From the IMG/VR virus record IMGVR_UViG_3300047666_001143, positions 1 to 64,000 of that record: 64,000 bases of DNA, one strand, 5' to 3'. A model generated the notes under the pieces. The model saw nothing but the letters and a program-made list of their open reading frames with translations. It made no database searches and was not told the origin of the DNA. This stretch comes from a virus. Of this stretch, positions 1-64,000 are shown piece after piece. Position 1 is the first letter of the stretch. Every line of letters begins with the position of its first letter. The translations under genes were made by a program, and so were the position numbers.

Positions 1-33
1 AACTGTATTGTGTAACGGATTTAGCGGATATAA

Positions 34-363
34 ATGACAAACTTAAATAAAAATAAAATGAACATAGAAAAAGAGTTGGCGGATTTGAAAGAAAATATAT
101 TAAAAATCACAAGCCTTTACGGGACAACAGGTAACAACCAAAAAAGGGAATTACAATCCTCTTTTAACAAGCTAGAAGCAGCTATTTCTGTTACACGTTG
201 TTGTGATAAGTTGCCGAGTATAGAAAAACTATGGTCTATGGCTGACACTATTGTTGATAGACAGAAAAAGGTGCTTGACGCACCTAACAAAGAAACAATT
301 GATTGGGAGGATTTGACTGAGGATTGGTTTGATTGGTTAGGTGACGAAATAGTAGGCAATTAA
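34..363 (+). CDS. small conserved-looking phage protein with TRCC motif
   Basis: Unknown function, 109 aa from the first ATG or 101 aa from the ATG at 58, which has the A-rich leader typical of this phage and may be the true start. The protein is charged and mostly helical, with an acidic, Trp-rich C-terminus. Around residue 54 it carries Thr-Arg-Cys-Cys, encoded by the same 12-nt string (193-204) that recurs at 18091-18102 in another Cys-rich small gene. No family was recognised. It is the first of three small genes that partly mirror the 17.97-18.27 kb cluster. Confidence 0.6.
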   Translation: MTNLNKNKMNIEKELADLKENILKITSLYGTTGNNQKRELQSSFNKLEAAISVTRCCDKLPSIEKLWSMADTIVDRQKKVLDAPNKETIDWEDLTEDWFDWLGDEIVGN

Positions 364-365
364 TT

Positions 366-393
366 ACAACGTATCGCAGATATGCGTAGTTGT
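366..393 (+). other. intergenic inverted repeat (hairpin)
   Basis: ACAAC-TA-CGCA pairs with TGCG-TA-GTTGT, 11 bp with two single-base bulges and a short GATA loop. It lies between two small genes and has no U-run after it, so it is more likely an mRNA processing or stability element than a terminator. Confidence 0.45.
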
Positions 394-413
394 GTATTAA
401 AAAACAAAAAATT

Positions 414-620
414 ATGATAACGGAAGAAAAATATTTAGAAGCAAAAAAAATAGTAGAAAACTATAACGAGCAATTACGTATATCTGGTGTTGTACGTAGT
501 AAACGGTTAAAAGAAGAACAAGGCATCAAAGAAAAAGAATGTAGTGATCATTACTATTTACCGAGAGGTAAATGGCAAAGCGGTGTACAGTGCCAAGAAT
601 GTGGTAAAGTAATAGATTAG
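414..620 (+). CDS. small zinc-ribbon-like protein
   Basis: 68 aa from the ATG at 414; a longer reading needs a TTG at 390 and is less likely. The N-terminal half is helical and charged. The C-terminal 25 residues hold a Cys-x5-His pair followed by Cys-x2-Cys, a plausible four-ligand zinc site. Function unknown; such small zinc ribbons are common among early phage genes. The stop is followed within four bases by the 66-bp exact repeat shared with 18201-18266, which also follows a small Cys-rich gene. Confidence 0.6.
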   Translation: MITEEKYLEAKKIVENYNEQLRISGVVRSKRLKEEQGIKEKECSDHYYLPRGKWQSGVQCQECGKVID

Positions 621-623
621 TTT

Positions 624-689
624 ATTACTTACAACTACTGATAAAGAAACTTAAACTGTTCAAAACATTGAAACACAATAATTTAAAAC
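624..689 (+). repeat. 66-bp exact direct repeat, copy 1
   Basis: Identical base for base with 18201-18266, 17.6 kb away. In one frame both copies encode the same stretch of about 22 Leu/Lys-rich residues. Here the frame runs on into a C2H2 zinc finger; in the other copy it stops at once. Confidence 0.9.
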
Positions 690-832
690 CGTCCATCAAG
701 TGTAGTAGGTGTGATAAAACATTCAATAACGGATCAGAATATAGGACACATTTTTACACACATTTAGATGAGTGGTATAACTCAGAAAATAAAGAAGAGT
801 ATATTAAAAATACAACCAATCAAATAAATTAA
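668..832 (+). CDS. C2H2 zinc-finger micro-protein, start lost or non-ATG
   Basis: The reading frame contains a textbook C-x2-C-x12-H-x3-H zinc finger (ligands in about 698-765), followed by an acidic helical tail and a TAA at 830-832. There is no ATG: the frame is open back to a stop near 605, and TTG at 668 gives 54 aa. In the related copy at 18182 the same leader segment starts with a proper ATG overlapping the upstream gene. The simplest reading is that this copy kept the finger but lost its start in a recombination. It may use an alternative start or be a remnant. Confidence 0.4.
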   Translation: MKHNNLKPSIKCSRCDKTFNNGSEYRTHFYTHLDEWYNSENKEEYIKNTTNQIN

Positions 833-873
833 CAAAAAATTAAGAAGATATAATTAATAATTTTATATATTTG
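828..873 (+). promoter_or_regulatory. promoter, repeat-containing class (P1)
   Basis: The -7 box TATATTTG (866-873) fits the Bacteroidota TANNTTTG consensus. No TTTG lies at the -33 position. Instead ATTAACA (828-834) and ATTAAGA (839-845) repeat with an 11-bp period, and the second ends 20 nt before the -7 box. The same geometry is found at 2089, 13629 and 29379. It drives the exonuclease gene at 893. Confidence 0.6.
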
Positions 874-892
874 CATAAAGAAATAATAAATT

Positions 893-2047
893 ATGAATAA
901 AAATATTAGAAAATTAGATATTGAAAAAGTATTATTCTTCGATATCGAAACCGTGAGTGCAAACAAAGAATTAGATAAAGATTCAAGAGAGTATGATTCT
1001 TATGCTTGGTCAATTAGAGATGTACCTACTGGATTCGTCCCTCCTGCAAAAGATGTATTAATACACTATAAAAAGATGGCAGCATTAAAATCACAATTCA
1101 ATAAGATTGTTGTGATCAGTATTGGTTATGTTAAAGGAACTACACTATACTATAAATCTTTAGTTGGAGAACAGAAAGATGTTATTGAAGAATTTTATGG
1201 TATCGTGAATTCAACGGGTTTTAAATTATGCGGCCATAACATTATCGGCTTTGATGTACCTACTGTAAGAATGAAAGCTTTCGAGGAGAATATAGATTTT
1301 AATCTTATACCCGAAAGAATCAATGATGTAGATAAAAAACCCTGGCTAATTACCGAAGAGTTGTTGGATACAATGGTAATGTTAAAAGGTACTGCGTATT
1401 ACAATATATCTTTGGATGATGCATGTAGATTAGCTGGAGTTGAAACTAGCAAAGATGATATTACAGGAGGACAAGTAACAGAAGTTTACTACAACGAAGG
1501 TACTGAAAGAATTGCTAAATATTGTAATAAAGATGTTATTGCATCTGCCAGACTATTTTGTGCTATACAAGGTAAGCGTGGGTTTATAACTGAATGTATT
1601 GATAAGGGAGCTGAGGAGTTAAAAGAAAAAGAACCAATTAACGTGATTGATCACATATTAGCGTCAGGTGAACTTTCTCCAAAAGTTGTTGAAGCTATTG
1701 TAGAATTTACAGAAGAAAATAAATTAAACAAAGAGAATGTTCTTATATTAGTTAAGACGGCTATTTCAAACTCAAAAGAATTTCAGAAAGTTACAGACGA
1801 AGATATATATGAATTGAAAGAAGCTTTAGGTTTAGTTATTGATTATTCTAAAATTCAAGTTGTTGCTGATAAAGGAAATCTTGGTAAAAAAGAAGTTGAT
1901 ACAGTAATTTCTCAATATGTAAAATCAACTAAAAAAGTCAAACTTGAAATTATATCTTTAGTAGAGCAATATTTGACAGAGAACAACAAGATAGGGCAAA
2001 AAAGAGCCAAAGAATCTTTTGAATTTTTAAAAGATAACTTGAAGTAA
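893..2047 (+). CDS. 3'-5' exonuclease, DEDDy (PolB-like) family
   Basis: 384 aa. The first 230 residues form a DnaQ-fold exonuclease: Exo I Asp-x-Glu in FFDIET near residue 17, Exo II GHNIIGFD near 115, and Exo III Tyr-x3-Asp (YCNKD) near 210, which places it in the DEDDy group of predicted PolB-like exonucleases. It probably acts on 3' ends during replication or repair, or degrades host DNA. The last 150 residues are a helical, Lys/Glu-rich extension of unknown role. It has its own promoter just upstream and is followed by another, so it is a monocistronic early unit. It is separate from the exonuclease domain of the polymerase at 27289. Confidence 0.85.
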   Translation: MNKNIRKLDIEKVLFFDIETVSANKELDKDSREYDSYAWSIRDVPTGFVPPAKDVLIHYKKMAALKSQFNKIVVISIGYVKGTTLYYKSLVGEQKDVIEEFYGIVNSTGFKLCGHNIIGFDVPTVRMKAFEENIDFNLIPERINDVDKKPWLITEELLDTMVMLKGTAYYNISLDDACRLAGVETSKDDITGGQVTEVYYNEGTERIAKYCNKDVIASARLFCAIQGKRGFITECIDKGAEELKEKEPINVIDHILASGELSPKVVEAIVEFTEENKLNKENVLILVKTAISNSKEFQKVTDEDIYELKEALGLVIDYSKIQVVADKGNLGKKEVDTVISQYVKSTKKVKLEIISLVEQYLTENNKIGQKRAKESFEFLKDNLK

Positions 2048-2050
2048 AAT

Positions 2051-2096
2051 ATTAGCATTTCTTTAACAGTATAATTGAATAAAAACACTATCTTTG
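2051..2096 (+). promoter_or_regulatory. promoter, repeat-containing class (P2)
   Basis: -7 box TATCTTTG (2089-2096). ATTAGCA (2051-2057) and TTTAACA (2062-2068) repeat with an 11-bp period, with a 20-nt gap to the -7 box and no TTTG at -33. Drives the small gene at 2121. Confidence 0.55.
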
Positions 2097-2120
2097 TAGG
2101 GTAATTATAAAACAATAAAA

Positions 2121-2369
2121 ATGGACAGATTAAAAACGTATGACTTAGTTAACAGTTGCGAAAGTTTATTAGGGTTATCTAATATAATTAAAAGTTTAGC
2201 AGATGAAGATGGAAAGATTCAAGGCAAAACTAGGAAATTTGATGCTGAAAAAATGGCTTTAAGTGCTGAAAATTATAGTAATGTACCTAAGAATACTTTA
2301 ACAAGGGAGTTTGGTATAAGACAACAAGCTATTTACCTGATTTATATAGATAGAACAATTTTTAAATAG
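2121..2369 (+). CDS. small hypothetical protein
   Basis: 82 aa, unknown. The C-terminal half (LTREFGIRQQAIYLIYIDRT) could be a short helix-turn-helix, which together with the promoter directly upstream makes a small regulator possible, but the motif is too short to be sure. ATG chosen from the A-rich leader 25 nt after the promoter. Confidence 0.6.
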   Translation: MDRLKTYDLVNSCESLLGLSNIIKSLADEDGKIQGKTRKFDAEKMALSAENYSNVPKNTLTREFGIRQQAIYLIYIDRTIFK

Positions 2370-2387
2370 TATATTAAACTAATAATT

Positions 2388-2594
2388 ATGAAAGTAAAAA
2401 TTAAATTAAAAGACACAACTACACCAGTTTATTATGAGAACGTTGTATCTCATTTTATGGAAGGGCCGACATTAGCATTACTATTTGAAGGCGGGGAAGT
2501 TAGAAATTTTCCTCTGATTCATATTTGGTATTACGAAACAAAACAACCAAGAGAAAAAACTAAAGTACTATCTGAGATTGATGAAGAAGAATAA
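2388..2594 (+). CDS. small hypothetical protein
   Basis: 68 aa, beta-rich N-terminus and acidic tail; no family recognised. It is co-transcribed with the gene before it (18-nt gap) and followed immediately by the structured RNA beginning at 2600. Confidence 0.55.
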   Translation: MKVKIKLKDTTTPVYYENVVSHFMEGPTLALLFEGGEVRNFPLIHIWYYETKQPREKTKVLSEIDEEE

Positions 2595-2599
2595 ATTAA

Positions 2600-2887
2600 A
2601 CATTGAAACCTTTGTGAATTAGTAAATTATTACAAAAGGGAGCCACAATAGGGTTAAAAAACGAATAATACCCTTTAATTCACATAAAGATACTAATCCT
2701 GAGTACAGGATGTTGTAAAAACAGGGCTCATTAAATTGAGACAGCTTATTTATAAGTGGTAACTGATAATAATCAATGGAGTAATCCTAGATGTGTTGCA
2801 ACCTTGAGAAAGTTGTCTTATAAGTGGCTTTGAGTGATTGCCAACAACACAAATGTCTCAACATTATCTTTAGGTTCAATGTTTTTA
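2600..2887 (+). ncRNA. structured non-coding RNA of unknown family
   Basis: No ORF is present. The ends pair: ACATTGAA-A-CCT (2600-2611) with AGG-TTCAATGT (2872-2882), 11 bp with one bulge, followed by a U-run (2882-2886), as in an RNA with its own 3' end. Inside are further helices: GTGAATTA 2614-2621 with TAATTCAC 2676-2683; ATCCT 2696-2700 with AGGAT 2707-2711; TGTGTTG 2792-2798 with CAACACA 2845-2851. TTGAG 2804-2808 could pair with CTCAA 2857-2861 across the last helix, a possible pseudoknot. No known family was recognised by eye. It could be a free RNA processed from the operon or a long 3' UTR structure. Confidence 0.5.
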
Positions 2888-2896
2888 ATAAAAAAG

Positions 2897-2928
2897 TTTG
2901 CTTATACCCTTTTAAAGCATTATCTTTA
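2897..2928 (+). promoter_or_regulatory. host-type promoter (P3), near-consensus
   Basis: TTTG (2897-2900), 20-nt spacer, TATCTTTA (2921-2928), one mismatch from TANNTTTG. It would serve the small genes at 2966 and 3170 and perhaps the long RNA behind them. Confidence 0.4.
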
Positions 2929-2965
2929 CGAAAGAAAATGAGGGCTTACATTTAAATTAAATATT

Positions 2966-3151
2966 ATGAAATATATTACTGAAAGAAATGGCGAGGTAAA
3001 AGAATCAAATTATTTAAGGTTGGTCAATGGTGAATCAGAGTTTACTGCTCAAGTAGATAATCAAGGAACTTTGATTATTACAAAAATAAATTTCGATGAT
3101 TCAGCGATAACTATTATGCCAAAGGTCAGTAATCAAATAGGATTAAAATAA
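2966..3151 (+). CDS. small hypothetical protein
   Basis: 61 aa, beta-rich, no recognised family. Starts at an ATG with an A/T-rich leader 38 nt after the near-consensus promoter. Confidence 0.5.
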   Translation: MKYITERNGEVKESNYLRLVNGESEFTAQVDNQGTLIITKINFDDSAITIMPKVSNQIGLK

Positions 3152-3169
3152 CAATTAAACTAAATAAAA

Positions 3170-3316
3170 ATGGAAAGATTCAAAACTAAAAATGGAGAAA
3201 TGCACACAATTGATTCAACTGGAAATCACTTTATAGGTGCCAAATGTGTAAACCCAACTTGCGTCAGCGGATTGGAAATTGGAGACACTTATCCTGAAGA
3301 AAGCGAGATAGCATAA
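3170..3316 (+). CDS. 48-aa hypothetical protein
   Basis: Starts at ATG 3170 behind an A-rich leader. It has two Cys five residues apart around residues 31-36 and an acidic end. No family recognised. It is the last ORF before 950 bases without coding potential. Confidence 0.45.
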   Translation: MERFKTKNGEMHTIDSTGNHFIGAKCVNPTCVSGLEIGDTYPEESEIA

Positions 3317-3924
3317 AGATTAAACTTTTTGTTTTCAAGTAATAAAATAATAATATTAACCAACCTATTTGTTTGGAGAGGTATTGCGTGAAGTAGTTGG
3401 AAAAACAATCCCAACATTATTAAACTTTATCAGAAGTTGCGTTTATTTGAAGTATAGTCGATTCCTTGAGTATTTTACATAATCTAATTGTAATCTAAAC
3501 AAGATTAGGTACATTATAATCATAGCTGAGTTGGTACAAAAAGTTTTTAAAAATTAAGGATATGCACGTATACAGTTAGCGACACCTTTCAAATCGGAGG
3601 ACTGTACAAGGGAAATGAAGAGGTTCCCAAAAAGGCAGAGTAGCATTTAAGGAGGTAATTACCTTAATGTGATTGGAGTTATTTGAGGTATTGGAATTCT
3701 GGACATACTATACTAGTTGATTTGTCAAAGCCCAATATTATTCATTAACATAAGTTGGTTCGATTCCTTCCCTGTCACGGAAGTTGTACTCTTTAAGTCA
3801 AGAAGGATAACAGATATTGCACAAGACTTACTGTGATGAATATTGCTGAATCTAGCTCAATAGATTCCATGCCGAGTAGCTATAGTTGAACAATGCGTAA
3901 AGTATAAAGTCTAAGCTCGGAATT

Positions 3925-3997
3925 GTCCTCATAACTCAGTTGGTAGAGTGGTTCCCTCATAAGGAATTGGTCGGGTGTTCGAGTCACTCTGGGGACA
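3925..3997 (+). tRNA. tRNA-Met (CAU anticodon)
   Basis: Full cloverleaf: acceptor GTCCTCA/TGGGGAC (7 bp, one G-U); D stem ACTC/GAGT with AGTTGGTA loop; anticodon stem GTTCC/GGAAT (terminal G-U) with loop CTCATAA, anticodon CAT at 3958-3960; variable loop TGGTC; T stem GGGTG/CACTC (one G-U) with TTCGAGT. Discriminator A at 3997. CCA is not encoded. It could be elongator Met or, if the C34 is lysidylated, Ile(AUA), a useful codon for an AT-rich phage. It is embedded in the long structured RNA. Confidence 0.93.
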
Positions 3998-4234
3998 CAA
4001 AATCACGTTAACTGGGTAGGTTTGTATTTTACTTACTCCAAGACTGACGTAATGTCGGGAAAGTCAAACAGTTAGTTCGGATTTTTTAGCAGAAGTTTAT
4101 TTAGGTGATGGAACCATTTGTGAGAAAAGAAATTTTCTGAAAATACGGCAAATGTAAAATAGAATCCCAAGTAAGTCCCCGATAGTTCTCACGCAAAGTT
4201 GGTTTTAAGGGGAAAGACTCTCAGAGGTAAATTT

Positions 4235-4256
4235 AATAGTTAGGCAAACTATTTTT
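4235..4256 (+). terminator. intrinsic terminator of the structured RNA
   Basis: AATAGTT-AGGCA-AACTATT (7-bp stem, 5-nt loop) followed by TTT. Low GC but well placed between the RNA region and the gene at 4269. Confidence 0.5.
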
Positions 4257-4268
4257 AAATTAATTAAT

Positions 4269-4931
4269 ATGAACAGTCCGACAGAAATCATAACATTACC
4301 AACAAAGGAGTATACAGGTATTGTATCTCATAGTACAGGTATAGATAATCTAATTCATACTAAAGAAAGTGCAGAAAATGCTGTATTAAATATTGGAGGA
4401 GAACATCAAAATGTTTATGCAGTAGTAGAAGAAGATGTAGAACCCTGTTTAGAAGGTGATTGGTGTATTGATTTTGATGAATTTAGTGATAGACCTATTT
4501 TAAATAGAGCTTATCCTAAAGATATTTGTCCTGCTCATGTTAAGCAACATAAAATTATAGGAAGTAATGACCCTAAACTTTATGATAACAGAGAAAATAA
4601 TACACCATTTAGAAGATTAACCTCTAATCCTAAAAAATTACAACAATCATTCTTAAAAGAATTTGTTAAGAATCCTGATGGTGAGTATGTAGTTGATTAT
4701 GAAAGTAAACATGAATACGGTAAATATTTACACGGTAAACCTGGTTATGTTTATGTAACTAAACTCAAACTAAACCAAGACAATGAAGCTAACATCACTT
4801 TAGTAGAAGAGAAGATGTATAGTTTGAAACAGCTTAGACAAGCTATTCTTGATTATGGGTACACTGTTACAGGAGAGGGAGATATTGAAAAAAACTTAGA
4901 TAATTGGATTAAAGAAAATTTAAAACAGTAA
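4269..4931 (+). CDS. hypothetical phage protein, Cys-rich patch
   Basis: 220 aa, unknown. A central block around residues 59-88 (CLEGDWCIDFDEF ... DICPAHVKQ) has three Cys and a His that could bind zinc, and the C-terminus is a helical Leu/Lys segment. It is followed 10 nt later by a PD-(D/E)XK nuclease gene and may be its partner in DNA processing, which is inference from position only. Confidence 0.65.
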   Translation: MNSPTEIITLPTKEYTGIVSHSTGIDNLIHTKESAENAVLNIGGEHQNVYAVVEEDVEPCLEGDWCIDFDEFSDRPILNRAYPKDICPAHVKQHKIIGSNDPKLYDNRENNTPFRRLTSNPKKLQQSFLKEFVKNPDGEYVVDYESKHEYGKYLHGKPGYVYVTKLKLNQDNEANITLVEEKMYSLKQLRQAILDYGYTVTGEGDIEKNLDNWIKENLKQ

Positions 4932-4941
4932 AAATAAAAAT

Positions 4942-5757
4942 ATGAAAAAACAATTAAATTTACCAAGAATATACACTTCAGCAAGTGATAAATTCAAAAA
5001 ACACGATGGTCGTGCCAAATTAAGCTATTCACAACACACCTCTTGGAAAGACATTCAATATAAGAACAGTTATATTTTGGGATATATCTTCAAAATACCT
5101 CAACCCTCTAATTTTTGGGCTGGATTTGGAAGTTTTTGCGGAACTTCTTTAGAGTATAGAATGGATGTACACAAAGCAGAAGGGAAAGATAAAGAGTTAC
5201 TAGACGATGCTTTTGGGTATTTTAATAAAAAAGATATCGAAACTTTGCATAAAGCCAATATACTTTTTCCTACTAATTCAGTTTACGAAAGGGAAATAGT
5301 TCTTGATAGAGGTAGTTATGTAATTCAAGGATTCATTGATGTTAATTTTACAAAAGAAGTTGAAATTGACAAAAAGAAAGTAAAACAAGAGGTAGTAATT
5401 GATGTGAAAACTGGTGGCAAGGATAGTAAAACAAAAGGTACTTCTTTTTATGAGTCAGATAAATATGGTCAAACTAGACTTTACATGAAAGCTCTAGTTG
5501 AAGAAGGAGAAACACCTGGTCATTGTGGTGTTGTTTTTTTAGATAGGATTTATGAAACTGAAAGAACCCATCCTGGAACTACAAGTTGTTTTGAAGAGCC
5601 TATATTACATTTATCAGGGGAGATTATTAAAGTAGAAACACCTTATACAGAAGATAAAGTAAAAGTTCTCTTGAAAGATATGGACAAAACAGCGGAAGAA
5701 ATCTCTTCACTAAAAAGCACTTATGACAAATTATCTACACTCACTATGGAATTTTAA
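4942..5757 (+). CDS. PD-(D/E)XK nuclease (Cas4/RecB-like)
   Basis: 271 aa. The layout fits the PDDEXK_1/RecB-like family: an N-terminal KLSYSQHTSWK segment (residues about 27-37, the usual S-x-S/T start of this family), Asp in QGFIDVNF near 133, and VIDVKTG near 153, where D-V-K is the D/E-x-K active site. A downstream Gln/Tyr helix (YGQTRLYMKAL) matches the conserved motif IV of the family. Likely an exonuclease in recombination or DNA end processing. No Cys cluster of a Cas4 iron-sulfur domain is evident. Confidence 0.82.
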   Translation: MKKQLNLPRIYTSASDKFKKHDGRAKLSYSQHTSWKDIQYKNSYILGYIFKIPQPSNFWAGFGSFCGTSLEYRMDVHKAEGKDKELLDDAFGYFNKKDIETLHKANILFPTNSVYEREIVLDRGSYVIQGFIDVNFTKEVEIDKKKVKQEVVIDVKTGGKDSKTKGTSFYESDKYGQTRLYMKALVEEGETPGHCGVVFLDRIYETERTHPGTTSCFEEPILHLSGEIIKVETPYTEDKVKVLLKDMDKTAEEISSLKSTYDKLSTLTMEF

Positions 5758-5766
5758 AAGAAAAAT

Positions 5767-6114
5767 ATGAGCGAGACAGTACATTATAAAGGAACAGCAA
5801 TATTAATTGCAAAAGAAGATAAAGCTGAAATTGAAGCTGAGAAAATATTAAATAATAGAGGTTTTAAAAAGTCAGATTATCATGATACATTTTCAGAGGC
5901 GTTAGGAGATGAATTATATAAAGAATATTTTTATCATAAGAAAACTAAATCTTTATATAGTATAGATTATACAGACCATGATTTAGAAGAAGAAATAATT
6001 GAAGCTAAATATGTTGGTTTTGATAATTCACAAATAGGTTTTGAACTTCGTTATTATAATGGCGGGGCTGGATTTGAAGAGTGTTTACAAGAAGCAATGG
6101 ATAAATTAAAATAA
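5767..6114 (+). CDS. hypothetical protein
   Basis: 115 aa, acidic, alternating helix and strand, no recognised family. Preceded by AAAAAT and 9 nt after the nuclease gene, so likely in the same operon. Confidence 0.6.
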   Translation: MSETVHYKGTAILIAKEDKAEIEAEKILNNRGFKKSDYHDTFSEALGDELYKEYFYHKKTKSLYSIDYTDHDLEEEIIEAKYVGFDNSQIGFELRYYNGGAGFEECLQEAMDKLK

Positions 6115-6122
6115 CAAACAAA

Positions 6123-6398
6123 ATGAAAAAATTAAAAACAGCAGTAGTATTAATATTACTAATCACATTAGGTGCTTGTACAAGTAATCAAAGAGCAAAA
6201 AGTTTCGGTGGAACAGCTAAACTAGAAATCCCTTGTGGACAAAAAGTAATCAATATTACTTGGAAAGGAGAGGATTTATGGTATAGTACTATACCTATGG
6301 AAGAGGATTATGTCCCTAAAATCCATAGCTTCAAAGAACAATCTTCTTTTGGTCTTATGGAAGGTAATTATTTATTAATTGAATCTAAATGTAAATAA
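6123..6398 (+). CDS. small lipoprotein
   Basis: 91 aa with a clear lipoprotein signal: basic start, hydrophobic VVLILLITL, then lipobox LGAC with Cys at residue 19. The mature part is a small beta-rich domain with two further Cys. Similar short lipoproteins occur in Bacteroidota phages. In a phage early region a membrane-anchored protein of this kind could alter the envelope or exclude superinfecting phage, but this is inference. Confidence 0.75.
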   Translation: MKKLKTAVVLILLITLGACTSNQRAKSFGGTAKLEIPCGQKVINITWKGEDLWYSTIPMEEDYVPKIHSFKEQSSFGLMEGNYLLIESKCK

Positions 6399-6399
6399 A

Positions 6400-6678
6400 A
6401 TGAATACAACAGAAATGCCAAAGTATCAAAGCCATAAAAAAATATGGGCTTTAAAGATTAAATCTATTGTAAGAGATGGAGAAGGAGAAAACCGTGATTC
6501 AGATGGGACTGCAAGTATAACACCAAAAGAAGTTGGATATGCACCATTTAAGGTAAGTCGTGACTATATGCACAAGCACAAACCACAAGTAGGTGGTTAT
6601 TTTGTGCAATACGAAGGAGGTTATGACTCATTTTCTCCTGCTGATGCTTTTGAAAATGGATATACTTTAATTAAATAA
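6400..6678 (+). CDS. conserved small phage protein
   Basis: 92 aa from ATG 6400, immediately after the lipoprotein stop; ATG 6415 is an alternative that gives the more usual start of this kind of protein, KYQSHKKIWALKI. The body (GYAPFKVSRDYMHKHKPQVG ... YDSFSPADAFENGY) is a pattern I associate with widespread phage proteins of unknown function. No catalytic motif seen. Confidence 0.65.
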   Translation: MNTTEMPKYQSHKKIWALKIKSIVRDGEGENRDSDGTASITPKEVGYAPFKVSRDYMHKHKPQVGGYFVQYEGGYDSFSPADAFENGYTLIK

Positions 6679-6686
6679 CAAATAAG

Positions 6687-7739
6687 ATGATCAAAAAAAC
6701 AAGTGCAGAAATTACCAAGTGTATATTACACAAAGTTGCAAACAAGTTTAACAGTGGGCAAAATGTTTTTTCGAACGAATTAATTAAATTCGATCAGGAA
6801 AGTTATGATTTGCTTAAAAACTTCCTACTGAAACCCATGACAACTTTAACTCAGAGTTACAGGTTTACAAATGGAGCAGATGAAAGGTTTAGTAGATTAA
6901 ATTATTCAACAAAAAACATATTTCATAATCAAGATGATTTTATTGAAAATTCAATTCACATTGTAAATCACTTATTCGAACAATCAAATTCAGCTCAGAT
7001 TAAAACTGGGGACGTATTGGTAGTTTATATTGAAGGTATTGAATATAAAAATATTTTAACTGATGCAGTTGGTATTTTTAAAATTGAAAATAAGGTTGAT
7101 TTTTTCCAAACATATTTAGATGATAATGAGAGTTTCGATGTTGTTGTTCAGAAAGGTATCTCAACTAAGAAATTAGATAAAGGTTGTTTGATTTTAAATA
7201 CTTGTGATGAAGAGGGGACTGTTGTTTTATCTGTGGATAATAACAATTATGACGCTCAATATTGGATCAAGAATTTTCTGGAAGCTCAATATGCAGATGA
7301 TAGAAATCTTCACACGCAAAAATATTTGCAGATGTGTAAAGAGTTTTCCGATGATGTATTGATAGATTCTTTGGGTAAGCAAGGTCAGGCAGATTTCTTG
7401 GCGAACACTGTGGATTACTTTAAAGAGAACGAGGATTTCAATTATGAGGGTTTTAAAAATGAACTCTTTGAAGACGAGAAGCACAAGGAGATGTTTGAGG
7501 AATTCAAACGTAATTATGAATCTTTAAATGATGTGTTAATTAGAAATAATTTTGAAGTTTCTGGTGAAGTTTTGAAAAAAGAAAAGGGGAAATTAAAAAC
7601 TCAAATTAAATTGGACACTAACATACAGATTAATCTTGACATTGACGCTCCCGAAGCAGCATCAGAATACTTGGAAAGGGGTTATTGCGAAGATAAAAAA
7701 ATGAAGTTTTACAAAGTATATTTTAACGAAGAGAAATAA
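6687..7739 (+). CDS. hypothetical protein
   Basis: 350 aa, acidic, no recognised family. The middle (about 100-200) is beta-rich with a possible jelly-roll look; residues 225-295 are strongly helical and charged. Its stop overlaps the next ATG by one base (TAATG), so the two genes are translationally coupled. Confidence 0.6.
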   Translation: MIKKTSAEITKCILHKVANKFNSGQNVFSNELIKFDQESYDLLKNFLLKPMTTLTQSYRFTNGADERFSRLNYSTKNIFHNQDDFIENSIHIVNHLFEQSNSAQIKTGDVLVVYIEGIEYKNILTDAVGIFKIENKVDFFQTYLDDNESFDVVVQKGISTKKLDKGCLILNTCDEEGTVVLSVDNNNYDAQYWIKNFLEAQYADDRNLHTQKYLQMCKEFSDDVLIDSLGKQGQADFLANTVDYFKENEDFNYEGFKNELFEDEKHKEMFEEFKRNYESLNDVLIRNNFEVSGEVLKKEKGKLKTQIKLDTNIQINLDIDAPEAASEYLERGYCEDKKMKFYKVYFNEEK

Positions 7740-8041
7740 TGATAAAATTAGATAAAAATTACACAGTAGATGTGGATAGCACTCATGGTTTCAATTTAAA
7801 TTATGAAAGTGAACCTTATAACAAAGAAGTTAATACAAAAAAAGGAAAGGAGATAAAGGAAGTAACCACAAAAGAAACTTGGTATTACCCTAAATTATCC
7901 ATGATTCTTGAAAAATATTACACTGTTAACTTAAAATCTACAACTGACAAAGAATTATTAGAATCAGTAATCAGAGTGGAAAATAATATTCAGGATTTTT
8001 CTAAGGTCTTTGCCAAAAAAGGTAGGATTTTTGAATTGTAA
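7739..8041 (+). CDS. small hypothetical protein
   Basis: 100 aa. Starts LDKNYTVDVDSTHGFNL, with a WYYP segment near residue 49 and a helical C-terminus. The pattern is familiar from other Bacteroidota phages, without a known function. It is coupled to the gene before and is the last gene before the ribonucleotide reductase leader. Confidence 0.6.
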   Translation: MIKLDKNYTVDVDSTHGFNLNYESEPYNKEVNTKKGKEIKEVTTKETWYYPKLSMILEKYYTVNLKSTTDKELLESVIRVENNIQDFSKVFAKKGRIFEL

Positions 8042-8092
8042 TATTTTAATATATTTTACTGTTATATATTTTACAGGATCAAAAATAAAAAC

Positions 8093-8100
8093 TATATTTG
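8093..8100 (+). promoter_or_regulatory. -7 box of promoter P4 (RNR leader)
   Basis: TATATTTG matches TANNTTTG. No clear TTTG at -33; two TTTTACWG strings lie upstream at 8054 and 8069. Transcription would start about 8105-8107 and read into the structured leader. Confidence 0.5.
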
Positions 8101-8103
8101 CAT

Positions 8104-8222
8104 AGAACCTGTAAGGCAATAATTCTTTTTAGTGAGCTTTTAAGAAGGTTCTTTCTAATAAATAATAACCTAAACTCTTTTCTGTGCTATGGAGGTGGCA
8201 ATTCATCAGAAAAGAGTTTTTT
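8104..8222 (+). ncRNA. structured RNR leader or small RNA
   Basis: Begins at the predicted start site with AGAACCT (8104-8110) pairing AGGTTCT (8146-8152), then a strong intrinsic terminator at 8172-8222. No ORF. Because the terminator stands between the promoter and nrdB, this is either an attenuator/riboswitch-type leader controlling nrdBA or a free-standing RNA of about 115 nt. Confidence 0.5.
8172..8222 (+). terminator. strong intrinsic terminator upstream of nrdB
   Basis: 13-bp perfect stem AAACTCTTTTCTG/CAGAAAAGAGTTT, 22-nt loop containing GGAGGTGG, then six T (8217-8222). The best terminator in the window, yet it lies just 22 bases upstream of the nrdB start. Confidence 0.8.
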
Positions 8223-8244
8223 AACCGATAAATTTAAAAAATGA

Positions 8245-9234
8245 ATGTCTGTATTTGAACAATTAAAACATGTAGATCCAAGATATGATAAATTCAATAA
8301 GTATGTCAATATGATGTACAGAGGATTTTGGACCCCTGCAAAATATGAAAAACTAATAAGAGAAGTAGATGTGCCCCACATAGAAAACCAAATGGAGGAG
8401 GTAGATGAAAACTGTATAAAAAACTGCATATTGGCAGTAATTTTAGTGGAAGATAAAGTTAAACTATATTGGCCCACTATTTACAATGATTTCCCTCAAA
8501 CTATATTTGGGGATATAGGAGGTTTATTCGGTATGTCTGAAGTGACTCACAGAAGAAGTTATTTTTCGTTGGCCAAGCACCTTGATATATCCATAGATGA
8601 TATTAAAGATTATTCCCAACTATCTTCTAGAATTGAGTACCTTAAAAAACACTTGGAAAAAGACCCTAAGATTATAGGTAAAAAAAGAAAACTTAAAAAA
8701 CTAATACTTTTCAGTTCGTTAGTGGAGAGATGCAGTCTATTTACTCAATTTTACATTTTAATGTCGTATGCCAAAAGAAACAGAGGGTTGAAAAACATAT
8801 CTGCTTTACAAGAGTCCACTGCCAAAGAAGAAATCATACATTATAAATTTGGTGTGGATTTAATAAAACTGGTTAAAAAAGATGAGCCTAGTTTATGGGA
8901 AGATGAGTATCTTGTTGAACTAGTGGAAAAAAATATAACAGAGGCTTATAAAGCAGAGTTGAATCTTATTGATTGGTTTTTTGAAAAAGGTGTACCTTCT
9001 CATTTAACCAAAAAAGAAGTTGTTAACTTTTTAAATTCAAATTTCAACCAAGTATCCGAAGATTTAGAATTAGGTTTAAAGTGGGATATTGATGAGGATT
9101 TATATGAAGAAAAAAATTTATGGTTTGATTTGAAAGTTAAACTCACAAATGAGGGAGACTTTTTTGACGCACCATCTGGGGGTTATGCCTCAGACGATCA
9201 AGAAGAAGATATTAACGAATTATTTAAAAACTAG
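8245..9234 (+). CDS. nrdB: ribonucleotide reductase class I, small subunit
   Basis: 329 aa, the radical-carrying partner of the large subunit encoded next. The di-metal ligands can be placed: an acidic pair at 69-70, Glu99-x2-His102 (EVTH), Glu161, and Glu196-x2-His199. The tyrosyl radical position is Tyr106, four residues after His102, so this looks like a Tyr-radical enzyme. Spacing matches E. coli NrdB within one or two residues. The C-terminus ends acidic-hydrophobic as needed to dock on NrdA. Start ATG 8245 is chosen over the out-of-frame ATG 8241. Three bases separate it from nrdA. It supplies dNTPs for phage DNA synthesis. Confidence 0.93.
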   Translation: MSVFEQLKHVDPRYDKFNKYVNMMYRGFWTPAKYEKLIREVDVPHIENQMEEVDENCIKNCILAVILVEDKVKLYWPTIYNDFPQTIFGDIGGLFGMSEVTHRRSYFSLAKHLDISIDDIKDYSQLSSRIEYLKKHLEKDPKIIGKKRKLKKLILFSSLVERCSLFTQFYILMSYAKRNRGLKNISALQESTAKEEIIHYKFGVDLIKLVKKDEPSLWEDEYLVELVEKNITEAYKAELNLIDWFFEKGVPSHLTKKEVVNFLNSNFNQVSEDLELGLKWDIDEDLYEEKNLWFDLKVKLTNEGDFFDAPSGGYASDDQEEDINELFKN

Positions 9235-9237
9235 TGA

Positions 9238-10944
9238 ATGGCATTTAATTTTATAAAAGAAGAACAATTAATATTCTTAAAAGAGGGGGGTTATTTGAAG
9301 CCCGACGAAACTACAGAGCAGAGAGTGATTGAAATAGTTTCAACTATTAAAAGTTACGAAGAACAATATAATTGGATAGGATTGTCTACTGTTATATATG
9401 AGATGATCGAAAAGAATTATCTTAGTTTATCTACTCCTGTTTTTTCAAACTTAGGAAGAGGATTGGAAAAAGGTAGGAATACAGAGGATTTACCTGCCTC
9501 TTGCAATATATTGACCTCAGATAACTCTATAGAGAGTATATCCAGAACCAACAGAGAGATAAAAATGTTATCTAAGTTAGGAGCTGGAATAGGTCCGAAC
9601 TACGATTTAATAGCTCCCAAAGGGACTGAGATAACCAAGGGGTTTTATACTAATTCAAAATTAGATTGGATAGAAGATGATGTTTCTGCTGCTCAAAAAA
9701 TCAGTCAAAGTTCCAAGAGACGAGGTTATTGTACTCCTTACATTAGTATACTAGATGAAGACTTCAATGAACTATTGAAAAGAATAGATAAAAATAATCC
9801 TAATGATTATGATGTATTAGTGAACAATACTATAGGTATTATTATTCCCTCTGGTTTTTGGGAGGAAGTAGATAAAGGAAATCAAGATTATCAAACAAGA
9901 TTAGTAAAAGTCTTAAAAGAAAGACAGAAAACAGGTAGATTATACTTATTGGATGAAGATAATTGCAATAAAAATAACTCGGAAGTATACAAAAAACTAG
10001 GGTACACTAAATGGACTTCGAATATCTGCACAGAATTTATTCAGCCTTTACAACCAGAATATACATCTGTATGTGTGATTTCTGCTTTTAATCTTGTATA
10101 TTGGGATAAGATTAAAAAAAGGCCTGATATGTTAAGAGCGATGTTTTATTTTTTAGATATAGTCAACGAAGAATATGTAAGAATAAGTAAAAATATCTCT
10201 GGAATAGAAAGAGCTTATTTAGGGGCAAAAGATAAAAGAGATATAGGAGTAGGTGCTTTGGGATTTCATGAACTACTGCAAAGTAAAAATATGGCATTCG
10301 GAGATATGTATAGTAGAGCTTTGAACAATGAGATATTTAAAACTATCAGGGGAGCAGGAGAAGAGGCAACTAAACAAATGGCAATTGATGTAGGTTCAGC
10401 ACCTATTTGTGAAAAAGCAGGTTTGTTGAGAAGAAATGCATCTTTGATGATGGTGGCTCCCAATAAATCAACATCGTTTATTTCAGGAGTTACCTCTGGA
10501 GGAATAGAGCCATTTATGAGCAATATGTTCATGAAAAACTTGGCTAAAATACAACATATATTTAAAAATAAACATTTAGAGAAACTGTTGGATAACAAAG
10601 GTAAAAATACAAAAGCAACTTGGGCTTCAATAGTTAACAACAATGGATCTGTTGAGCACTTTAATTTTTTATCCAAGCATGAAAAAGATGTGTTCAAAAC
10701 ATTCACTGAAATCAGTCCCAAGGACATTATAGATTTGGCCGCTGACAGACAAGTTTACATCGACATGGGACAAAGTTTAAATCTTATTTTCAGAAAGAAT
10801 TACACATTAAAAGATTTACTGGATATCCACAGATATGGATTTGAAAAAGGTATAAAAACTTTTTACTACGCTTATCCTAGTTCTCATGCCAGTTTAGAGG
10901 AAGATGGGGAAGATTGGGATTTTTGTGTATCATGTCAAGATTAA
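9238..10944 (+). CDS. nrdA: ribonucleotide reductase class I, large subunit
   Basis: 568 aa. Catalytic residues are present: Cys89 (LPASCN), the Asn262-x-Cys264-x-Glu266 triad (SNICTEF), the redox partner Cys279, the paired Tyr in FYYAYP near 541, and C-terminal shuttle cysteines Cys563-x2-Cys566. It is nearly 200 residues shorter than E. coli NrdA because the N-terminal ATP-cone is missing, so it probably lacks overall dATP feedback inhibition, as is common in phage enzymes. It forms an operon with nrdB and is followed by a terminator-promoter cassette. Confidence 0.95.
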   Translation: MAFNFIKEEQLIFLKEGGYLKPDETTEQRVIEIVSTIKSYEEQYNWIGLSTVIYEMIEKNYLSLSTPVFSNLGRGLEKGRNTEDLPASCNILTSDNSIESISRTNREIKMLSKLGAGIGPNYDLIAPKGTEITKGFYTNSKLDWIEDDVSAAQKISQSSKRRGYCTPYISILDEDFNELLKRIDKNNPNDYDVLVNNTIGIIIPSGFWEEVDKGNQDYQTRLVKVLKERQKTGRLYLLDEDNCNKNNSEVYKKLGYTKWTSNICTEFIQPLQPEYTSVCVISAFNLVYWDKIKKRPDMLRAMFYFLDIVNEEYVRISKNISGIERAYLGAKDKRDIGVGALGFHELLQSKNMAFGDMYSRALNNEIFKTIRGAGEEATKQMAIDVGSAPICEKAGLLRRNASLMMVAPNKSTSFISGVTSGGIEPFMSNMFMKNLAKIQHIFKNKHLEKLLDNKGKNTKATWASIVNNNGSVEHFNFLSKHEKDVFKTFTEISPKDIIDLAADRQVYIDMGQSLNLIFRKNYTLKDLLDIHRYGFEKGIKTFYYAYPSSHASLEEDGEDWDFCVSCQD

Positions 10945-10951
10945 TATTACT

Positions 10952-11013
10952 GTTAAAATTTTGTTAAAACCTGTGTATTAATTTGCGCAGGTTTTCTTTT
11001 TGCTTTATATTTG
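10952..11013 (+). promoter_or_regulatory. promoter cassette with upstream repeat (P5)
   Basis: GTTAAAA at 10952 and 10963 (11-bp period), TTTG 10982-10985 inside the terminator loop, 20-nt spacer, -7 box TATATTTG 11006-11013. The first repeat lies 54 nt before the -7 box. Drives the gene at 11057. Confidence 0.65.
10966..11002 (+). terminator. intrinsic terminator after nrdA
   Basis: AAAACCTGTG/CGCAGGTTTT, 10 bp with one G-U, loop of 10, followed by CTTTTT. The loop holds the -33 TTTG of the next promoter. Confidence 0.75.
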
Positions 11014-11056
11014 TACCCTAAGCAGGATATACCTGTATAACTTAAAAATAAGTGAA

Positions 11057-11341
11057 ATGAGCAGAAAAAAATTATTAGAATTATCTTTAAACGAAGATAA
11101 AAATGTAAAAAGTCTTGTAGAAGCAGTAATAACCAAAGATAAGAAATTTATCACAAGAGCAATAAACGATTTAGAACGTGAAATTGAAGATATCGAAGAA
11201 GATATTGAAAAAAGATTATCTTCTGGGGCACCTATTGATGTAGCTTTAATTGAAGTTACATACAGGGGACTTATGGATAAAGAAGAAACTTTAGGTTTAT
11301 ATAAGGAATTTGAAGATGAATATTTAAAAGATTCTGAGTAA
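11057..11341 (+). CDS. small coiled-coil protein
   Basis: 94 aa from ATG 11057, chosen because an upstream start at 11000 would begin before the promoter's -7 box. The middle (about 30-55) is a strong Glu/Lys/Ile heptad helix, followed by a second helix. No family recognised. It is one base away from the next gene and probably works with it. Confidence 0.65.
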   Translation: MSRKKLLELSLNEDKNVKSLVEAVITKDKKFITRAINDLEREIEDIEEDIEKRLSSGAPIDVALIEVTYRGLMDKEETLGLYKEFEDEYLKDSE

Positions 11342-11342
11342 A

Positions 11343-12668
11343 ATGGTTGTTAATTTCATCACTCCCACAAGACTGTCCCTTATAGATATTACATCTATGG
11401 GAGACAGTTCTAAAAGAGGAGATGCTTCTACCATTGGACAATTTGATTCTGGCTTGAAATATGCCATAGCTCTTTTGTTGAGAAATAAAGTTAAAATTGA
11501 CATTGAAGTTCATGGGGGAGAAAAAGAAAAAGGTAGTTATGAGGAACCTTATACAGATCTTTTTTCATTTGACACTTACACTGAAACTTGCGAAAGTACA
11601 GGTAAAGAGAAAGAACTTATAAAAATAAATGTAAATACTACTTATCATGGTGGGACTCCTATGTCATCCCATGATATGAGAGAGCCCTCCAACGATGAAA
11701 ACTACACTGTAAAAACTGGTTTTGCAAAAGCATTGGGGCACAATTGGGAGTTATGGATGGCATTAAGAGAATTATGGTCTAATATGTTGGATGAAGAAGG
11801 CCATATAGCCTGGGAAAAAGAAGATGTTGATTATGGAACTGTAGTAAGTCTTGTTTTTGATACTGATAATCCTTTTTATGATGTGTGGCAAAATAGGCAT
11901 CTTTATATAAATGAAAAGGAACCTCTACACATTATAAGCAACAGAGTAGATGCTTTGGAAAATAAAGAGGGTTATCTCAGAGTCTATAAACAAGATATTT
12001 TGGTTTACGAGAATAAAGATACGCCTAGTAGATTTGCTTACAATATAAAATTTGGAGAAATAGACGAAAGAAGAATACTTTCTAATTTATATTCTGTTGA
12101 AGGGAGTATCGTAGAAGCTATTATGTCAACTAAAAATCACCATTATTTAAAAGAGATTATTACATCTGATTTTGAAACTTCAGAGAAAGAGTTTTTGTCA
12201 GGTCGGACTACTTACAGTAGTGCCTCTGATATTATAAATATGCTTGCAACCGAATGTTACAATAAACACGGAGAAGTGAAATCTTATGAGTGGTTGATAA
12301 AATCTGTTAAAAAGAGAAGAGATTGTCAAATAAAAGGTAGAATTGTAACTACGGTTGAAGATAGTTTGTGGTCTTATAGTAGAGATGTAACAATAGAAAC
12401 TATTCCCGAAGTTAAAAAAGAAGAGGATACAATAGAAGTGGAAATTGAGTCTAATTTCAACTTTAAATTTAATGTGGAAGTTAAAAGAGCCAAATTAAAA
12501 GGAAGTAAAGTAATTGCAGATAAATTTAATAAAACTCTTATTTTGGATTATGACTTTGATATTACCAAAAATATGTCTGAGTTTTTTGTGCAATATATAG
12601 AGCTTACAATGGAAGGAAATGTGGTTAAAAACTTAGGGGATTATATTACCGATATTTTAAAACGTTAA
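11343..12668 (+). CDS. conserved phage protein, possibly GHKL ATPase-like
   Basis: 441 aa. Residues 10-50 (LIDITSMGD ... GQFDSGLKYAIALLL) resemble the glycine-rich D-x-G / G-x-F-x-x-G-L-K boxes of the GHKL ATPase fold (Hsp90, gyrase B, T4 rIIA). Residues near 140-153 (ALRELWSNMLDEEG) resemble the N-box, E-x3-N-x2-D. In normal GHKL proteins the N-box comes first, so the order here would be permuted. This is a weak motif call; the protein may be something else. The C-terminal 100 residues are beta-rich and end in a short helix. Confidence 0.55.
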   Translation: MVVNFITPTRLSLIDITSMGDSSKRGDASTIGQFDSGLKYAIALLLRNKVKIDIEVHGGEKEKGSYEEPYTDLFSFDTYTETCESTGKEKELIKINVNTTYHGGTPMSSHDMREPSNDENYTVKTGFAKALGHNWELWMALRELWSNMLDEEGHIAWEKEDVDYGTVVSLVFDTDNPFYDVWQNRHLYINEKEPLHIISNRVDALENKEGYLRVYKQDILVYENKDTPSRFAYNIKFGEIDERRILSNLYSVEGSIVEAIMSTKNHHYLKEIITSDFETSEKEFLSGRTTYSSASDIINMLATECYNKHGEVKSYEWLIKSVKKRRDCQIKGRIVTTVEDSLWSYSRDVTIETIPEVKKEEDTIEVEIESNFNFKFNVEVKRAKLKGSKVIADKFNKTLILDYDFDITKNMSEFFVQYIELTMEGNVVKNLGDYITDILKR

Positions 12669-12724
12669 AATTCAGTTAAACCCTACAATTAATTTTGTGG
12701 GGTTTATTTTTTACTTTACATTTG
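12664..12724 (+). promoter_or_regulatory. promoter cassette with upstream repeat (P6)
   Basis: GTTAAAA 12664 and GTTAAAC 12675, TTTG 12694-12697, 19-nt spacer, TACATTTG 12717-12724. The first 42 bases (12664-12705) are identical to 38987-39028. Confidence 0.65.
12678..12712 (+). terminator. intrinsic terminator
   Basis: AAACCCTACAA/TTGTGGGGTTT, 11 bp with one G-U, loop TTAATT, then ATTTTTT. Overlaps the -33 element of the next promoter. Confidence 0.8.
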
Positions 12725-12747
12725 CCTTAAACTAAAACATTAAGATA

Positions 12748-13356
12748 ATGGTGAATAATTTCGAACAAATTAAAAATATACTCACTTGGGAAACTAAAGA
12801 TGACTTTTACTTCTTGCAGATAATTCAGAGAAAAAAAGATGCAACTGATGAAATGAAAGTATCGGGTTGCAGTAATAACAGCAGGCTTGTAAAAGCTTAC
12901 TATGTTAAATCACTAGATCATTTGAACTTTATCACACCAGAGGTAATTCAACTTTGTAATGTTTTCAATGCAAGAGCTGGAATAAATTTGAATAAACGTT
13001 CTTTTGAAAAATCTGCATTGCAAAATTTAAAACTTGTAACAGATAATATTATAAATAAGAATTATGATAAAGTATACAAAACTTATTCTTCTGCTGTAGG
13101 TAAGTTTTCTCATGATTCAAATAAAAAGTGGATTATAGATATTGATAAAGAAGAATTGCATAAAGTAGAAGCTATGAAAATGTTCGTAGAATCAATACAA
13201 CCTTATGAAGATAATATTTCTAAAATTATTTGTGAAATACCTTCTAAAACTGGTTTACATTTAATAACTAAACCTTTTAATTTACAGCAGTTTAAAGAAT
13301 GTTTTCCAACAATTGATGTCCAAAAAAATAATCCAACAAATCTTTTTTGTCCATAA
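12748..13356 (+). CDS. small AEP (primase-like) protein
   Basis: 202 aa. Near residue 130 it has WIIDID (hydrophobic-D-x-D), near 170 TGLHLIT (G-x-H) and near 187 a hydrophobic-Asp (TIDVQ), the three motifs of the archaeo-eukaryotic primase/Prim-Pol fold in the right order. It is shorter than a usual primase, and proteins like this are common in phages without a proven role. A second, larger Prim-Pol lies at 36125. Starts 24 nt after its promoter; the stop overlaps the next start. Confidence 0.6.
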   Translation: MVNNFEQIKNILTWETKDDFYFLQIIQRKKDATDEMKVSGCSNNSRLVKAYYVKSLDHLNFITPEVIQLCNVFNARAGINLNKRSFEKSALQNLKLVTDNIINKNYDKVYKTYSSAVGKFSHDSNKKWIIDIDKEELHKVEAMKMFVESIQPYEDNISKIICEIPSKTGLHLITKPFNLQQFKECFPTIDVQKNNPTNLFCP

Positions 13357-13595
13357 TGAGTAAATTTAATTCTTTGGAAGTAGTTGCATGTGTTCGGCCA
13401 GGAGATCCCCAAAACGGTCTTGTAAAGGGAAATCACTACACTATATATAGATGTTTTGTAGATGCATCTGATAATGATGCTGTGGAATTAATAGAATTAG
13501 ATCCTCCGTATCCATTAAAAGGTTTTTTGGAATACAGATTTGAAAAATTAGTAGGTGACGAAGCTAAAGTGGAAAAGCTAGAAGAAACTATTTAA
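13356..13595 (+). CDS. small hypothetical protein
   Basis: 79 aa from ATG 13356, which shares its A with the upstream stop (TAATG). Beta-rich, with an acidic tail; resembles small SH3-like phage proteins but I cannot name a family. The stop codon lies inside the repeat element of the next promoter. Confidence 0.6.
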   Translation: MSKFNSLEVVACVRPGDPQNGLVKGNHYTIYRCFVDASDNDAVELIELDPPYPLKGFLEYRFEKLVGDEAKVEKLEETI

Positions 13596-13636
13596 CATAT
13601 TATTAAGATATGTTTTAAATAAAATGTATATCTTTG
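13591..13636 (+). promoter_or_regulatory. promoter, repeat-containing class (P9)
   Basis: TTTAACA 13591-13597 and ATTAAGA 13602-13608, 20-nt gap, TATCTTTG 13629-13636; no TTTG at -33. AACATAT/ATATGTT flanking TATTAAG also makes a 7-bp hairpin. Confidence 0.55.
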
Positions 13637-13640
13637 TCAT

Positions 13641-13784
13641 ATGAAAGTACAGAAAAAACACAAAACACAATATATTGTGTGTATGAAACCACAAAAACCG
13701 ATTAAGAAAGAAAGTCAAACAGTTAATTTTTCAATTAAGAGTTATTTACAAATAGTCATAAATAAATTAAAATATGGAATTTAA
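13641..13784 (+). CDS. 47-aa basic micro-protein
   Basis: ATG four bases after the -7 box, so it would be leaderless or nearly so; 47 aa, strongly basic (Lys/Gln-rich). It overlaps the RNA ligase start by 11 nt. It may be a leader peptide rather than a functional protein. Confidence 0.35.
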   Translation: MKVQKKHKTQYIVCMKPQKPIKKESQTVNFSIKSYLQIVINKLKYGI

Positions 13785-14790
13785 AGCATACCACAAAATT
13801 AGACAGTTTTATAATATCGTAAGAGATATTCAATTCAAAGCAAACTTTCAAGGTCAAGGATCAGATGGAGAGCCTTTATATGAAGAGACTGTAAAACCAA
13901 CTCTTACTTTTATAGCAACAACTAAATTGCACGGTACAAATGCAGGAGTATGTTACACTCCAAAGAAAGGAGTTGTGGCTCAAAAAAGAGGATCCTTAAT
14001 TGGAAAAGAAGAACTTGCTTCTCACTTTGGTTTTAATCAATTTGTTCAAGTTGAGAAAAAACTATTCTTCACCGATTTGATGGAAGAATTATATACTGAA
14101 CATTGTAAATTTGGAGAACAACTTACTATCTACGGAGAATGGGCAGGAAAAGGTATTCAAAAATCAGTGGGTATTTCAGAATTACCCAAAGGTTTTTATA
14201 TTTTTGATTGTAAGATTTACAATGCGGAAAAAGATACACAAAGATGGTTAGATATTACAGATTGGATATTTGAATCAGACAAAGTATTCAATATAAATGA
14301 GTTTCCAACTTGGAAGTTGAATATAGATTTTAATAAACCAGGCTTATTTCAAAATAAATTAGTTGAAATTACAGAGCAAATAGAAAAAGAATGTCCTGTA
14401 TCTAAACAATTAGGTATAGATAATTCTTTGGGTGAAGGTGCAGTGTGGACTTGTTATTGGAATGAAGAGAAATATATATTCAAAGTAAAAGGAGAGAAAC
14501 ACAGCGTATCTAGGGTTAAAAAATTAGCCTCAGTGGATCCAGAAGTAGTTAATTCTATTTACGAATTTGTGGAGTATGCTTGTACTCCAAATAGAATTGA
14601 ACAGGGTATTCAAGAAGTCAACGCAACAGAAAAAAGAGATATGCCAGCGTTGTTAAAATGGGTGGTCAATGATATTATCACTGAAGAAACAGACACTTTA
14701 ATTGCAAATGGTTTGGAATGGAAACAAGTTGCGAGTAATTGTTCTAATAGAGTTAGGCAATATTTTTTTAATAAAATAGAAAAAGTTTAA
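13774..14790 (+). CDS. RNA ligase (Rnl2-like family)
   Basis: 338 aa, a covalent nucleotidyltransferase that seals RNA nicks. Motif I is KLHGTN near residue 52 (Lys is the adenylation site), motif III IYGEWAG near 127, motif IV EGAVW near 224 and motif V FKVKGEKHS near 238. A C-terminal helical domain of about 90 residues follows. Phages use such enzymes to repair tRNAs or other RNAs cut by host defence nucleases. No polynucleotide kinase/phosphatase gene is visible nearby, so end-healing would have to come from elsewhere, although a metallophosphoesterase follows at 15428. Confidence 0.88.
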   Translation: MEFKAYHKIRQFYNIVRDIQFKANFQGQGSDGEPLYEETVKPTLTFIATTKLHGTNAGVCYTPKKGVVAQKRGSLIGKEELASHFGFNQFVQVEKKLFFTDLMEELYTEHCKFGEQLTIYGEWAGKGIQKSVGISELPKGFYIFDCKIYNAEKDTQRWLDITDWIFESDKVFNINEFPTWKLNIDFNKPGLFQNKLVEITEQIEKECPVSKQLGIDNSLGEGAVWTCYWNEEKYIFKVKGEKHSVSRVKKLASVDPEVVNSIYEFVEYACTPNRIEQGIQEVNATEKRDMPALLKWVVNDIITEETDTLIANGLEWKQVASNCSNRVRQYFFNKIEKV

Positions 14791-14792
14791 TT

Positions 14793-14879
14793 ATGGCAAG
14801 CGCAAAGACAAAATTCAACAGATTTATTTACATACTTGTCTGTATTATAATTACAGTGTTAATCTTAAAATACAATTAA
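14793..14879 (+). CDS. 28-aa membrane micro-protein
   Basis: ATG 14793, basic N-terminus, then a single membrane-spanning stretch (residues 12-25, Ile/Val/Leu-rich). It fits tightly between neighbours on both sides (2 and 1 nt), which supports it being real. Function unknown. Confidence 0.45.
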   Translation: MASAKTKFNRFIYILVCIIITVLILKYN

Positions 14880-14880
14880 A

Positions 14881-15018
14881 ATGGAAGCATTTGATGAACA
14901 CCCAAGTAACCCTTTGAATAATGAAAAAACGGAAATCTGCAATGTATGTGAAGTACCTGTATATGAAGAGGGGGTTTGCAGCTCAAAAGTATGTCGTAAA
15001 GTAGATAACGAATTGTAA
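14881..15018 (+). CDS. 45-aa zinc-ribbon-like micro-protein
   Basis: Two Cys pairs, C-x2-C (CNVC) and C-x4-C (CSSKVC), spaced 10 residues, as in a small zinc ribbon. One base after the gene before. Confidence 0.5.
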   Translation: MEAFDEHPSNPLNNEKTEICNVCEVPVYEEGVCSSKVCRKVDNEL

Positions 15019-15029
15019 AAATATAAATT

Positions 15030-15209
15030 ATGTTAGGAGATTTATTTAAAGCAGTGGGACAAATTATTGGAACTGTAGCAGGACCAATTATAGGTATTAG
15101 TTATGATATTATAGCTACCACATTAGGGATATCTGTTGCAATGGTTGCTGAGGCTGTAAAAGCTGGATGTGAATCATATGAAGATATTAAAGATTATCAT
15201 AAAATATAA
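15030..15209 (+). CDS. 59-aa hydrophobic protein
   Basis: Gly/Ile/Ala-rich amphipathic protein with one or two potential membrane-active helices (residues 5-45) and a short acidic tail. No family recognised. Length and placement between close neighbours support translation. Confidence 0.5.
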   Translation: MLGDLFKAVGQIIGTVAGPIIGISYDIIATTLGISVAMVAEAVKAGCESYEDIKDYHKI

Positions 15210-15213
15210 AATT

Positions 15214-15426
15214 ATGGAAGATAGACATTTAGAAAGAAATGCAAACGATGCAAAAAGTCAAGTAGAATCAGTAATAGATGATCTTATTAATGAAGTCGAA
15301 AGATTGGAAACTGAGAAAAGCGAATTTGAAGGACAGGTTGGCGATTTGGAAAATGATTTGAGTACTTTAGAGGAAAGAATTAGGGACTTGGAAAACGAAA
15401 ACGAGGAATTAAAAAATCAAGAATAA
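15214..15426 (+). CDS. 70-aa coiled-coil protein
   Basis: From ATG 15214 (an upstream ATG at 15169 would run through the previous gene). Nearly the whole protein is a Leu/Ile heptad coiled coil rich in Glu, likely dimeric or trimeric. Role unknown. Confidence 0.65.
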   Translation: MEDRHLERNANDAKSQVESVIDDLINEVERLETEKSEFEGQVGDLENDLSTLEERIRDLENENEELKNQE

Positions 15427-15427
15427 T

Positions 15428-16063
15428 ATGGAAATTACTTGCATCAGCGATACGCATGAATTGCACAAAAAAGTCACTATCCAACCAACAGATTTATTAT
15501 TATTTGGAGGAGATTGTATGGCTTCTGGATACGATTATAAAAATTTAATTGATTTTTTAGATTGGTTTTCAATTCAACCTGCAAAATACAAAGTTATGAT
15601 TGCTGGGAACCATGATAGATGGATAGAAGATAATCCCAAGGAATTCAGAAAACTTTTAATAGATTACCCGAGTATAATCTATTTGGAAGATGACTTTACA
15701 ATTATTGAAGGCTTAAAAATTTATGGTACACCTCATTCTAAGATGTTTTATAATTGGGCCTTCAATAGAACTGAAGTAGAACTAGTTGCACTATTTGATA
15801 AAATACCTAATGATGTAGATATTTTATTGAGTCACGCCCCGCCTTATACAATATTAGATGAATTAGTTGACGGACAGTGTGTGGGAGAAAATACTTTGAA
15901 AAATAAGATATACCAATTAAAAAATTTAAAATTAAATGTATTTGGACATATACACAATTGTTTTGGTATGATAAAACCTCATGGAAAACATATATCTGCA
16001 AATGCATCACAAGTAGATGAAAACTACGAATTAAATAACTTTCCACTAATAATAAATATATAA
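15428..16063 (+). CDS. calcineurin-like metallophosphoesterase
   Basis: 211 aa with all five metal-binding blocks: SDTH at residues 7-10, GGD at 27-29, GNHD at 60-63, SHAPP near 136, FGHIH near 178. This is the compact single-domain form (MPPED1/239-like). Substrate not predictable; a 2',3'-cyclic or 3' phosphate on RNA is conceivable given the upstream RNA ligase, but that is inference. Three nt before the MazG-like gene. Confidence 0.9.
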   Translation: MEITCISDTHELHKKVTIQPTDLLLFGGDCMASGYDYKNLIDFLDWFSIQPAKYKVMIAGNHDRWIEDNPKEFRKLLIDYPSIIYLEDDFTIIEGLKIYGTPHSKMFYNWAFNRTEVELVALFDKIPNDVDILLSHAPPYTILDELVDGQCVGENTLKNKIYQLKNLKLNVFGHIHNCFGMIKPHGKHISANASQVDENYELNNFPLIINI

Positions 16064-16065
16064 AA

Positions 16066-16443
16066 ATGATCAAAACAACAATTATTAAACAAGTAAACGA
16101 ATTAAGAGACATCTGTTACGGAGAATCTTTCAAAGCTGGGTGGCACACTGATATTAAAACAGGTGAACTTTTAGAACGTAATAAAGGAGAAATGATAGCT
16201 TTAATACATTCAGAGGTATCTGAGGCTATGGAAGGGGAAAGAAAGGATTTAATGGATGACCATTTACCAAATCGAAAAATGGCAGAAGTGGAGTTTGCGG
16301 ATGCTGTAATTCGTATTATGGATTATTGTGGTAGGTTTGATTATGATATTGGAGGAGCTATTGTGGAAAAAATAGAGTATAATAGAAATAGAGCTGATCA
16401 TAAAATTGAAAATAGAGTAAAGAACGGCGGTAAAAAGTTTTAA
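16066..16443 (+). CDS. MazG-like nucleotide pyrophosphohydrolase
   Basis: 125 aa, all-alpha. HSEVSEAMEG (E-x2-E) near residue 50 and EFADAVIRIMD (E-x2-D) near 77 are the metal-binding motifs of the MazG/dimeric dUTPase-like superfamily. It probably hydrolyses (d)NTPs to monophosphates, or alarmone-type nucleotides as proposed for phage MazG. Confidence 0.82.
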   Translation: MIKTTIIKQVNELRDICYGESFKAGWHTDIKTGELLERNKGEMIALIHSEVSEAMEGERKDLMDDHLPNRKMAEVEFADAVIRIMDYCGRFDYDIGGAIVEKIEYNRNRADHKIENRVKNGGKKF

Positions 16444-16445
16444 CT

Positions 16446-17030
16446 ATGTACATTAATATTTCAAATTTACTTAAATTGCCAAATCCATTAATGTTACCTT
16501 TTTTGTTGCTTTTAAAACAGGTGCCGAAAAAAGATTTAACTGAAGAGTTGGCAAGGTTAATTGTAGATGACGATTCTTTGAATATATTAATTGAGGAGGA
16601 ATATGTGAAAATTATTAAAGGTAAAAAAGATGCTGATTTTATCTCTTTGTTGAGACTTGGTAAGAAGGGTACTGCATATTTACATTCACTTGAAGAGGCA
16701 GAAGTTTTAGATGAAGATAAAAAGATTTTTGATTGGCTTGCAGAAATCTATAAGAAAAATGATAAGCAAATTGGAAATGGAAAACGTACACAAAGACACA
16801 TTGCATCTTTCAGAGAAAAGACAGGTATCGAAAAAAATAAGTTAGCTTTTTTGTGTGATACTTTTATCAAAGATGATTCTGAAATGGAGTGGTCATTTAA
16901 ATTAGAATATGTATTTTTCAAACCTACAAACGCTTTTCAAACAAGGTTTGTTCTCGAGGATAGTCGTCTATTCAAGTACCATACAAAAAGAAAAGAATTT
17001 TTTGAAAATAAATTTAAAAATATAAAATAA
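16446..17030 (+). CDS. hypothetical protein
   Basis: 194 aa, unknown. The first 20 residues are hydrophobic and Pro-rich, the rest helical and charged, with basic C-terminus ending NKFKNIK. The helical, lysine-rich middle could be a winged-helix or replisome-organiser type domain but no motif is decisive. Confidence 0.6.
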   Translation: MYINISNLLKLPNPLMLPFLLLLKQVPKKDLTEELARLIVDDDSLNILIEEEYVKIIKGKKDADFISLLRLGKKGTAYLHSLEEAEVLDEDKKIFDWLAEIYKKNDKQIGNGKRTQRHIASFREKTGIEKNKLAFLCDTFIKDDSEMEWSFKLEYVFFKPTNAFQTRFVLEDSRLFKYHTKRKEFFENKFKNIK

Positions 17031-17039
17031 ATAGAAACT

Positions 17040-17372
17040 ATGTCAGTAAATATATTAAAATTAAAAAGTAAAAGAGTTTTTGAAAACGAAAAAATAAAAA
17101 TATCATTTTCGACTGGCGATGTTAGTGATTCTCTTTCGGTTTATCTAATTGATGGAGAAGGTAAACAACATCATATTTTATGGGAAATTTCTCCTGACAG
17201 ATGTATTCAGAATTTTGATAAAACCAATGAAAAAATTAAAACTTTTGTTAAAGATAAAATAGATGAATGGGTAAGTGATGAAAAAGAGACTGAAAGATTG
17301 AGAAAAGAAGCAATACAAAAGAGAGAGCACAGGGAAGAAAATAAGTTGACAAAATTAATAGACTCATTTTAA
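17040..17372 (+). CDS. hypothetical protein
   Basis: 110 aa; beta-rich N-terminal half and strongly helical, charged C-terminal half (Arg/Glu/Lys). No family recognised. Confidence 0.55.
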   Translation: MSVNILKLKSKRVFENEKIKISFSTGDVSDSLSVYLIDGEGKQHHILWEISPDRCIQNFDKTNEKIKTFVKDKIDEWVSDEKETERLRKEAIQKREHREENKLTKLIDSF

Positions 17373-17394
17373 ATACCCTAAAACTCTGGGATAT

Positions 17395-17460
17395 ATGATT
17401 AGTAGCGTAAAAATTAATATGGAAAAAATAAGAGGTAATAAATTTAAAAATATAAAATGA
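17395..17460 (+). CDS. possible 21-aa peptide
   Basis: Short ORF with stop overlapping the next ATG (ATGA). Its last seven residues (NKFKNIK) and 22 bases of DNA repeat the end of the gene ending at 17030. It could be a leader peptide or a remnant of a duplication. Confidence 0.25.
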   Translation: MISSVKINMEKIRGNKFKNIK

Positions 17461-17672
17461 ATTCAGAGCATAAAAGAATCAGTAAAATTTCAGCAGATTT
17501 AAAAGATAATGCCGTGATAAAGGCTAGTGATAAGATTTTAGTAATAGTATCAAACAAAGACGGTCTTTGGACTTTAAACGGTAATTTAGGTAATAATAAA
17601 GACGCTGCAAATATGATGCAAAATATTATCGATCAATTAAATAAAACTCAAGAGCAGCAAAGCAAAAATTAA
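17457..17672 (+). CDS. 71-aa hypothetical protein
   Basis: Compact protein with alternating strands and helix, ending in a Gln/Lys/Asn tail. No family recognised. The ATG overlaps the upstream short ORF by four bases. Confidence 0.55.
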   Translation: MNSEHKRISKISADLKDNAVIKASDKILVIVSNKDGLWTLNGNLGNNKDAANMMQNIIDQLNKTQEQQSKN

Positions 17673-17677
17673 ATATT

Positions 17678-17917
17678 ATGAATGAGATTTTTAAAAGTAC
17701 AATAGGTAAGTGTTTTTTATACACGTTGTTAATTGCTTTTCTTTTTTGTGGCTGTAGCAATACCCAAACTAAAAATGTAGAAAATAGTTATGAGACTATA
17801 GTGATAGAAGGATGTGAGTATATTACATACAATAAATTTGGGGGTAATTATGGATATGGTTATATGGCTCACAAAGGTAATTGTAAAGCGTGTACTAAAA
17901 AAAATAATTGCCACTAA
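17678..17917 (+). CDS. small lipoprotein with GCEY motif
   Basis: 79 aa. Hydrophobic YTLLIAFLF then lipobox FCGC (Cys at residue 25), so exported and lipid-anchored. The mature domain (VIEGCEYI ... GYMAHKGNCKAC) has five Cys and resembles short GCEY/HKGNC proteins found in many phages and their hosts. Function unknown; an envelope-modifying role is possible. Confidence 0.7.
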   Translation: MNEIFKSTIGKCFLYTLLIAFLFCGCSNTQTKNVENSYETIVIEGCEYITYNKFGGNYGYGYMAHKGNCKACTKKNNCH

Positions 17918-17973
17918 CTTATTTGTGTATGATTAGTTTTGTGTAGGTTATTAATAAATTAAATAAAAAAGCA

Positions 17974-18195
17974 ATGGATATTAAACAAGAATTTAGAGAA
18001 GAAAAAAATATGGATGTTTACGCTATGAATGTAAATGATGGAAGTTTTAGCAATGTCTATGTAAAATGGCTAGAAGCAAAAATTAATTATACACGTTGTT
18101 GTACGGAGTTGTGCGATTGTGAAGAACCTTACAATGATATAGAAGCGAAACAATGTATGGGTTGCGGTAATTTAGTAGAATATGGACAAGATTAA
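17974..18195 (+). CDS. Cys-rich zinc-binding small protein
   Basis: 73 aa; the second half holds TRCC, C-x3-C-x-C (CTELCDC) and C-x2-C (CMGC), enough for one or two zinc sites. It shares the DNA for TRCC with the gene at 34 and, like the zinc-ribbon gene at 414, is followed by the 66-bp repeat. Start could also be the internal ATG encoding MDVYAMN. Confidence 0.6.
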   Translation: MDIKQEFREEKNMDVYAMNVNDGSFSNVYVKWLEAKINYTRCCTELCDCEEPYNDIEAKQCMGCGNLVEYGQD

Positions 18196-18271
18196 GCACC
18201 ATTACTTACAACTACTGATAAAGAAACTTAAACTGTTCAAAACATTGAAACACAATAATTTAAAACAATAA
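18182..18271 (+). CDS. 29-aa Leu/Lys-rich peptide (split-gene remnant)
   Basis: ATG 18182 overlaps the end of the Cys-rich gene. The peptide (LQLLIKKLKLFKTLKH core) is cationic and amphipathic. Twenty-two residues are identical, including codons, to the leader of the C2H2 finger frame at 624-832, but here a stop follows right after the repeat. It is either a truncated copy of that gene or a peptide in its own right. Confidence 0.35.
   Translation: MDKIKHHYLQLLIKKLKLFKTLKHNNLKQ
18201..18266 (+). repeat. 66-bp exact direct repeat, copy 2
   Basis: Identical to 624-689; flanks differ on both sides, so the edges mark recombination points. Confidence 0.9.
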
Positions 18272-18275
18272 AATA

Positions 18276-18626
18276 ATGAAAAAACTAATTTTAATTTTAT
18301 TAACTGTAATTACATATTCAGTTAATAGTCAGAATACTTTTTACTTTTTTGAATCTACTGTGGTTCCAGAAGTAGACAATAAAAGTAATGTTAATAATAC
18401 ATTTTTATTTAATAATAACTCTTCACTGGTTAATGCCAATACATTTACAGATAATACTCCTATCTTGTTTATGCCACTTATGAATAATGAAAATATAAGT
18501 CAAGATTTATTGGAATTCGATGTGATCAGAAATTCTTTTGGCCATGATGAGTTTAATAAAAGTATGAATTATAATTTGTCCGAAATTAAACCTAATATTA
18601 ACTATTTTAAAAACAATAAAAAATGA
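18276..18626 (+). CDS. secreted protein, Asn-rich
   Basis: 116 aa with a classic signal peptide (basic start, LILILLTVITY, cleavage around residue 18-20). The mature part is low-complexity, Asn/Ser/Phe-rich, with no family match. Exported to the periplasm or outside. Its stop overlaps the following exonuclease start. Confidence 0.6.
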   Translation: MKKLILILLTVITYSVNSQNTFYFFESTVVPEVDNKSNVNNTFLFNNNSSLVNANTFTDNTPILFMPLMNNENISQDLLEFDVIRNSFGHDEFNKSMNYNLSEIKPNINYFKNNKK

Positions 18627-19183
18627 AATACCTTAGCATTGATACAGAAACGACGGGTTTAAATTCAAAAACCTGCGAAATACTATCTTTCTCAGCAGTT
18701 TTGGAAGATACAGACAAACCAAATATACCTGTGGATGATTTACCACATGTACACTTCATCTTTAAAAAAGATTTTATAAAAGGAGAACCCTATGCTTTGA
18801 ATTTGAATAAAGATATCATAGAGATAATTAAAGAAGGTAAAGATGAAAGACTAATTAACGAACTTCAATTCTTTCCTAAATTCAGAGAGTTCTTGAAGGA
18901 AAATAATGTTGAAGGAAAATTAAAAGTGGCTGGAAAAAACTTCAGTTCATTTGACTTAAAATTTATAGATATACTTATGAATGAAGTTTGGGATTTTGGA
19001 TCCTCTATAAAATTCCACCATAGAGTTTTAGATGTTGGACCACTATTTGTTGATTTTAAAAATGACGAATGGATTCCAGACTTAAATATGTGCATGGAAA
19101 GAGCTGGAGTCAAAGGAACAGTGCAACATTGTGCATATGAAGATGCAAAAGATGTAATTAGAGTTTTAAGAACTAAATACTAA
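18623..19183 (+). CDS. DnaQ-like 3'-5' exonuclease (DEDDh)
   Basis: 186 aa. Exo I SIDTETTG (residues 5-12), Exo II GKNFSSFD near 110, Exo III H-C-A-Y-E-D-A (His-x4-Asp) near 174, so the DEDDh class of RNase T and DNA polymerase III epsilon. It may trim RNA or DNA ends. The start overlaps the upstream stop by four bases (ATGA). Confidence 0.88.
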   Translation: MKYLSIDTETTGLNSKTCEILSFSAVLEDTDKPNIPVDDLPHVHFIFKKDFIKGEPYALNLNKDIIEIIKEGKDERLINELQFFPKFREFLKENNVEGKLKVAGKNFSSFDLKFIDILMNEVWDFGSSIKFHHRVLDVGPLFVDFKNDEWIPDLNMCMERAGVKGTVQHCAYEDAKDVIRVLRTKY

Positions 19184-19186
19184 ATT

Positions 19187-19342
19187 ATGGATATAATAGT
19201 ATTATTAATAATACTAATAATAATAAGTGTGGTTTTAGAAATTGCATTTAATCCCAGATTGCATTATACTCATGGAGATCAGCTTCTACTTTGGTACGGG
19301 AGAAAAGTCAGGAAAAGTTACTTAATTTACGATAATAATTAA
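19187..19342 (+). CDS. 51-aa single-pass membrane protein
   Basis: N-terminal membrane helix (residues 3-20, Ile/Leu/Val only), then a short basic domain. Three nt after the exonuclease. Function unknown. Confidence 0.5.
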   Translation: MDIIVLLIILIIISVVLEIAFNPRLHYTHGDQLLLWYGRKVRKSYLIYDNN

Positions 19343-19397
19343 CAACAAATTAAAAGGAGGTTTATTTTGGGAGTCTCCTTTTTTTACATTAACTTTG
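19338..19397 (+). promoter_or_regulatory. promoter cassette with upstream repeat (P8)
   Basis: ATTAACA 19338 and ATTAAAA 19349 (11-bp period), TTTG 19366-19369 in the terminator loop, 20-nt spacer, TAACTTTG 19390-19397. Drives the helicase gene. Confidence 0.6.
19352..19385 (+). terminator. intrinsic terminator
   Basis: AAAAGGAG (19352-19359)/CTCCTTTT (19375-19382), 15-nt loop, T-run to 19385. Confidence 0.7.
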
Positions 19398-19416
19398 CAG
19401 TTAGAAAAATAATTAT

Positions 19417-20514
19417 ATGGCAATAAGACCTTTCAAGGAATTCGCATCAAAAGGATTTGCGGAAATAAAGAAAATACAAACAGGAGAAAAATTACTTCCC
19501 AAAACAGGTTTTGATTTTATAGATGACCATTTAGGATGTATGCTTCCAGGAGATGTTGCTCTTTTAAGTTCTCCTTCTGGAACAGGTAAAACTACCATAG
19601 CTCAAAAAATAAAAAAGAATTTATTGAATATTGAATTGAACCCTGATGCAGCTAACTATGTTTACGTTGACTATAGTTTAGAGATGAAAGTTTTTAATCT
19701 TTTAATGAGGGCTTCTGCGGAAATACTGAAGAAGAAGAAATCTGAAATATTGTTCAATGAGTTCACTGAAGAGGAACAAACAAAAATTAGGGCTTACTAT
19801 GAAACATTGCAAGATGACAGACAATTTTTAGATCAAGTCCCACCAACTCCCGAAGAGTTTTACAATGATGCAAGGGAATTTTGTATTAAACACAAGGATA
19901 AGAGTGCTATATTTTTTAGTTTTGATCACGTTTTATTGGCAAAAGGTTCTGATAAGAAAAGAATGTTAGAGGAATTCGCTGAAAAGATAAACCAGTTAAA
20001 GTTGGAATTTGACAATGTGTATTTTATATTAATATCGCAAAATAATAGACAAATATATTCGAGAATTGCAGAGAAAAGTAATTTAGCAGCACCCAATCCC
20101 ACAGATGTATTTGGGTCTAGTTTCTTAGATCAACTTTGTAGTTTTAATATAGTTTTTTATGCTCCTTTTAAAGCAGGTATAAAAGAGTATATGAAAGTAA
20201 ACCCTACTAGATATCAACATCTTTCTGAATATTTTGGGGAAGAAGATAATAAAGGTAGAGTTAGTTTTCACACTGAAGGTTTAATATTTGCTCATGCTAT
20301 AAAAACAAGAGAGTCAGATAATATGTATAAAGATATATTTGTTATTGACATGGAGTTATCCTCAGAAGAAAAAGAAAATCTAAAAGAGAAAGTAGAAGTT
20401 AAAAGTAGTTCAATGCCAGAATTTAATGAAGATATGCCTAAGAAAGAATTTGTTTTTCCGACTTTAGAGGAAGCTTTTGAAAATGATGACAAGGAAGATG
20501 ACCCTCCATTTTAA
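19417..20514 (+). CDS. DnaB-like replicative helicase (RecA fold)
   Basis: 365 aa, shorter than E. coli DnaB (471) because the N-terminal domain is reduced to about 30 residues. Walker A is SPSGTGKT at 52-59, YSLEM at 86-90 is the DnaB-type signature, Walker B IFFSFD ends at Asp170, and ISQNNR near 202 matches the conserved DnaB segment with Gln sensor. The last 35 residues are acidic and end DDPPF, perhaps a protein-docking tail. It unwinds DNA at the fork with the polymerase at 27289 and a primase (36125 or 12748). Confidence 0.85.
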   Translation: MAIRPFKEFASKGFAEIKKIQTGEKLLPKTGFDFIDDHLGCMLPGDVALLSSPSGTGKTTIAQKIKKNLLNIELNPDAANYVYVDYSLEMKVFNLLMRASAEILKKKKSEILFNEFTEEEQTKIRAYYETLQDDRQFLDQVPPTPEEFYNDAREFCIKHKDKSAIFFSFDHVLLAKGSDKKRMLEEFAEKINQLKLEFDNVYFILISQNNRQIYSRIAEKSNLAAPNPTDVFGSSFLDQLCSFNIVFYAPFKAGIKEYMKVNPTRYQHLSEYFGEEDNKGRVSFHTEGLIFAHAIKTRESDNMYKDIFVIDMELSSEEKENLKEKVEVKSSSMPEFNEDMPKKEFVFPTLEEAFENDDKEDDPPF

Positions 20515-20575
20515 GTTAAAAATTTGTTAAAATCTAAATAAGTCTTTCGGGGCTTATTTTTTTGTTTTATATTTG
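20515..20575 (+). promoter_or_regulatory. promoter cassette with upstream repeat (P7)
   Basis: GTTAAAA 20515 and GTTAAAA 20526 (11-bp period), TTTC 20545-20548 as a weak -33, 19-nt spacer, TATATTTG 20568-20575. Confidence 0.6.
20536..20563 (+). terminator. intrinsic terminator
   Basis: AAATAAGTC/GGCTTATTT, 9 bp with one G-U, loop TTTCGG, seven T following. Confidence 0.75.
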
Positions 20576-20602
20576 CCTTATGGAAGATAATTTAATAAAA
20601 AT

Positions 20603-20914
20603 ATGAAAAAAATAACTGTTAAAGAGTTTGAAAAAGCTGTTAGAATTGTAAAAAAATATTATAAACAATCAAATACTAAAGAAGCTATATTTCAAAGTAT
20701 AGATAAAAATACTTTAATAAAAAATATTAATTCGGGTATTTCAACAAGATTAAAAAATATCCTAGGGGGAATATATGGGGGACTTGAGAATACCACACTA
20801 GGAAATTTAGAAGGTCTCTCAACACATGATTTTATGAGTAAAAGGAATGCAGGTATAAGAACTTTAGTTGAACTTGAAAATTTATGTGATTGTTACAATA
20901 TTAATCTTATATAG
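20603..20914 (+). CDS. RNAP alpha-CTD-like helix-hairpin-helix protein
   Basis: 103 aa. From about residue 48 the pattern S-T-R-L-K-N-I-L ... T-L-G-N-L-E-G-L-S ... F-M-S-K-R-N-A-G-I-R-T-L-V-E-L follows the C-terminal domain of bacterial RNA polymerase alpha (two helix-hairpin-helix units; the R-N-x-G-x-x-T/S-L core is typical). It could bind AT-rich upstream DNA or the sigma factor and redirect host polymerase. It sits directly behind one of the repeat-containing promoters. The assignment is by pattern only. Confidence 0.6.
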   Translation: MKKITVKEFEKAVRIVKKYYKQSNTKEAIFQSIDKNTLIKNINSGISTRLKNILGGIYGGLENTTLGNLEGLSTHDFMSKRNAGIRTLVELENLCDCYNINLI

Positions 20915-20925
20915 AAAAAATAAAT

Positions 20926-21180
20926 ATGAAAGTTTTACCAAAAAGAAGACCAAGAAGATTAGATTTAGGGATACATTATATTGTAAAATTTCAATGGGGG
21001 AATACAATGTTATGTAAATTTATACAGCCTACTAAATGTGGTTTTAATTTCTTAAATATAAAGACTAATAAATGTATTTTAAGACAACATTTATACCCTA
21101 GTAAATGTGAAAATCATATAGGGGAAGATTGGTTTTTTGTAAATGAAACGTTTGAAATAAAAAAGATAAAATTATGTTAG
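20926..21180 (+). CDS. small basic phage protein
   Basis: 84 aa, Lys/Arg-rich start and a beta-rich body with four Cys; no zinc spacing is obvious. Commonly seen type in Bacteroidota phages, function unknown. Overlaps the next ORF by seven bases. Confidence 0.55.
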   Translation: MKVLPKRRPRRLDLGIHYIVKFQWGNTMLCKFIQPTKCGFNFLNIKTNKCILRQHLYPSKCENHIGEDWFFVNETFEIKKIKLC

Positions 21181-21359
21181 GTAGGATATTTAATCGTTGG
21201 ACAAAGTGGAAAGTGTATGAAGAAGATAAAATTATGATAGAAATTACAACTAATCACTTTACTTGGAATCAAAATGAAGTAGAAATATTTTGTGATATTT
21301 ATAAAAGAGAGAACACATATACAGGAGAAGTTCAATATAAAACAGTTAAGAAATATTAA
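21174..21359 (+). CDS. 61-aa hypothetical protein
   Basis: Starts at ATG 21174 inside the end of the gene before; alternative start at the internal ATG 21235. Trp-rich basic N-terminus and beta-rich C-terminus. Unknown. Confidence 0.45.
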   Translation: MLGRIFNRWTKWKVYEEDKIMIEITTNHFTWNQNEVEIFCDIYKRENTYTGEVQYKTVKKY

Positions 21360-21360
21360 T

Positions 21361-21897
21361 ATGAAAGAATTCAGAGAATTTATTTACAATCAACACGATG
21401 TTGTGTGTAATCAAAAATATGCAGGTACTTTACCTTACAGTTGTCATTTAGCTTTTGTAGAAGCACAAGGAAGAAAATTTTTGCACTTATTAGACTCTAA
21501 AGAATATGCTAATTATACAGAAGAAACCGTAGTTTTACATGCTATTATAGCTCATGATTCTATAGAGGATGCTAGGATTACATATAATGATATCCTTAAT
21601 TTTAACAGCGGCCAATCAGAATTTTTCAGGAAGAGTGTTGCTGACATTGTATATTGTGTTACAGATGAAAAAGGTAAGTATAGAAAAGAGCGCAAAAATG
21701 ATAAATATTATGCTGAGTTAAAGAAAAATAAATTGGCTGTTTTTGTTAAACTTGCGGACCTTGCTGCAAATACTTTGTTTAGTAAATTATCTGGAAGTAG
21801 TATGTATGAAAAGTATAAAAAAGAGTGGCTAAACTTTAAAGCAAAACTTTATATAGAAGAGTATAAAGAATTTTTTGATTATATAGAAAATTTGTAA
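21361..21897 (+). CDS. HD-domain protein, alarmone-hydrolase-like
   Basis: 178 aa from ATG 21361. Carries the order of metal and active-site blocks of the SpoT/MESH1 type (p)ppGpp hydrolase: an early His (SCHLAF, near residue 30), H-x4-HDSIEDA near 62-70, and KLADLAANTLF near 140, equivalent to the D-x3-N block. It lacks a synthetase domain. A phage enzyme of this kind could remove (p)ppGpp or a related host signal. Other HD nucleotidases share parts of the pattern, so the substrate is not certain. Confidence 0.7.
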   Translation: MKEFREFIYNQHDVVCNQKYAGTLPYSCHLAFVEAQGRKFLHLLDSKEYANYTEETVVLHAIIAHDSIEDARITYNDILNFNSGQSEFFRKSVADIVYCVTDEKGKYRKERKNDKYYAELKKNKLAVFVKLADLAANTLFSKLSGSSMYEKYKKEWLNFKAKLYIEEYKEFFDYIENL

Positions 21898-21898
21898 T

Positions 21899-22378
21899 AT
21901 GAATAATTACAAAATTTTAAATATACCTTGTAATTCCGATAAGAAAATTATAAAAATTGCATATCGGAAGTTAGTAAAAATACATCATCCTGATAGAGGA
22001 GGTAATAAAGAAGCCTTCATTATAATTCAAAAAGCCTATGAGGATTTATTAGATGGTAAATCTGGGGAAGATATATTTAGTAAAAAAGAGGTTGGTAGTT
22101 CTATAAGGGTTATATCTACTGAAATGGTAGACGGTAGCGCGAAATTTAATTTTAGGTTGTTCTATGTGGATTACATAAATTTTAATAAAAATAAATACCC
22201 AATAAAAACTAATGATTATGCAGGACATATTCTCGTAACTAAAAAAGAACTAGAGGAACTTAATTATGAAGTTATAATGACTTTTAAAGGTAAAAATGGA
22301 AAGTATTTAGAAAAATCGTGGAGTGTTAAACGACCCCTTACAAAGTGGCAAAAATTCAAAAATATATTTAAAAAGTAG
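21899..22378 (+). CDS. J-domain (DnaJ-like) protein
   Basis: 159 aa. Residues 1-55 are a J domain with the diagnostic HPD at 33-35 and flanking helices (AYRKLVKIHHPD ... IIQKAYEDLL). There is no Gly/Phe or zinc-finger region; the remaining 100 residues are a beta-rich domain of unknown family ending in a basic helix. It should recruit host DnaK, for example for replisome remodelling or virion protein folding. One base follows the HD gene. Confidence 0.88.
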   Translation: MNNYKILNIPCNSDKKIIKIAYRKLVKIHHPDRGGNKEAFIIIQKAYEDLLDGKSGEDIFSKKEVGSSIRVISTEMVDGSAKFNFRLFYVDYINFNKNKYPIKTNDYAGHILVTKKELEELNYEVIMTFKGKNGKYLEKSWSVKRPLTKWQKFKNIFKK

Positions 22379-22381
22379 ACT

Positions 22382-23248
22382 ATGAAAGAATTAATGAACA
22401 TACCTATTAATGATGATTTTAATAATGTATTACCTTTAATTGACGATAAATCTATTGATTTAATATTCGCAGATCTCCCATTTAATACTACAAATTGCAA
22501 GTGGGATAGGCCTATACCTTTAAATTGGAATGTAAATGGATTGGAAGAAAAAGATTTTCTAATAGAACAAATGATGCACGGTATTCCATATAAAGAAGTT
22601 TTGGAAAACTGGAAAATCAGGAGGAAAATGGGTTTATGGCAGCATTATAATAGAATAATCAAAGACGATGGTGTCATTTTATTATATGCACAAACTCCTT
22701 TTGATAAAGAGCTTGGAATGTCAAATAAGAAGAATTTGAGGTATGAGTGGATTTGGGAAAAAACGCAAGCAACTGGTCACTTAAATGCAAATAAGATGCC
22801 TATGAAAGCACATGAAAACATTTTAGTGTTTTACAAAAACAAACCTCCAAAAGCAAAGGATTTCAAGAGAACTTATAATTACATTAAGACAACTGGTCAT
22901 TCTCCAGTAAACAGTTACACTAAAAGTATGAAAAATGGTACTGCTGATGGAGAAATTTATGGTAAAACTAAATCTGTTAGTGGTGGAGGTAGTACTGAAA
23001 GGTTTCCCAGAAGTGTTTTGAAGTTTAAATCTGATAAGCAGTTAAGTAAGTTACATTCAACTCAAAAACCCTTGGCTTTAACAGAATATATGATTGAAAC
23101 TTATTCTAATGAGGGTGATATTGTTTTGGATAATTGTGCGGGTTCTTATGTTGTTGCTGAAGCTTCAAATAAACTAAAGAGAAATTGGATTTGCATTGAA
23201 AAAGATGAAAAAATACACAATAAATCAATTAAAGAAAGAAAATTATGA
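22382..23248 (+). CDS. DNA adenine-N6 methyltransferase, beta class
   Basis: 288 aa. Catalytic motif IV is DLPF near residues 31-34, a variant of D-P-P-Y, followed by the T-T-x-C-K-W-D string typical of phage adenine methyltransferases; motif X/I is near the C-terminus (STQKPLAL, then VLDNCAGS). IV before I means beta class. No restriction nuclease gene is adjacent, so this is an orphan enzyme, probably protecting phage DNA from host restriction or marking it. Stop overlaps the next start. Confidence 0.85.
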   Translation: MKELMNIPINDDFNNVLPLIDDKSIDLIFADLPFNTTNCKWDRPIPLNWNVNGLEEKDFLIEQMMHGIPYKEVLENWKIRRKMGLWQHYNRIIKDDGVILLYAQTPFDKELGMSNKKNLRYEWIWEKTQATGHLNANKMPMKAHENILVFYKNKPPKAKDFKRTYNYIKTTGHSPVNSYTKSMKNGTADGEIYGKTKSVSGGGSTERFPRSVLKFKSDKQLSKLHSTQKPLALTEYMIETYSNEGDIVLDNCAGSYVVAEASNKLKRNWICIEKDEKIHNKSIKERKL

Positions 23249-23994
23249 AAAAATATAAACACAAAAGTACAGGGCACATTGCAGAGAGATCTTCTATTTG
23301 TCAATCTTACGGAATAATTAATTCAGCATCAAAAACATACTCAATACCTACATTTGTAATTGAGGGAAGTGATGATTGGGAAGAAGTTATTGAAAAAGAT
23401 TATGAAATAATATCTTATTTAGTTAATAAAAAAATATTTACTGAAAATATTGTTCCTCTTGCTAATAAAACTTATATTAATATCCGCTCAATTAAAAGAT
23501 TATCTGATGGTGAAGTATTTACTGTCGGTGATTTAATTAAAAGAAATGATAACACTGTAAAACTAGAAACAATTGAATTAGATGATATTTGGATGGGAGG
23601 TATTGTAATTAATAAAAACATAAGACCTAATGGTGGGGAATGTTTAGAAACATTACGAAAAGGTAAGAAACCACTATTCACAACAGAAGATGGTATTGAT
23701 ATTTTTGAAGGTGATTTAAGTGGTATCTGGGTTGGAGTAAAAAGTTGTCAAGTAAATCAAACTTATTCTAATCAAAGATTACAAGCACCTTATTTTACAG
23801 CTTTAAATGAAATGAAAACTAATAAATATTATAAAAGGTTTTCAACAAAAGAAGCTGCTGAAGAATATATATTAATGAACAAACCTTGTTTATCTTTAAA
23901 TGATATAGATCAAATGTTTGATAATACTTCTGCTTATAGATACGATCAGACGGAATACTTAAAAAATATAGTTAAAATAAAAACAAGATTATAA
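23245..23994 (+). CDS. hypothetical phage protein
   Basis: 249 aa. The block IRSIKRLSDGEVFTVGD near residue 80 and a C-terminal helical segment (EYILMNKPCLSLNDI) recur in many Bacteroidota phage proteins I have seen as unknowns. Start overlaps the methyltransferase stop by four bases (ATGA), suggesting coupled expression. No catalytic motif seen. Confidence 0.6.
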   Translation: MKKYKHKSTGHIAERSSICQSYGIINSASKTYSIPTFVIEGSDDWEEVIEKDYEIISYLVNKKIFTENIVPLANKTYINIRSIKRLSDGEVFTVGDLIKRNDNTVKLETIELDDIWMGGIVINKNIRPNGGECLETLRKGKKPLFTTEDGIDIFEGDLSGIWVGVKSCQVNQTYSNQRLQAPYFTALNEMKTNKYYKRFSTKEAAEEYILMNKPCLSLNDIDQMFDNTSAYRYDQTEYLKNIVKIKTRL

Positions 23995-24308
23995 TGGAGA
24001 AATTACATAGAAAGAAAATTAAAGATAGATTTACTGCTTTTGAAAATGTAATTACAGGTTCCATGTTAGTCATAGATAATAAAGAAAAAAGAACTTTATC
24101 TATTGTGGAAGCAGAGATTATTTGTCAAGATGAGTATGGGGAACATTTTTCTGCTAAATCGGAGTTTATATCTAATGTAATGGATTCTTTAATTGCAGGA
24201 ATAAAACATTATAATACTGTATGTGAAAAAGGTTTTGAAATAACAATTTCTGATATTGTAAATAAATTTAAAGAAGATGAAAAAGGAACACAGAGAGATT
24301 TTAGATAA
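23994..24308 (+). CDS. hypothetical protein
   Basis: 104 aa, mixed alpha/beta, acidic, unknown. Start shares its A with the upstream stop (TAATG); its end overlaps the next gene by 32 bases. Confidence 0.55.
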   Translation: MEKLHRKKIKDRFTAFENVITGSMLVIDNKEKRTLSIVEAEIICQDEYGEHFSAKSEFISNVMDSLIAGIKHYNTVCEKGFEITISDIVNKFKEDEKGTQRDFR

Positions 24309-24495
24309 AATAGAGGAATACTTAGAACAACCAGGTGCAGAACATTTGAGATTTTGGCAAGCCATGAGAAACTGCAACTTAATTGAATTTAAAGAGGTAA
24401 AGGTTCACAATGACTCTCAGTGGAATGAGTTTATTCCTGTTGATGATTATAATATAGCAGATGAAAAATTGTTAAAAAGGATTGAAGATGTATAA
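24277..24495 (+). CDS. 72-aa hypothetical protein
   Basis: Helical; HREILDKIEEYL ... LRFWQAMRNCNL is a pattern known from other small phage proteins of unknown role. Overlaps genes on both sides. Confidence 0.55.
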   Translation: MKKEHREILDKIEEYLEQPGAEHLRFWQAMRNCNLIEFKEVKVHNDSQWNEFIPVDDYNIADEKLLKRIEDV

Positions 24496-24934
24496 GATTC
24501 TTGTGTGTGGATCCAGAGATATAAAGGATCAGGAGTTTGTATTTAAGAAATTGGATTTTCTTTTATCTAATAAAGATTTATCTTCGGTTGTTTTGATTCA
24601 CGGCGACCAAAAATCGTTTGATCGACATTTGGAAATGAACTTCGGAGCAGATTATTTCGCTAAGTTGTGGGCTTTGTTGAAAGGAGTCAAGCAAATTCCT
24701 TTTCCTGCACCTTGGGAAGGACTAGAAGATACTCCTAAGAAACTTTTGAAGAAAAATAAAACAGGGAATATGTATTGGCCTGGAGCTGGAATGTATCGAA
24801 ACAAACAAATGGCCAATGAAGATTTAGATGCTTGTGTGGCATTTTTAGGTAGGAATTCCAAAAATGTAGGTACTCTCAATATGTTAAAGTTAGTTAAAGA
24901 TAAGGATATAATAATTAAAAAGTATTACATTTGA
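24488..24934 (+). CDS. SLOG-fold protein (DUF2493/YAcAr-like)
   Basis: 148 aa from ATG 24488 (ATG 24482 adds two residues). It shows the Rossmann-like SLOG pattern: ILVCGSRDIKD at the start, IHGDQ near 35, GADYFAKLWA near 53-62, PAPWEGL, AGMYRNKQMA near 101 and a final VAFLG-x5-GTLNML helix. SLOG proteins bind nucleotide-derived ligands and several are linked to defence signalling; a nucleotide-processing or counter-defence role is possible but not shown. Overlaps the previous stop. Confidence 0.75.
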   Translation: MYKILVCGSRDIKDQEFVFKKLDFLLSNKDLSSVVLIHGDQKSFDRHLEMNFGADYFAKLWALLKGVKQIPFPAPWEGLEDTPKKLLKKNKTGNMYWPGAGMYRNKQMANEDLDACVAFLGRNSKNVGTLNMLKLVKDKDIIIKKYYI

Positions 24935-24937
24935 CGT

Positions 24938-25216
24938 ATGGAAAAACAAAAAATATTTAATAGTATAGAAGAGGTACTTAATAGTTATGATAAAGATGAT
25001 GCTGATGTGGTATTAGGTTTAATACCATTTTTCTTCGGTGCCTCTTGGGAGGAATTTACAAGGAGTTATAATATATTGGGAGATAGTACTAAGCATCCTG
25101 ATTTTCAGTTTATATTGGCAGATAGGATAGATTATTATTTAGAAGAAACTAAGTTTAAAGATATTGATTTAGATCTCATTTGTGAGGTTGTTGAAAATAA
25201 GTATGGTACATTATAA
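24938..25216 (+). CDS. hypothetical protein
   Basis: 92 aa, acidic and helical, unknown. Three nt after the SLOG gene. Confidence 0.5.
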   Translation: MEKQKIFNSIEEVLNSYDKDDADVVLGLIPFFFGASWEEFTRSYNILGDSTKHPDFQFILADRIDYYLEETKFKDIDLDLICEVVENKYGTL

Positions 25217-25228
25217 AACATTTGACAT

Positions 25229-25390
25229 ATGGAAGAATTTATAGATGAGTGTATATCAAGTGGTAAAGTAGTTAGTGGTTATGAATATTTAAATTTATCC
25301 ATTGTGACTATAATTAAAATAGAAGAAGTTTTATACACTTGTAATGATACTGAAGCTAGAAAGAAAATTTTAAAACTGTTAAAAGTATAA
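25229..25390 (+). CDS. 53-aa hypothetical protein
   Basis: Helical micro-protein filling the gap exactly to the RNase H start (one base); amphipathic, ends in KKILKLLKV. Unknown. Confidence 0.45.
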   Translation: MEEFIDECISSGKVVSGYEYLNLSIVTIIKIEEVLYTCNDTEARKKILKLLKV

Positions 25391-25391
25391 A

Positions 25392-25865
25392 ATGCTTATA
25401 ACAGTTACCTCAGATGCTTCTTTTGACACTCATTCTAATAAGGCAGGTTATGGTTTTCTTATATCTTGCAATGCAGGAAGGTATTCAAAATCAGGTTCTT
25501 TGGAAACTGCTAAAAATATAACTGAGGCTGAACTTATGGCCATAGCAAATTCTTTGCATTATATTGTAAATCATAAAGAGTTATGGGGTGTATCTAAAAT
25601 TATCTTTAATGTTGATTTTATTGCCGCCCAAGAATTTATATTCAAGCCTGGAGGGACCAGTAAAAGTAAAAAGAAAGTTGCAGGAAAAAGATACAGGCAG
25701 ATAGTCGGTAAAATAACAGATTATATTGGGATACTGAGAAAAGAGTATAAAGGAGTTCAATTTGAGTTTCGACATGTTAAGGCCCATACAAAAGATGAAA
25801 GTACAAGAAGCAAAGCAAATAAATTTGTAGATAAATTAGCTGTTGAAGCTAGAAAAAATAAGTGA
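25392..25865 (+). CDS. ribonuclease HI
   Basis: 157 aa, usual length. Catalytic acids in order: Asp in TSDASFD (residue 8), Glu in ITEAELMAI near 47, Asp in FNVDF near 75, Asp in NKFVDKLA near 149, with the His-containing HVKAHTKDE loop before it. Removes RNA primers or R-loops during phage DNA synthesis. Confidence 0.9.
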   Translation: MLITVTSDASFDTHSNKAGYGFLISCNAGRYSKSGSLETAKNITEAELMAIANSLHYIVNHKELWGVSKIIFNVDFIAAQEFIFKPGGTSKSKKKVAGKRYRQIVGKITDYIGILRKEYKGVQFEFRHVKAHTKDESTRSKANKFVDKLAVEARKNK

Positions 25866-25867
25866 TT

Positions 25868-26119
25868 ATGAAAGATGAAAATTTACAAGAAGACGGCCTT
25901 GGTTATATCTATTATGAACACTCACAATTCCCTTTGCGAATTGTTATAGAGAAGTCAACGAAGATTATAAAAGTCGAGGTAATAAAATATTACAAAGGTC
26001 AGGAAATGAAAAAGCTAACCAAACAAAGTAAGATACTCAATACAATGTCCAAAGAACAAGTGGAAGATTACATATTAGATGTAGTATATTTGTTTTTAGA
26101 TGGTAAAAAAGACAAATAA
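25868..26119 (+). CDS. small hypothetical protein
   Basis: 83 aa from ATG 25868 (a GTG at 25862 is less likely). Basic, mixed structure, no recognised family. One base before the nuclease gene. Confidence 0.5.
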   Translation: MKDENLQEDGLGYIYYEHSQFPLRIVIEKSTKIIKVEVIKYYKGQEMKKLTKQSKILNTMSKEQVEDYILDVVYLFLDGKKDK

Positions 26120-26120
26120 T

Positions 26121-26774
26121 ATGAACAGTTCTTTTATTGACAAAGTACTTCACAGAGAATTTCAACTTCATAAGTACCAATTGTCAAATAGCTTTATTTA
26201 CAACGAAGAGTCAGATTTCTTTTCCATGACTGCTTCTGGTTATGCACAAGAAATAGAAGTAAAAGTGAGCCGTTCTGATTTTAAAGCAGATTTTAAGAAG
26301 TACAAACATGCAAGTTTTAAACAATTAATCTCTGGTCAAAAATACGTTGTTAAAAAAGGCTACATTACTTGGAAAGTCAAAGAACCAATTATGATAAACT
26401 TTGTTGGTGAAGATGGTAAAGGGGTTTACGTGGAAGATAAATATGGCAGAAAGAGGCCTAAAACAGTTCCTTCGGGAAAATTCAGAGAATATACAAGTAT
26501 GGGGAAACCTAATAAAAGCTTTGAATCTCAGGCAATTTCAACTGGTATTAGGATATTTAAACCTATTTTACCTAATAAATTTTGGTTTGCCGTTCCTGAA
26601 AACTTGATACCCCTAGATGAAATTCCTGATTATGCAGGTCTCTATTACATTACCGAAGGAGGTAAACTTAAAATCATAAAGAGAGCTCCTTTTATTCATA
26701 AAGAAAAACACAATATAAACAAGGTACTATTGGATAAGTTTTATTATCTTAGCCTTAAATTAAAAAGTAGATGA
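26121..26774 (+). CDS. MmcB-like DNA repair/nuclease-fold protein
   Basis: 217 aa from ATG 26121. An early Asp/Met/Thr strand (FFSMTASGYAQEIEVKVSRS) near residues 32-51 gives an E-x-K (EVK) with the following Ser-Arg-Ser-Asp-Phe-Lys-x-Asp typical of this phage/plasmid family related to PD-(D/E)XK nucleases. Near the end, FWFAVPENLIPLDEIP ... YAGLYYI is the other hallmark. Likely acts on DNA; activity unproven. Confidence 0.7.
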   Translation: MNSSFIDKVLHREFQLHKYQLSNSFIYNEESDFFSMTASGYAQEIEVKVSRSDFKADFKKYKHASFKQLISGQKYVVKKGYITWKVKEPIMINFVGEDGKGVYVEDKYGRKRPKTVPSGKFREYTSMGKPNKSFESQAISTGIRIFKPILPNKFWFAVPENLIPLDEIPDYAGLYYITEGGKLKIIKRAPFIHKEKHNINKVLLDKFYYLSLKLKSR

Positions 26775-27292
26775 ATATGAAAGCATATGAATTAAACTTA
26801 GATAAAATAGAAGAAGGTTATAGATACGATTCTGTAATTGCATACGGAGAAACTAGGGGTAAAGCTAAGTCTAAAATATGGGAAGAAATAGAAAATTATG
26901 GTTATGGTCCTTTATACTTTGATGGGGAATTAACTTTTTTAAATTTACCAATTAGAAGAGCTAAAGAATATGATAAAATTGAGTTTGAAGGGAAACTAAA
27001 AACAAAAAGAGAAATCGAAGAGATTGAAGTTGATAGAAAAAGAATTGCTAAATTAAATAGTTTTCTAAATAATACTGAAATAACTCATTGCTATATACAA
27101 AAAGGCTCTTACTATAGACCTGGGAGTTGTGGTTATACTTCTTTTAAAAGTCGTGCTGGTGTTTATACAATAAAGGAGGGAGTTAGTCATGCAAGAAGTT
27201 GTGAAGATATTTGGTTGGAGATAATTGATATAAATGAGCACAATAAAATGCTCAAGGATGAAATTGAATCTTTAAAAAGTAGATTGGTATGA
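26771..27292 (+). CDS. conserved phage protein of unknown function
   Basis: 173 aa (ATG 26771, overlapping the previous stop; 26777 is an alternative). The C-terminal half (HCYIQKGSYYRPGSCGYT, then AGVYTIKEGVSHARS and a helix with EHN) is a recurrent phage protein pattern. Function unknown. Overlaps the polymerase start by four bases, so it is translationally coupled to it. Confidence 0.65.
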   Translation: MNMKAYELNLDKIEEGYRYDSVIAYGETRGKAKSKIWEEIENYGYGPLYFDGELTFLNLPIRRAKEYDKIEFEGKLKTKREIEEIEVDRKRIAKLNSFLNNTEITHCYIQKGSYYRPGSCGYTSFKSRAGVYTIKEGVSHARSCEDIWLEIIDINEHNKMLKDEIESLKSRLV

Positions 27293-29337
27293 ATTTAGAT
27301 AATTTAATGGTGGCCGATATTGAGGCAAAAGGACTTCTTAACGATGTTCATACTGAAGAAGATTTTCATGTACTTTCAATGGGTTATAAGGACTCTAAAG
27401 GTAAATGGCATATAAAGTCAACAGATAACAAAGAAGATGTCTTAAAAGTGTTTGAAGATCCCTCTAATGTTATCGTAGGACATTACTTTATACCCTATGA
27501 TGCTCCTGCTCTTGAAAAAATGCTCAATTTTAAAATTAAGGCTACAATTATTGATTCCTTAGCTATAAGTTGGTATTTACACAACACACAAAATAAGCAT
27601 GGCCTTGAATTTTACGGAGAGAGTTATGGAGTTCCAAAAGTAAAAATTCAAGAGGAAGAATGGGCAGGACCAATGCCTGGTGAAACTCTAGTTGAATTTA
27701 AGGCTAAAATGAAATCTAGGTGTGAGACTGATGTTAAGATTAATATTAATTTATGGACAGAACAATTAGCTTATCTTAGAAAGATTTATGACTCTGATGA
27801 AGAAATAATAAGAATTATAAAATATTTAAACTTTATAATGCAATGTTATAGAGAGCAAGAAAAGCAAAAAATACAAGTTGACATTGATAAAGTTAATAAG
27901 AACTTAAAACATTTTGAGTCTTTAAAAGAAGAAAAGTTCTTGGCTCTTCAAAAAGCCATGCCAAGAGTTCCTGAAATTACTACTAAAAATAAACCAAAAA
28001 TACTCTATAAGAAAGATAGTTCTATGAGTGCAGCTCATATTAAGTGGCTTGATTTTTTATTAGCTTGTAAACTTTCAGAGGAAACAGAGGGGCCAGTAGA
28101 ATATATAAAAGGTTATAAAATTTCCAATCCTAACTCAGTGAAACAAAAAAAAGAGTGGCTTTATTCTTTAGGTTGGAAGCCCCAAACTTTTGTTTACAAT
28201 AGGGATAAAGATACAGGAAAAACAGATAAAGTAGAGCAAATATTGACTACTGATAAAGATTTATGTCCAAGTATTATAAAACTTATAGATAAAGAACCTG
28301 CAATAAAACATTTAGAAGGAATGAGTATACTTACTCATAGAATTGGTATCTTTAAAGGCCTATTGAAAAACTCTAATGAAAATGGATTTGTAGTTCAAGG
28401 CTTATATCAATTGGCTAATTCTTTAAGGTGGCAACATTCTGTTATTGTTAATTTTCCAAGAGTCACAGGAAGAGGAGATATTGCAGATGGAAAATGGATT
28501 AGAGAATGCCTTATTGCAGGAAAAGGTTATAAATTTGTGCAAAGTGATTTAAGTGGAATTGAGTCAAGGACTTCTGATCATTATACTTTTCATTTGAATC
28601 CAGAGCTTATAGAGGAGACTTCTAAACCTTATTTTGATCCGCATACAAAAATTGCTGTTGTAAGTAATCTTATGACCAAAGATGAAGAAGTATGGTTTAA
28701 GTGGAAAAAAGAAAATAGTGAGAGAATTAAAAAGGGTTTAAAAGAATTACCACCAGAGACTTTTGGAGAATTATCAGAAGATTTTGAGTATATAAGAAAC
28801 TATTTTGGTGAAGATTTTAAAAAACTTATGAATAAGCTTAAAGAAGCTAGAAGTAAAGGAAAGACTACTAACTATGCATCTCTTTACCTTGTTGGGGCTG
28901 CCACTTTGAGTAGAAATTTAGGTATATCTAAAACAGAAGCTAAAAGTCTTATTGATGCATATTGGGAAATTCACTGGGCGGTAAAAGAAGCTGCAAGTAA
29001 ATTTAAAATTAAAACTGTTAATGGACAAATGTGGATATACTGTCCTATATCTAGGTTCTGGCACCCAATTAGGTACGAAAAAGATGCATTTTCTGTTGTC
29101 AACCAATCAAGTGCTGTATACTGTTTTAATATATGGTTATACAATATAACACAACAAGGTGTTTGGCCTATACTTCAGACACATGATGATGAATTACTAA
29201 GATGTAAAGAAGAAGATATACAAAAGTACATAGATATTACAAACGAAGCTATGAACAAGCTTAATAAGCAATTAAAATTAAATGTAGAACTTGCTTGTGA
29301 AGTTCAGGTAGGAGATAATTTTGCAGAGACTCATTAA
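27289..29337 (+). CDS. DNA polymerase, family A
   Basis: 682 aa, about the size of T7 polymerase (704). The N-terminal proofreading domain has VADIEAKG (Exo I D-x-E near 10-12) and GHYFIPYDAPALE (Exo II near 64). Polymerase motif A is QSDLSGIESR near 417-428 (canonical D-Y-S-Q-I-E-x-R with Ser-Gly changes), motif B RSKGKTTNYASLYL near 520, motif C THDDE near 630. Residues about 200-330 lack the canonical thumb landmarks I would look for. Main replicative polymerase, used with the DnaB-like helicase. Confidence 0.93.
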   Translation: MNLDNLMVADIEAKGLLNDVHTEEDFHVLSMGYKDSKGKWHIKSTDNKEDVLKVFEDPSNVIVGHYFIPYDAPALEKMLNFKIKATIIDSLAISWYLHNTQNKHGLEFYGESYGVPKVKIQEEEWAGPMPGETLVEFKAKMKSRCETDVKININLWTEQLAYLRKIYDSDEEIIRIIKYLNFIMQCYREQEKQKIQVDIDKVNKNLKHFESLKEEKFLALQKAMPRVPEITTKNKPKILYKKDSSMSAAHIKWLDFLLACKLSEETEGPVEYIKGYKISNPNSVKQKKEWLYSLGWKPQTFVYNRDKDTGKTDKVEQILTTDKDLCPSIIKLIDKEPAIKHLEGMSILTHRIGIFKGLLKNSNENGFVVQGLYQLANSLRWQHSVIVNFPRVTGRGDIADGKWIRECLIAGKGYKFVQSDLSGIESRTSDHYTFHLNPELIEETSKPYFDPHTKIAVVSNLMTKDEEVWFKWKKENSERIKKGLKELPPETFGELSEDFEYIRNYFGEDFKKLMNKLKEARSKGKTTNYASLYLVGAATLSRNLGISKTEAKSLIDAYWEIHWAVKEAASKFKIKTVNGQMWIYCPISRFWHPIRYEKDAFSVVNQSSAVYCFNIWLYNITQQGVWPILQTHDDELLRCKEEDIQKYIDITNEAMNKLNKQLKLNVELACEVQVGDNFAETH

Positions 29338-29340
29338 TCT

Positions 29341-29386
29341 TTTAACATTTTATTAAGATGTTATGGTGATTAAGTTACTATATTTG
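29341..29386 (+). promoter_or_regulatory. promoter, repeat-containing class (P10)
   Basis: TTTAACA 29341-29347, ATTAAGA 29352-29358, 20-nt gap, TATATTTG 29379-29386; no -33 TTTG. Drives the small-gene cluster from 29448. Confidence 0.6.
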
Positions 29387-29447
29387 CAGTGTAGGTTAGT
29401 GTGTATCTTTTTTATTTGGTGCGCCGACTTTTAAAACTAAATAAATT

Positions 29448-29738
29448 ATGAAAATATACGTAGGTAAAAACAAGAAAAAATCAAAAGAAATAAGTTTAAA
29501 AAACCTTCTAATGATAGCTTTTAGTGATGCAAAAGGCTTTAAAAGAGGCAGTGAATTTTCTAATGATACATTAGGTGACAATTCCGCTTCTTGGATAGGT
29601 ACTAGGCAGTTTAATGAAAAAGGTGCTGTGGATGTCAATATAGGTTTTGATCCTGAAAACGATAATAAAATACTTAATTTAAAGGTTTGGTTTTCTGAGT
29701 TTATATTGGATGAAGATAATATGAAAGAAATAATATAA
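29448..29738 (+). CDS. small hypothetical protein
   Basis: 96 aa; basic N-terminus (KNKKKSKE), then mixed structure with an acidic C-terminus. Unknown. First gene of the cluster, with a 60-nt leader. Confidence 0.55.
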   Translation: MKIYVGKNKKKSKEISLKNLLMIAFSDAKGFKRGSEFSNDTLGDNSASWIGTRQFNEKGAVDVNIGFDPENDNKILNLKVWFSEFILDEDNMKEII

Positions 29739-29741
29739 ATT

Positions 29742-30020
29742 ATGGATAATTATGCTTGGAACTTAAGTAATACTCAAGAAAAAGAGTATACTGTTGAATT
29801 AGAAAAGTTTGAAAAAACAGAGCAGAGAATAGAACTAGATAAAATTTTGATAAGAAGTGGCCATTCGTCTACAGGTAGTGTAACTCTATATGATAATATA
29901 TTATCTACTTTTGAAAAATATATGTGGAAATACGGGAGTACAAATATTAAGGTAAAAACAGATTTAGTTGCTCCTCAAATATATAAAGTTGGAATGCACG
30001 AAATAGAAATAATATACTAA
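29742..30020 (+). CDS. small hypothetical protein
   Basis: 92 aa, acidic first half and beta-rich second half; unknown. Three nt after the gene before. Confidence 0.5.
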   Translation: MDNYAWNLSNTQEKEYTVELEKFEKTEQRIELDKILIRSGHSSTGSVTLYDNILSTFEKYMWKYGSTNIKVKTDLVAPQIYKVGMHEIEIIY

Positions 30021-30023
30021 ATT

Positions 30024-30473
30024 ATGAGATATATTAAAAACAATTTACAAGAGCAAGACCCCAATTTAACTATAGGTGAGTATCTTGTTATACAAGAGAA
30101 AGAAAAAGCTATTAAAGATGCTGAAACAGAGAAACGTAGAAATTGCTTTATTAATTATTTAAAAGGAGAATATATTAAAGTTGTGGATAGTTGTCCTATT
30201 GAAGGAGATAAAATGGCTCTTTTTATCAAAGTTGAAGATGTTATTTTTGAATCTCTTACTACTGAACGGGAAGAATTATTTAAAGTTAAAGGAAGTATTT
30301 TTAGTTTTTCTGAGGATTTTATTAGTAATTATAGGAAAGAATGGTCTACTACTTTAGATATAAATAATTTTGAGTTTATACTAGAAGATACTTTTAAAGA
30401 AGCCTCGGATAAATATGAAGAAATACAAGATATTATTAAAAACTTAATAAATTATGAAAAAATTACAAATTAA
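30024..30473 (+). CDS. hypothetical protein
   Basis: 149 aa, alpha/beta, charged; no family recognised. Overlaps the next ORF by 20 bases. Confidence 0.5.
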   Translation: MRYIKNNLQEQDPNLTIGEYLVIQEKEKAIKDAETEKRRNCFINYLKGEYIKVVDSCPIEGDKMALFIKVEDVIFESLTTEREELFKVKGSIFSFSEDFISNYRKEWSTTLDINNFEFILEDTFKEASDKYEEIQDIIKNLINYEKITN

Positions 30474-30627
30474 ATTAAATGATGAAGAAGGCAATTCATT
30501 TTACTTAGAAAAATCAGACAAAGGTGCTGTTCATTTACTTGATTACGAGGCTGAAACTATACTTGTTTTTACAAAAGACTCAGAAGTAGACTTACTTTCA
30601 GATACTATTAAATACTTATTAAAATAA
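30454..30627 (+). CDS. 57-aa hypothetical protein
   Basis: Beta-rich small protein, start inside the previous gene and three nt before the next. No family recognised. Confidence 0.45.
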   Translation: MKKLQIKLNDEEGNSFYLEKSDKGAVHLLDYEAETILVFTKDSEVDLLSDTIKYLLK

Positions 30628-30630
30628 ATT

Positions 30631-30915
30631 ATGGAAATTAAAGAAAAATTAAAAAAGGCAGTAGAATTAAAAGAACTAATTGAGACAACAGAGTTGGCTA
30701 TAAAAAACCTTAGTGAAGCAAATACTGAAACAAGCAAGGATAATGTGGTCTATAAAGAGGGACCTTACAATTTAAATATATCAGAATATGGGGATGGATC
30801 TGGTTGGAATCTTGATTTATCTAGATATTACGGTAATGGTAAAATTATCCAAGTTATTAAAAAAGAGTTAGACGATCAGTTAGATTTTCTATTAAAAACC
30901 GCAGAAAAATTATGA
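30631..30915 (+). CDS. small hypothetical protein
   Basis: 94 aa; helical ends around a beta-rich centre with aromatic/Gly residues (GDGSGWNLDLSRYYG). Unknown. Confidence 0.5.
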   Translation: MEIKEKLKKAVELKELIETTELAIKNLSEANTETSKDNVVYKEGPYNLNISEYGDGSGWNLDLSRYYGNGKIIQVIKKELDDQLDFLLKTAEKL

Positions 30916-31076
30916 ATAAAAGTGATATTATAAGAACAATTGGTGGTTTATTAATAGTACTGTTATTTCCTATACTTATAGGAGTAATTGTATCTTGGTT
31001 CTCTGAATTATCTTTGAAATTTTTGGGAGTTGATATTATATTAATAGGCTTGATAAAAACACTAGATAGAGATTAA
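30912..31076 (+). CDS. 54-aa membrane protein
   Basis: Two hydrophobic helices (residues 10-29 and 35-48) joined by a short turn, basic end. Start overlaps the upstream stop (ATGA). A small inner-membrane protein; holin-like size, but its place in an early cluster argues against lysis. Confidence 0.5.
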   Translation: MNKSDIIRTIGGLLIVLLFPILIGVIVSWFSELSLKFLGVDIILIGLIKTLDRD

Positions 31077-31078
31077 TT

Positions 31079-31384
31079 ATGAGTGGGGTTAAATTAATGA
31101 TAAATTGCAAAAATAAAGATATAATAAAACCTGAATTTGAATTAATTCAGTTACATTTACTGTTACATAAATACCTTTATTACGAAAAATATAAACCCAT
31201 GTTGGACGACTGTGGTTTTGATATGGTAGAGCAATATTCTATTACACTAGCTAAAAATTTAGGGTTTAGAGCAGATAAATATTTAGGTCCAGAAGAAAAT
31301 GAGAAACATCACGTACATTGGATGATTGGGTTTAATTGTAAAAGTATATATTGGGAAGAGACTAAAATTAAATATAAATTATGA
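31079..31384 (+). CDS. hypothetical protein
   Basis: 101 aa, aromatic-rich, helical, with a few Cys/His (KHHVHW). No recognised family. Confidence 0.5.
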   Translation: MSGVKLMINCKNKDIIKPEFELIQLHLLLHKYLYYEKYKPMLDDCGFDMVEQYSITLAKNLGFRADKYLGPEENEKHHVHWMIGFNCKSIYWEETKIKYKL

Positions 31385-31608
31385 ACGATATTTTAAGATT
31401 TAAATACGAAAAAGGAGTAAAGCAAGTGTTTCCTGCCAACGAACTAGTTAAAAACTGGTTGTTTAAAGAAGGTGAAGAAGATGAAGCTATATTAGCTAAT
31501 TCTTTGGCAAAAGTTGCCGAGAAAAATAGCTTAAGTGCAAATGATTTACATCACTTGTTTCCTTATGTATTGCGCATGTTGAAAAGTGAAATAAATTGGT
31601 CAAAATGA
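31381..31608 (+). CDS. 75-aa hypothetical protein
   Basis: All-helical acidic/basic mix, overlapping both neighbours by four bases (ATGA). Unknown. Confidence 0.5.
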   Translation: MNDILRFKYEKGVKQVFPANELVKNWLFKEGEEDEAILANSLAKVAEKNSLSANDLHHLFPYVLRMLKSEINWSK

Positions 31609-31985
31609 ATAAAGTAGGAATTTACCATTTATTTGGAGAGAATAAAGAAGCCAAAAAAGAATTTTACAATTGGTGTAAGATTAATGATGAGTTTTGCGAT
31701 TATGATTTGGAACATTTGGAGACAGAATTATTTATGCCAGTTATAGATAACACAGAAAAATATATACATTTTCACAAGGGAAATATTTTAGATTGGCTGG
31801 AGTCTTTGGGTTATTATATTGGTTTACCTTTAAGAGGAGAATTCAAATTCGTAACTGTTTTGCATTTCAACTTCAAAGGAAATGTTAGTCAAAAACCTTT
31901 ATATAGTAATAGTGGAGTAAAGTCTCGGACAAGAGCAGCAGAATTAGGAATAATTAAAGCAATAGAGCATTACGAAAATAAATGA
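31605..31985 (+). CDS. hypothetical protein
   Basis: 126 aa from ATG 31605, which overlaps the upstream stop. Alpha/beta with conserved-looking Trp/Cys residues. Unknown. Confidence 0.5.
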   Translation: MNKVGIYHLFGENKEAKKEFYNWCKINDEFCDYDLEHLETELFMPVIDNTEKYIHFHKGNILDWLESLGYYIGLPLRGEFKFVTVLHFNFKGNVSQKPLYSNSGVKSRTRAAELGIIKAIEHYENK

Positions 31986-32242
31986 TTATGGAATTTCAAA
32001 TAGAACAAAATTACGGTGATGGTTGCAAAGGATATGTGTACTTTAATGTTGAAGATGAAAATACAAAGCAAGAGATTTTAGAGGAGTTGGCAATAAAAGC
32101 AATGAGAGAAGATTGGAGTGAAGTAAATCCTTCTTTGTATTTTGCTGCACCAAAACCTGCGAGACCCACAGTAAAAGTTGCTGAACATAAGGATGGAAAT
32201 AAAGTTAAAAATGGAATTAGGTTTAAATGTAAATGGAGATAA
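31982..32242 (+). CDS. small hypothetical protein
   Basis: 86 aa (or 84 from the second ATG). Starts with a beta-rich EQNYGDGCKGYVYF segment, ends basic. Unknown; coupled to its neighbours. Confidence 0.5.
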   Translation: MIMEFQIEQNYGDGCKGYVYFNVEDENTKQEILEELAIKAMREDWSEVNPSLYFAAPKPARPTVKVAEHKDGNKVKNGIRFKCKWR

Positions 32243-32245
32243 ATT

Positions 32246-32449
32246 ATGAAATTAGAATGGGAACAAGTAGAACATAATCACGGAAATGCTATACATAGAG
32301 CCAAGGTTTTTGGTGGTTGGTTAATAATGTCCACAGATGACGTGCAAACACAGGTATATGGAGGTTATGACATACCTTGTAATGAGCAAGGATATGAATG
32401 GAGGACAAGTATAACATTTATGTCTGATGCAAATCATCAGTGGGTATAA
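32246..32449 (+). CDS. 67-aa conserved small phage protein
   Basis: The pattern WEQVEHNH ... HRAKVFGGWLI is one I associate with widespread small phage proteins of unknown role. Its stop shares a base with the next ATG. Confidence 0.5.
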   Translation: MKLEWEQVEHNHGNAIHRAKVFGGWLIMSTDDVQTQVYGGYDIPCNEQGYEWRTSITFMSDANHQWV

Positions 32450-32862
32450 TGGATTGGTATAAAGATATTGATTGCAATAATACTTTTCTTTGTCATCGTT
32501 ATTTTGGAAAGTACAAATATCTTGTTGAAATTTGGGTGGAAGAAACTACCAACTCACTTCGTTTTTGGGCTGCGGTTTCGTCTGGGAAAAAGAGAAAAGA
32601 GCTGATGGTGTTTGAAGATAAAAGTACTAAAAGTTTAGGTGGTATTAAAGCTTTACTTTGGGTTAAGAATGCAATTTTAAATTTTCCTGAATATTACGAT
32701 GAAAATTACTATTGTGAAGGATTTAAAGTGTATATTTGCATTCGGTGGTCTGATAATAAAAGAAGAGATATTTACAGCAGACTGGAAAAAGAAGGTTTTT
32801 ATTTTATGCCGATTGACAATAACAAAACATTAATTAAAGAAGTGAACTATGAAAATAAGTAA
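32449..32862 (+). CDS. hypothetical protein
   Basis: 137 aa from ATG 32449 (TAATG coupling). Alpha/beta; the order of strands and the helix GGIKALLWVKNAIL could fit a small acetyltransferase-like fold, but no cofactor motif is seen. Unknown. Confidence 0.5.
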   Translation: MDWYKDIDCNNTFLCHRYFGKYKYLVEIWVEETTNSLRFWAAVSSGKKRKELMVFEDKSTKSLGGIKALLWVKNAILNFPEYYDENYYCEGFKVYICIRWSDNKRRDIYSRLEKEGFYFMPIDNNKTLIKEVNYENK

Positions 32863-33049
32863 AATAACATGGAATTGGCAAGCAGGTTTTGAGGATTACT
32901 CTGATACTTGTGAAGAAGCTGAGGTTGGGATCAATGGTGTGAGAAGCATAGAGAAATCTCTTGGTGGTACGTTATCTTCTTGGAGTATAAATTATGACAG
33001 TAAAATTGTACAAGTTTTCAATCCCAATGTAATAACAAAAATTAAATAG
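32849..33049 (+). CDS. 66-aa hypothetical protein
   Basis: Beta-rich, overlaps the previous gene by 14 bases. Unknown. Confidence 0.45.
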   Translation: MKISKITWNWQAGFEDYSDTCEEAEVGINGVRSIEKSLGGTLSSWSINYDSKIVQVFNPNVITKIK

Positions 33050-33051
33050 TC

Positions 33052-33840
33052 ATGACAAAACAAGAAAAAATAGAAAAATACCTAGCAGAACCTCTTAAAA
33101 AAGGAGACAAGGTATATGTTCAAGGTTTGGGAAGTCAAAATAAGAAAAGTTGGACTGGAGTAGCAGAGGTTTCATCTATTAAAGATGGTATACCTTATAT
33201 TAAAGAACATAATAGGGAAAGAGAAATTACAGAAGAATGGAGAAAAGCTACTTACAATATAGGTGCAGACCCTTTTCCAAAGAGAAGAGATATGGTAAAA
33301 AGTATTAATTATGCATTAGAGAGTATTCTATTTTCACTTTTTAAAGAAGATAAGTATGATATAAATGATACTGAAATAAAAACGCATAACTTCAATCCTT
33401 TTGTTATTATCAATGGTAAAAAGAATTATTATCAAAGACCTTTAGTTTGGAAGTTGGAAGATAAGCAACTTTTAATTGAATCTATTTATAATAGTGTGGA
33501 TTGTGGTAAAATATTGATTAGATTAAGAGGTTGGGATGAACTTAGAGAGCTTGAAAAAGGCGGTCACGAATTATCTTGGAGAGATGTTGTTGATGGAAAA
33601 CAAAGATTAAATGCTCTAAAAGAGTTTTTAGACGGAAAATTCACAGATAAATTAGGAAATTACTTTGAAGATTTAAGTTCTAATGCACAAAATAGTGTCA
33701 CTAACCATCAGCTTTTTAGTTATTCAGAGCTTCCTGAAGATACTTCTGATGAAGAAGTTTTAAAGCAGTTTTTAAGATTAAATTTTGCAGGTGTTCCTCA
33801 ATCAAAGGAGCACATAAATTTTGTAAAAAGTTTACTATAA
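33052..33840 (+). CDS. DUF262/GmrS-N-like (ParB/Srx-fold) protein
   Basis: 262 aa. From about residue 115 to the end: KKNYYQRPLVWK, then KQLLIESIYN, VDGKQRLNALKEFL (the D-G-x-Q-R-L signature of DUF262) and a final LRLNFAGVPQSKEHI segment. DUF262 is the nucleotide-binding N-terminal domain of GmrSD-type restriction enzymes and several defence proteins. Here no nuclease domain follows. The first 80 residues may be a small SH3-like domain. Possibly a decoy or a regulator; function is inference. Confidence 0.72.
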   Translation: MTKQEKIEKYLAEPLKKGDKVYVQGLGSQNKKSWTGVAEVSSIKDGIPYIKEHNREREITEEWRKATYNIGADPFPKRRDMVKSINYALESILFSLFKEDKYDINDTEIKTHNFNPFVIINGKKNYYQRPLVWKLEDKQLLIESIYNSVDCGKILIRLRGWDELRELEKGGHELSWRDVVDGKQRLNALKEFLDGKFTDKLGNYFEDLSSNAQNSVTNHQLFSYSELPEDTSDEEVLKQFLRLNFAGVPQSKEHINFVKSLL

Positions 33841-34046
33841 TGAAATATACAATAATACATACTTTTGATCCTGTAGGTTTTGTGGGAAATGAATTACAAG
33901 AAAAATCAAGCAAACTGGTACTGAGAGATTGGTTAAAGTATCCAAACAACAGTATAGAACATCGGAGAGTTTATAATTTACTACTGGATAAAATAGACTT
34001 GGTGCCAATTAAAGAGTTAGAAGAATTTTTAAATAAATATAATTAA
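33840..34046 (+). CDS. 68-aa hypothetical protein
   Basis: Start shares its A with the DUF262 stop; helical C-terminus. Unknown. Confidence 0.45.
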   Translation: MKYTIIHTFDPVGFVGNELQEKSSKLVLRDWLKYPNNSIEHRRVYNLLLDKIDLVPIKELEEFLNKYN

Positions 34047-34367
34047 ATGAAAACAGATAAATTCAAAGAGATATTTGAACATTGTCAACAACAATTTGGC
34101 GGTCAAAACGACAGGGTAGTTATAGTTACGGATAATCCTTCGGTAGGTGGTAGATACAGAATACCTGTAAATTGTGTGTCTTCTGGTTTTGATTGGGAGC
34201 AAGGGGATATTATAATAGAAGTAGATGAAAAAATATTTTCTCAAAAAATGTGTGGGTTGTCCAACCTATCTAAATTTATATACAGTATAAATACAGACAC
34301 TTGGGATAAGATAAGAAAAAGTGAGTCAGATGCTGAGTGCAGAAGACTATTAAAAGAAAAAATATAA
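34047..34367 (+). CDS. hypothetical protein
   Basis: 106 aa, starts directly after the previous stop. Alpha/beta, three Cys. No recognised family. Confidence 0.5.
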   Translation: MKTDKFKEIFEHCQQQFGGQNDRVVIVTDNPSVGGRYRIPVNCVSSGFDWEQGDIIIEVDEKIFSQKMCGLSNLSKFIYSINTDTWDKIRKSESDAECRRLLKEKI

Positions 34368-34378
34368 ATTTAAATATT

Positions 34379-35038
34379 ATGCCAAAAATTGAGTTAGTAA
34401 CAAAATCAGTAGGTACTGGAAGGTACGAAGGGATGTCAGCAGGACAAATTATAGAAGCTGTAGCAAGACATGGGAGTATTAAAGAATATGGTAAACTTAT
34501 TAAGTTTTTAACAAAGCATAAACATTACTCCCCTATGGAGCATATGCATTATACTTTCAGAATAGAGACTTCCAGAGCTATATCTGCACAATTATTCAGA
34601 CATAAAAGTCTACATTTTCAAGAGCTATCTCAAAGATACGATGCAATACAAGAAGTAGAAGATATTGATATTAGACAACAAGCTGTTAAGAATAGACAAT
34701 CTAGTATTGATTCATTTGACCCTTTAATAGGATTTTCTGAAAATAAAGCCTCCTTTATGATTGAAGAACATTTAAAAAACACTCAAAAATTGTATCAAGA
34801 TTTATTAAATGCCGACGTAGCTAAAGAGTGTGCTAGAATGATTTTACCTATGGGAAGCAAGACTGTAATTCATATTACAGGTAATGTACGTGATTTATTA
34901 GCTTTTTTAAATGTTCGCTGCGATTCTCATGCTCAAAAAGAAGCACAAGATATAGCTACAGCTATGGGAGAGTATTTAGAATTGGAGATGCCAGAAGTTA
35001 TGAAAAGTTTGAATTGGAGAGAAGGTATGTTTATGTAA
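34379..35038 (+). CDS. thyX: flavin-dependent thymidylate synthase
   Basis: 219 aa from ATG 34379. The ThyX signature is present near residues 73-87 as RHKSLHFQELSQRY; the canonical form is R-H-R-x7-S, so the third position is Lys here. SRAISAQLF before it and a C-terminal NVRDLLAFLNVRCDSHAQ, matching the second FAD/dUMP-binding region, support the call. It makes dTMP from dUMP with FAD and folate and works with the NrdAB reductase and the nucleotide kinase just downstream. Confidence 0.92.
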   Translation: MPKIELVTKSVGTGRYEGMSAGQIIEAVARHGSIKEYGKLIKFLTKHKHYSPMEHMHYTFRIETSRAISAQLFRHKSLHFQELSQRYDAIQEVEDIDIRQQAVKNRQSSIDSFDPLIGFSENKASFMIEEHLKNTQKLYQDLLNADVAKECARMILPMGSKTVIHITGNVRDLLAFLNVRCDSHAQKEAQDIATAMGEYLELEMPEVMKSLNWREGMFM

Positions 35039-35096
35039 AACATAAGAATTAAAGGTTTTTATTGGACATACGAAAAACTAAATAAAATAAAATAAA

Positions 35097-35618
35097 ATGA
35101 GTAAAAAAAGAATTATATTATCGTCAAAAGCTGCTGGAGGAAAAGACTACTTTAGAGACTATCTAAATCAGCATGAGCCCTTAGATATAAGTTATACTAC
35201 AAGGCCCAAAAGAATAGGAGAAAAAGAAGGATACACTTATAATTATATATCCCAAGAAAAATTTTTAAACATGCACGAAAATAACTACTTTTTAGAGGCA
35301 GTTAATTTTAACAATTGGTGGTATGGTACATCTATGGATAATTGGATGACAAAGAATATATTTATAATGACTCCATCTGGTGTAAAATGTATTCCCGAGG
35401 AAGATAGAAAAGATTGTATAATTGTATATTTTGATATCCCCGTGGAAATAAGAAAAGAGAGGTTATCTGAGAGGTCAGATGCTGATTCTGTTGACAGAAG
35501 AATTCTTGCAGATGAAAAGGATTTTGAAGGTTTTTCGAATTTTGATATTAGAGTCACTAATCCTACTTACAATGCTTCTGCTTTGTACTACTTAATACTT
35601 CGTTATGGAGAGATTTAA
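35097..35618 (+). CDS. guanylate-kinase-like nucleoside monophosphate kinase
   Basis: 173 aa. P-loop-like SSKAAGGKD (residues 9-17) is atypical, lacking the usual G-x2-G-x-G-K spacing, but SYTTRPKRIGEKEGYTYNYI near 35-54 is the guanylate kinase GMP-binding block and ERLSERSDADSVDRR is its lid. Phosphorylates dGMP, GMP or another dNMP for DNA synthesis. Overlaps the next start by 14 bases. Confidence 0.85.
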   Translation: MSKKRIILSSKAAGGKDYFRDYLNQHEPLDISYTTRPKRIGEKEGYTYNYISQEKFLNMHENNYFLEAVNFNNWWYGTSMDNWMTKNIFIMTPSGVKCIPEEDRKDCIIVYFDIPVEIRKERLSERSDADSVDRRILADEKDFEGFSNFDIRVTNPTYNASALYYLILRYGEI

Positions 35619-36120
35619 AATAGCCTTAGACGTAGACGACACTATCGCAGGATTTTATCCTCACATGTGCAAGCACTTTAAGCGTCCTGAATTGAGAGTT
35701 GATATTTGGGATGGTAAAGGAGATTGCAAGTGGGTGGCCGATGAATTTCCAGACTTATTTTCAAACTTGGAATTTTGGAAAACGCAGCCTGTATTGTCCA
35801 GTCCCGAAAGTATAACATTTGATTTTGATTATTATTTAACTGCTTTCCCACAAGAGTTATCTTGTCTCAGGAGAGAATGGTTAATTAGAAATGGATATCC
35901 AGATAAACCTGTAATATGTAGCGAAGATAAAATTAAAGTTATGTTGGATTTACAAATTGATGTACTGATTGATGATAAACCTTCGACGATAAAAAAAGTC
36001 AGAGAAGCAGGATTAATTGGAATACAATTCGTACCTTCGTATATGAATAATTACGATAAAAATGATCCTTTTACAATTTCACATTTATCTCAGGTTCCTG
36101 GGGTATTAAATATAAAATAA
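35605..36120 (+). CDS. HAD-family 5'(3')-deoxyribonucleotidase-like
   Basis: 171 aa. The N-terminal nucleophile motif DVDDT (residues 9-13) and the late LIDDKPS near 119 are HAD motifs I and IV; DYYLTAFP near 74 takes the place of motif II, with Thr. Length and layout fit the NT5C/C-N type I family that dephosphorylates dNMPs. In a phage it may remove unwanted host nucleotides. Confidence 0.8.
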   Translation: MERFKIALDVDDTIAGFYPHMCKHFKRPELRVDIWDGKGDCKWVADEFPDLFSNLEFWKTQPVLSSPESITFDFDYYLTAFPQELSCLRREWLIRNGYPDKPVICSEDKIKVMLDLQIDVLIDDKPSTIKKVREAGLIGIQFVPSYMNNYDKNDPFTISHLSQVPGVLNIK

Positions 36121-36124
36121 ATTT

Positions 36125-37111
36125 ATGCCAGATTTTAGAGTACTTGCCAAACAGTATATAAGTAATGGACTTTGGGTTATTCCTGTCAGTTCTCAAAAAC
36201 AACCTGCAATTTCAAATTGGAGAGAGTTACAAACCAGACCTATGACAGAACAGGAAGTTGAAAAAAGTTTCGAGAATTGTTACGGTATTGCTTTGCTCAT
36301 GGGAGGTAGCCCTAATTTATTTGCGGCTGATTTTGACTTAAAATACTCCTTGAATCCCAATCTATATGATGAGATAAAAGAAAAAATTCCTAAGAGTATT
36401 CTTAAAAAAACTTACGTGCAAAAAACAATGAACAATGGTTTTCATTGGATATATAAAATACCTAAAACACGTATGTATGGTAATGAGAAATTTGCCAACA
36501 GATACACTACTGCATTTGAAAAGCACAAAATATATCTAGAGTACTATAGTGATCCTAAAACCAGAGATTCAGCTATTAAAACTGCTGCTAATCATAAATC
36601 TTTAGTTTTATTAGAATCAAGGTCGGGCTCCCCAGAAAGATGTGGTGGGTATGTATTAATGGCTCCAACTCAAGGTTATGCTCATGTATATGGAAAAATA
36701 AATGAATTAACTGAAGATGAGTATGATATTTTAATTGAAGTTTTAAGAAGTTTCAATGAAGTAAAGGAACTGGGTAAAAGTATTAAAAAATATGATAATT
36801 TTGAGTGGAAATTATCTCCTTGGGAGGATTATAATGACAGAGGTGATATTGTGGAGTTATTGGGTGGAAGTGGATGGACTGTCATGGATGAAAATGTTAA
36901 AAATATAAGATTCAAACGTCCAGGAGCAACTAGTGGTTCCAGTGCGTTATTCGATAAAGACAGTGGTATTTTTTCGTGTTTTAGTACTTCAACTTCATTG
37001 TCAGTGGATAAAAGTTACAATCTATCTGGTTTATATATAGAACTTGAATGTGATGGAGACACTAAACTAGCTTACCAAAATCTAGTAGGTATGGATTTTG
37101 GTATTAAATAA
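36125..37111 (+). CDS. primase-polymerase (bifunctional prim/pol, AEP)
   Basis: 328 aa. The first 210 residues form a Prim-Pol domain: FAADFDLKY near 70 (D-x-D), NGFHWIYK near 102 (G-x-H), and VLLESRSGSPERCGGYVLMA near 160-180, where Arg/Ser/Gly/Gly residues form the C-terminal nucleotide-binding part. The last 100 residues look like an associated DNA-binding domain. There is no helicase domain; the DnaB-like protein at 19417 is separate. Likely the phage primase. Confidence 0.83.
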   Translation: MPDFRVLAKQYISNGLWVIPVSSQKQPAISNWRELQTRPMTEQEVEKSFENCYGIALLMGGSPNLFAADFDLKYSLNPNLYDEIKEKIPKSILKKTYVQKTMNNGFHWIYKIPKTRMYGNEKFANRYTTAFEKHKIYLEYYSDPKTRDSAIKTAANHKSLVLLESRSGSPERCGGYVLMAPTQGYAHVYGKINELTEDEYDILIEVLRSFNEVKELGKSIKKYDNFEWKLSPWEDYNDRGDIVELLGGSGWTVMDENVKNIRFKRPGATSGSSALFDKDSGIFSCFSTSTSLSVDKSYNLSGLYIELECDGDTKLAYQNLVGMDFGIK

Positions 37112-37127
37112 AAAATGACTATATTTG
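37097..37127 (+). promoter_or_regulatory. host-type promoter (P11)
   Basis: TTTG 37097-37100, 19-nt spacer, TATATTTG 37120-37127: full match to the Bacteroidota consensus, without the upstream repeats seen elsewhere. Overlaps the end of the primase gene. Confidence 0.6.
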
Positions 37128-37149
37128 ACACAATTATAAAAAATAACAT

Positions 37150-37383
37150 ATGGCGAAAATAATAAGACAAAGTGACAATTTAACAAAAGAAGGATTAATA
37201 GAGTATATTAAGTTTAGCAAAGAAAATGTGGGTAAAAATGTATATATGAAACCTGAAGTTGGGTATTATTGTATACTTGGTAGGAATATACTTAATTTAA
37301 ATTGGATGACTTCCGAAATAATAGAAGTCATATCTGACACTGAATTTAAAACTGTAAATAGTCATTATAAAATAGAAAATTAA
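37150..37383 (+). CDS. small hypothetical protein
   Basis: 77 aa, basic start and small beta-rich domain; unknown. Starts 23 nt after promoter P11. Confidence 0.5.
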   Translation: MAKIIRQSDNLTKEGLIEYIKFSKENVGKNVYMKPEVGYYCILGRNILNLNWMTSEIIEVISDTEFKTVNSHYKIEN

Positions 37384-37386
37384 TAT

Positions 37387-38982
37387 ATGAAATTTAAAGA
37401 TCTTACAGATGTAGATATTGAATATCTTGAACATATTTATTATGAAAATATGAAACATGTCCAGAAAATGGAAATACTTTCTAAAAAATTCAAGGTTACA
37501 AAAAGAACTATTAGGCGTTGGTGGAAAGAGGAGTTAAAGCTAACAGAAAGACTTTCAACTTTACCTAAACAACTTCAAGATGCACAAAAGAGAGAAATTA
37601 AAAAAGGAACTAATATAATTTTATATACTTCTGCTCAAAATAAAACTGGTATAAACTCCAGATTTTTAGAGAATTTAGTAGCTTTTAAAATATTTTTAAT
37701 TGATTTAGGTTATAAAGTAGAAATAATCATATCACCACAAAGGTATCGAAACCCTACAAGCCCTTCGGAATCTGATAGGAAAAAAGCACAATTATGGTGG
37801 GTAGATGAAGTTGTACCTTATTTGTTTTACGGGAAGTATCAATTTGGAGATACTTTAATATCAACAGATAGTAGAATTCGCCCTACAGCAAAAGACCCTT
37901 TAATTGGGTATGAAGTTCTGGCCAAGGATAATAATTTGGTATTACCTCACTCTAAAATACATTTTAAAACGTTACCTAGATTTAAAGGGCATCCTCTTAG
38001 AACAATGTCTACAACAGGTTATATCACAAATAAAAACTATAGTGATAGTAAAGCAGGAGAGACTGCTTGGGAACACCATTCTTACGGTTTTGTTATTATA
38101 GAAAAAAAGAAAGATGGTACTTGTCATATCCCTAGAAATGTCAAAGTTAAAAGTGACGGCTCTTTTATTGATATTAATAAAGAAGTTAAAAATGGTGAAG
38201 TAAGTATTATAGATAAATGTGATGCAGTTGTTATGGGAGATATACATGCTTCTGAAGTTAACGATGCTGTATTGGATAAATCTTTTGAATTATTTTCTCT
38301 TATTAAGCCTGATAAAATTGTTTTACACGACGTATTTGATGGTTCGACTGTAAATCCTCATGAAGTTAAGGATATGTATATCCAAAGACAAAAAATAAAA
38401 CAAAATAAATACCTTGTGGAGGATGAAATTAAACATTCTTTTGATGTGGTTGATCTAATTAGTAAATATACTAACGAGGTTCACATTTCTATTTCAAATC
38501 ACGATGTTTTTTTAGATCGTCATATTAATGATGGAAATTGGAAAAGAGACTTACATAACAGTCCTACATATTTGAAGTATGCTTACATTCAACAGACAGA
38601 GGATTTATCAGATTGCGGTAATATTTATGGTTACTTATTAAATGAAAGATTTAAAAATAGGCCTGTTTTTTATATGTCTTATGGTGATAGTTTAAAGATC
38701 CAAGGTTATGAATGTGCTTTACATGGAGAGCATGGGACAAATGGTTCTAGAGGAAGTTATAAACAATTCTCCAGATTAAATACTAAAATGATACATGCAC
38801 ATACTCATTCACCGATACTTTTTAATTCTGTAACTGTTGTTGGAGTGTCTTGTAATATAGATCAATATTACACCCGTAGAGGCCTCTCTTCTTGGGCTTA
38901 TGCACACAGTATAGTTCATCCAAATGGTAAAAATCAACTTTTAGTTCTAGGAGATGATTTGAAAATAAGTGGACTTATATAA
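37387..38982 (+). CDS. HTH plus metallophosphoesterase (T5 A1-like)
   Basis: 531 aa. Residues about 20-52 form a homeodomain-like HTH (KFKVTKRTIRRWWKEE). Residues about 280-500 form a calcineurin-like domain: MGDIHAS near 282, HDVFDG near 317, SNHDVFLDRH near 362, ALHGEHG near 440 and HAHTHSP near 467. The domain order and DIHA/HDVFD blocks resemble proteins annotated as T5 A1 DNA transfer protein homologues. In T5, A1 acts early in host DNA degradation and second-step DNA transfer; transferring that role here is inference. Confidence 0.72.
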   Translation: MKFKDLTDVDIEYLEHIYYENMKHVQKMEILSKKFKVTKRTIRRWWKEELKLTERLSTLPKQLQDAQKREIKKGTNIILYTSAQNKTGINSRFLENLVAFKIFLIDLGYKVEIIISPQRYRNPTSPSESDRKKAQLWWVDEVVPYLFYGKYQFGDTLISTDSRIRPTAKDPLIGYEVLAKDNNLVLPHSKIHFKTLPRFKGHPLRTMSTTGYITNKNYSDSKAGETAWEHHSYGFVIIEKKKDGTCHIPRNVKVKSDGSFIDINKEVKNGEVSIIDKCDAVVMGDIHASEVNDAVLDKSFELFSLIKPDKIVLHDVFDGSTVNPHEVKDMYIQRQKIKQNKYLVEDEIKHSFDVVDLISKYTNEVHISISNHDVFLDRHINDGNWKRDLHNSPTYLKYAYIQQTEDLSDCGNIYGYLLNERFKNRPVFYMSYGDSLKIQGYECALHGEHGTNGSRGSYKQFSRLNTKMIHAHTHSPILFNSVTVVGVSCNIDQYYTRRGLSSWAYAHSIVHPNGKNQLLVLGDDLKISGLI

Positions 38983-38986
38983 ATCT

Positions 38987-39047
38987 GTTAAAATTCAGTT
39001 AAACCCTACAATTAATTTTGTGGGGTTTTTCTTTTACCATATCTTTG
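38987..39047 (+). promoter_or_regulatory. promoter cassette with upstream repeat (P12)
   Basis: GTTAAAA 38987, GTTAAAC 38998, TTTG 39017-39020, 19-nt spacer, TATCTTTG 39040-39047. The first 42 bases duplicate 12664-12705. Confidence 0.65.
39001..39035 (+). terminator. intrinsic terminator
   Basis: AAACCCTACAA/TTGTGGGGTTT, 11-bp stem, loop TTAATT, then TTCTTTT. Same hairpin as at 12678. Confidence 0.8.
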
Positions 39048-39051
39048 GTAT

Positions 39052-39501
39052 ATGGAAAAAAAAGAACTTATTGGTCGGTTTATGGGATATAAACTTGAAG
39101 AAAAAGATTATCAATACAAAAATTTTCATTCCTCAAATGAATCAAGCTGGGAGTGGGATAAAGGTATTATAATTACTTTAGATGGACATGAGGTATCTGA
39201 TTCTGATAATGAAGCTATATTTAGCTTTGAGGATTTAGAATTTGATAGTGATTGGAACTTGTTAATGTCTGTAGTTGAGAAGATTGAAAGCATTAAAGAT
39301 AATCATCATGGTTATTTTGGAGTTTATATAAACAGTAACTCTTGTACAATACAAGGTACTGATTTAAGAACAGATGTAAAACAAGAACCACCTATATATT
39401 ATAGTAATTTTGTTTTAAGTGATAAAATGCAGTCTACTTATCAAGCAGTAGTGGAATTTATTAAATGGTTAAATAAACAAAGTATACAATGGGAAAATTA
39501 A
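39052..39501 (+). CDS. conserved hypothetical protein, perhaps leaderless
   Basis: 149 aa. Blocks DWNLLMSVVEKIE, GYFGVYINSNSCTI and TYQAVVEFIKWLN recur in Bacteroidota and phage proteins of unknown function. The first ATG lies five bases after the -7 box, so either the mRNA is leaderless or the true start is ATG 39082. Confidence 0.6.
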   Translation: MEKKELIGRFMGYKLEEKDYQYKNFHSSNESSWEWDKGIIITLDGHEVSDSDNEAIFSFEDLEFDSDWNLLMSVVEKIESIKDNHHGYFGVYINSNSCTIQGTDLRTDVKQEPPIYYSNFVLSDKMQSTYQAVVEFIKWLNKQSIQWEN

Positions 39502-39506
39502 TATTA

Positions 39507-39626
39507 ATGTACGAGACTGCTAATTATTTGAATAAAGAGCACGTTGAAAAAACTAAAATAATTCAAGAGAAATATGAAATTATACAAAAAGAAAATTATT
39601 TAGAACTATCATGGAAGAACAATTAA
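39507..39626 (+). CDS. 39-aa hypothetical peptide
   Basis: Helical micro-ORF that fits between two genes, overlapping the next by 16 bases. Could be a real small protein or only a coupling ORF. Confidence 0.35.
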   Translation: MYETANYLNKEHVEKTKIIQEKYEIIQKENYLELSWKNN

Positions 39627-40045
39627 TAAAATTTAAAACAGCAAAATTAGCTAAAGAGAAGGGTTTAGCACAAAAACTTTTTAATACAAGTTGGTATAAT
39701 GAATTAGGTAGACGAAATGGAAGGTCTGATATTAATTTAGAAGGCAAAACTTTTAATACTACCTATAGCGAATCCTCTAACCCAGAATCTTTAAAAAAGA
39801 GTGATTTTAAAATAAAAATTTATCTAGCACCAACACAATCTTTATTATCAACTTGGTTGAAGAAAACTCATGGTCTTTATGCTTATATAGATTGGGTAGA
39901 CGATGAAGTGGTTATTGTGGATTTTAAGAATTCAGAAGGAGAAGAACTGTTTAGAGCAAATTGTTATGATTTCGTGCCAGATTATGAATCAGAAGAGGAA
40001 TTATTAGAAGAATTATTGCAAAAAGCGTTAAAACTAATTAAATAA
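39611..40045 (+). CDS. hypothetical protein
   Basis: 144 aa; basic N-terminus, beta-rich middle, acidic helical end (ESEEELLEELL). No recognised family. Confidence 0.55.
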   Translation: MEEQLIKFKTAKLAKEKGLAQKLFNTSWYNELGRRNGRSDINLEGKTFNTTYSESSNPESLKKSDFKIKIYLAPTQSLLSTWLKKTHGLYAYIDWVDDEVVIVDFKNSEGEELFRANCYDFVPDYESEEELLEELLQKALKLIK

Positions 40046-40047
40046 TC

Positions 40048-40431
40048 ATGGAGATAATACCTTATAAAAGTAGAGATGTAGATTTATCTAAAAAAGTCAG
40101 GATGTACAGGTGCTTGAATAAAAAAGGGTTTGTTTTTTCTTTAAGTCAAAAGGGAAAAGTAATAGGTCACACTAGCGATATTGTCTTGAAAGATTGTAGT
40201 TTAATTATAATGGAGTCTGGTAAAAACAGATGTTTAAGAGAGAAGCAGAGAAATGTTCATGCTTTTGTAGAGGGTTTTGTGGCAGCAGACACAGATATAA
40301 AACTGGCTTTTTCTTTTTTACTTAATTATAACCCTTATGAAGATAAAAAATTTCATACTACTCACTTCGATGAATTATCTAAATGTGAAATAGTCTACTT
40401 GAAAAATAATAAAATATACTGTCAAATTTAA
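40048..40431 (+). CDS. conserved phage protein of unknown function
   Basis: 127 aa. The segment CLREKQRNVHAFVEG near residues 67-81, preceded by KKGFVFSLSQKGKVIGHT, is a recurring pattern in phage proteins without a known role; it may be a small nucleic-acid-binding fold. Confidence 0.6.
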   Translation: MEIIPYKSRDVDLSKKVRMYRCLNKKGFVFSLSQKGKVIGHTSDIVLKDCSLIIMESGKNRCLREKQRNVHAFVEGFVAADTDIKLAFSFLLNYNPYEDKKFHTTHFDELSKCEIVYLKNNKIYCQI

Positions 40432-40442
40432 TATAAATAATT

Positions 40443-40919
40443 ATGGATAAAAATAAAATAGTAGAAAAGATAGAAAAAACTTTAGAAGTTTTTAAAAATA
40501 CACTTAATACTCTAAATACAGAGGAAAATTTAGTTTTAGGAGGTTCAACAGCTCTCAGGCTTCACGGTATAAATACCAAGAGAATTCCAGAAGACTTGGA
40601 TATAATTCTTTTTTCCCCTACAATGAAACAATTTAACTTTCTAAAAAGCATAGAGGACTTCAGTGATTTTACACAAGATAAGGGTTATGAGCAAGTTTAT
40701 AAATTCAGAAAAGTAAAGGATAATATAACTTTTACTTTGGATGTCTTAATAGAGCATTCCGCAGTGCCTCAAAACTTACTGCTGTTGAAAAGAGGAAAGT
40801 TACTAATTAAAGTGCAAGATATTGACAATACAATTGTAGCTAAATCCAGTTACGGGAGAGATAAGGATTTAAAGGATATGTTAGATTTGAAAAATTTAAA
40901 CTTTAATCCCTCTAAGTAG
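40443..40919 (+). CDS. minimal nucleotidyltransferase (AbiEii/MNT-like)
   Basis: 158 aa. GGSTALRLHGI near residues 31-41 and PEDLDIIL near 49-56 form the G-G-S/T...D-x-D core of the DUF1814/AbiEii-like nucleotidyltransferase fold, with a third acidic residue (FTLDVLIEH) near 99. It is smaller than AbiEii toxins and no partner antitoxin is evident next to it. It may modify a tRNA or protein; target unknown. Confidence 0.65.
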   Translation: MDKNKIVEKIEKTLEVFKNTLNTLNTEENLVLGGSTALRLHGINTKRIPEDLDIILFSPTMKQFNFLKSIEDFSDFTQDKGYEQVYKFRKVKDNITFTLDVLIEHSAVPQNLLLLKRGKLLIKVQDIDNTIVAKSSYGRDKDLKDMLDLKNLNFNPSK

Positions 40920-40920
40920 T

Positions 40921-41271
40921 ATGACAGACGGACATAAACTGTTTTTAACAGTAGGATACTCTTTTGATTATACGAAAAGTCATTTTCATCATATTGCAGC
41001 TTTTGATTGTATTTCACAATTCTTCGAACACAGGAATAATATAAAGGGTTATATTGATGATGAAAAAGGGCCTCGTGTAGAAGAAGGTAGTGATTTGGCT
41101 ATTTTTTATGATGAGATGTATGAATCTTTTGATAATGGAGATATTGGGAGTTTTGTTAAGAATAAATTACTAGAGTATGAGATGTATGAAGTTCTCCAGC
41201 AACTAAACGAACCTTTATATGGTAAAGCGTTGGAACTTAAAAAAGAATTAGAAATCCCCAACAATAATTAA
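40921..41271 (+). CDS. hypothetical protein
   Basis: 116 aa, acidic, aromatic-rich, unknown. Last gene of the + strand block; its stop codon lies inside the first hairpin of the convergent terminator. Confidence 0.55.
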   Translation: MTDGHKLFLTVGYSFDYTKSHFHHIAAFDCISQFFEHRNNIKGYIDDEKGPRVEEGSDLAIFYDEMYESFDNGDIGSFVKNKLLEYEMYEVLQQLNEPLYGKALELKKELEIPNNN

Positions 41272-41340
41272 ATTGTCAGGGATTTCGGGTCCTAAGCGAA
41301 ATTGTATAAATCCCTTAATTAACTTTAAGGGATTTATTTT
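41251..41340 (+). terminator. convergent terminator with tandem, competing hairpins
   Basis: Hairpin 1: GAAATCCC-CA-ACAAT/ATTGT-CA-GGGATTTC (41251-41286). Hairpin 2: ATTTCG/CGAAAT (41282-41302). Hairpin 3: AAATCCCTTAA/TTAAGGGATTT (41308-41335), followed by ATTTTTA, the likely + strand terminator. AAATCCC and GGGATTT each occur twice, so alternative pairings are possible. Confidence 0.75.
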
Positions 41341-44300
41341 TATTCTCCAGTAAAGAAATCTTGCATCATCAATACTGCTGAATCTGTTACTCCTTTATTA
41401 TACATTTTATATGTATTTGTAACATCTTCCAATGTTTCTGCATCGTGCATATCATATATTGCTTTTGCTCCTGGAACGTTTTTTACAAAATACCTTTGTC
41501 TTTTGGATAGTCCTTTGTACTTATTTGAAGATATTTCCTCTCCGTCAAATATTTCCCATAAGGCCGAGAAATCTTGTGCGGATCTTAAAGTAACAAGAGG
41601 ACTTTCTAAGGTACCAACAACATCTCCAACAATTCCTGTCGATAAATTTGTGCTTGCCTCATTTAGAGTTCTTCTTAATATATAGTTTGTCAATCCTATC
41701 ATATAGATTTCCTCATTGTCATCATCCTCAGCAGCAGCGAATATCATTGAAAATATTAATACCATCGATAAATACACACCCATTTCTTTGACTACTCTAC
41801 TTGTATTTCTTACTTTCAATTCATAATCTAAAAAAGCTTCGTTATAATCTGCATTATTTTCAGCATCTGTTTTACCACTATCTTTGAAATTTTCTCTTTT
41901 TGGTTCTTTATAGAATTCTTTGATATCCTCATTTCTCTCCATCATTTTCATTGGGTTTCCGATTATAGAGCCCATTAATCTTCCTAATGTTCTATAATGT
42001 CCTTCTTCATATAATCCTGTATCAAAATTTAAATGTCTATCTTTAAATTTATTTTGCAAAATTATAGAGGCAAATCCTTTGTGCAACATTGCCATTGACC
42101 CTATTGCGTGTCTTTGTGCTGTTACTTTCATTTGTTGGGGTATTTGCCCTTTTATAACACTTAGTTGATTGGCCATTGACCTGTTTATAAATCCTTTTGC
42201 ATCTTTTAGATACTTATTAGTTTCCTCTTTGGTTTTATTTGGAAACTCATTATATATAGTGTCATTCCAAGTAAAACCGTCTTTAGTGAAATTCATATAA
42301 TTATAAACAGATTTTCCTTCTTCATTTTTCCACAGTCCTTCTGCTGCTTTTTTCTCCATACCATCTCTGGTTTTCTCTTGTATGAATTGTCGCATGTTGT
42401 ATCGTTTGCCATCTACTATTCTGTTGTCAAATAATATAGAAAGCATCACTTGTGGTGTTATAGGAAAATCTGCTGCTGCGTGAATTGCCATTGCAGATTT
42501 TGAAAATAACCTTTGAAATGGTCCAAACTTAGCATTTCTTGTTTTTGAAGTCATATCATATTCTCCAAATGCCTGACCCATCAAAGTTAATTTTGAATTA
42601 TCAACAACTTTTGCTTTTAGGGCGTTTGAGGCTGTCTCGCCCATTAGAGTTTTATACTCTTTGAAAGCTAATTTAGCAGATTCCCTGTTGGTTTTTTCTC
42701 CTACAAAATCCTCTACTTTTTTAGTAATATACCCAGTTGTAAGCCCTGTAACTGCAATTGGCAAGGAAAAACCTAAGTTTTTTATACTCACATATTTAGT
42801 GAAACTTCTGGCTACTTTTGCTAAATCCATTTCGAATTTACTTCCTGGTATTATGAACTTCTTAGTCAGTTGTTCAGTTTTACCGTAAATTGCACTGTCT
42901 ATGAAAGATTCTGTCATCTTCAGAACATTTTCTAATTTTTTACCTCTGCTGTGTCTTTTGTTGTTTAAAAGTATATTTTGCAAAGATTCTATGTCCGATA
43001 GAACTTCTTTTTTAGCTTTATATTGACTTGACTTAGCTACTAATTGAGTTAAAGCCATAAAATGATCATCTGATACATCATTAGGGTCTTCTAAATCTCT
43101 TGTGTAATATTTAGGTAATAATTTACTTTTCTTGAAGTCTTTCTCCCCATACGCCAAGTCATCTATTCTATAAGCTAATCTTTCTTTGAATATTTCTACT
43201 ATTGCAGACCATTTTTCTTTCGTAGATGCATTTGAACCTATAATAGCCCTTATCTTTTCTGTAGTTGTTTTGGATATTTGGACAGGTTTATATAAATCTT
43301 GTCCTTGACTATCCATAGATTTAAAGGCTTTCTCTTTTGTCTCTAAGTATAGTCTTCTTACTTCAAATTCCTCTTTGTTTTTTGTAGCTTCCCCTTTTTT
43401 ATTGATTGCAAAATAATTTGAGTATTCATTATTTTCGTACTTACCTTTTTTAGGTTGCGAAAATCCTCCTTTATAATTTTTATTATAATCTGGATTTAAA
43501 ATATAACCGTTATTATACAAATCACTCTTGTATTTTGTATTCTGAGAATCTGTAAGAGTAGTTAACTCTCCGTTTTTTTCTTTTTCCAAGAAATCCTCTA
43601 ATTTACTTTTGTTATTTATTGCCTCAAAAGTCTGTCCTGATATTCCAGAAAAAGTATCCATTCTTGTAACTTCTGAATCATCTAATATACTATTGTTTAT
43701 AACTACATTTATATATGGATCACTATACATACTGTCAAAAATATTTAATATTTTTTCTCCTGTATTAAATCTCTCTTCAATAGTTTTATATCCTTCTGGT
43801 GCAAATCTAGTGAAGTATGCATATAAATTACCTTTTGCATAACTTAATTTTGTCTCTAGTAAATTAGATCCTTTGTGTCTCGCCATTAACTTTTCCTCTG
43901 ACTCAGATAAAGTCAACCCTGCTTCTGACTTATTATAAGCATTGACTACTCTATATATATCCTCTGTATTTGAGTGAGGTGAATTTCTTAATTCTAAGAG
44001 TTCCTCAGCGGTTCCTTCGGTAATTCCTTTTTTCTTTAGATAGTTTTTATAAGATTGATTTACAGATTTTACTCCTGCACTTTCATTCTCGTTTTCATTT
44101 TCAGGGATCTTTAAACTTCTTTTTAATGAATTTATTGTTAATGTGTACTCCCTCACTTCTGACATGTCTATTTCATGCATATTATCTATCTCTATTGGAG
44201 AAGATGTATTTCTATTCATTGCAATAAGTGCTGATTTTTTTGCAGAGAGTTCTCTTAAAGTTTTTATGTCATCTTCTCTTCCAGGATTTAATGTGTCCAA

Positions 44301-47300
44301 TTCTGGATTTTGCAACATGCTTTCTTCTCCTAAAGATTCATAAAATTCTTTTGACAAAGATACATCTACATTGGAAAGTAAAATATCCATTTTTTGTTCT
44401 TGAGAATAATTTGAACTGCTTATAAGTTCTCTAAGAGAAGTTTTTAAATTTTGATTTTTATCTTCTTTCTCAACAATGTTGTTGATATAATCCTCATCTA
44501 TTCTATGTAAATCATAAGCTATTTTAGCTGCTGTTCTTTCAATGTCATTGGAAGTTTCACTTAGGTCCAATACTAAACTTCCACCTGTTGCTAATTCAAT
44601 ACCATCTTTAGGTTTAGTATAATCTATTTTAAGTCCTTTTTTAAATCCTGTTATATCTGAATAGATACTTTTTCTGTTTTTTCTGGTTTTTGAAATATCA
44701 TTCAGTTCACTTTTAGTTTGAAGTGATAATATAACTCTTCCATCCTCTTTTCTTGCTTTGTTTCTTATAGATGCTCTCGAAGAAGATAGTTCTTTTAAGA
44801 AGGTTATTGTCTCTGGATTTATATTTAAATTTTTATACTTTTCTTGTATCTCTTTGTAATATAGAGGATTTATTATAGGTTCATCTACTCCTAATAGTCT
44901 TTCTTGTAAAGCTATTTTGTAATTACCAAAATCAAGCTCACTTAATTCATTTAACTTTAAAGTTTGCTCTCTTTTTGCTTTTCTGTAATTTTCAATTGTA
45001 TCTATTTTTTCCTTGGCAAAGTCGTTGTAAGTTTTGAACATTACAGCTTCTCTGTCATCCAAATGTTTTTTGGTATCGTAAGGCCCTTTTAAATGACCAT
45101 TTTCATCGAACATATTTGCAAATTGTTCTTTTGTAAAACCTACTTCTTCCATGTAATTTGTAAATTCAGCAGACATTTCTTTTTCATATTGATTTGCCAT
45201 CATATCTGCTTCCCATATTTTTATCCCCATCATATTCAAAATAGGATTAGATGCATGGTGTATTTGTCCGAAGAACGAGAATATAAAATTAGAATCGTTT
45301 ATTTGACCTTGTATGGCTTTTTGCATGTGGTCTCTTGCAACTTCTTGTTCTTTAATTCCCAATTGAGATACTACAGATTCAAGTATTTCTCTTACTTGAT
45401 CTGTACCAACTGAATTGTTTTTAGATACAAGACTTGCTATAATATTATTATTTTCTTTAATTTTACCTACTAATTTGTTTTTACCTTTTAAGTCGCTTTC
45501 ATTTATTTTGGCCAAACCAGTTTCTAAGTCGGAAAATAGGCTTTTCAAATCCTCTAAGTTTTCCAACATTACTTTATTTTGTTCACTTAGACCTTTACCT
45601 TGTTTCAAAGATTCTTCTAGTGCTACTGTAGTACTGTTTATTAGCTTATTTGTAGATTCTATCAATTTTTCTGTAACCAATGCAAGCTCTTGATTAGTTG
45701 CAGTTTCCAAAGATACTCCTGCCAATTGTCTTTTGTAACTGGAGAATTGAGGCTTTTCTGATAAACTATTAAATGTATTTATGAGACTTTCTGTTACTGG
45801 TATAACTTGATCGGACAGGGAGTACATTAAACTGATATCTTTGGACTCTTGTATATCTGATTCCGATAAAGTTTCTTCTCTTTGAATTACAAATTTTTCA
45901 ACTGTGTTATTTAATTCTTTTAATTGTCTGAAATGCTTACTTGTTATATTTAACTTATCGAAGAATTGTTCAATAATGTCAACTAGTTTTGCTAGGAAAG
46001 ATTGAGGTTTACCTTCTGTCTTACTTAAAGTAAGATTTTTCATTATTTTTCCTAAAATCTCTTTTTCTAATTTCTTTTGGTCGCCTTTGTATACTTCATT
46101 GTAAACTGCATAGTGCTCTTGATATTCAGGACTACTTTTAATGAAATCAGATAGTTCTGCCAACTGCTCTTCAGTCATTGTTTCCACGATGATATGCATT
46201 ACCTCCTCCGTTAAATCTTCTAAATTTATACTGTTTGGGTCTATGCTACCATCTTCCAATTGAACTCCTTTAAAAGCAACTAGTCTATTTGCGATATCCG
46301 CAAGTGCTTCTACTGATGGAGATAATTTATTTTTTAACTTGAATTTATCTTGATAATCCTTAAGTGATAAAGTACTTATGCCCATATCATTTAAAATAGA
46401 AAATAAATTTAATCTAAGATTTCTTTCGCTGATTTTTTCTTTTTTACTTACTACAGTTTTTTGAGAACTACTACTTAAAATAGCATCACTAACCATTCTG
46501 TGTGTAGAACCTTCCTTGGATGGTTGTACCTTTACTTCTTTAATTTGTATAAGTCCATCTTTAACTTGGTAATTTCTTTTTGACAATGAAGCTGATACTT
46601 CTTCTTTGAAGAATTCCAAGGTGTATTTTTGTTGTTGAGGTGTGTTTCCTGTGGTAGTATAAAAAGTTTCACCGTTGTAAGTTACTTTTTCTGGTTTTAT
46701 TACTCCATCAAAGATAAAAGCATTTATCACTCCTTCAGTTGTTCTTTCGTCTAAAGTTGCTGGAAGACTTGCTATTACTTTTCCGTTGGACACTATATTG
46801 ATAGTTTTACCTTGGGTATTTCTCAATGCATCTTCAAATGAGTTGTATTCTTTATCTTCCGATTTTATACTGAACAGTGGTGTTGCACCTTGATTTTGCT
46901 CTTTTACCTTGCTTGATGCTTCAAATATATCTGCTAATAATTCTTCAGATACATTTTTTACCGTTCCATTTTCGTCTACACTGTAAATAGCCAATATTTT
47001 GTTAGAAGGTATTTCTTTTTTTACCTTTACATATCCATCAATAACATCTATTACAGCTTTGTTTTCACTAGGGTCATTTTCTATCATCACAACATAGTTT
47101 GGTTTACCTTGTGTCGGCCTTAAATCCGTAGGTGCAAAACCAGATGCATAGTTAAAAGCTGTTCTTGGGGCAGTTCCATATACTGTAACTCCTGCATCAA
47201 CTTCATCTCCTATATTATAAGATTGATTACTTTGTATGTACCCATTTTCTCTTATAAAGGCCAATTCATCAGGATGTATTCCTCTGAACAATAAAGATGC

Positions 47301-48062
47301 AGATTGTCCAGTAAGTGTTGGAAAATCAGAAGTTTCTCCAAAAACATTTTTTGGATATAAATGTGGATTTGTTTCTTTAGGATATATATCCTTTAGTTCC
47401 ATATTTTTTATATCAATGCCTTGACTAGGGTATTTTATTTTGTTTTTTTCTATGGTTTTAGAAACAGAGTCTTTATAATTCTCCAATAAATAGTCTATCA
47501 TATCCACTTTGGATCTATCAGGAGCACTTTCTAAACTTGCCTCTTTGAGTATACTTTCTTGAATACCTTCAAAAAACTCTGCCGTATCTACAATACGATC
47601 TTGAATTTGTTTTTTATTTATTCCTATTGCTATTTCATCCTTGCTCCCTTTATAATATGCACGAAAAATAAGCTCATCTCCTACAAAACCTTTCTCTTCT
47701 TTTATTTCAATACCAGATAATCCTATTAACTTATCGAAATTATCCCATGCATAACTTTTTGAAAGAAATGGAGTCCCCATAAGTTTAATACTAGCCACCC
47801 TATATTTTTTAAGCATAGAACTAATCTCTTCCGACTCTTTCATTAAGCTGTAAACTTCTTCTTGACTCTTAGGTAAGGTATATCTATCAACAGGTTTAAA
47901 ATTAGCTTTTAAGATTTCATCATATATTTGAACAGCTTGTTCTAAACTTTCTACGTGCGGAAGTTTAGCAATGTTATTAAATACTTTGGATTCATTCCCA
48001 TTAGAGTCTAATACTTTTATGATCTTTCCTTGACTGTCTCTTGTAATTTTACAATTTGCCAT
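41340..48062 (-). CDS. giant virion/ejection protein, multidomain (2240 aa)
   Basis: The last gene of the virion operon. Residues about 255-365 look like an ADP-ribosyltransferase of the phage polyvalent-protein type (ASLLFRGIH with Arg260-Gly261, GVTVYGTAPRTAFNYAS near 291-307, NYVVMIE, then IPSNKILAIYSVD). Residues about 585-705 look like a zincin remnant: LTEEVMHIIVE keeps E-x2-H but has Glu where the first His of H-E-x2-H would be. The middle is long, helical and charged. Near the C-terminus a single membrane helix (YLSMVLIFSMIFAAA) is followed by amphipathic helices. I infer it is packaged and injected with the DNA. No RNA polymerase D-x-D-x-D motif was found. Confidence 0.75.
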   Translation of the reverse strand: MANCKITRDSQGKIIKVLDSNGNESKVFNNIAKLPHVESLEQAVQIYDEILKANFKPVDRYTLPKSQEEVYSLMKESEEISSMLKKYRVASIKLMGTPFLSKSYAWDNFDKLIGLSGIEIKEEKGFVGDELIFRAYYKGSKDEIAIGINKKQIQDRIVDTAEFFEGIQESILKEASLESAPDRSKVDMIDYLLENYKDSVSKTIEKNKIKYPSQGIDIKNMELKDIYPKETNPHLYPKNVFGETSDFPTLTGQSASLLFRGIHPDELAFIRENGYIQSNQSYNIGDEVDAGVTVYGTAPRTAFNYASGFAPTDLRPTQGKPNYVVMIENDPSENKAVIDVIDGYVKVKKEIPSNKILAIYSVDENGTVKNVSEELLADIFEASSKVKEQNQGATPLFSIKSEDKEYNSFEDALRNTQGKTINIVSNGKVIASLPATLDERTTEGVINAFIFDGVIKPEKVTYNGETFYTTTGNTPQQQKYTLEFFKEEVSASLSKRNYQVKDGLIQIKEVKVQPSKEGSTHRMVSDAILSSSSQKTVVSKKEKISERNLRLNLFSILNDMGISTLSLKDYQDKFKLKNKLSPSVEALADIANRLVAFKGVQLEDGSIDPNSINLEDLTEEVMHIIVETMTEEQLAELSDFIKSSPEYQEHYAVYNEVYKGDQKKLEKEILGKIMKNLTLSKTEGKPQSFLAKLVDIIEQFFDKLNITSKHFRQLKELNNTVEKFVIQREETLSESDIQESKDISLMYSLSDQVIPVTESLINTFNSLSEKPQFSSYKRQLAGVSLETATNQELALVTEKLIESTNKLINSTTVALEESLKQGKGLSEQNKVMLENLEDLKSLFSDLETGLAKINESDLKGKNKLVGKIKENNNIIASLVSKNNSVGTDQVREILESVVSQLGIKEQEVARDHMQKAIQGQINDSNFIFSFFGQIHHASNPILNMMGIKIWEADMMANQYEKEMSAEFTNYMEEVGFTKEQFANMFDENGHLKGPYDTKKHLDDREAVMFKTYNDFAKEKIDTIENYRKAKREQTLKLNELSELDFGNYKIALQERLLGVDEPIINPLYYKEIQEKYKNLNINPETITFLKELSSSRASIRNKARKEDGRVILSLQTKSELNDISKTRKNRKSIYSDITGFKKGLKIDYTKPKDGIELATGGSLVLDLSETSNDIERTAAKIAYDLHRIDEDYINNIVEKEDKNQNLKTSLRELISSSNYSQEQKMDILLSNVDVSLSKEFYESLGEESMLQNPELDTLNPGREDDIKTLRELSAKKSALIAMNRNTSSPIEIDNMHEIDMSEVREYTLTINSLKRSLKIPENENENESAGVKSVNQSYKNYLKKKGITEGTAEELLELRNSPHSNTEDIYRVVNAYNKSEAGLTLSESEEKLMARHKGSNLLETKLSYAKGNLYAYFTRFAPEGYKTIEERFNTGEKILNIFDSMYSDPYINVVINNSILDDSEVTRMDTFSGISGQTFEAINNKSKLEDFLEKEKNGELTTLTDSQNTKYKSDLYNNGYILNPDYNKNYKGGFSQPKKGKYENNEYSNYFAINKKGEATKNKEEFEVRRLYLETKEKAFKSMDSQGQDLYKPVQISKTTTEKIRAIIGSNASTKEKWSAIVEIFKERLAYRIDDLAYGEKDFKKSKLLPKYYTRDLEDPNDVSDDHFMALTQLVAKSSQYKAKKEVLSDIESLQNILLNNKRHSRGKKLENVLKMTESFIDSAIYGKTEQLTKKFIIPGSKFEMDLAKVARSFTKYVSIKNLGFSLPIAVTGLTTGYITKKVEDFVGEKTNRESAKLAFKEYKTLMGETASNALKAKVVDNSKLTLMGQAFGEYDMTSKTRNAKFGPFQRLFSKSAMAIHAAADFPITPQVMLSILFDNRIVDGKRYNMRQFIQEKTRDGMEKKAAEGLWKNEEGKSVYNYMNFTKDGFTWNDTIYNEFPNKTKEETNKYLKDAKGFINRSMANQLSVIKGQIPQQMKVTAQRHAIGSMAMLHKGFASIILQNKFKDRHLNFDTGLYEEGHYRTLGRLMGSIIGNPMKMMERNEDIKEFYKEPKRENFKDSGKTDAENNADYNEAFLDYELKVRNTSRVVKEMGVYLSMVLIFSMIFAAAEDDDNEEIYMIGLTNYILRRTLNEASTNLSTGIVGDVVGTLESPLVTLRSAQDFSALWEIFDGEEISSNKYKGLSKRQRYFVKNVPGAKAIYDMHDAETLEDVTNTYKMYNKGVTDSAVLMMQDFFTGE

Positions 48063-48427
48063 TATAATGGTAATTTTAATTTAATTAGTGTTGCTTTTTC
48101 CTGTGCTTCCTTGTCTTCTACTTTAATATTGTATCCTTTTAGCATTTTTTGGAAGCTTTCACTTTGGTAATCGGATAATTTTGTCGGAAACTCTATTTTA
48201 CCTGTATATTTGGTAACTCCCTCCCTGTTAAGTACTGTACTATTATATTTATCTAATGCCTTTTTTATGGTGACACATTCTTCGTATAATTCTAACCCTT
48301 CATACTCCTCTAAAACAAGTAAAGTGGAATATAAAGGGTATCTTTCAATATAAGATAAGTATGATTCAACTCTAGCAATCGAGTTCGCTTCCTTCTGTTG
48401 TGGTGATGTCTGTTTTTGTTGTGTCAA
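48062..48427 (-). CDS. 121-aa protein between the giant virion genes
   Basis: Helical, basic/acidic, Gln-rich start; unknown. It overlaps the 2028-aa gene by 56 bases and shares one base with the 2240-aa gene (TAATG), so the three are translated together. Possibly a chaperone or small structural partner of the giant proteins. Confidence 0.6.
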   Translation of the reverse strand: MTQQKQTSPQQKEANSIARVESYLSYIERYPLYSTLLVLEEYEGLELYEECVTIKKALDKYNSTVLNREGVTKYTGKIEFPTKLSDYQSESFQKMLKGYNIKVEDKEAQEKATLIKLKLPL

Positions 48428-51400
48428 CTTCTATATTTGAGCTCGTGGCGTTTCTATTAAAGGGTGGTGCAACTTTTGTTATTATGAAATTGGAATCTAA
48501 TTTAGCAATGTATTTATACACATAATTCCCTTGTTTATTAGAGAGTACTTTTTCATATATATCTCCTTTGTATTGTATAAAAGGTTCACTGCTTTTGTTG
48601 ATAGATATTGTTTCATAGTCTATAATTTCAATTTTCGAATTGGGTTCTGGTAAATTCGGATTATTAACTGCACTTATTCTTTGAACATTATCAAAATCCT
48701 CTGCAAATATAATCTCTTGTGGGTTCTCCTGCAAGTCTATATGTTTATTTATTATGGAATATTGTAAAAGAGCATTGTAAAAATCTCCCAACTCTTCTTG
48801 GTATTGATCTATTTTTTCTCTTGATAACAAATCGTCTTTCATAATATTAGGACCTTCTAAGTTGAATTGAGATAAAATATTAATATACAAGTCACTATTT
48901 TTAAGTTTTTCTTTTTTGATTAGATTTTTAAAGTCTCCTTTAAACTCCTCTTTTAAATAGTTACTGTTCCCTACAGACACAGCTTTTTTATTCTCTAAGT
49001 CTCTAGGTTGAGTATTGTAATATAATTCATATAAATCCACAAGAGTTTTCGGCATAGAATCAGTGAAAACCTCTTTTGATAAATTATCTTCTTTGTTTGC
49101 TAAATGATTTGGTAAAGTTCCTTTTTTATACTGCTCATATAGACCGTCTGTTAATTCCTCAACGGTGTACTTGTTGTCTATTTTTCTATAAAAATCACCT
49201 GCAACTCTTACAAATCCCAATTCAAACATTTCTTCTTTTGTCTGTGATGTTGGTATGTGATATAGGTTATTAGTATCGGCTATTTTAGATTTAGTTACTA
49301 AGGCATATTTATTTTGTAATACTTTAATTAGCTTTTTAGCCAGGGCTTTTATTTTAGATTCTGTTGGGTCTTGTTTTATATCTTCAACATCTTCGTTAAA
49401 TTCATCGTTGATATCCGCAGGTACTCCTACTTCTTCTGTGTCCACTGTATCTTTTATATCTTCTTCTACCATTTGTTCAGTAGAAACACTTGGTACAACT
49501 TCATTTCTCAAAGCAAATTCTATTATTTGTTTTTTTAGTTTTGGTTTTTTAAATGATTCTATTAATGTTAAGTCTTGAGTTTCATTTACTAGATTTTTAA
49601 CATCTTTGGCTACTTTGGCTTTTGCCAGAGTGTTTTTATGTTTTATAAGTAGATTTTCAAATTCTTTTTCAGACAATTCCTTGTCACTTGTTTTTTCTTT
49701 GGTTTCAGTATTCTCTAAGTTTTTGCTTAGATTCATTTTAACTTTTGGAGAAACAAACATTTTTTCATTTAAATCTATAATAATTTCTGAATTTTCAAAA
49801 AACTCTGTATCTGGCATATCCTTTATGTCCTTTTTAGAGTATTTTGTTTTTGACTTCTCCAAGGCACCCATCACTTTTTGTGTATCTAATTCCTCACTGC
49901 TATTATAAACTGTACTTGGATCAACACCATTTGTTTTCAGCAATCCTATTAACTCAGTTTCTTTCTGGAAATCTGTTTTACCACTTTCCATTATTTCTCT
50001 GGCTTTTTGCAATACAACTTCTGATGTTGGATTTAGGGCCACTGGAAAAGCTATTTTAGTATCTCCTTGTTTTATAATAACAAAAGGTGTGTTTTTGTCT
50101 TTGGGTATAAAAGATTTTCTCACATCTTTATCATCAATGCCTAAATTACCATTAGTAGAATAACCTCTCCCTACTATATAACTGTCCGCTTGTTTTTGAC
50201 TTATACCATATGTTACTATGGAACCATCCTCATTTAATTTTATATTAGGTGTACCTATAAAAACTTTCTCTACTTCTGTTTGAAAAGGTAATATAAATTG
50301 TGAAGATGAATTTCCATCTGCCAAATCATCAATACTTATTTCGTTATTTTCTATTTTCTCTTTGAATATTCTAAAAGCCTCTGCTCTTACTTTATCGAAA
50401 TTTGAATCTCCACTGTCTTTTCCAGCTTTCAATAGAGCCACTGTTTCTCCATTTTCAGTTTTGATATAGATGGCCATTTTAGATTGAATTTCTTCGTATC
50501 TGATTTTACCTTCATTTAACAAAGGTATCATGTCTCTTACATTGTAACCATCTTCTATATCAACTACAAAATTAAGTTTTGTTCCTGGTTTCAGTTTATA
50601 AATTTCCTCTGGATTTAATTTTTCTCCGTTGGCCCCTTCTATTCCAAAATCACTCTTCATTAACTCTCCATTTTGAAATACATACCCCCAAGCTGTTTTC
50701 AATTTGTAATTTATAACTTTTAAATTCATTGCTTTCAAGAATTTATTGGCTATTTCAGTAGTGGCCAGTATAAGTCTGTTACCTTTATTGACATCTTTTT
50801 GGATTTCAATTACTTCTCCATCTTTTTCCAGTCTGTAAATATCAACTAGTTTTGGATCTTTTTTGGTTCCTATATTTTCCACTCTTACAAAAGTCACGTC
50901 AAAACCATTCTCTCTTAATGTACCTAAACTTAAATGAGATAGTTCCAAAGCTTCTCCATCCTTACCTATATTTACATAAGACATAGTTTGTCCAAAATCA
51001 GTATTCTTGCGGCCCATAGAATACTCTTGATTAGCTTCATCGACCATTTCAATAACTTGCTCTTTGTTTGGTTGAGTGTTATCGTCAGTAAGTTCACTTT
51101 CAAATTTTTCTATTCTATCCAATATGTCTTGTATAGACAATCCATTGGAATTTGTTCCAGTAACTATTCTCCAATTGAATAATTTGGTATTTAGTTTTTG
51201 GTATTCTGCAATTTCTTCATCGTTAAAAGTACTTCTTTTTTTAACATTTTCACCTATTTCTTCTAATGGCCTACCAACTATTTTATTAATATCTCCTATA
51301 AATTTGTCTCTTAGTTCTTGGTATTTATCTAGGTCTTTTTGTGTTGGTCTTTCATCATCAACTAGGTCATTTTCATCGTTTGAAAAATTAGTTAACAAGA

Positions 51401-54400
51401 AATAGTTTTTTGATACAAGCTCTCTTAATTGTTTTTTAAGGTTATTTATTTTATCTTGTATTAAGTTTCCAGTTGGTATATCTTCTTTATCTGCTAAAAT
51501 ATCATCCGCTTTAGTCTCTTCAACTTTTTCTTGATTGCTTTTTTCTTTTGGAATTAAGTTTGAATCATCTGCTGATGGCATAATTTCTGCGTCCGCTGGC
51601 TTCATGTTTTTCTCTAATTCCTTGGCAAAATCTTGTTCTTCATTTTGAGTTTGTTGAAGTCTTTTTAAGAATTCCAAAGTAGTTATACCTGCTTGCTTTT
51701 TCTTTTGCATCATGGTACCAATTCTTTTTAAACCTAACTCTGGATCCATTAAGTCTTCTAAAGTTTGAGCATTCCTGTTCCACATCTCAAGACCTTTCTT
51801 GTACTCTTGTGCAAGTTTTTGTATCTTAGTTGCTAATTGTGGGTTTTTAGAATTTGCGATAGTTTCATCTAATTTTGCAAGGTCTTTAATAGTTTGTTCT
51901 ATTGTATTTGCCTCAACAAAATCATCATTTGTCAGTGGATCTATCGCATCTAATTCTTCCGATATTCTTCTGGTTCTATAACTTATTTTAGATGTATCGG
52001 ACATCCCTTCTTTGTACCCAGCTAAATTCTCTTCTGCTTCTTTTAGTTCTTCATTTGTTTTTGCTATGTCTGCTTCTGCATCAAGTATTCTTTTACCTAT
52101 TTTTTGAGCTTCAACTGATATTTTTTCATTGCCTTCTGGAGTAGAACTGATTATATTATCTGCTTTTGCTTTTCTTTCTAATAATAAATTATAATCTCTT
52201 TTTCTTTTTCCTAAATACTGCTGTAATCTATTTACTTCAATCACATCTTTTTTACTAGATCTGTTTAAAATATTATACTCTTGTAATGCTTTGGAAAATT
52301 GTCCTCTTAATTTAGGATTTAATTCTCCAACAGCTTCTATTAAAGAACTATTGGCCCCTTCCATGTTAGCTTCACTTTGCTTTGTCATTACCATTTGGTA
52401 GGCAATAGCTTGTCTTGCTTGGTGCACATCTATATCAGTGGCATCTTCCCAAAGCTCTTTTGGATTGTCTGATATCATATAATCAGAAAATTCTTTGGCA
52501 GATTTATACTCTTGTCCTAATTGACTGTATTGAGAAACTAATTCTGTTATTTTTCCGTCTACTTCACTTTGCTCTATGTCGTAATGTTCTGCTAGTTCAG
52601 ATTTTTTTCCTTCCTCGGCCTTACCTTGTATTTTCAAAGCTGTTTCAAAATCAGCTACTTGGTCGTCTAAATAGTCAAAATCATTAGCGTGTTTTACAGA
52701 TGTCAACATTATTCTTGATTGAGCATCTGCAATTCCCATTATATCTCCTTTTTCCTCTGCTTTTTCCAAAGCTGTATTTGCTGCCTGTAATTCTGATGCA
52801 ACTAATATTCTTTCCTCTGCTTGAGTTGCAAAAAGTCTTTCTACTGTTTTTGTACCTGTATTGTTATTTAGATTTTCTGCTTCTGCTACACTTCCTGTTG
52901 CAGCATTTTCTTTGGTTGCTCCACTTCCGTCTTGTTTTCTTCCAGCACTCCTAGCTTCTGAAAATAATCCTTGTTTTGGATTAGATATAAAATTAGAGCC
53001 CTCTCCTCCAATAAGACCTATTAGCATACCCAAACCTACTTCTTTCCATCCTTCTTTAGTTCCATATGTATGTGAAAAACCATCGTACATACTTTCCACT
53101 AATCCCATTGCTTCTTTACTTGGATTGTATCTTGATGTAAGGTAATTCTCCATTGCAGAAGATGCTGTTGCTTGTCCTCCTTCTTCAACTATACCCTCGT
53201 AAAAAGGATTTTTAAGTATGGAAGTTGTGAAACCTAATCCTCTTTGTAATTTTGTTCTTTGTATTGCTTTGGATGCTCCTCTAGTTCCATCTTTGGCTAT
53301 TTCAGTTGTAACTCCATTTCCATAAAATAGTTTATTAAGATATTTACTGGATGTTTTAAAAGGAGATGTTACTCCGAATGTATTGCCTAAAATTGCAAAG
53401 TTTGAAGTTCCTACTAATGCCATATTGGTTGCCCATAGCATATTAGTGGTATTTTCTAATTCATCATTAAAACTAGCTATATCTTTACTAGTTGGTTTAT
53501 AACCATTTAAATTTTCAAAATCTCTGTAAAAATTATCCTTTTGTTCTTTTTTATAGAGTCTGGCTTCCATACCTGCTTCAAAACCTGCTCCTGTATAGGT
53601 AAATCTTAATAAGTTAGCTGTTTGACCTATCTTACCTCCTTTTTTAGCCCATTTAGTTTTTTCTAGTAATTCTGCACCTCTTATAAATTTCTTACCTCCC
53701 TCTGTTGTAGTCTTTGCTCCTTTTGTTAATGTTTTTGCAAGACCAAAATATTTACCATATCTCAATCCTTGTCTGGCCATTGTAGTGGTTAATGATGCTC
53801 CTCCAGTTGCCGCTGCCCATAATGATTCAGATATAATTGTACCTGTCATAAAAGATAGTCCCCCTAAAAAGTCATCTGCCCAAAAATTAGCTGTCCCCAT
53901 AGACTGTCCAAAATTCAAATCTCTCTCTCCCTGCTCTCTGTAATTAGCAGAGAAGTTGTCCATTTTAGAATTGTAGTCGTCTAACAGGTCATAAAAAGAG
54001 TTATCGTATATATTCTCCCAATTACCTTCTGCAATAGCTGAAATAGCCCCATATGCAGTTCCTAGAGTTCCTCCTACTATATTGTTTACTGTCTTACCTA
54101 CAAACTTCCCTAAACCATTAGTCCATTTAGATGTTGTTGATTGGTTTTTAGCATAAATATCTTCGTTATCTAATCCTAATGTATACCCTTCATCATATCG
54201 AGTTATATAATCCCCGTTGGATAATTTGGTATAAGCATCTTTTATATTTATTCTATTTTCTTTAAAACCTACCTTATTAGAATCTTCAGATTGAAACATA
54301 GAAGAGAAATAATCAGCATTTTCAGCCTTCTCATCTAATTTTTCAAACTGAGTTAATTTTTCATCTGCTTTAAATTTAATATCATTATATACTAAATCCA

Positions 54401-54458
54401 AAGGATCTATCTTTGGTCCCTCTAAGTTTACCAGTGACTCTGTTAAATTATCTGCCAT
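48372..54458 (-). CDS. giant membrane-active ejection protein (2028 aa)
   Basis: The first 480 residues alternate Gly/Ala-rich hydrophobic segments (for example IVGGTLGTAYGAISAIA near 120, SFMTGTIISESLWAAATGG near 200, GLGMLIGLIGG near 478) as in internal proteins that form the DNA channel across the host envelope. Residues about 560-1000 are a long coiled coil. The rest is mixed with acidic linkers and several beta-rich segments. No enzyme motif stood out. It overlaps both neighbours (56 and 11 bases). Comparable in size to cargo proteins of crAss-like phages. Confidence 0.72.
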   Translation of the reverse strand: MADNLTESLVNLEGPKIDPLDLVYNDIKFKADEKLTQFEKLDEKAENADYFSSMFQSEDSNKVGFKENRINIKDAYTKLSNGDYITRYDEGYTLGLDNEDIYAKNQSTTSKWTNGLGKFVGKTVNNIVGGTLGTAYGAISAIAEGNWENIYDNSFYDLLDDYNSKMDNFSANYREQGERDLNFGQSMGTANFWADDFLGGLSFMTGTIISESLWAAATGGASLTTTMARQGLRYGKYFGLAKTLTKGAKTTTEGGKKFIRGAELLEKTKWAKKGGKIGQTANLLRFTYTGAGFEAGMEARLYKKEQKDNFYRDFENLNGYKPTSKDIASFNDELENTTNMLWATNMALVGTSNFAILGNTFGVTSPFKTSSKYLNKLFYGNGVTTEIAKDGTRGASKAIQRTKLQRGLGFTTSILKNPFYEGIVEEGGQATASSAMENYLTSRYNPSKEAMGLVESMYDGFSHTYGTKEGWKEVGLGMLIGLIGGEGSNFISNPKQGLFSEARSAGRKQDGSGATKENAATGSVAEAENLNNNTGTKTVERLFATQAEERILVASELQAANTALEKAEEKGDIMGIADAQSRIMLTSVKHANDFDYLDDQVADFETALKIQGKAEEGKKSELAEHYDIEQSEVDGKITELVSQYSQLGQEYKSAKEFSDYMISDNPKELWEDATDIDVHQARQAIAYQMVMTKQSEANMEGANSSLIEAVGELNPKLRGQFSKALQEYNILNRSSKKDVIEVNRLQQYLGKRKRDYNLLLERKAKADNIISSTPEGNEKISVEAQKIGKRILDAEADIAKTNEELKEAEENLAGYKEGMSDTSKISYRTRRISEELDAIDPLTNDDFVEANTIEQTIKDLAKLDETIANSKNPQLATKIQKLAQEYKKGLEMWNRNAQTLEDLMDPELGLKRIGTMMQKKKQAGITTLEFLKRLQQTQNEEQDFAKELEKNMKPADAEIMPSADDSNLIPKEKSNQEKVEETKADDILADKEDIPTGNLIQDKINNLKKQLRELVSKNYFLLTNFSNDENDLVDDERPTQKDLDKYQELRDKFIGDINKIVGRPLEEIGENVKKRSTFNDEEIAEYQKLNTKLFNWRIVTGTNSNGLSIQDILDRIEKFESELTDDNTQPNKEQVIEMVDEANQEYSMGRKNTDFGQTMSYVNIGKDGEALELSHLSLGTLRENGFDVTFVRVENIGTKKDPKLVDIYRLEKDGEVIEIQKDVNKGNRLILATTEIANKFLKAMNLKVINYKLKTAWGYVFQNGELMKSDFGIEGANGEKLNPEEIYKLKPGTKLNFVVDIEDGYNVRDMIPLLNEGKIRYEEIQSKMAIYIKTENGETVALLKAGKDSGDSNFDKVRAEAFRIFKEKIENNEISIDDLADGNSSSQFILPFQTEVEKVFIGTPNIKLNEDGSIVTYGISQKQADSYIVGRGYSTNGNLGIDDKDVRKSFIPKDKNTPFVIIKQGDTKIAFPVALNPTSEVVLQKAREIMESGKTDFQKETELIGLLKTNGVDPSTVYNSSEELDTQKVMGALEKSKTKYSKKDIKDMPDTEFFENSEIIIDLNEKMFVSPKVKMNLSKNLENTETKEKTSDKELSEKEFENLLIKHKNTLAKAKVAKDVKNLVNETQDLTLIESFKKPKLKKQIIEFALRNEVVPSVSTEQMVEEDIKDTVDTEEVGVPADINDEFNEDVEDIKQDPTESKIKALAKKLIKVLQNKYALVTKSKIADTNNLYHIPTSQTKEEMFELGFVRVAGDFYRKIDNKYTVEELTDGLYEQYKKGTLPNHLANKEDNLSKEVFTDSMPKTLVDLYELYYNTQPRDLENKKAVSVGNSNYLKEEFKGDFKNLIKKEKLKNSDLYINILSQFNLEGPNIMKDDLLSREKIDQYQEELGDFYNALLQYSIINKHIDLQENPQEIIFAEDFDNVQRISAVNNPNLPEPNSKIEIIDYETISINKSSEPFIQYKGDIYEKVLSNKQGNYVYKYIAKLDSNFIITKVAPPFNRNATSSNIEVDTTKTDITTTEGSELDC

Positions 54459-57348
54459 TTGTTGTTATTGCTGTTTTATAATCTAATATTTGTTTTTGTG
54501 TGTATATAGAAAGAAAAGCAGATGGTGCTCCATAATAAACTTTTTTAAATAAATCTAAGGAGACATTGTTACCCAATGGTATTTCTCCTACTTCTGTATT
54601 TGTTTCTTTATTAAATATATTTATTATGTAATCTTCATCTAATCCTTTTGATATTTGCATAGAATAATTGTGAGTATTTTTTTGAAAATCATCAAATTGT
54701 GCTTTTATTTTATTTCCCACCTCTGGGTACATATTTAAAAGTTCATTAGTTTGTCTTGTAAATAATATTTTTTTAGACTCTGACTCTGATGCTAATCTTC
54801 TAAATCTATCTTCTCTAGGTATATCTCTGTTTAATAATTTATTCAGTCCTATATTTTGTTCCTCACTATTTCCTATAAATCTTATATCTTTCATTTCAGA
54901 GTTTAAATCTGATAAAGTTTCAGCAGTGTATCTTCCTTCCTCATTTTTAATATACTCATTAAACAAAGTCATTTGAGGTATGTCTGTTTTATTTATATCC
55001 GCTTGGATTATAGTTTGATTGGCCACTGATTCTTCTCCTTCTACTTTCGTGAAAGATTTTGAAATTTGATAAATTTTATAACCTCCATCTGGTTTTGCAT
55101 ATATATCTATTGGTCTTCGGTAATCAAATGCTGCTTGACTTGATACTTTATTTGCTACTTCCTCCCATATAGGGGTTACATCACTTTTTTCAAGACTACC
55201 TTGTATTCTAATTAAATTACTGCCAGCTACTGTAGTAAAATCTCTACCTAATTCATTTTCATAAAATTCATCATATTTTTTATTTGAAAACTCGCTTGAT
55301 ATTTCAGATTCATTTCTTGCAGTAAGATCTGTATCTCTTAATCCAAATCCACTTCTTAAAGTCTCATAAACTATACTTATATTACTTATTCCCGTACCAA
55401 AACTTCCTTTTTCAAAGTTACTTTGAGTTTGGTTTACAACTTTTGCAAAGCCTGTATCTTTATTTTTTAATTTTAAAGTGTAATCTCCACTTTTTTCTTT
55501 TGTTACGTTATAAGTATCTTCTAAAGTCTCTCCTGTTACATCCTCGGCTGCTTTTCTCATAATTTGGTACTCTCTATCATCTATTTTTAAGTTACCCTGA
55601 GTTGTAAAAGCTTGTTTATATGAATTAAAAGAATCTACAAAACCTCCTAAAAGAGGTATATTTGACTCCTCTATTTCAGATTCTCCTACTTTATCAAAAA
55701 AACCACTTTGCGATAAATCTACTGTTTGTAAAGCTAAAGAAGATTTATATTTTTTTGCTTCTTTACTATTCCCATTTACAAAAGTTTTATATGACTCACT
55801 GTCTTTTACTCCATTACTTTCCAAGTACTCTCTCATATTAACGTCTCCTTGCGGAAGACTCATTAAAAGACCTTTTTCATCGTTCAATACTTGATCTATA
55901 ACGTCCTCAGATAAAGCTCCAGTAGTAATATATTTATCGGTTACTTCATTTTCTCTTTTATTAACTCTCATTACTTGTTTTCTTGCATCCTCTACTTCCA
56001 TTTTAACATTTGGAGGTAAAAACGTGGATCCAAGTTCATCTAAAGCTAATTTATTCAATGTTTGGTCAGATATATTTGACCCGAATTCTTTTATTACATC
56101 TGCTCTTTTTCTTATTTCATCTTTCCTAGACTTAAATATATCTTGTTTTTCAGTAGGTAAGCCGCTAATAGCTGTACTTATAATTTTAGTCTCTTGTTTT
56201 CTCAAGTCATCTGCTCTTGTTCTTGCATCTCTTAAAATATTTACTCCATCAGGTAAATTAGTTTTACTTGTTAGTGTGGATATTTCCCCTCTGTAATTAG
56301 GAGAGCCTCCTCCTACATTTGAATCTCTTAAAGCTTTTAAGGCTTCTTTATCATATGTCTTAGATAACACTCTATCTTGTGTAAACATGCTTGCATAGAG
56401 CTTCAATCTATTGTTCATTAACTGTTGTCCCCCTATAGTCTCTGCTGTTTTAGATAGTAGCATATTCTGCTCAAATTGTGAGCTATTTGATTCTAACTGA
56501 TCTATTTGATCTTGCTTTTGTTGTTTTTGTCCTTCCGTTAAACTATCATTTTCATCTTTAGATTTTTGTAACTTATCTATTTGAGTTTTATATTCTAATT
56601 TCTTACTCTTTATTACACTATCTCTGCTATTCATTGCAGCTTGATTATCCATACCATACATCATGGAACCATCTATTTCCAACTGTTTTAAATCATTTGA
56701 ATTTAACTGTACTCTAAGATGGCTTTCCATTTCCTCGGGAGTTACTTGGGATATCTTTTTCTTTATTGTTTCTCCTGTTTTCCAATCTTGTATCTCTATA
56801 GTATCATCAGGTAGAGCAGCTTTCAATCTTATAGCTTCATCTGATATTTTTTTATCAACGTCTGAATATTCTAAATATTGAAAACTTCCTACCTCACCTG
56901 AATTACCAGATAAGTAGTTATTTACTCCGCTTTTTTGGTATGCATATTGAAAGTTTTGTTGATTCAAAGTGCCTTTTTTACTCCTATCTTGCTGGAACTG
57001 TTGTATCTGACGTATTTTTTTAGTGTTGGCGACTTGTTTTAGAACTTTTGGGTCTCTTGCAGCCTTTGACAGAGCATCTTGAATTGAAAATCGAGCCTTC
57101 TTGCTTGAAAAATTTATAGAACCTGTATCGCCTAGTGTATTCAATACACTAGATACTTTTTCTTTCAAATATCCTCTATCTTCTTCACGTATCAAATCGG
57201 CACCTAAAACTGCCTCTACAGATTGTTGCATTATACCGTAGTTTTGATCTATGGTATTTTGTTGATTTTTTAAAGTGGAGTCTATATAAGCGTGATTTAT
57301 AGAACTTGTTGGTTTGTTAAATCTTCTTGGTACACTGTTATAATTCAT
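54448..57348 (-). CDS. large virion/ejection protein (966 aa)
   Basis: Mostly helical with a Gln/Lys-rich coiled coil at about 240-310, Pro/Asn-rich ends, no signal peptide and no enzyme motif. Long, soluble, helical proteins next to membrane-active giants are typical of phage internal core proteins. A -7 promoter box lies just upstream (57365-57372), so the three giant proteins may have their own transcript. Confidence 0.68.
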   Translation of the reverse strand: MNYNSVPRRFNKPTSSINHAYIDSTLKNQQNTIDQNYGIMQQSVEAVLGADLIREEDRGYLKEKVSSVLNTLGDTGSINFSSKKARFSIQDALSKAARDPKVLKQVANTKKIRQIQQFQQDRSKKGTLNQQNFQYAYQKSGVNNYLSGNSGEVGSFQYLEYSDVDKKISDEAIRLKAALPDDTIEIQDWKTGETIKKKISQVTPEEMESHLRVQLNSNDLKQLEIDGSMMYGMDNQAAMNSRDSVIKSKKLEYKTQIDKLQKSKDENDSLTEGQKQQKQDQIDQLESNSSQFEQNMLLSKTAETIGGQQLMNNRLKLYASMFTQDRVLSKTYDKEALKALRDSNVGGGSPNYRGEISTLTSKTNLPDGVNILRDARTRADDLRKQETKIISTAISGLPTEKQDIFKSRKDEIRKRADVIKEFGSNISDQTLNKLALDELGSTFLPPNVKMEVEDARKQVMRVNKRENEVTDKYITTGALSEDVIDQVLNDEKGLLMSLPQGDVNMREYLESNGVKDSESYKTFVNGNSKEAKKYKSSLALQTVDLSQSGFFDKVGESEIEESNIPLLGGFVDSFNSYKQAFTTQGNLKIDDREYQIMRKAAEDVTGETLEDTYNVTKEKSGDYTLKLKNKDTGFAKVVNQTQSNFEKGSFGTGISNISIVYETLRSGFGLRDTDLTARNESEISSEFSNKKYDEFYENELGRDFTTVAGSNLIRIQGSLEKSDVTPIWEEVANKVSSQAAFDYRRPIDIYAKPDGGYKIYQISKSFTKVEGEESVANQTIIQADINKTDIPQMTLFNEYIKNEEGRYTAETLSDLNSEMKDIRFIGNSEEQNIGLNKLLNRDIPREDRFRRLASESESKKILFTRQTNELLNMYPEVGNKIKAQFDDFQKNTHNYSMQISKGLDEDYIINIFNKETNTEVGEIPLGNNVSLDLFKKVYYGAPSAFLSIYTQKQILDYKTAITTNGR

Positions 57349-57364
57349 ATGATTGTAATATTTG

Positions 57365-57372
57365 CAAATATA
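57365..57372 (-). promoter_or_regulatory. -7 box of a - strand promoter (P13)
   Basis: Reads TATATTTG on the - strand, 16 bases before the 966-aa gene start at 57348. No TTTG at -33 and no upstream repeat like those on the + strand. It may be a late promoter element. Confidence 0.45.
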
Positions 57373-57379
57373 CTAAAAA

Positions 57380-59713
57380 TTATTGGTTTGTACTATTTTG
57401 TTTTGCCATTCTATTAGATAAATCTTTATTTGAACTTCCTTGTTTTCTTTTGAAGTTCTGTCCGTCGAAATAAACATCCTCATTACTAGCATTAGCTAAA
57501 TTTAAATTTTGTACATCCATAAATTTCTGTTTGTTTATAGATTGAAGTTGTGAGTAATAGTCATTCAAGTCCCTTTCTTGATTAGCTTGAGCTGTATAAA
57601 TTCTATTTTCGTAACCTTGGTTATAGTTATTGTTTTGATTTTGCTCTCTTTGTTGTATTTGAGCATTTGTGTACGTGGCTCTATCTTTACCTTGTAAATT
57701 TTGAGTATCTACTTTGTTTCTAATATCTGATTCTTGATTTTGTGAATTACCTCGCATATTTGCTAAAACTGCTGCTCTCACATTTGGACTGAGACCCTCA
57801 AGACTTTGTACTTGAGATTGCTCTCTATTTCTTATGTCTTGTAAGTAAGGATCAATTGCAATTTCATTGGCTGAAACTCTATCATATCTTGCAATAGGTT
57901 TTATAGTTCCTTGTAAAGAAGATGGAGGTAGAGGTTGCTCATCTGGAAATAAGTACATACCCATTCCATTATTGTTTCTCGGTGTATTAACTTGTATATT
58001 ATCATTACTGTCGTTGTTTTCAACAGGACTACCGTTGTTTTCAACAGGTGGTCTTCTAGCTTGTAAACTTGGGGTTGGATTATTTATATTTAAAGGCTGT
58101 ATTCCTGCGGGTGTTAATTGCTCAAACTGTAAACCCTCTGTGTAAAAGCGTTCATCTTGTGTTCCAGCCATTTTTTTAGTATTGTAACTTATAGCTTTAT
58201 TTTTAAAATCTTCAAAGTCAGAAAAACCAGCCTTATCTTCTTCTGATAAAGTGTCCCATTTTGCAGAGTAACTTATACCACTGCTTTGTCTGCTCTCAGA
58301 ACCAGGAGTACCTCTTTTTATAAACTGTCCATTTCCAGTAACTTCCCACTCTCCAGATTTAACTTTTTTCATGGCTTCTTCTCTCGTTACTTTCTTTCCT
58401 GTTTTTGGATCTGTATCTCCTATTTTTATACCATCTTGATATTTAGGTACTTCTTTCTTACCTCCGTATTTAAAGTTCTGAATTAGTTCTTTTGCTCTGT
58501 CAATGGATATCCCGTATTCCTCAGCTAAAGAACTTAATTTTCCACCATCTTCAAAAGAGTTATTTGTTTGTTTGTCTTTTGGTTTAGAGTCTTCTTGTAT
58601 ATTAAATAGTTCATCAAAAATGCCTTTCCTAGCTTCTTCAATTGGTTCTTTTCTTTGCTGTATTTCTTTTACTTTTTCAGATAAAACTTGTATGTTGAAA
58701 TCTCTTGTAGTGGTATCTTCTACTTTTTGTTGATCCCCTATTTTTTTCATCATACTTGCTTCCTCCTCTACTAGTTTGTCTAGTTTAGTTTTTTTCCTGA
58801 ATTTATCTAGGACGTCTGAGTATGTGTTTTTGGCTTTTAATTTTAAGTCGTATTTACTTGCCAAAGATTTAGCTTGTTGTGCTCCTAACTTTAATTTATC
58901 AGATAACACTCTGTCCTCGGCTTCCATATTTACTTTCTCTCCTCCTTGTGAGTGTTTGTTTCCCACAACTTCTGCTATATCTCCTTGGTTAGTTTGGAAG
59001 TATTCTCCATCTTCTATTTCAGCATTATAAACCCCTGTTTTCTCATTTTCCACGCCGCTCATATATTCACTAGTAATCATCTCTTCATCTTTCTTTCCTC
59101 CGTTAGCTAAATAATCTATTTTACCTCCGTTTTGCATGTACTGAGCTACATTTCTATCCTTTTTTAAATTTTTTAAAGCTTCTGACATTGTGTATTGTTC
59201 TCTATTGGCTTGGCCCATTCCAGACATAATATTTCTTCCTAAGCCTGCTGCAACTTTTATTCCTGCAACTGTGCCTCCTAAAGCATCTCCATTTTTTATA
59301 CTTTGTCCTAGATAATTCGCAGCAGATGGTAGGTCTACTCCTCCGTAAGGATTAGGCATATTATAGTTTCGATTGTTAGCCTCCTCACCTATTCCTAAGT
59401 CTTTATCTAGATCTCCCATTGATTCATCTAAATCAGCATCAGCTTCTTTTCCTGCTGCTTTTATAGGGTCATATAGGTTGTCCGCTGATGAGTCTTGACT
59501 TTTAAATTCTGCGGAATTCATAAATTCTTGGTTTTGCCTAGCTAAATCTATTTCGTCGCTATCCTCGTCTGTAAATACTCCTCCAGGAGAAAAATTATTG
59601 ATATCTTTATACCCACCATTCATAAACTTTTCAATGTTTATTTCAGTAGACTTACCAGATTTAGTATCTTTTATTTGTGTTTTTCCTTTGTATTTTACGA
59701 TTTTATATGCCAT
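57380..59713 (-). CDS. large structural protein with HSQGG domain (777 aa)
   Basis: Residues about 225-300 contain EDGEYFQTNQGDIAEVVG, KHSQGGEKVNME and EDRVLSDKLKLG, a small beta-domain that I have seen repeatedly in Bacteroidota phage virion proteins. The N-terminus is acidic; the C-terminal third is Asn/Gln/Pro-rich and probably extended. No enzyme motif. Probably a virion component between the tail/lysozyme genes and the ejection proteins. Confidence 0.65.
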   Translation of the reverse strand: MAYKIVKYKGKTQIKDTKSGKSTEINIEKFMNGGYKDINNFSPGGVFTDEDSDEIDLARQNQEFMNSAEFKSQDSSADNLYDPIKAAGKEADADLDESMGDLDKDLGIGEEANNRNYNMPNPYGGVDLPSAANYLGQSIKNGDALGGTVAGIKVAAGLGRNIMSGMGQANREQYTMSEALKNLKKDRNVAQYMQNGGKIDYLANGGKKDEEMITSEYMSGVENEKTGVYNAEIEDGEYFQTNQGDIAEVVGNKHSQGGEKVNMEAEDRVLSDKLKLGAQQAKSLASKYDLKLKAKNTYSDVLDKFRKKTKLDKLVEEEASMMKKIGDQQKVEDTTTRDFNIQVLSEKVKEIQQRKEPIEEARKGIFDELFNIQEDSKPKDKQTNNSFEDGGKLSSLAEEYGISIDRAKELIQNFKYGGKKEVPKYQDGIKIGDTDPKTGKKVTREEAMKKVKSGEWEVTGNGQFIKRGTPGSESRQSSGISYSAKWDTLSEEDKAGFSDFEDFKNKAISYNTKKMAGTQDERFYTEGLQFEQLTPAGIQPLNINNPTPSLQARRPPVENNGSPVENNDSNDNIQVNTPRNNNGMGMYLFPDEQPLPPSSLQGTIKPIARYDRVSANEIAIDPYLQDIRNREQSQVQSLEGLSPNVRAAVLANMRGNSQNQESDIRNKVDTQNLQGKDRATYTNAQIQQREQNQNNNYNQGYENRIYTAQANQERDLNDYYSQLQSINKQKFMDVQNLNLANASNEDVYFDGQNFKRKQGSSNKDLSNRMAKQNSTNQ

Positions 59714-59716
59714 TAT

Positions 59717-59767
59717 GTTAAAATATTATTAAAAAAAATTTATATTTGTTATTTTATTGTATCTTTG
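59717..59767 (+). promoter_or_regulatory. promoter for the + strand membrane gene (P14)
   Basis: TATCTTTG 59760-59767 precedes the gene at 59787; a second TATATTTG lies at 59741-59748. GTTAAAA 59717 and ATTAAAA 59728 repeat with the 11-bp period seen in other promoters, but start 43 nt before the -7 box. Confidence 0.45.
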
Positions 59768-59786
59768 CTTTATAAATAAATACCTT

Positions 59787-60116
59787 ATGAAATATTTAAA
59801 GATCTTTACTTTTTTGTTACTTATGTTGGTAATATCATTCTATATATGGAATCCTATTATAAAAAATACTCACCAATATTTGCCTGATGATGTACCTAAG
59901 CACTTAGTTCCAGAAATATTAAATGCTATAGACATGACGTTCGGTGTATGTGTTTATTTGATATATGAAACAGGTGAACTTTTGGGACTATCTTATAATG
60001 AAACTAATATTTGGATTTTTGTAATAATAATGCCTTTTTTAATATTGCTTTTATCTATTTATTGTATCTCTTTAAAAATTAAAATAAGAAAACTAACTCT
60101 TTGCTTTCCCAAGTAA
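59787..60116 (+). CDS. two-helix membrane protein (lysis or moron candidate)
   Basis: 109 aa from ATG 59787 (ATG 59757 would begin before the -7 box). N-terminal membrane helix (IFTFLLLMLVISFYIW) and a second near the C-terminus (IWIFVIIMPFLILLLSIY), separated by a 50-residue domain, with a basic tail. It is the only + strand gene among the virion genes, has its own promoter, and its 3' end overlaps the convergent lysozyme gene by 24 bases. Two helices and a positive tail suit a holin, but an inserted accessory gene is as likely. Confidence 0.6.
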   Translation: MKYLKIFTFLLLMLVISFYIWNPIIKNTHQYLPDDVPKHLVPEILNAIDMTFGVCVYLIYETGELLGLSYNETNIWIFVIIMPFLILLLSIYCISLKIKIRKLTLCFPK

Positions 60117-62462
60117 GTCACTTTTTTTACCTAGGTTTATAAGTGCTGCGGTGGGTTTCCATTTTTCTCCTTTTTCTTTTGAGAGGAGTTGTTGTTTCCT
60201 TTGCTCATAAGATGCCTGTGCCCTTTTAATTTCGTAACGTATTTTTAGTTGTTCTTTTATAGGAGCACTCTCATATCTACTCATATCTATACTTTTGCTA
60301 TCTAACCTGTCATTATATACATCTTCTGGGCTTCTTCCGTCACTTATATTCCCTACATCATTAAAGTCATATACATCATATACATATACATTTCCATCTG
60401 GTCCTTCCATAATACTCGCTTGACCTAATGTTAATAACAAAGTTATTTCTTCTTTGTTATTGTAAAGTGATGATGGGTTTTCGTATACACTGGACATTAT
60501 ATCTGAGACTCCAGATCCTTTTAAGTCGGTACCTTCTCTTATATCATCATATCCAAAATAAGATTGTAGTTTCCCATCTTTAACAGCTAGTTTTTTCATC
60601 TTTTCTATTTCATTACTGCTAAAATTCTTTTCTGTTAAATTAGAACCCTCTCCTTTTAAGGATGAAAAACTCCTACTTATAGCGGGCTTAAACCTACTTT
60701 GAGTATCCTCCGAAATCATTTTTTTAAGATCATAAAAACTTTTTTCAGTATCTTTATCCCATATACCTGTTTCATTGCCAGGAGTATCTTTAAAATGTGT
60801 ATTCATTGTACGTTGGAACCCACTTACAAAATCCGATTTAATAGGTTCTTCTTTAAGGATTTCCTTTATACTGCTTGTTGTAAACCCAGACAAGGCAGCT
60901 ACTGTATTTTTACCTACTACTCCGTCTTTTTTTAATCCCTTATCCTTTTGGAATTGTTTAACGGCATCTCTTGTATCTTTTCCTATCTTACCATCTACTC
61001 CATATTTTCCTATATCATAACCTAATTCCTGTAATTTTGTTTGTATTTTCTTTGCTTCAACTTCATTAAATCCTTTTTCACTTTCTCTTTTATAGCTTAC
61101 GATTTTGTTTTGGTTGTCTATGTTAGAGATATTTAATTTTTCTTTTTTTGGTGTGTATAAAGAAGTGTTATTTTGTTGGAGCTCACTCTCTAAATTAGCT
61201 TTAAAGTTTACATCTTCTTTTGCAGTAATGCTGTTATATCTATCCTCTATAGCTTTATTTAATTCTTGCTCTTCTTTTTTTATTTCTAATAATGGATTTT
61301 CTTTTGATATCTTGTTTTCGTCTATTTTTATATTACCTAATATATTACTTGGTGGTACATATAAACTAGAAGAGGTTTGCAATGTGTCTTTTTCTAAATC
61401 CTTTTTTAGATTGTTTTTATCAGTTTTAGTGGTTAGACTTTTATAACTACCATATGTGTCCGTGGGTTTTACTTCTTTATTGGTATTTAAACTGTTCAAA
61501 TATTCAAATATACTAGCTTCCTCTTCTTTAGATACTTTTTCATTTTCACAAGGTGGTTGTCCTGGCCCTCCACAATTACTTTTTAAACTTCCTCCATCGG
61601 CAAAACCTTGTGTGTAAAATGAATCATCTCCTTGTTGTATGTAATTGTATAAATGTGATAAATCTTGTTGTTGTGGTTGGTAAGTACTTAAATCTTGTTG
61701 TGATTGTGTTTGTTGTTTAAATGCGTTCACAAAGTTATCTTCTTGTGTTTTTACATTTTTGCTTTTTTCTTCTTCTAATATTTTTCTTAAATCTTGTTCT
61801 GTTAATGGTTTTTCTTCTTCAACTTTTATTTCTGGTAGCGTGGCATAATTAGCAGGTACAAAAGTGTTGTCAACTTTTATTTCTGGTAGCGTGGCATAAT
61901 TAGCAGGTACAAAAGTGTTGTTAATTTTTCTCTCTGGATAGTCTACTCTGTATACCCCTTCTTCTGGTGTTTTTACTTCTTTTTTGTCTCTTTTTTTAAT
62001 ATCTGTTTTGTAGCCTACTTCATTGCCTAATTTTATTGCATGGCTAATTCTAGTATCATTATCTGCGTAATCTTTGTGTGGTCTCTCATAGTGTTGTGAG
62101 AAAGCTAAAGTTGCATCTTCGACAGTTTTAGATTGCTTTACTTTTCCCCATGCTCTTTTTTCTGTATTATTTAACTCCCAATCTATGAACTCTAACTGTC
62201 CTTTTAGTGTATTAAAATCGTCAGGTCTTATTTTTTTTAAATTATCTAACCTGTCACCTCTCCACTGTGCTACTCCATATGCAGTGTTATTATCCCCAAC
62301 AGCGTTTGGTCTGATATCCGTATAACTCTCTTTCATTAAATTCCCTACAATCCCTAAAGCTACCTGCGGCGTATATCCTTTTTCTTGTACAAAAAAGTTA
62401 TAAGCTATTTTTGCATTTTCTTTTGCACCTTTATCTCCTTCTATTAGTGTTCTTATCTTCAT
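60093..62462 (-). CDS. virion-associated lysozyme with PG-binding repeat
   Basis: 789 aa. Residues about 15-140 match the phage tail lysozyme type: GIVGNLMKES (putative catalytic Glu45), then NTAYGVAQWRGDR, and a Trp-rich helix. Residues about 465-525 are a peptidoglycan-binding 1 repeat (KIQTKLQELGYDIGKYGVDG ... TRDAVKQFQKDKGL ... VGKNT). A weaker second copy may follow at 545-590. Between them lies a long Gln/Pro-rich linker with two perfect 17-residue repeats at 182-215. Likely opens the cell wall during DNA entry; it starts one base from the upstream gene's stop. Confidence 0.85.
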   Translation of the reverse strand: MKIRTLIEGDKGAKENAKIAYNFFVQEKGYTPQVALGIVGNLMKESYTDIRPNAVGDNNTAYGVAQWRGDRLDNLKKIRPDDFNTLKGQLEFIDWELNNTEKRAWGKVKQSKTVEDATLAFSQHYERPHKDYADNDTRISHAIKLGNEVGYKTDIKKRDKKEVKTPEEGVYRVDYPERKINNTFVPANYATLPEIKVDNTFVPANYATLPEIKVEEEKPLTEQDLRKILEEEKSKNVKTQEDNFVNAFKQQTQSQQDLSTYQPQQQDLSHLYNYIQQGDDSFYTQGFADGGSLKSNCGGPGQPPCENEKVSKEEEASIFEYLNSLNTNKEVKPTDTYGSYKSLTTKTDKNNLKKDLEKDTLQTSSSLYVPPSNILGNIKIDENKISKENPLLEIKKEEQELNKAIEDRYNSITAKEDVNFKANLESELQQNNTSLYTPKKEKLNISNIDNQNKIVSYKRESEKGFNEVEAKKIQTKLQELGYDIGKYGVDGKIGKDTRDAVKQFQKDKGLKKDGVVGKNTVAALSGFTTSSIKEILKEEPIKSDFVSGFQRTMNTHFKDTPGNETGIWDKDTEKSFYDLKKMISEDTQSRFKPAISRSFSSLKGEGSNLTEKNFSSNEIEKMKKLAVKDGKLQSYFGYDDIREGTDLKGSGVSDIMSSVYENPSSLYNNKEEITLLLTLGQASIMEGPDGNVYVYDVYDFNDVGNISDGRSPEDVYNDRLDSKSIDMSRYESAPIKEQLKIRYEIKRAQASYEQRKQQLLSKEKGEKWKPTAALINLGKKSDLLGKAKS
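61820..61921 (-). repeat. 51-bp perfect tandem duplication in the lysozyme linker
   Basis: Two identical 51-bp units (61820-61870 and 61871-61921), in frame, encoding 17 residues each (FVPANYATLPEIKV core). Perfect identity implies a recent event or selection. Confidence 0.95.
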
Positions 62463-63389
62463 TTAACTTTGGGGATTAATTGTCTGCTCTGCCCATCTAA
62501 AATCTAAATTATGATTAGTATCTCCATTTCTCTCTAATCTAACTGTAAAAAAGTTACCTTTTAATCTTTCCAGTGTTTTCTTGTTGTAAAAAGATGCAGC
62601 TTTACTGTTTATAGTCTTGCCTATTTGATTTTCATCCCACAACCATATCGGTTGGTTATTTCTATTACTAATTACACGGTTATAGAAATAGTTCATATTG
62701 TATCTGTAATTATCATAAGAAATTAAAACCTCTTGCGTGTTGTCTATTTTTGTTATTGGATATTTGGATAATTGAGACAAAGTACCATTATTTAAAATTG
62801 GTATTAGGTTTCCTGAATTTTCATAATTATTATAAATTGTCGCAGTTGTAAAAGGATTTTCCTCTATTGGTGCAAAGTCATACTCATTATGATATCTCCT
62901 TAGTTGTGCATTCCAGCTAACATCTTCCAATCGTTTGCTAAAATAATCATTTTTTACAGGATACTCAATTATATAAGGAAATTTTTGACCATAAAATACT
63001 CTGTACGATTTATCGGTTAATAAGTGGCTCCAAAGTCCTTCTCTATCATCATCAGAATTCATTCCACTTTGAAAATAATCTGAGTGATTTATATAGTAAT
63101 TAGGTGCATAACTCATATAACTTTCCCAACTACCTGTCTCTGGTTTGTAGGTTACAGTCCAAGAAACGTCTTTAAAATATAGAGGATTAGATACAGATAT
63201 ATCTGTATAACTATCATTGAGAGTAGTGTCAATAGTATCTACACAGTCACAAGATGTATCTCCAAACTCATCTACAATTGTTGTACATCCTGCTGGGCAT
63301 TCTACATTTAGTATTTCCGTAGTTTTTACGCAAGTAAAATCACCGTTATCTTCTACTAATATATAATCTTCTGGGCAATTACAATTCAT
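62463..63389 (-). CDS. Cys-rich virion/tail protein
   Basis: 308 aa. The first 55 residues hold ten Cys in short pairs (CNC, CPAGC, CDC). The remainder (KDVSWTVTYKPETGSWESYMS, then aromatic-rich strands such as YYGQ/FPYIIEYPV patterns) is the kind of beta-rich domain I recall from tail or appendage proteins of crAss-like and other Bacteroidota phages. Exact role unknown; it follows the tail gene on its right within 11 bases. Confidence 0.6.
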   Translation of the reverse strand: MNCNCPEDYILVEDNGDFTCVKTTEILNVECPAGCTTIVDEFGDTSCDCVDTIDTTLNDSYTDISVSNPLYFKDVSWTVTYKPETGSWESYMSYAPNYYINHSDYFQSGMNSDDDREGLWSHLLTDKSYRVFYGQKFPYIIEYPVKNDYFSKRLEDVSWNAQLRRYHNEYDFAPIEENPFTTATIYNNYENSGNLIPILNNGTLSQLSKYPITKIDNTQEVLISYDNYRYNMNYFYNRVISNRNNQPIWLWDENQIGKTINSKAASFYNKKTLERLKGNFFTVRLERNGDTNHNLDFRWAEQTINPQS

Positions 63390-63400
63390 TTATTTTATAT

Positions 63401-64000
63401 TTATACAGGGCATTCTAAGTCTAATATCTCCCAAGCCGTATTAGAAATACCTGCCACTATTATACTCATTTGTGTCGGTTCTGCTGTGGTTTTATTGAAA
63501 GTAAGCTTTATATTACCGTCTGATGCTAGAGAAGAAGATATAGGATAATTTGCAACTACTCCTATTTGATTCCCTACGCTTCCGTTAGATCTGTCTGTAC
63601 CTGAATAATCTGCTATATCAGCACTACTATAGTTTACAGCTATAGTACCATTAGGTTGAAATGTACTGCCATCATATAAAAACTTATTGAAAGATGTAAT
63701 ATTTTGAATTTCAGTAACGGAATTTTGAACACTGTCACCTACAAAAAGAGAATCAGCAACTATAGCTCCATTCCATACCAACTGTATCCTATCAGGTACT
63801 GAAAATGAATTAAATTCTACTGTTACTTGCCCTGTGTCAGATCCTACCGTAGCGTTAACTTCATAATATCCTTCTTGTCCATTTGCTGAAAGGCTTCCTC
63901 CACATGCTATTGCCACTAATTCAGCTGTTACAGGTACAATAATTAAGTCTCCTGTACAACCATCAATTTCGTTGTAAGGTGTAATAGTATAAGTCGCTGT
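63401..64000 (-). CDS. tail/appendage protein, 5' part outside window
   Basis: Open through the right edge; a GTG at 63916 is not the start, because the frame continues (reading PYNEIDGCTGDLIIVPV upstream). The visible 199 residues are beta-rich, Ser/Thr/Asn-rich; TVEFNSFSVPDRIQLVWNG and VGD patterns resemble beta-sandwich modules in Flavobacterium surface and tail-fibre proteins. Probably the end of a fibre or receptor-binding protein. Confidence 0.6.
   Translation of the reverse strand, partial: TATYTITPYNEIDGCTGDLIIVPVTAELVAIACGGSLSANGQEGYYEVNATVGSDTGQVTVEFNSFSVPDRIQLVWNGAIVADSLFVGDSVQNSVTEIQNITSFNKFLYDGSTFQPNGTIAVNYSSADIADYSGTDRSNGSVGNQIGVVANYPISSSLASDGNIKLTFNKTTAEPTQMSIIVAGISNTAWEILDLECPV

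Follow-up and report, generated by a model that had tools for sequence, protein, structure and literature searches.

Which protein reads the -33 region of a phage promoter that lacks the -33 TTTG of its bacterial surroundings? This question is raised by four promoters of a Bacteroidota-type phage in the first 64,000 nucleotides of the viral record IMGVR_UViG_3300047666_001143 (hereafter the window), at which two 7-mers lie 11 bp apart and the second ends 20 nt before a TANNTTTG -7 box (Table 1). Promoter recognition in the Bacteroidota beyond the -33 and -7 boxes has been little studied, and the open papers searched yielded no TTAACA box, no RprY binding site and no Bacteroidota box of this kind. 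An earlier note had taken the repeat for a phage activator site that replaces -33 recognition. The analysis presented here suggests, with a probability of about 0.6, that the repeat is the site of a host-encoded activator, most likely a response regulator of the OmpR/PhoB family, which would take the place of the -33 element.

Architecture of the four promoters

Table 1 Repeats, -7 boxes and downstream genes of the four promoters in the window
Feature	Position	Strand	Remarks
Tandem 11-bp repeat ATTAACA-N4-ATTAAGA	828..845	+	TTAACA 829-834, TTAAGA 840-845; occupies the -33 region of promoter 866
-7 box TATATTTG	866..873	+	Starts after a 20-nt gap from repeat 828..845
3'-5' exonuclease gene	893..2047	+	phrog_25228, E 1.5e-63; downstream of the 866 promoter
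Degenerate tandem repeat ATTAGCA-N4-TTTAACA	2051..2068	+	TTAGCA 2052-2057, TTAACA 2063-2068
-7 box TATCTTTG	2089..2096	+	Paired with repeat 2051..2068
82-aa ORF without family match	2121..2369	+	Downstream of the 2089 -7 box
Tandem repeat TTTAACA-N4-ATTAAGA	13591..13608	+	Exact pattern match
-7 box TATCTTTG	13629..13636	+	Paired with repeat 13591..13608
47-aa ORF (13641-13784) and RNA ligase gene (13774-14790)	13641..14790	+	Ligase: phrog_548, E 1.8e-59
Tandem repeat TTTAACA-N4-ATTAAGA	29341..29358	+	Directly after the DNA polymerase gene (27289-29337)
-7 box TATATTTG	29379..29386	+	Paired with repeat 29341..29358
Small-ORF cluster, tested members without family matches	29448..32862	+	Downstream of the 29379 promoter

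A pattern search of this phage identified three of the four sites (828, 13591 and 29341) as exact TTAACA-N4-ATTAAGA-N20-TANNTTTG. All exact matches to TTAACA-N5-TTAAGA-N20-TANNTTTG lie on the plus strand and none on the minus strand, and the reversed pattern, which served as a control, had no match in this phage. The site at 2051, ATTAGCA-N4-TTTAACA-N20-TATCTTTG, is degenerate. It has three mismatches to the strict pattern and a single one (TTAGCA) once the second repeat may be TTAACA, which is by far the most frequent second repeat in other viral contigs. With this one degenerate member, the shared distance from repeat to -7 box described in the earlier note holds for all four promoters. If the -7 box is placed at -12 to -5 (PMC9723704), the repeat is centred near -41. 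In a canonical Bacteroidota sigma-A promoter, a -33 TTTG is located about 19 to 21 nt before TANNTTTG. As had been claimed, no TTTG ends near -33 at any of the four window promoters (0/4), which thus depart from the canonical layout; the -33 TTTG is found at 12717, 19390, 37120 and 39040 in the same phage genome. A short inverted repeat (AACAT...ATGTT) can be read at two of the four sites and not at the other two, and this reading of the box was rejected for that reason.

Could the repeats be a chance resemblance in AT-rich DNA? The G+C content of the phage genome is 30%, and across all viral contigs the strict TTAACA/TTAAGA pattern gave a single match, which is coding and due to chance. However, when the 158 TANNTTTG of the 76-kb genome were ranked by register, the top scores were 12, 12, 12 and 11 out of 12 and the next was 8, and dinucleotide shuffles predict 0.01 sites scoring at least 11 per genome versus four observed. 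Enrichment over shuffled DNA had been named beforehand as the test of the observation, and it is clearly present. Moreover, the enrichment is specific for register and orientation in viral contigs and in hosts. These counts already refute chance, whose probability is practically nil, and the tandem-repeat promoter observation is confirmed as real.

Measured from the start of the -7 box, the downstream ORFs begin at distances of 27 (866), 32 (2089), 12 (13629) and 69 nt (29379). The genes said to be driven can be retained for the exonuclease, the RNA ligase, which follows a 47-aa ORF, and the small-ORF cluster. The 82-aa protein had been regarded as a small possible regulator; it matches no family, and nothing was found in support of such a role. 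As the large structural proteins of the phage match general virion families only, no crAss-like affiliation is claimed.

Occurrence in other viral contigs

The class TTAACA-N5-TTAACA-N20/21-TANNTTTG was found in at least 120 viral contigs with at least 133 sites. Among the N20/21 sites listed, 127 of 133 carry TTAACA in both repeats and 124 of 133 fall outside ORFs at least 100 aa long, and ten of the contigs listed have two to four sites each. By contrast, the shifted-spacer control (N16/17) gave 43 contigs, none with two sites, 19 matches outside ORFs and no bias towards TTAACA, and the opposite-orientation control gave only 25 viral contigs. A second register (N31/32) is shifted upstream by a further helical turn, and within the range N22-N34 the highest counts fall on N31 (55) and N32 (35). 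The two registers differ in the -33 element, since TTTG occurs at none of 74 N20/21 sites in viral contigs versus 23 of 61 N31 and 15 of 46 N32 sites (38/107 together). Thus, the helical-phase dependence and the -33 substitution that characterise an OmpR/PhoB-type box are apparent from the sequence alone. Taken together, the two registers and the -33 pattern are the anatomy of a predicted activator site able to replace -33.

The class is present in phages that differ in genome size and gene content. Six sites were found in the phage G443 and two in the Polaribacter phage P12002S, near 46893 and 49563; the exact site is absent from phi38:1, phi14:2, crAss001, RAP44, 11b, FCL-2, 6H, phi10:1, phiST, P12024L and BS-TP2. 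Among relatives, G008 carries ATTAACT-N4-TTTAACA-N20-TATATTTG directly after its own DNA polymerase gene, and neither register yields a site in G010 or G011. A search for relatives through the exonuclease gene found none.

Occurrence in Flavobacteriaceae chromosomes

The same element is found at conserved promoters of Flavobacteriaceae chromosomes, a family that may not include the host of this phage. The TTAACA-N5-TTAACA class accounts for 43 of the Flavobacteriaceae matches listed versus 1 in the control, 24 of them with N21 and 9 with N31. Among the matches listed for 41 Flavobacteriaceae genomes, a gap of 5, corresponding to the 11-bp period, occurs 52 times versus 3-15 times for other gaps, and the combination of gap 5 and spacer 21 accounts for 30 matches, with nearly all other combinations at 0-3. 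The half-sites of about 7 bp are arranged head to tail, 11 bp centre to centre, as in an OmpR/PhoB-type box. Exact sites are few per host genome. Those listed lie mostly at two orthologous genes, and many precede one orthologous lipoprotein-like gene. Upstream of orthologues of a 184-aa gene, the box stands at N21 in some host genomes and at N30/31 in others.

The TTAAGA variant of the window is rare in hosts, and the strict TTAACA/TTAAGA pattern with variable spacer showed no excess in 396 Flavobacteriales genomes (9 versus 15 for the reversed control). DUF2911-type genes are preceded by TTAACA-N5-TTAAGA-N20 in Polaribacter (L007/L029) and by TTAAGA-N5-TTAACA-N21 elsewhere. These swapped forms, together with the geometry and the related hexamers, suggest that the phage variant belongs with the host class.

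A host activator as the probable reader of the repeat

Because host promoters and more than 100 other viral contigs share this kind of box and its helical register, the activator of the phage promoters is most likely borrowed from the bacterium and not the phage's own. We infer that a protein binds the repeat and activates transcription, and that it belongs to the OmpR/PhoB family and is encoded by the host. A dimer of this family would bind head to tail on the two 11-bp half-sites. At the four promoters, it would occupy the place at which the primary sigma factor otherwise reads the -33 TTTG through its region 4. Once bound, it would bring sigma-A RNA polymerase to a promoter still opened at the TANNTTTG -7 box. 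Control of the exonuclease, the 82-aa protein, the RNA ligase operon and the small-gene cluster would thereby pass from the phage to a regulator that the cell already contains.

The replacement logic of the earlier note therefore survives with the 0/74 count, whereas its phage-specific factor is not supported. A MotA-like activator, encoded by the phage and unrelated to response regulators, would make the host sites a look-alike regulon. The phage does encode a C2H2-zinc-finger-like protein, along with many small proteins that match no family, and sites are crowded in some phages such as G443. However, the box recurs in both registers and with the same -7 box at conserved Flavobacteriaceae promoters, and phages as diverse as those that carry the class would need a shared factor. 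Moreover, no candidate activator emerged from the phage: a Pfam scan of 76 phage proteins detected no helix-turn-helix regulator among the listed 25 of 26 families, and the OmpR/PhoB DNA-binding domain (Trans_reg_C) was not found in this phage or in nine other phage records searched. A phage-encoded activator is therefore unlikely. It is also quite improbable that no activator is involved and that the Bacteroidota sigma-A RNA polymerase itself reads TTAACA as an alternative -33 element, with the upstream copy as an extended or UP-like contact. TTAACA does resemble the E. coli -35 TTGACA, the downstream repeat occupies the -33 position, and wide use by phages would suit an element of the core polymerase; yet the box is a pair with an 11-bp period, this pair is also found a turn of the helix further upstream, frequently together with an ordinary -33 TTTG below it, and the few exact sites per host genome are concentrated at a few orthologous genes.

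Hosts encode several Trans_reg_C-domain proteins. RprY is the leading named candidate for the binder, albeit a tentative one. In Flavobacteriaceae, a conserved TTAAC-type array with 12- and 11-bp steps lies upstream of the rprXY operon. The array stops about 26 nt short of the probable -7 box (counted on the sequence) and is out of phase with the N21 and N31 classes. A heavy-metal-type regulator gene has TTAAGC-N5-TTAAGA; the heavy-metal regulator L136 was rejected as the common binder, since no more than 2 of the 41 genomes have a close match. The repeat could also be a true PHO box, to which host PhoB binds under phosphate starvation, since the geometry is identical (PMC4415409) and a cyanophage precedent exists, with a Pho box consensus that contains TTAA (PMC10976474). 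However, no pst/pho genes are among the host targets seen, and neither phosphate genes nor phoB were found to carry the sites that would mark a PhoB regulon. Furthermore, five of the seven genomes with exact sites have no PhoU match, and the closest Flavobacteriaceae PhoB homologue (L137, below the curated cut-off) is preceded by GTTAT-type 11-bp repeats and not by TTAACA. PhoB is thus disfavoured as the binder, and a PHO box proper is very improbable.

Comparison with known systems

The T4 middle promoters depend on the phage proteins MotA and AsiA, and the MotA box is a single phage-specific element. As in T4, an activator site would replace the sigma contact at -35/-30 while the -10 is kept, but the box described here is a direct repeat and also occurs at host promoters. 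The CII protein of phage lambda likewise reads direct repeats about one helical turn apart that flank the -35, but it is phage-encoded and recognises another sequence, TTGC-N6-TTGC. The core of the ArcA box, GTTAA, is TTAACA read on the opposite strand. ArcA boxes consist of direct repeats whose centres are 11 bp apart, frequently with three or more copies (PMC3798270); however, ArcA is a proteobacterial regulator, no ArcA was identified here and RprY is only a family relative. The PHO box comprises two direct repeats of 7 bp separated by 4 bp, and thus has an 11-bp period, near or over the -35 (PMC4415409, PMC4832192). It resembles the repeat in all these respects and differs from it in that we find the TTAACA/TTAAGA sequence, the Bacteroidota -7 box and host targets that are not phosphate genes. 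Thus, the box geometry is of the PhoB/ArcA type (PMC4415409, PMC3798270) and is not that of a MotA box. In the Synechococcus phage S-PM2d, promoters including that of the DNA polymerase carry host PhoB boxes, and binding of host PhoB was shown by EMSA (PMC10976474). There too, phage genes carry boxes of a host regulator of the OmpR/PhoB family, as is probable here, and the consensus holds TTAA. However, that system belongs to cyanobacteria and phosphate starvation and has a variable box distance, whereas the present one combines Bacteroidota, a TANNTTTG -7 box, a fixed -33-replacing register, an apparently different regulator and a wide viral spread.

Implications for Bacteroidota phages

The strict register, the two helical-phase classes and the conserved host targets offer a route to the regulator, to the prediction of its regulon and to the phage genes that depend on it. 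It is conceivable, though rather doubtful, that a conserved Bacteroidota two-component regulator, perhaps RprY, is a shared entry switch for many unrelated Bacteroidota phages. Boxes in both registers would then tie phage expression to an envelope or respiratory signal of the host, and the state of the cell would gate infection. If phages of several lineages rely on one host regulator, its deletion should weaken many of them. If this is true, the phage versions of the box would supply Bacteroidota genetics with regulated promoters that are ready for use.

A second class of predicted promoters in the phage genome

The virus record comprises 76,218 bases with a G+C content of 30.5%, and the window covers its first 64 kb. 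An earlier note had proposed that four promoters share two 7-mers at an 11-bp period, located 20 nt upstream of a -7 box, and lack the host -33 TTTG. A pattern scan for TTAACA-N4-ATTAAGA-N20-TANNTTTG (N20 denotes the spacer between the second repeat and the -7 box) yielded exact matches at three of the four sites, only on the + strand, and the fourth is a variant. Inspection of the region upstream of the -7 boxes confirmed the absence of the -33 TTTG (0/4). The note had also set beforehand a spaced-profile scan and a comparison with shuffled DNA as checks. The repeat-register scores before all 158 TANNTTTG of the genome were 12, 12, 12 and 11, followed by 8, and the sites lie far above the expectation from dinucleotide shuffles (0.01 sites scoring at least 11). 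Ordinary promoter-like sites with a -33 TTTG are also present in the same genome. The observation is thus real, and the four sites constitute a second class of putative promoters in this phage.

Other features of the window include hairpins in which a putative terminator and a promoter overlap. Moreover, 76 proteins examined from window 1-41300 include Thy1, the ribonucleotide reductase small chain, the NA37 nucleoid-associated protein, GmrSD_N, a YspA-type SLOG protein, DnaJ and a C2H2 zinc finger protein.

Coordinates of promoters and further features (window positions, except for the last line)
Position	Strand	Feature	Details
828/839/866	+	Repeat 1/repeat 2/-7 box	Exact
2051/2062/2089	+	Repeat 1/repeat 2/-7 box	TTAGCA-N5-TTAACA-N20-TATCTTTG
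13591/13602/13629	+	Repeat 1/repeat 2/-7 box	Exact
29341/29352/29379	+	Repeat 1/repeat 2/-7 box	Exact
13592-13614; 29343-29363		Inverted repeat AACAT(AT)...(AT)ATGTT	Overlaps direct repeat (2/4 sites)
12717; 19390; 37120; 39040		Ordinary promoter-like sites	-33 TTTG
12669-12722; 38990-39045		Near-identical strong terminator-type hairpins	TTTTG is -33 TTTG of next promoter; -7 boxes 12717, 39040; spacer 19
19343-19395		Same arrangement	Weak fold
10951-10967	-	TTAACAAAATTTTAACA tandem	No -7 box in range; between two + strand genes
3925-3998		tRNA-Met	
L136 (host locus), 1009-1068		TTAAGC-N5-TTAAGA	Precedes heavy-metal-type response-regulator gene; similar array after its kinase gene

Occurrence in phages

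G008, the closest relative found (DNA polymerase 75% identical), carries ATTAACT-N4-TTTAACA-N20-TATATTTG directly 3' of its DNA polymerase gene, the place orthologous to 29341. The gene that follows differs from that in the window and matches the window ORF 32440-32862; thus, the small genes in between are extra in the window. In the more distant relative G009, TTAAGA-N5-TTAACA is displaced upstream by one turn (N31), and an in-phase AATTTG occupies -33; the relatives G010 and G011 contained no site. Whole records of other phages have six (G443), five (G446) and two sites (Polaribacter phage P12002S, where one precedes the terminal cluster of small genes).

Viral contigs were scanned allowing C or G in each hexamer; the counts are lower bounds and relatedness was treated only by removing near-identical sites. 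At N20/21, at least 120 contigs contained at least 133 sites. Among the sites listed, 127 of 133 were TTAACA/TTAACA and 124 of 133 lay outside ORFs of at least 100 aa; ten contigs had two to four sites apiece among the matches listed. The N16/17 control gave 43 contigs in all, none of them with two sites; 19 lay outside ORFs, and TTAACA was not favoured. The opposite orientation gave 25 contigs. Several tested contigs carry terminase and further tailed-phage genes. Across N22-34, the matches listed formed another sharp maximum at N31 (55) and N32 (35), next to 13 at N30 and 0-5 elsewhere. After near-duplicate removal, a -33 TTTG was present, among the matches listed, in 0/74 sites at N20/21, 23/61 at N31 and 15/46 at N32. 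In part, the zero at N20/21 is inevitable, as the second repeat covers that position; what is informative is the return of TTTG once the repeat shifts up one turn.

Occurrence in bacterial genomes

Among 84,980 species, each represented by one genome, the strict phage pattern was found at ten loci, seven of which lie directly before Bacteroidota genes. In seven such genomes, a relaxed pattern gave 16 matches versus 2 controls, and most matches not used for genome selection fell at N19-22. With both gaps free in 41 Flavobacteriaceae genomes, gap 5/spacer 21 accounted for 30 of the matches listed, and nearly all other cells for 0-3. TTAACA in both places occurred, among the matches listed, 43 times versus 1 control (N21, 24; N31, 9). 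Strict TTAACA/TTAAGA was not enriched in a broad Flavobacteriales sample (9 versus 15). DUF2911-type genes are preceded by TTAACA-N5-TTAAGA-N20 in Polaribacter and by TTAAGA-N5-TTAACA-N21 in others. These forms link the phage variant with the host class.

Many N21 sites precede one orthologous lipoprotein-like gene, usually divergent from an ABC-F-type gene; its product has no Pfam or NCBIfam match. In a second family, of 184-aa proteins that are 51-70% identical and have no Pfam match, the spacing of the box differs between genomes, being N21 in some and N30/31 in others; the gene lies near PorX-like and TsaE-like genes in the N21 loci read. This naturally occurring one-turn step between orthologues is the strongest individual argument that the box is helically phased.

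Candidate binding proteins

The layout of the repeat, two 7-mers separated by 4 bp with a period of 11, is that of PHO boxes (PMC4415409), ArcA boxes (PMC3798270) and M. tuberculosis PhoP sites (PMC4832192). As the Bacteroidota -7 box is placed at -12 to -5 (PMC9723704), the centre of the phage repeat would fall at about -41, which is where class II activators are positioned. No Trans_reg_C domain is encoded in ten phage records, including that of the window. The box is probably the site of a host OmpR/PhoB-family activator.

An RprY-like host regulator, whose best NCBIfam match is RprY with 290 bits, below the curated 370, is an attractive candidate. Its kinase partner gene was matched in 40 of 41 genomes. 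A strongly conserved TTTTAACATTTTTGTTAA(T/G)GTAAGGTTAAA-type array precedes rprXY, being located before rprX in most of the 30 Flavobacteriaceae loci read (L318-L347). This array is no more than suggestive, because it has 12- and 11-bp steps and is out of phase with the two box classes. Genes of PhoB-like regulators (host loci L135, L137 and L139) are preceded by GTTAT-type 11-bp direct repeats. The host protein PhoB binds cyanophage genes, and the authors of that study caution that not every predicted box is functional (PMC10976474). This precedent demonstrates that control of phage genes by a host regulator is possible in principle.
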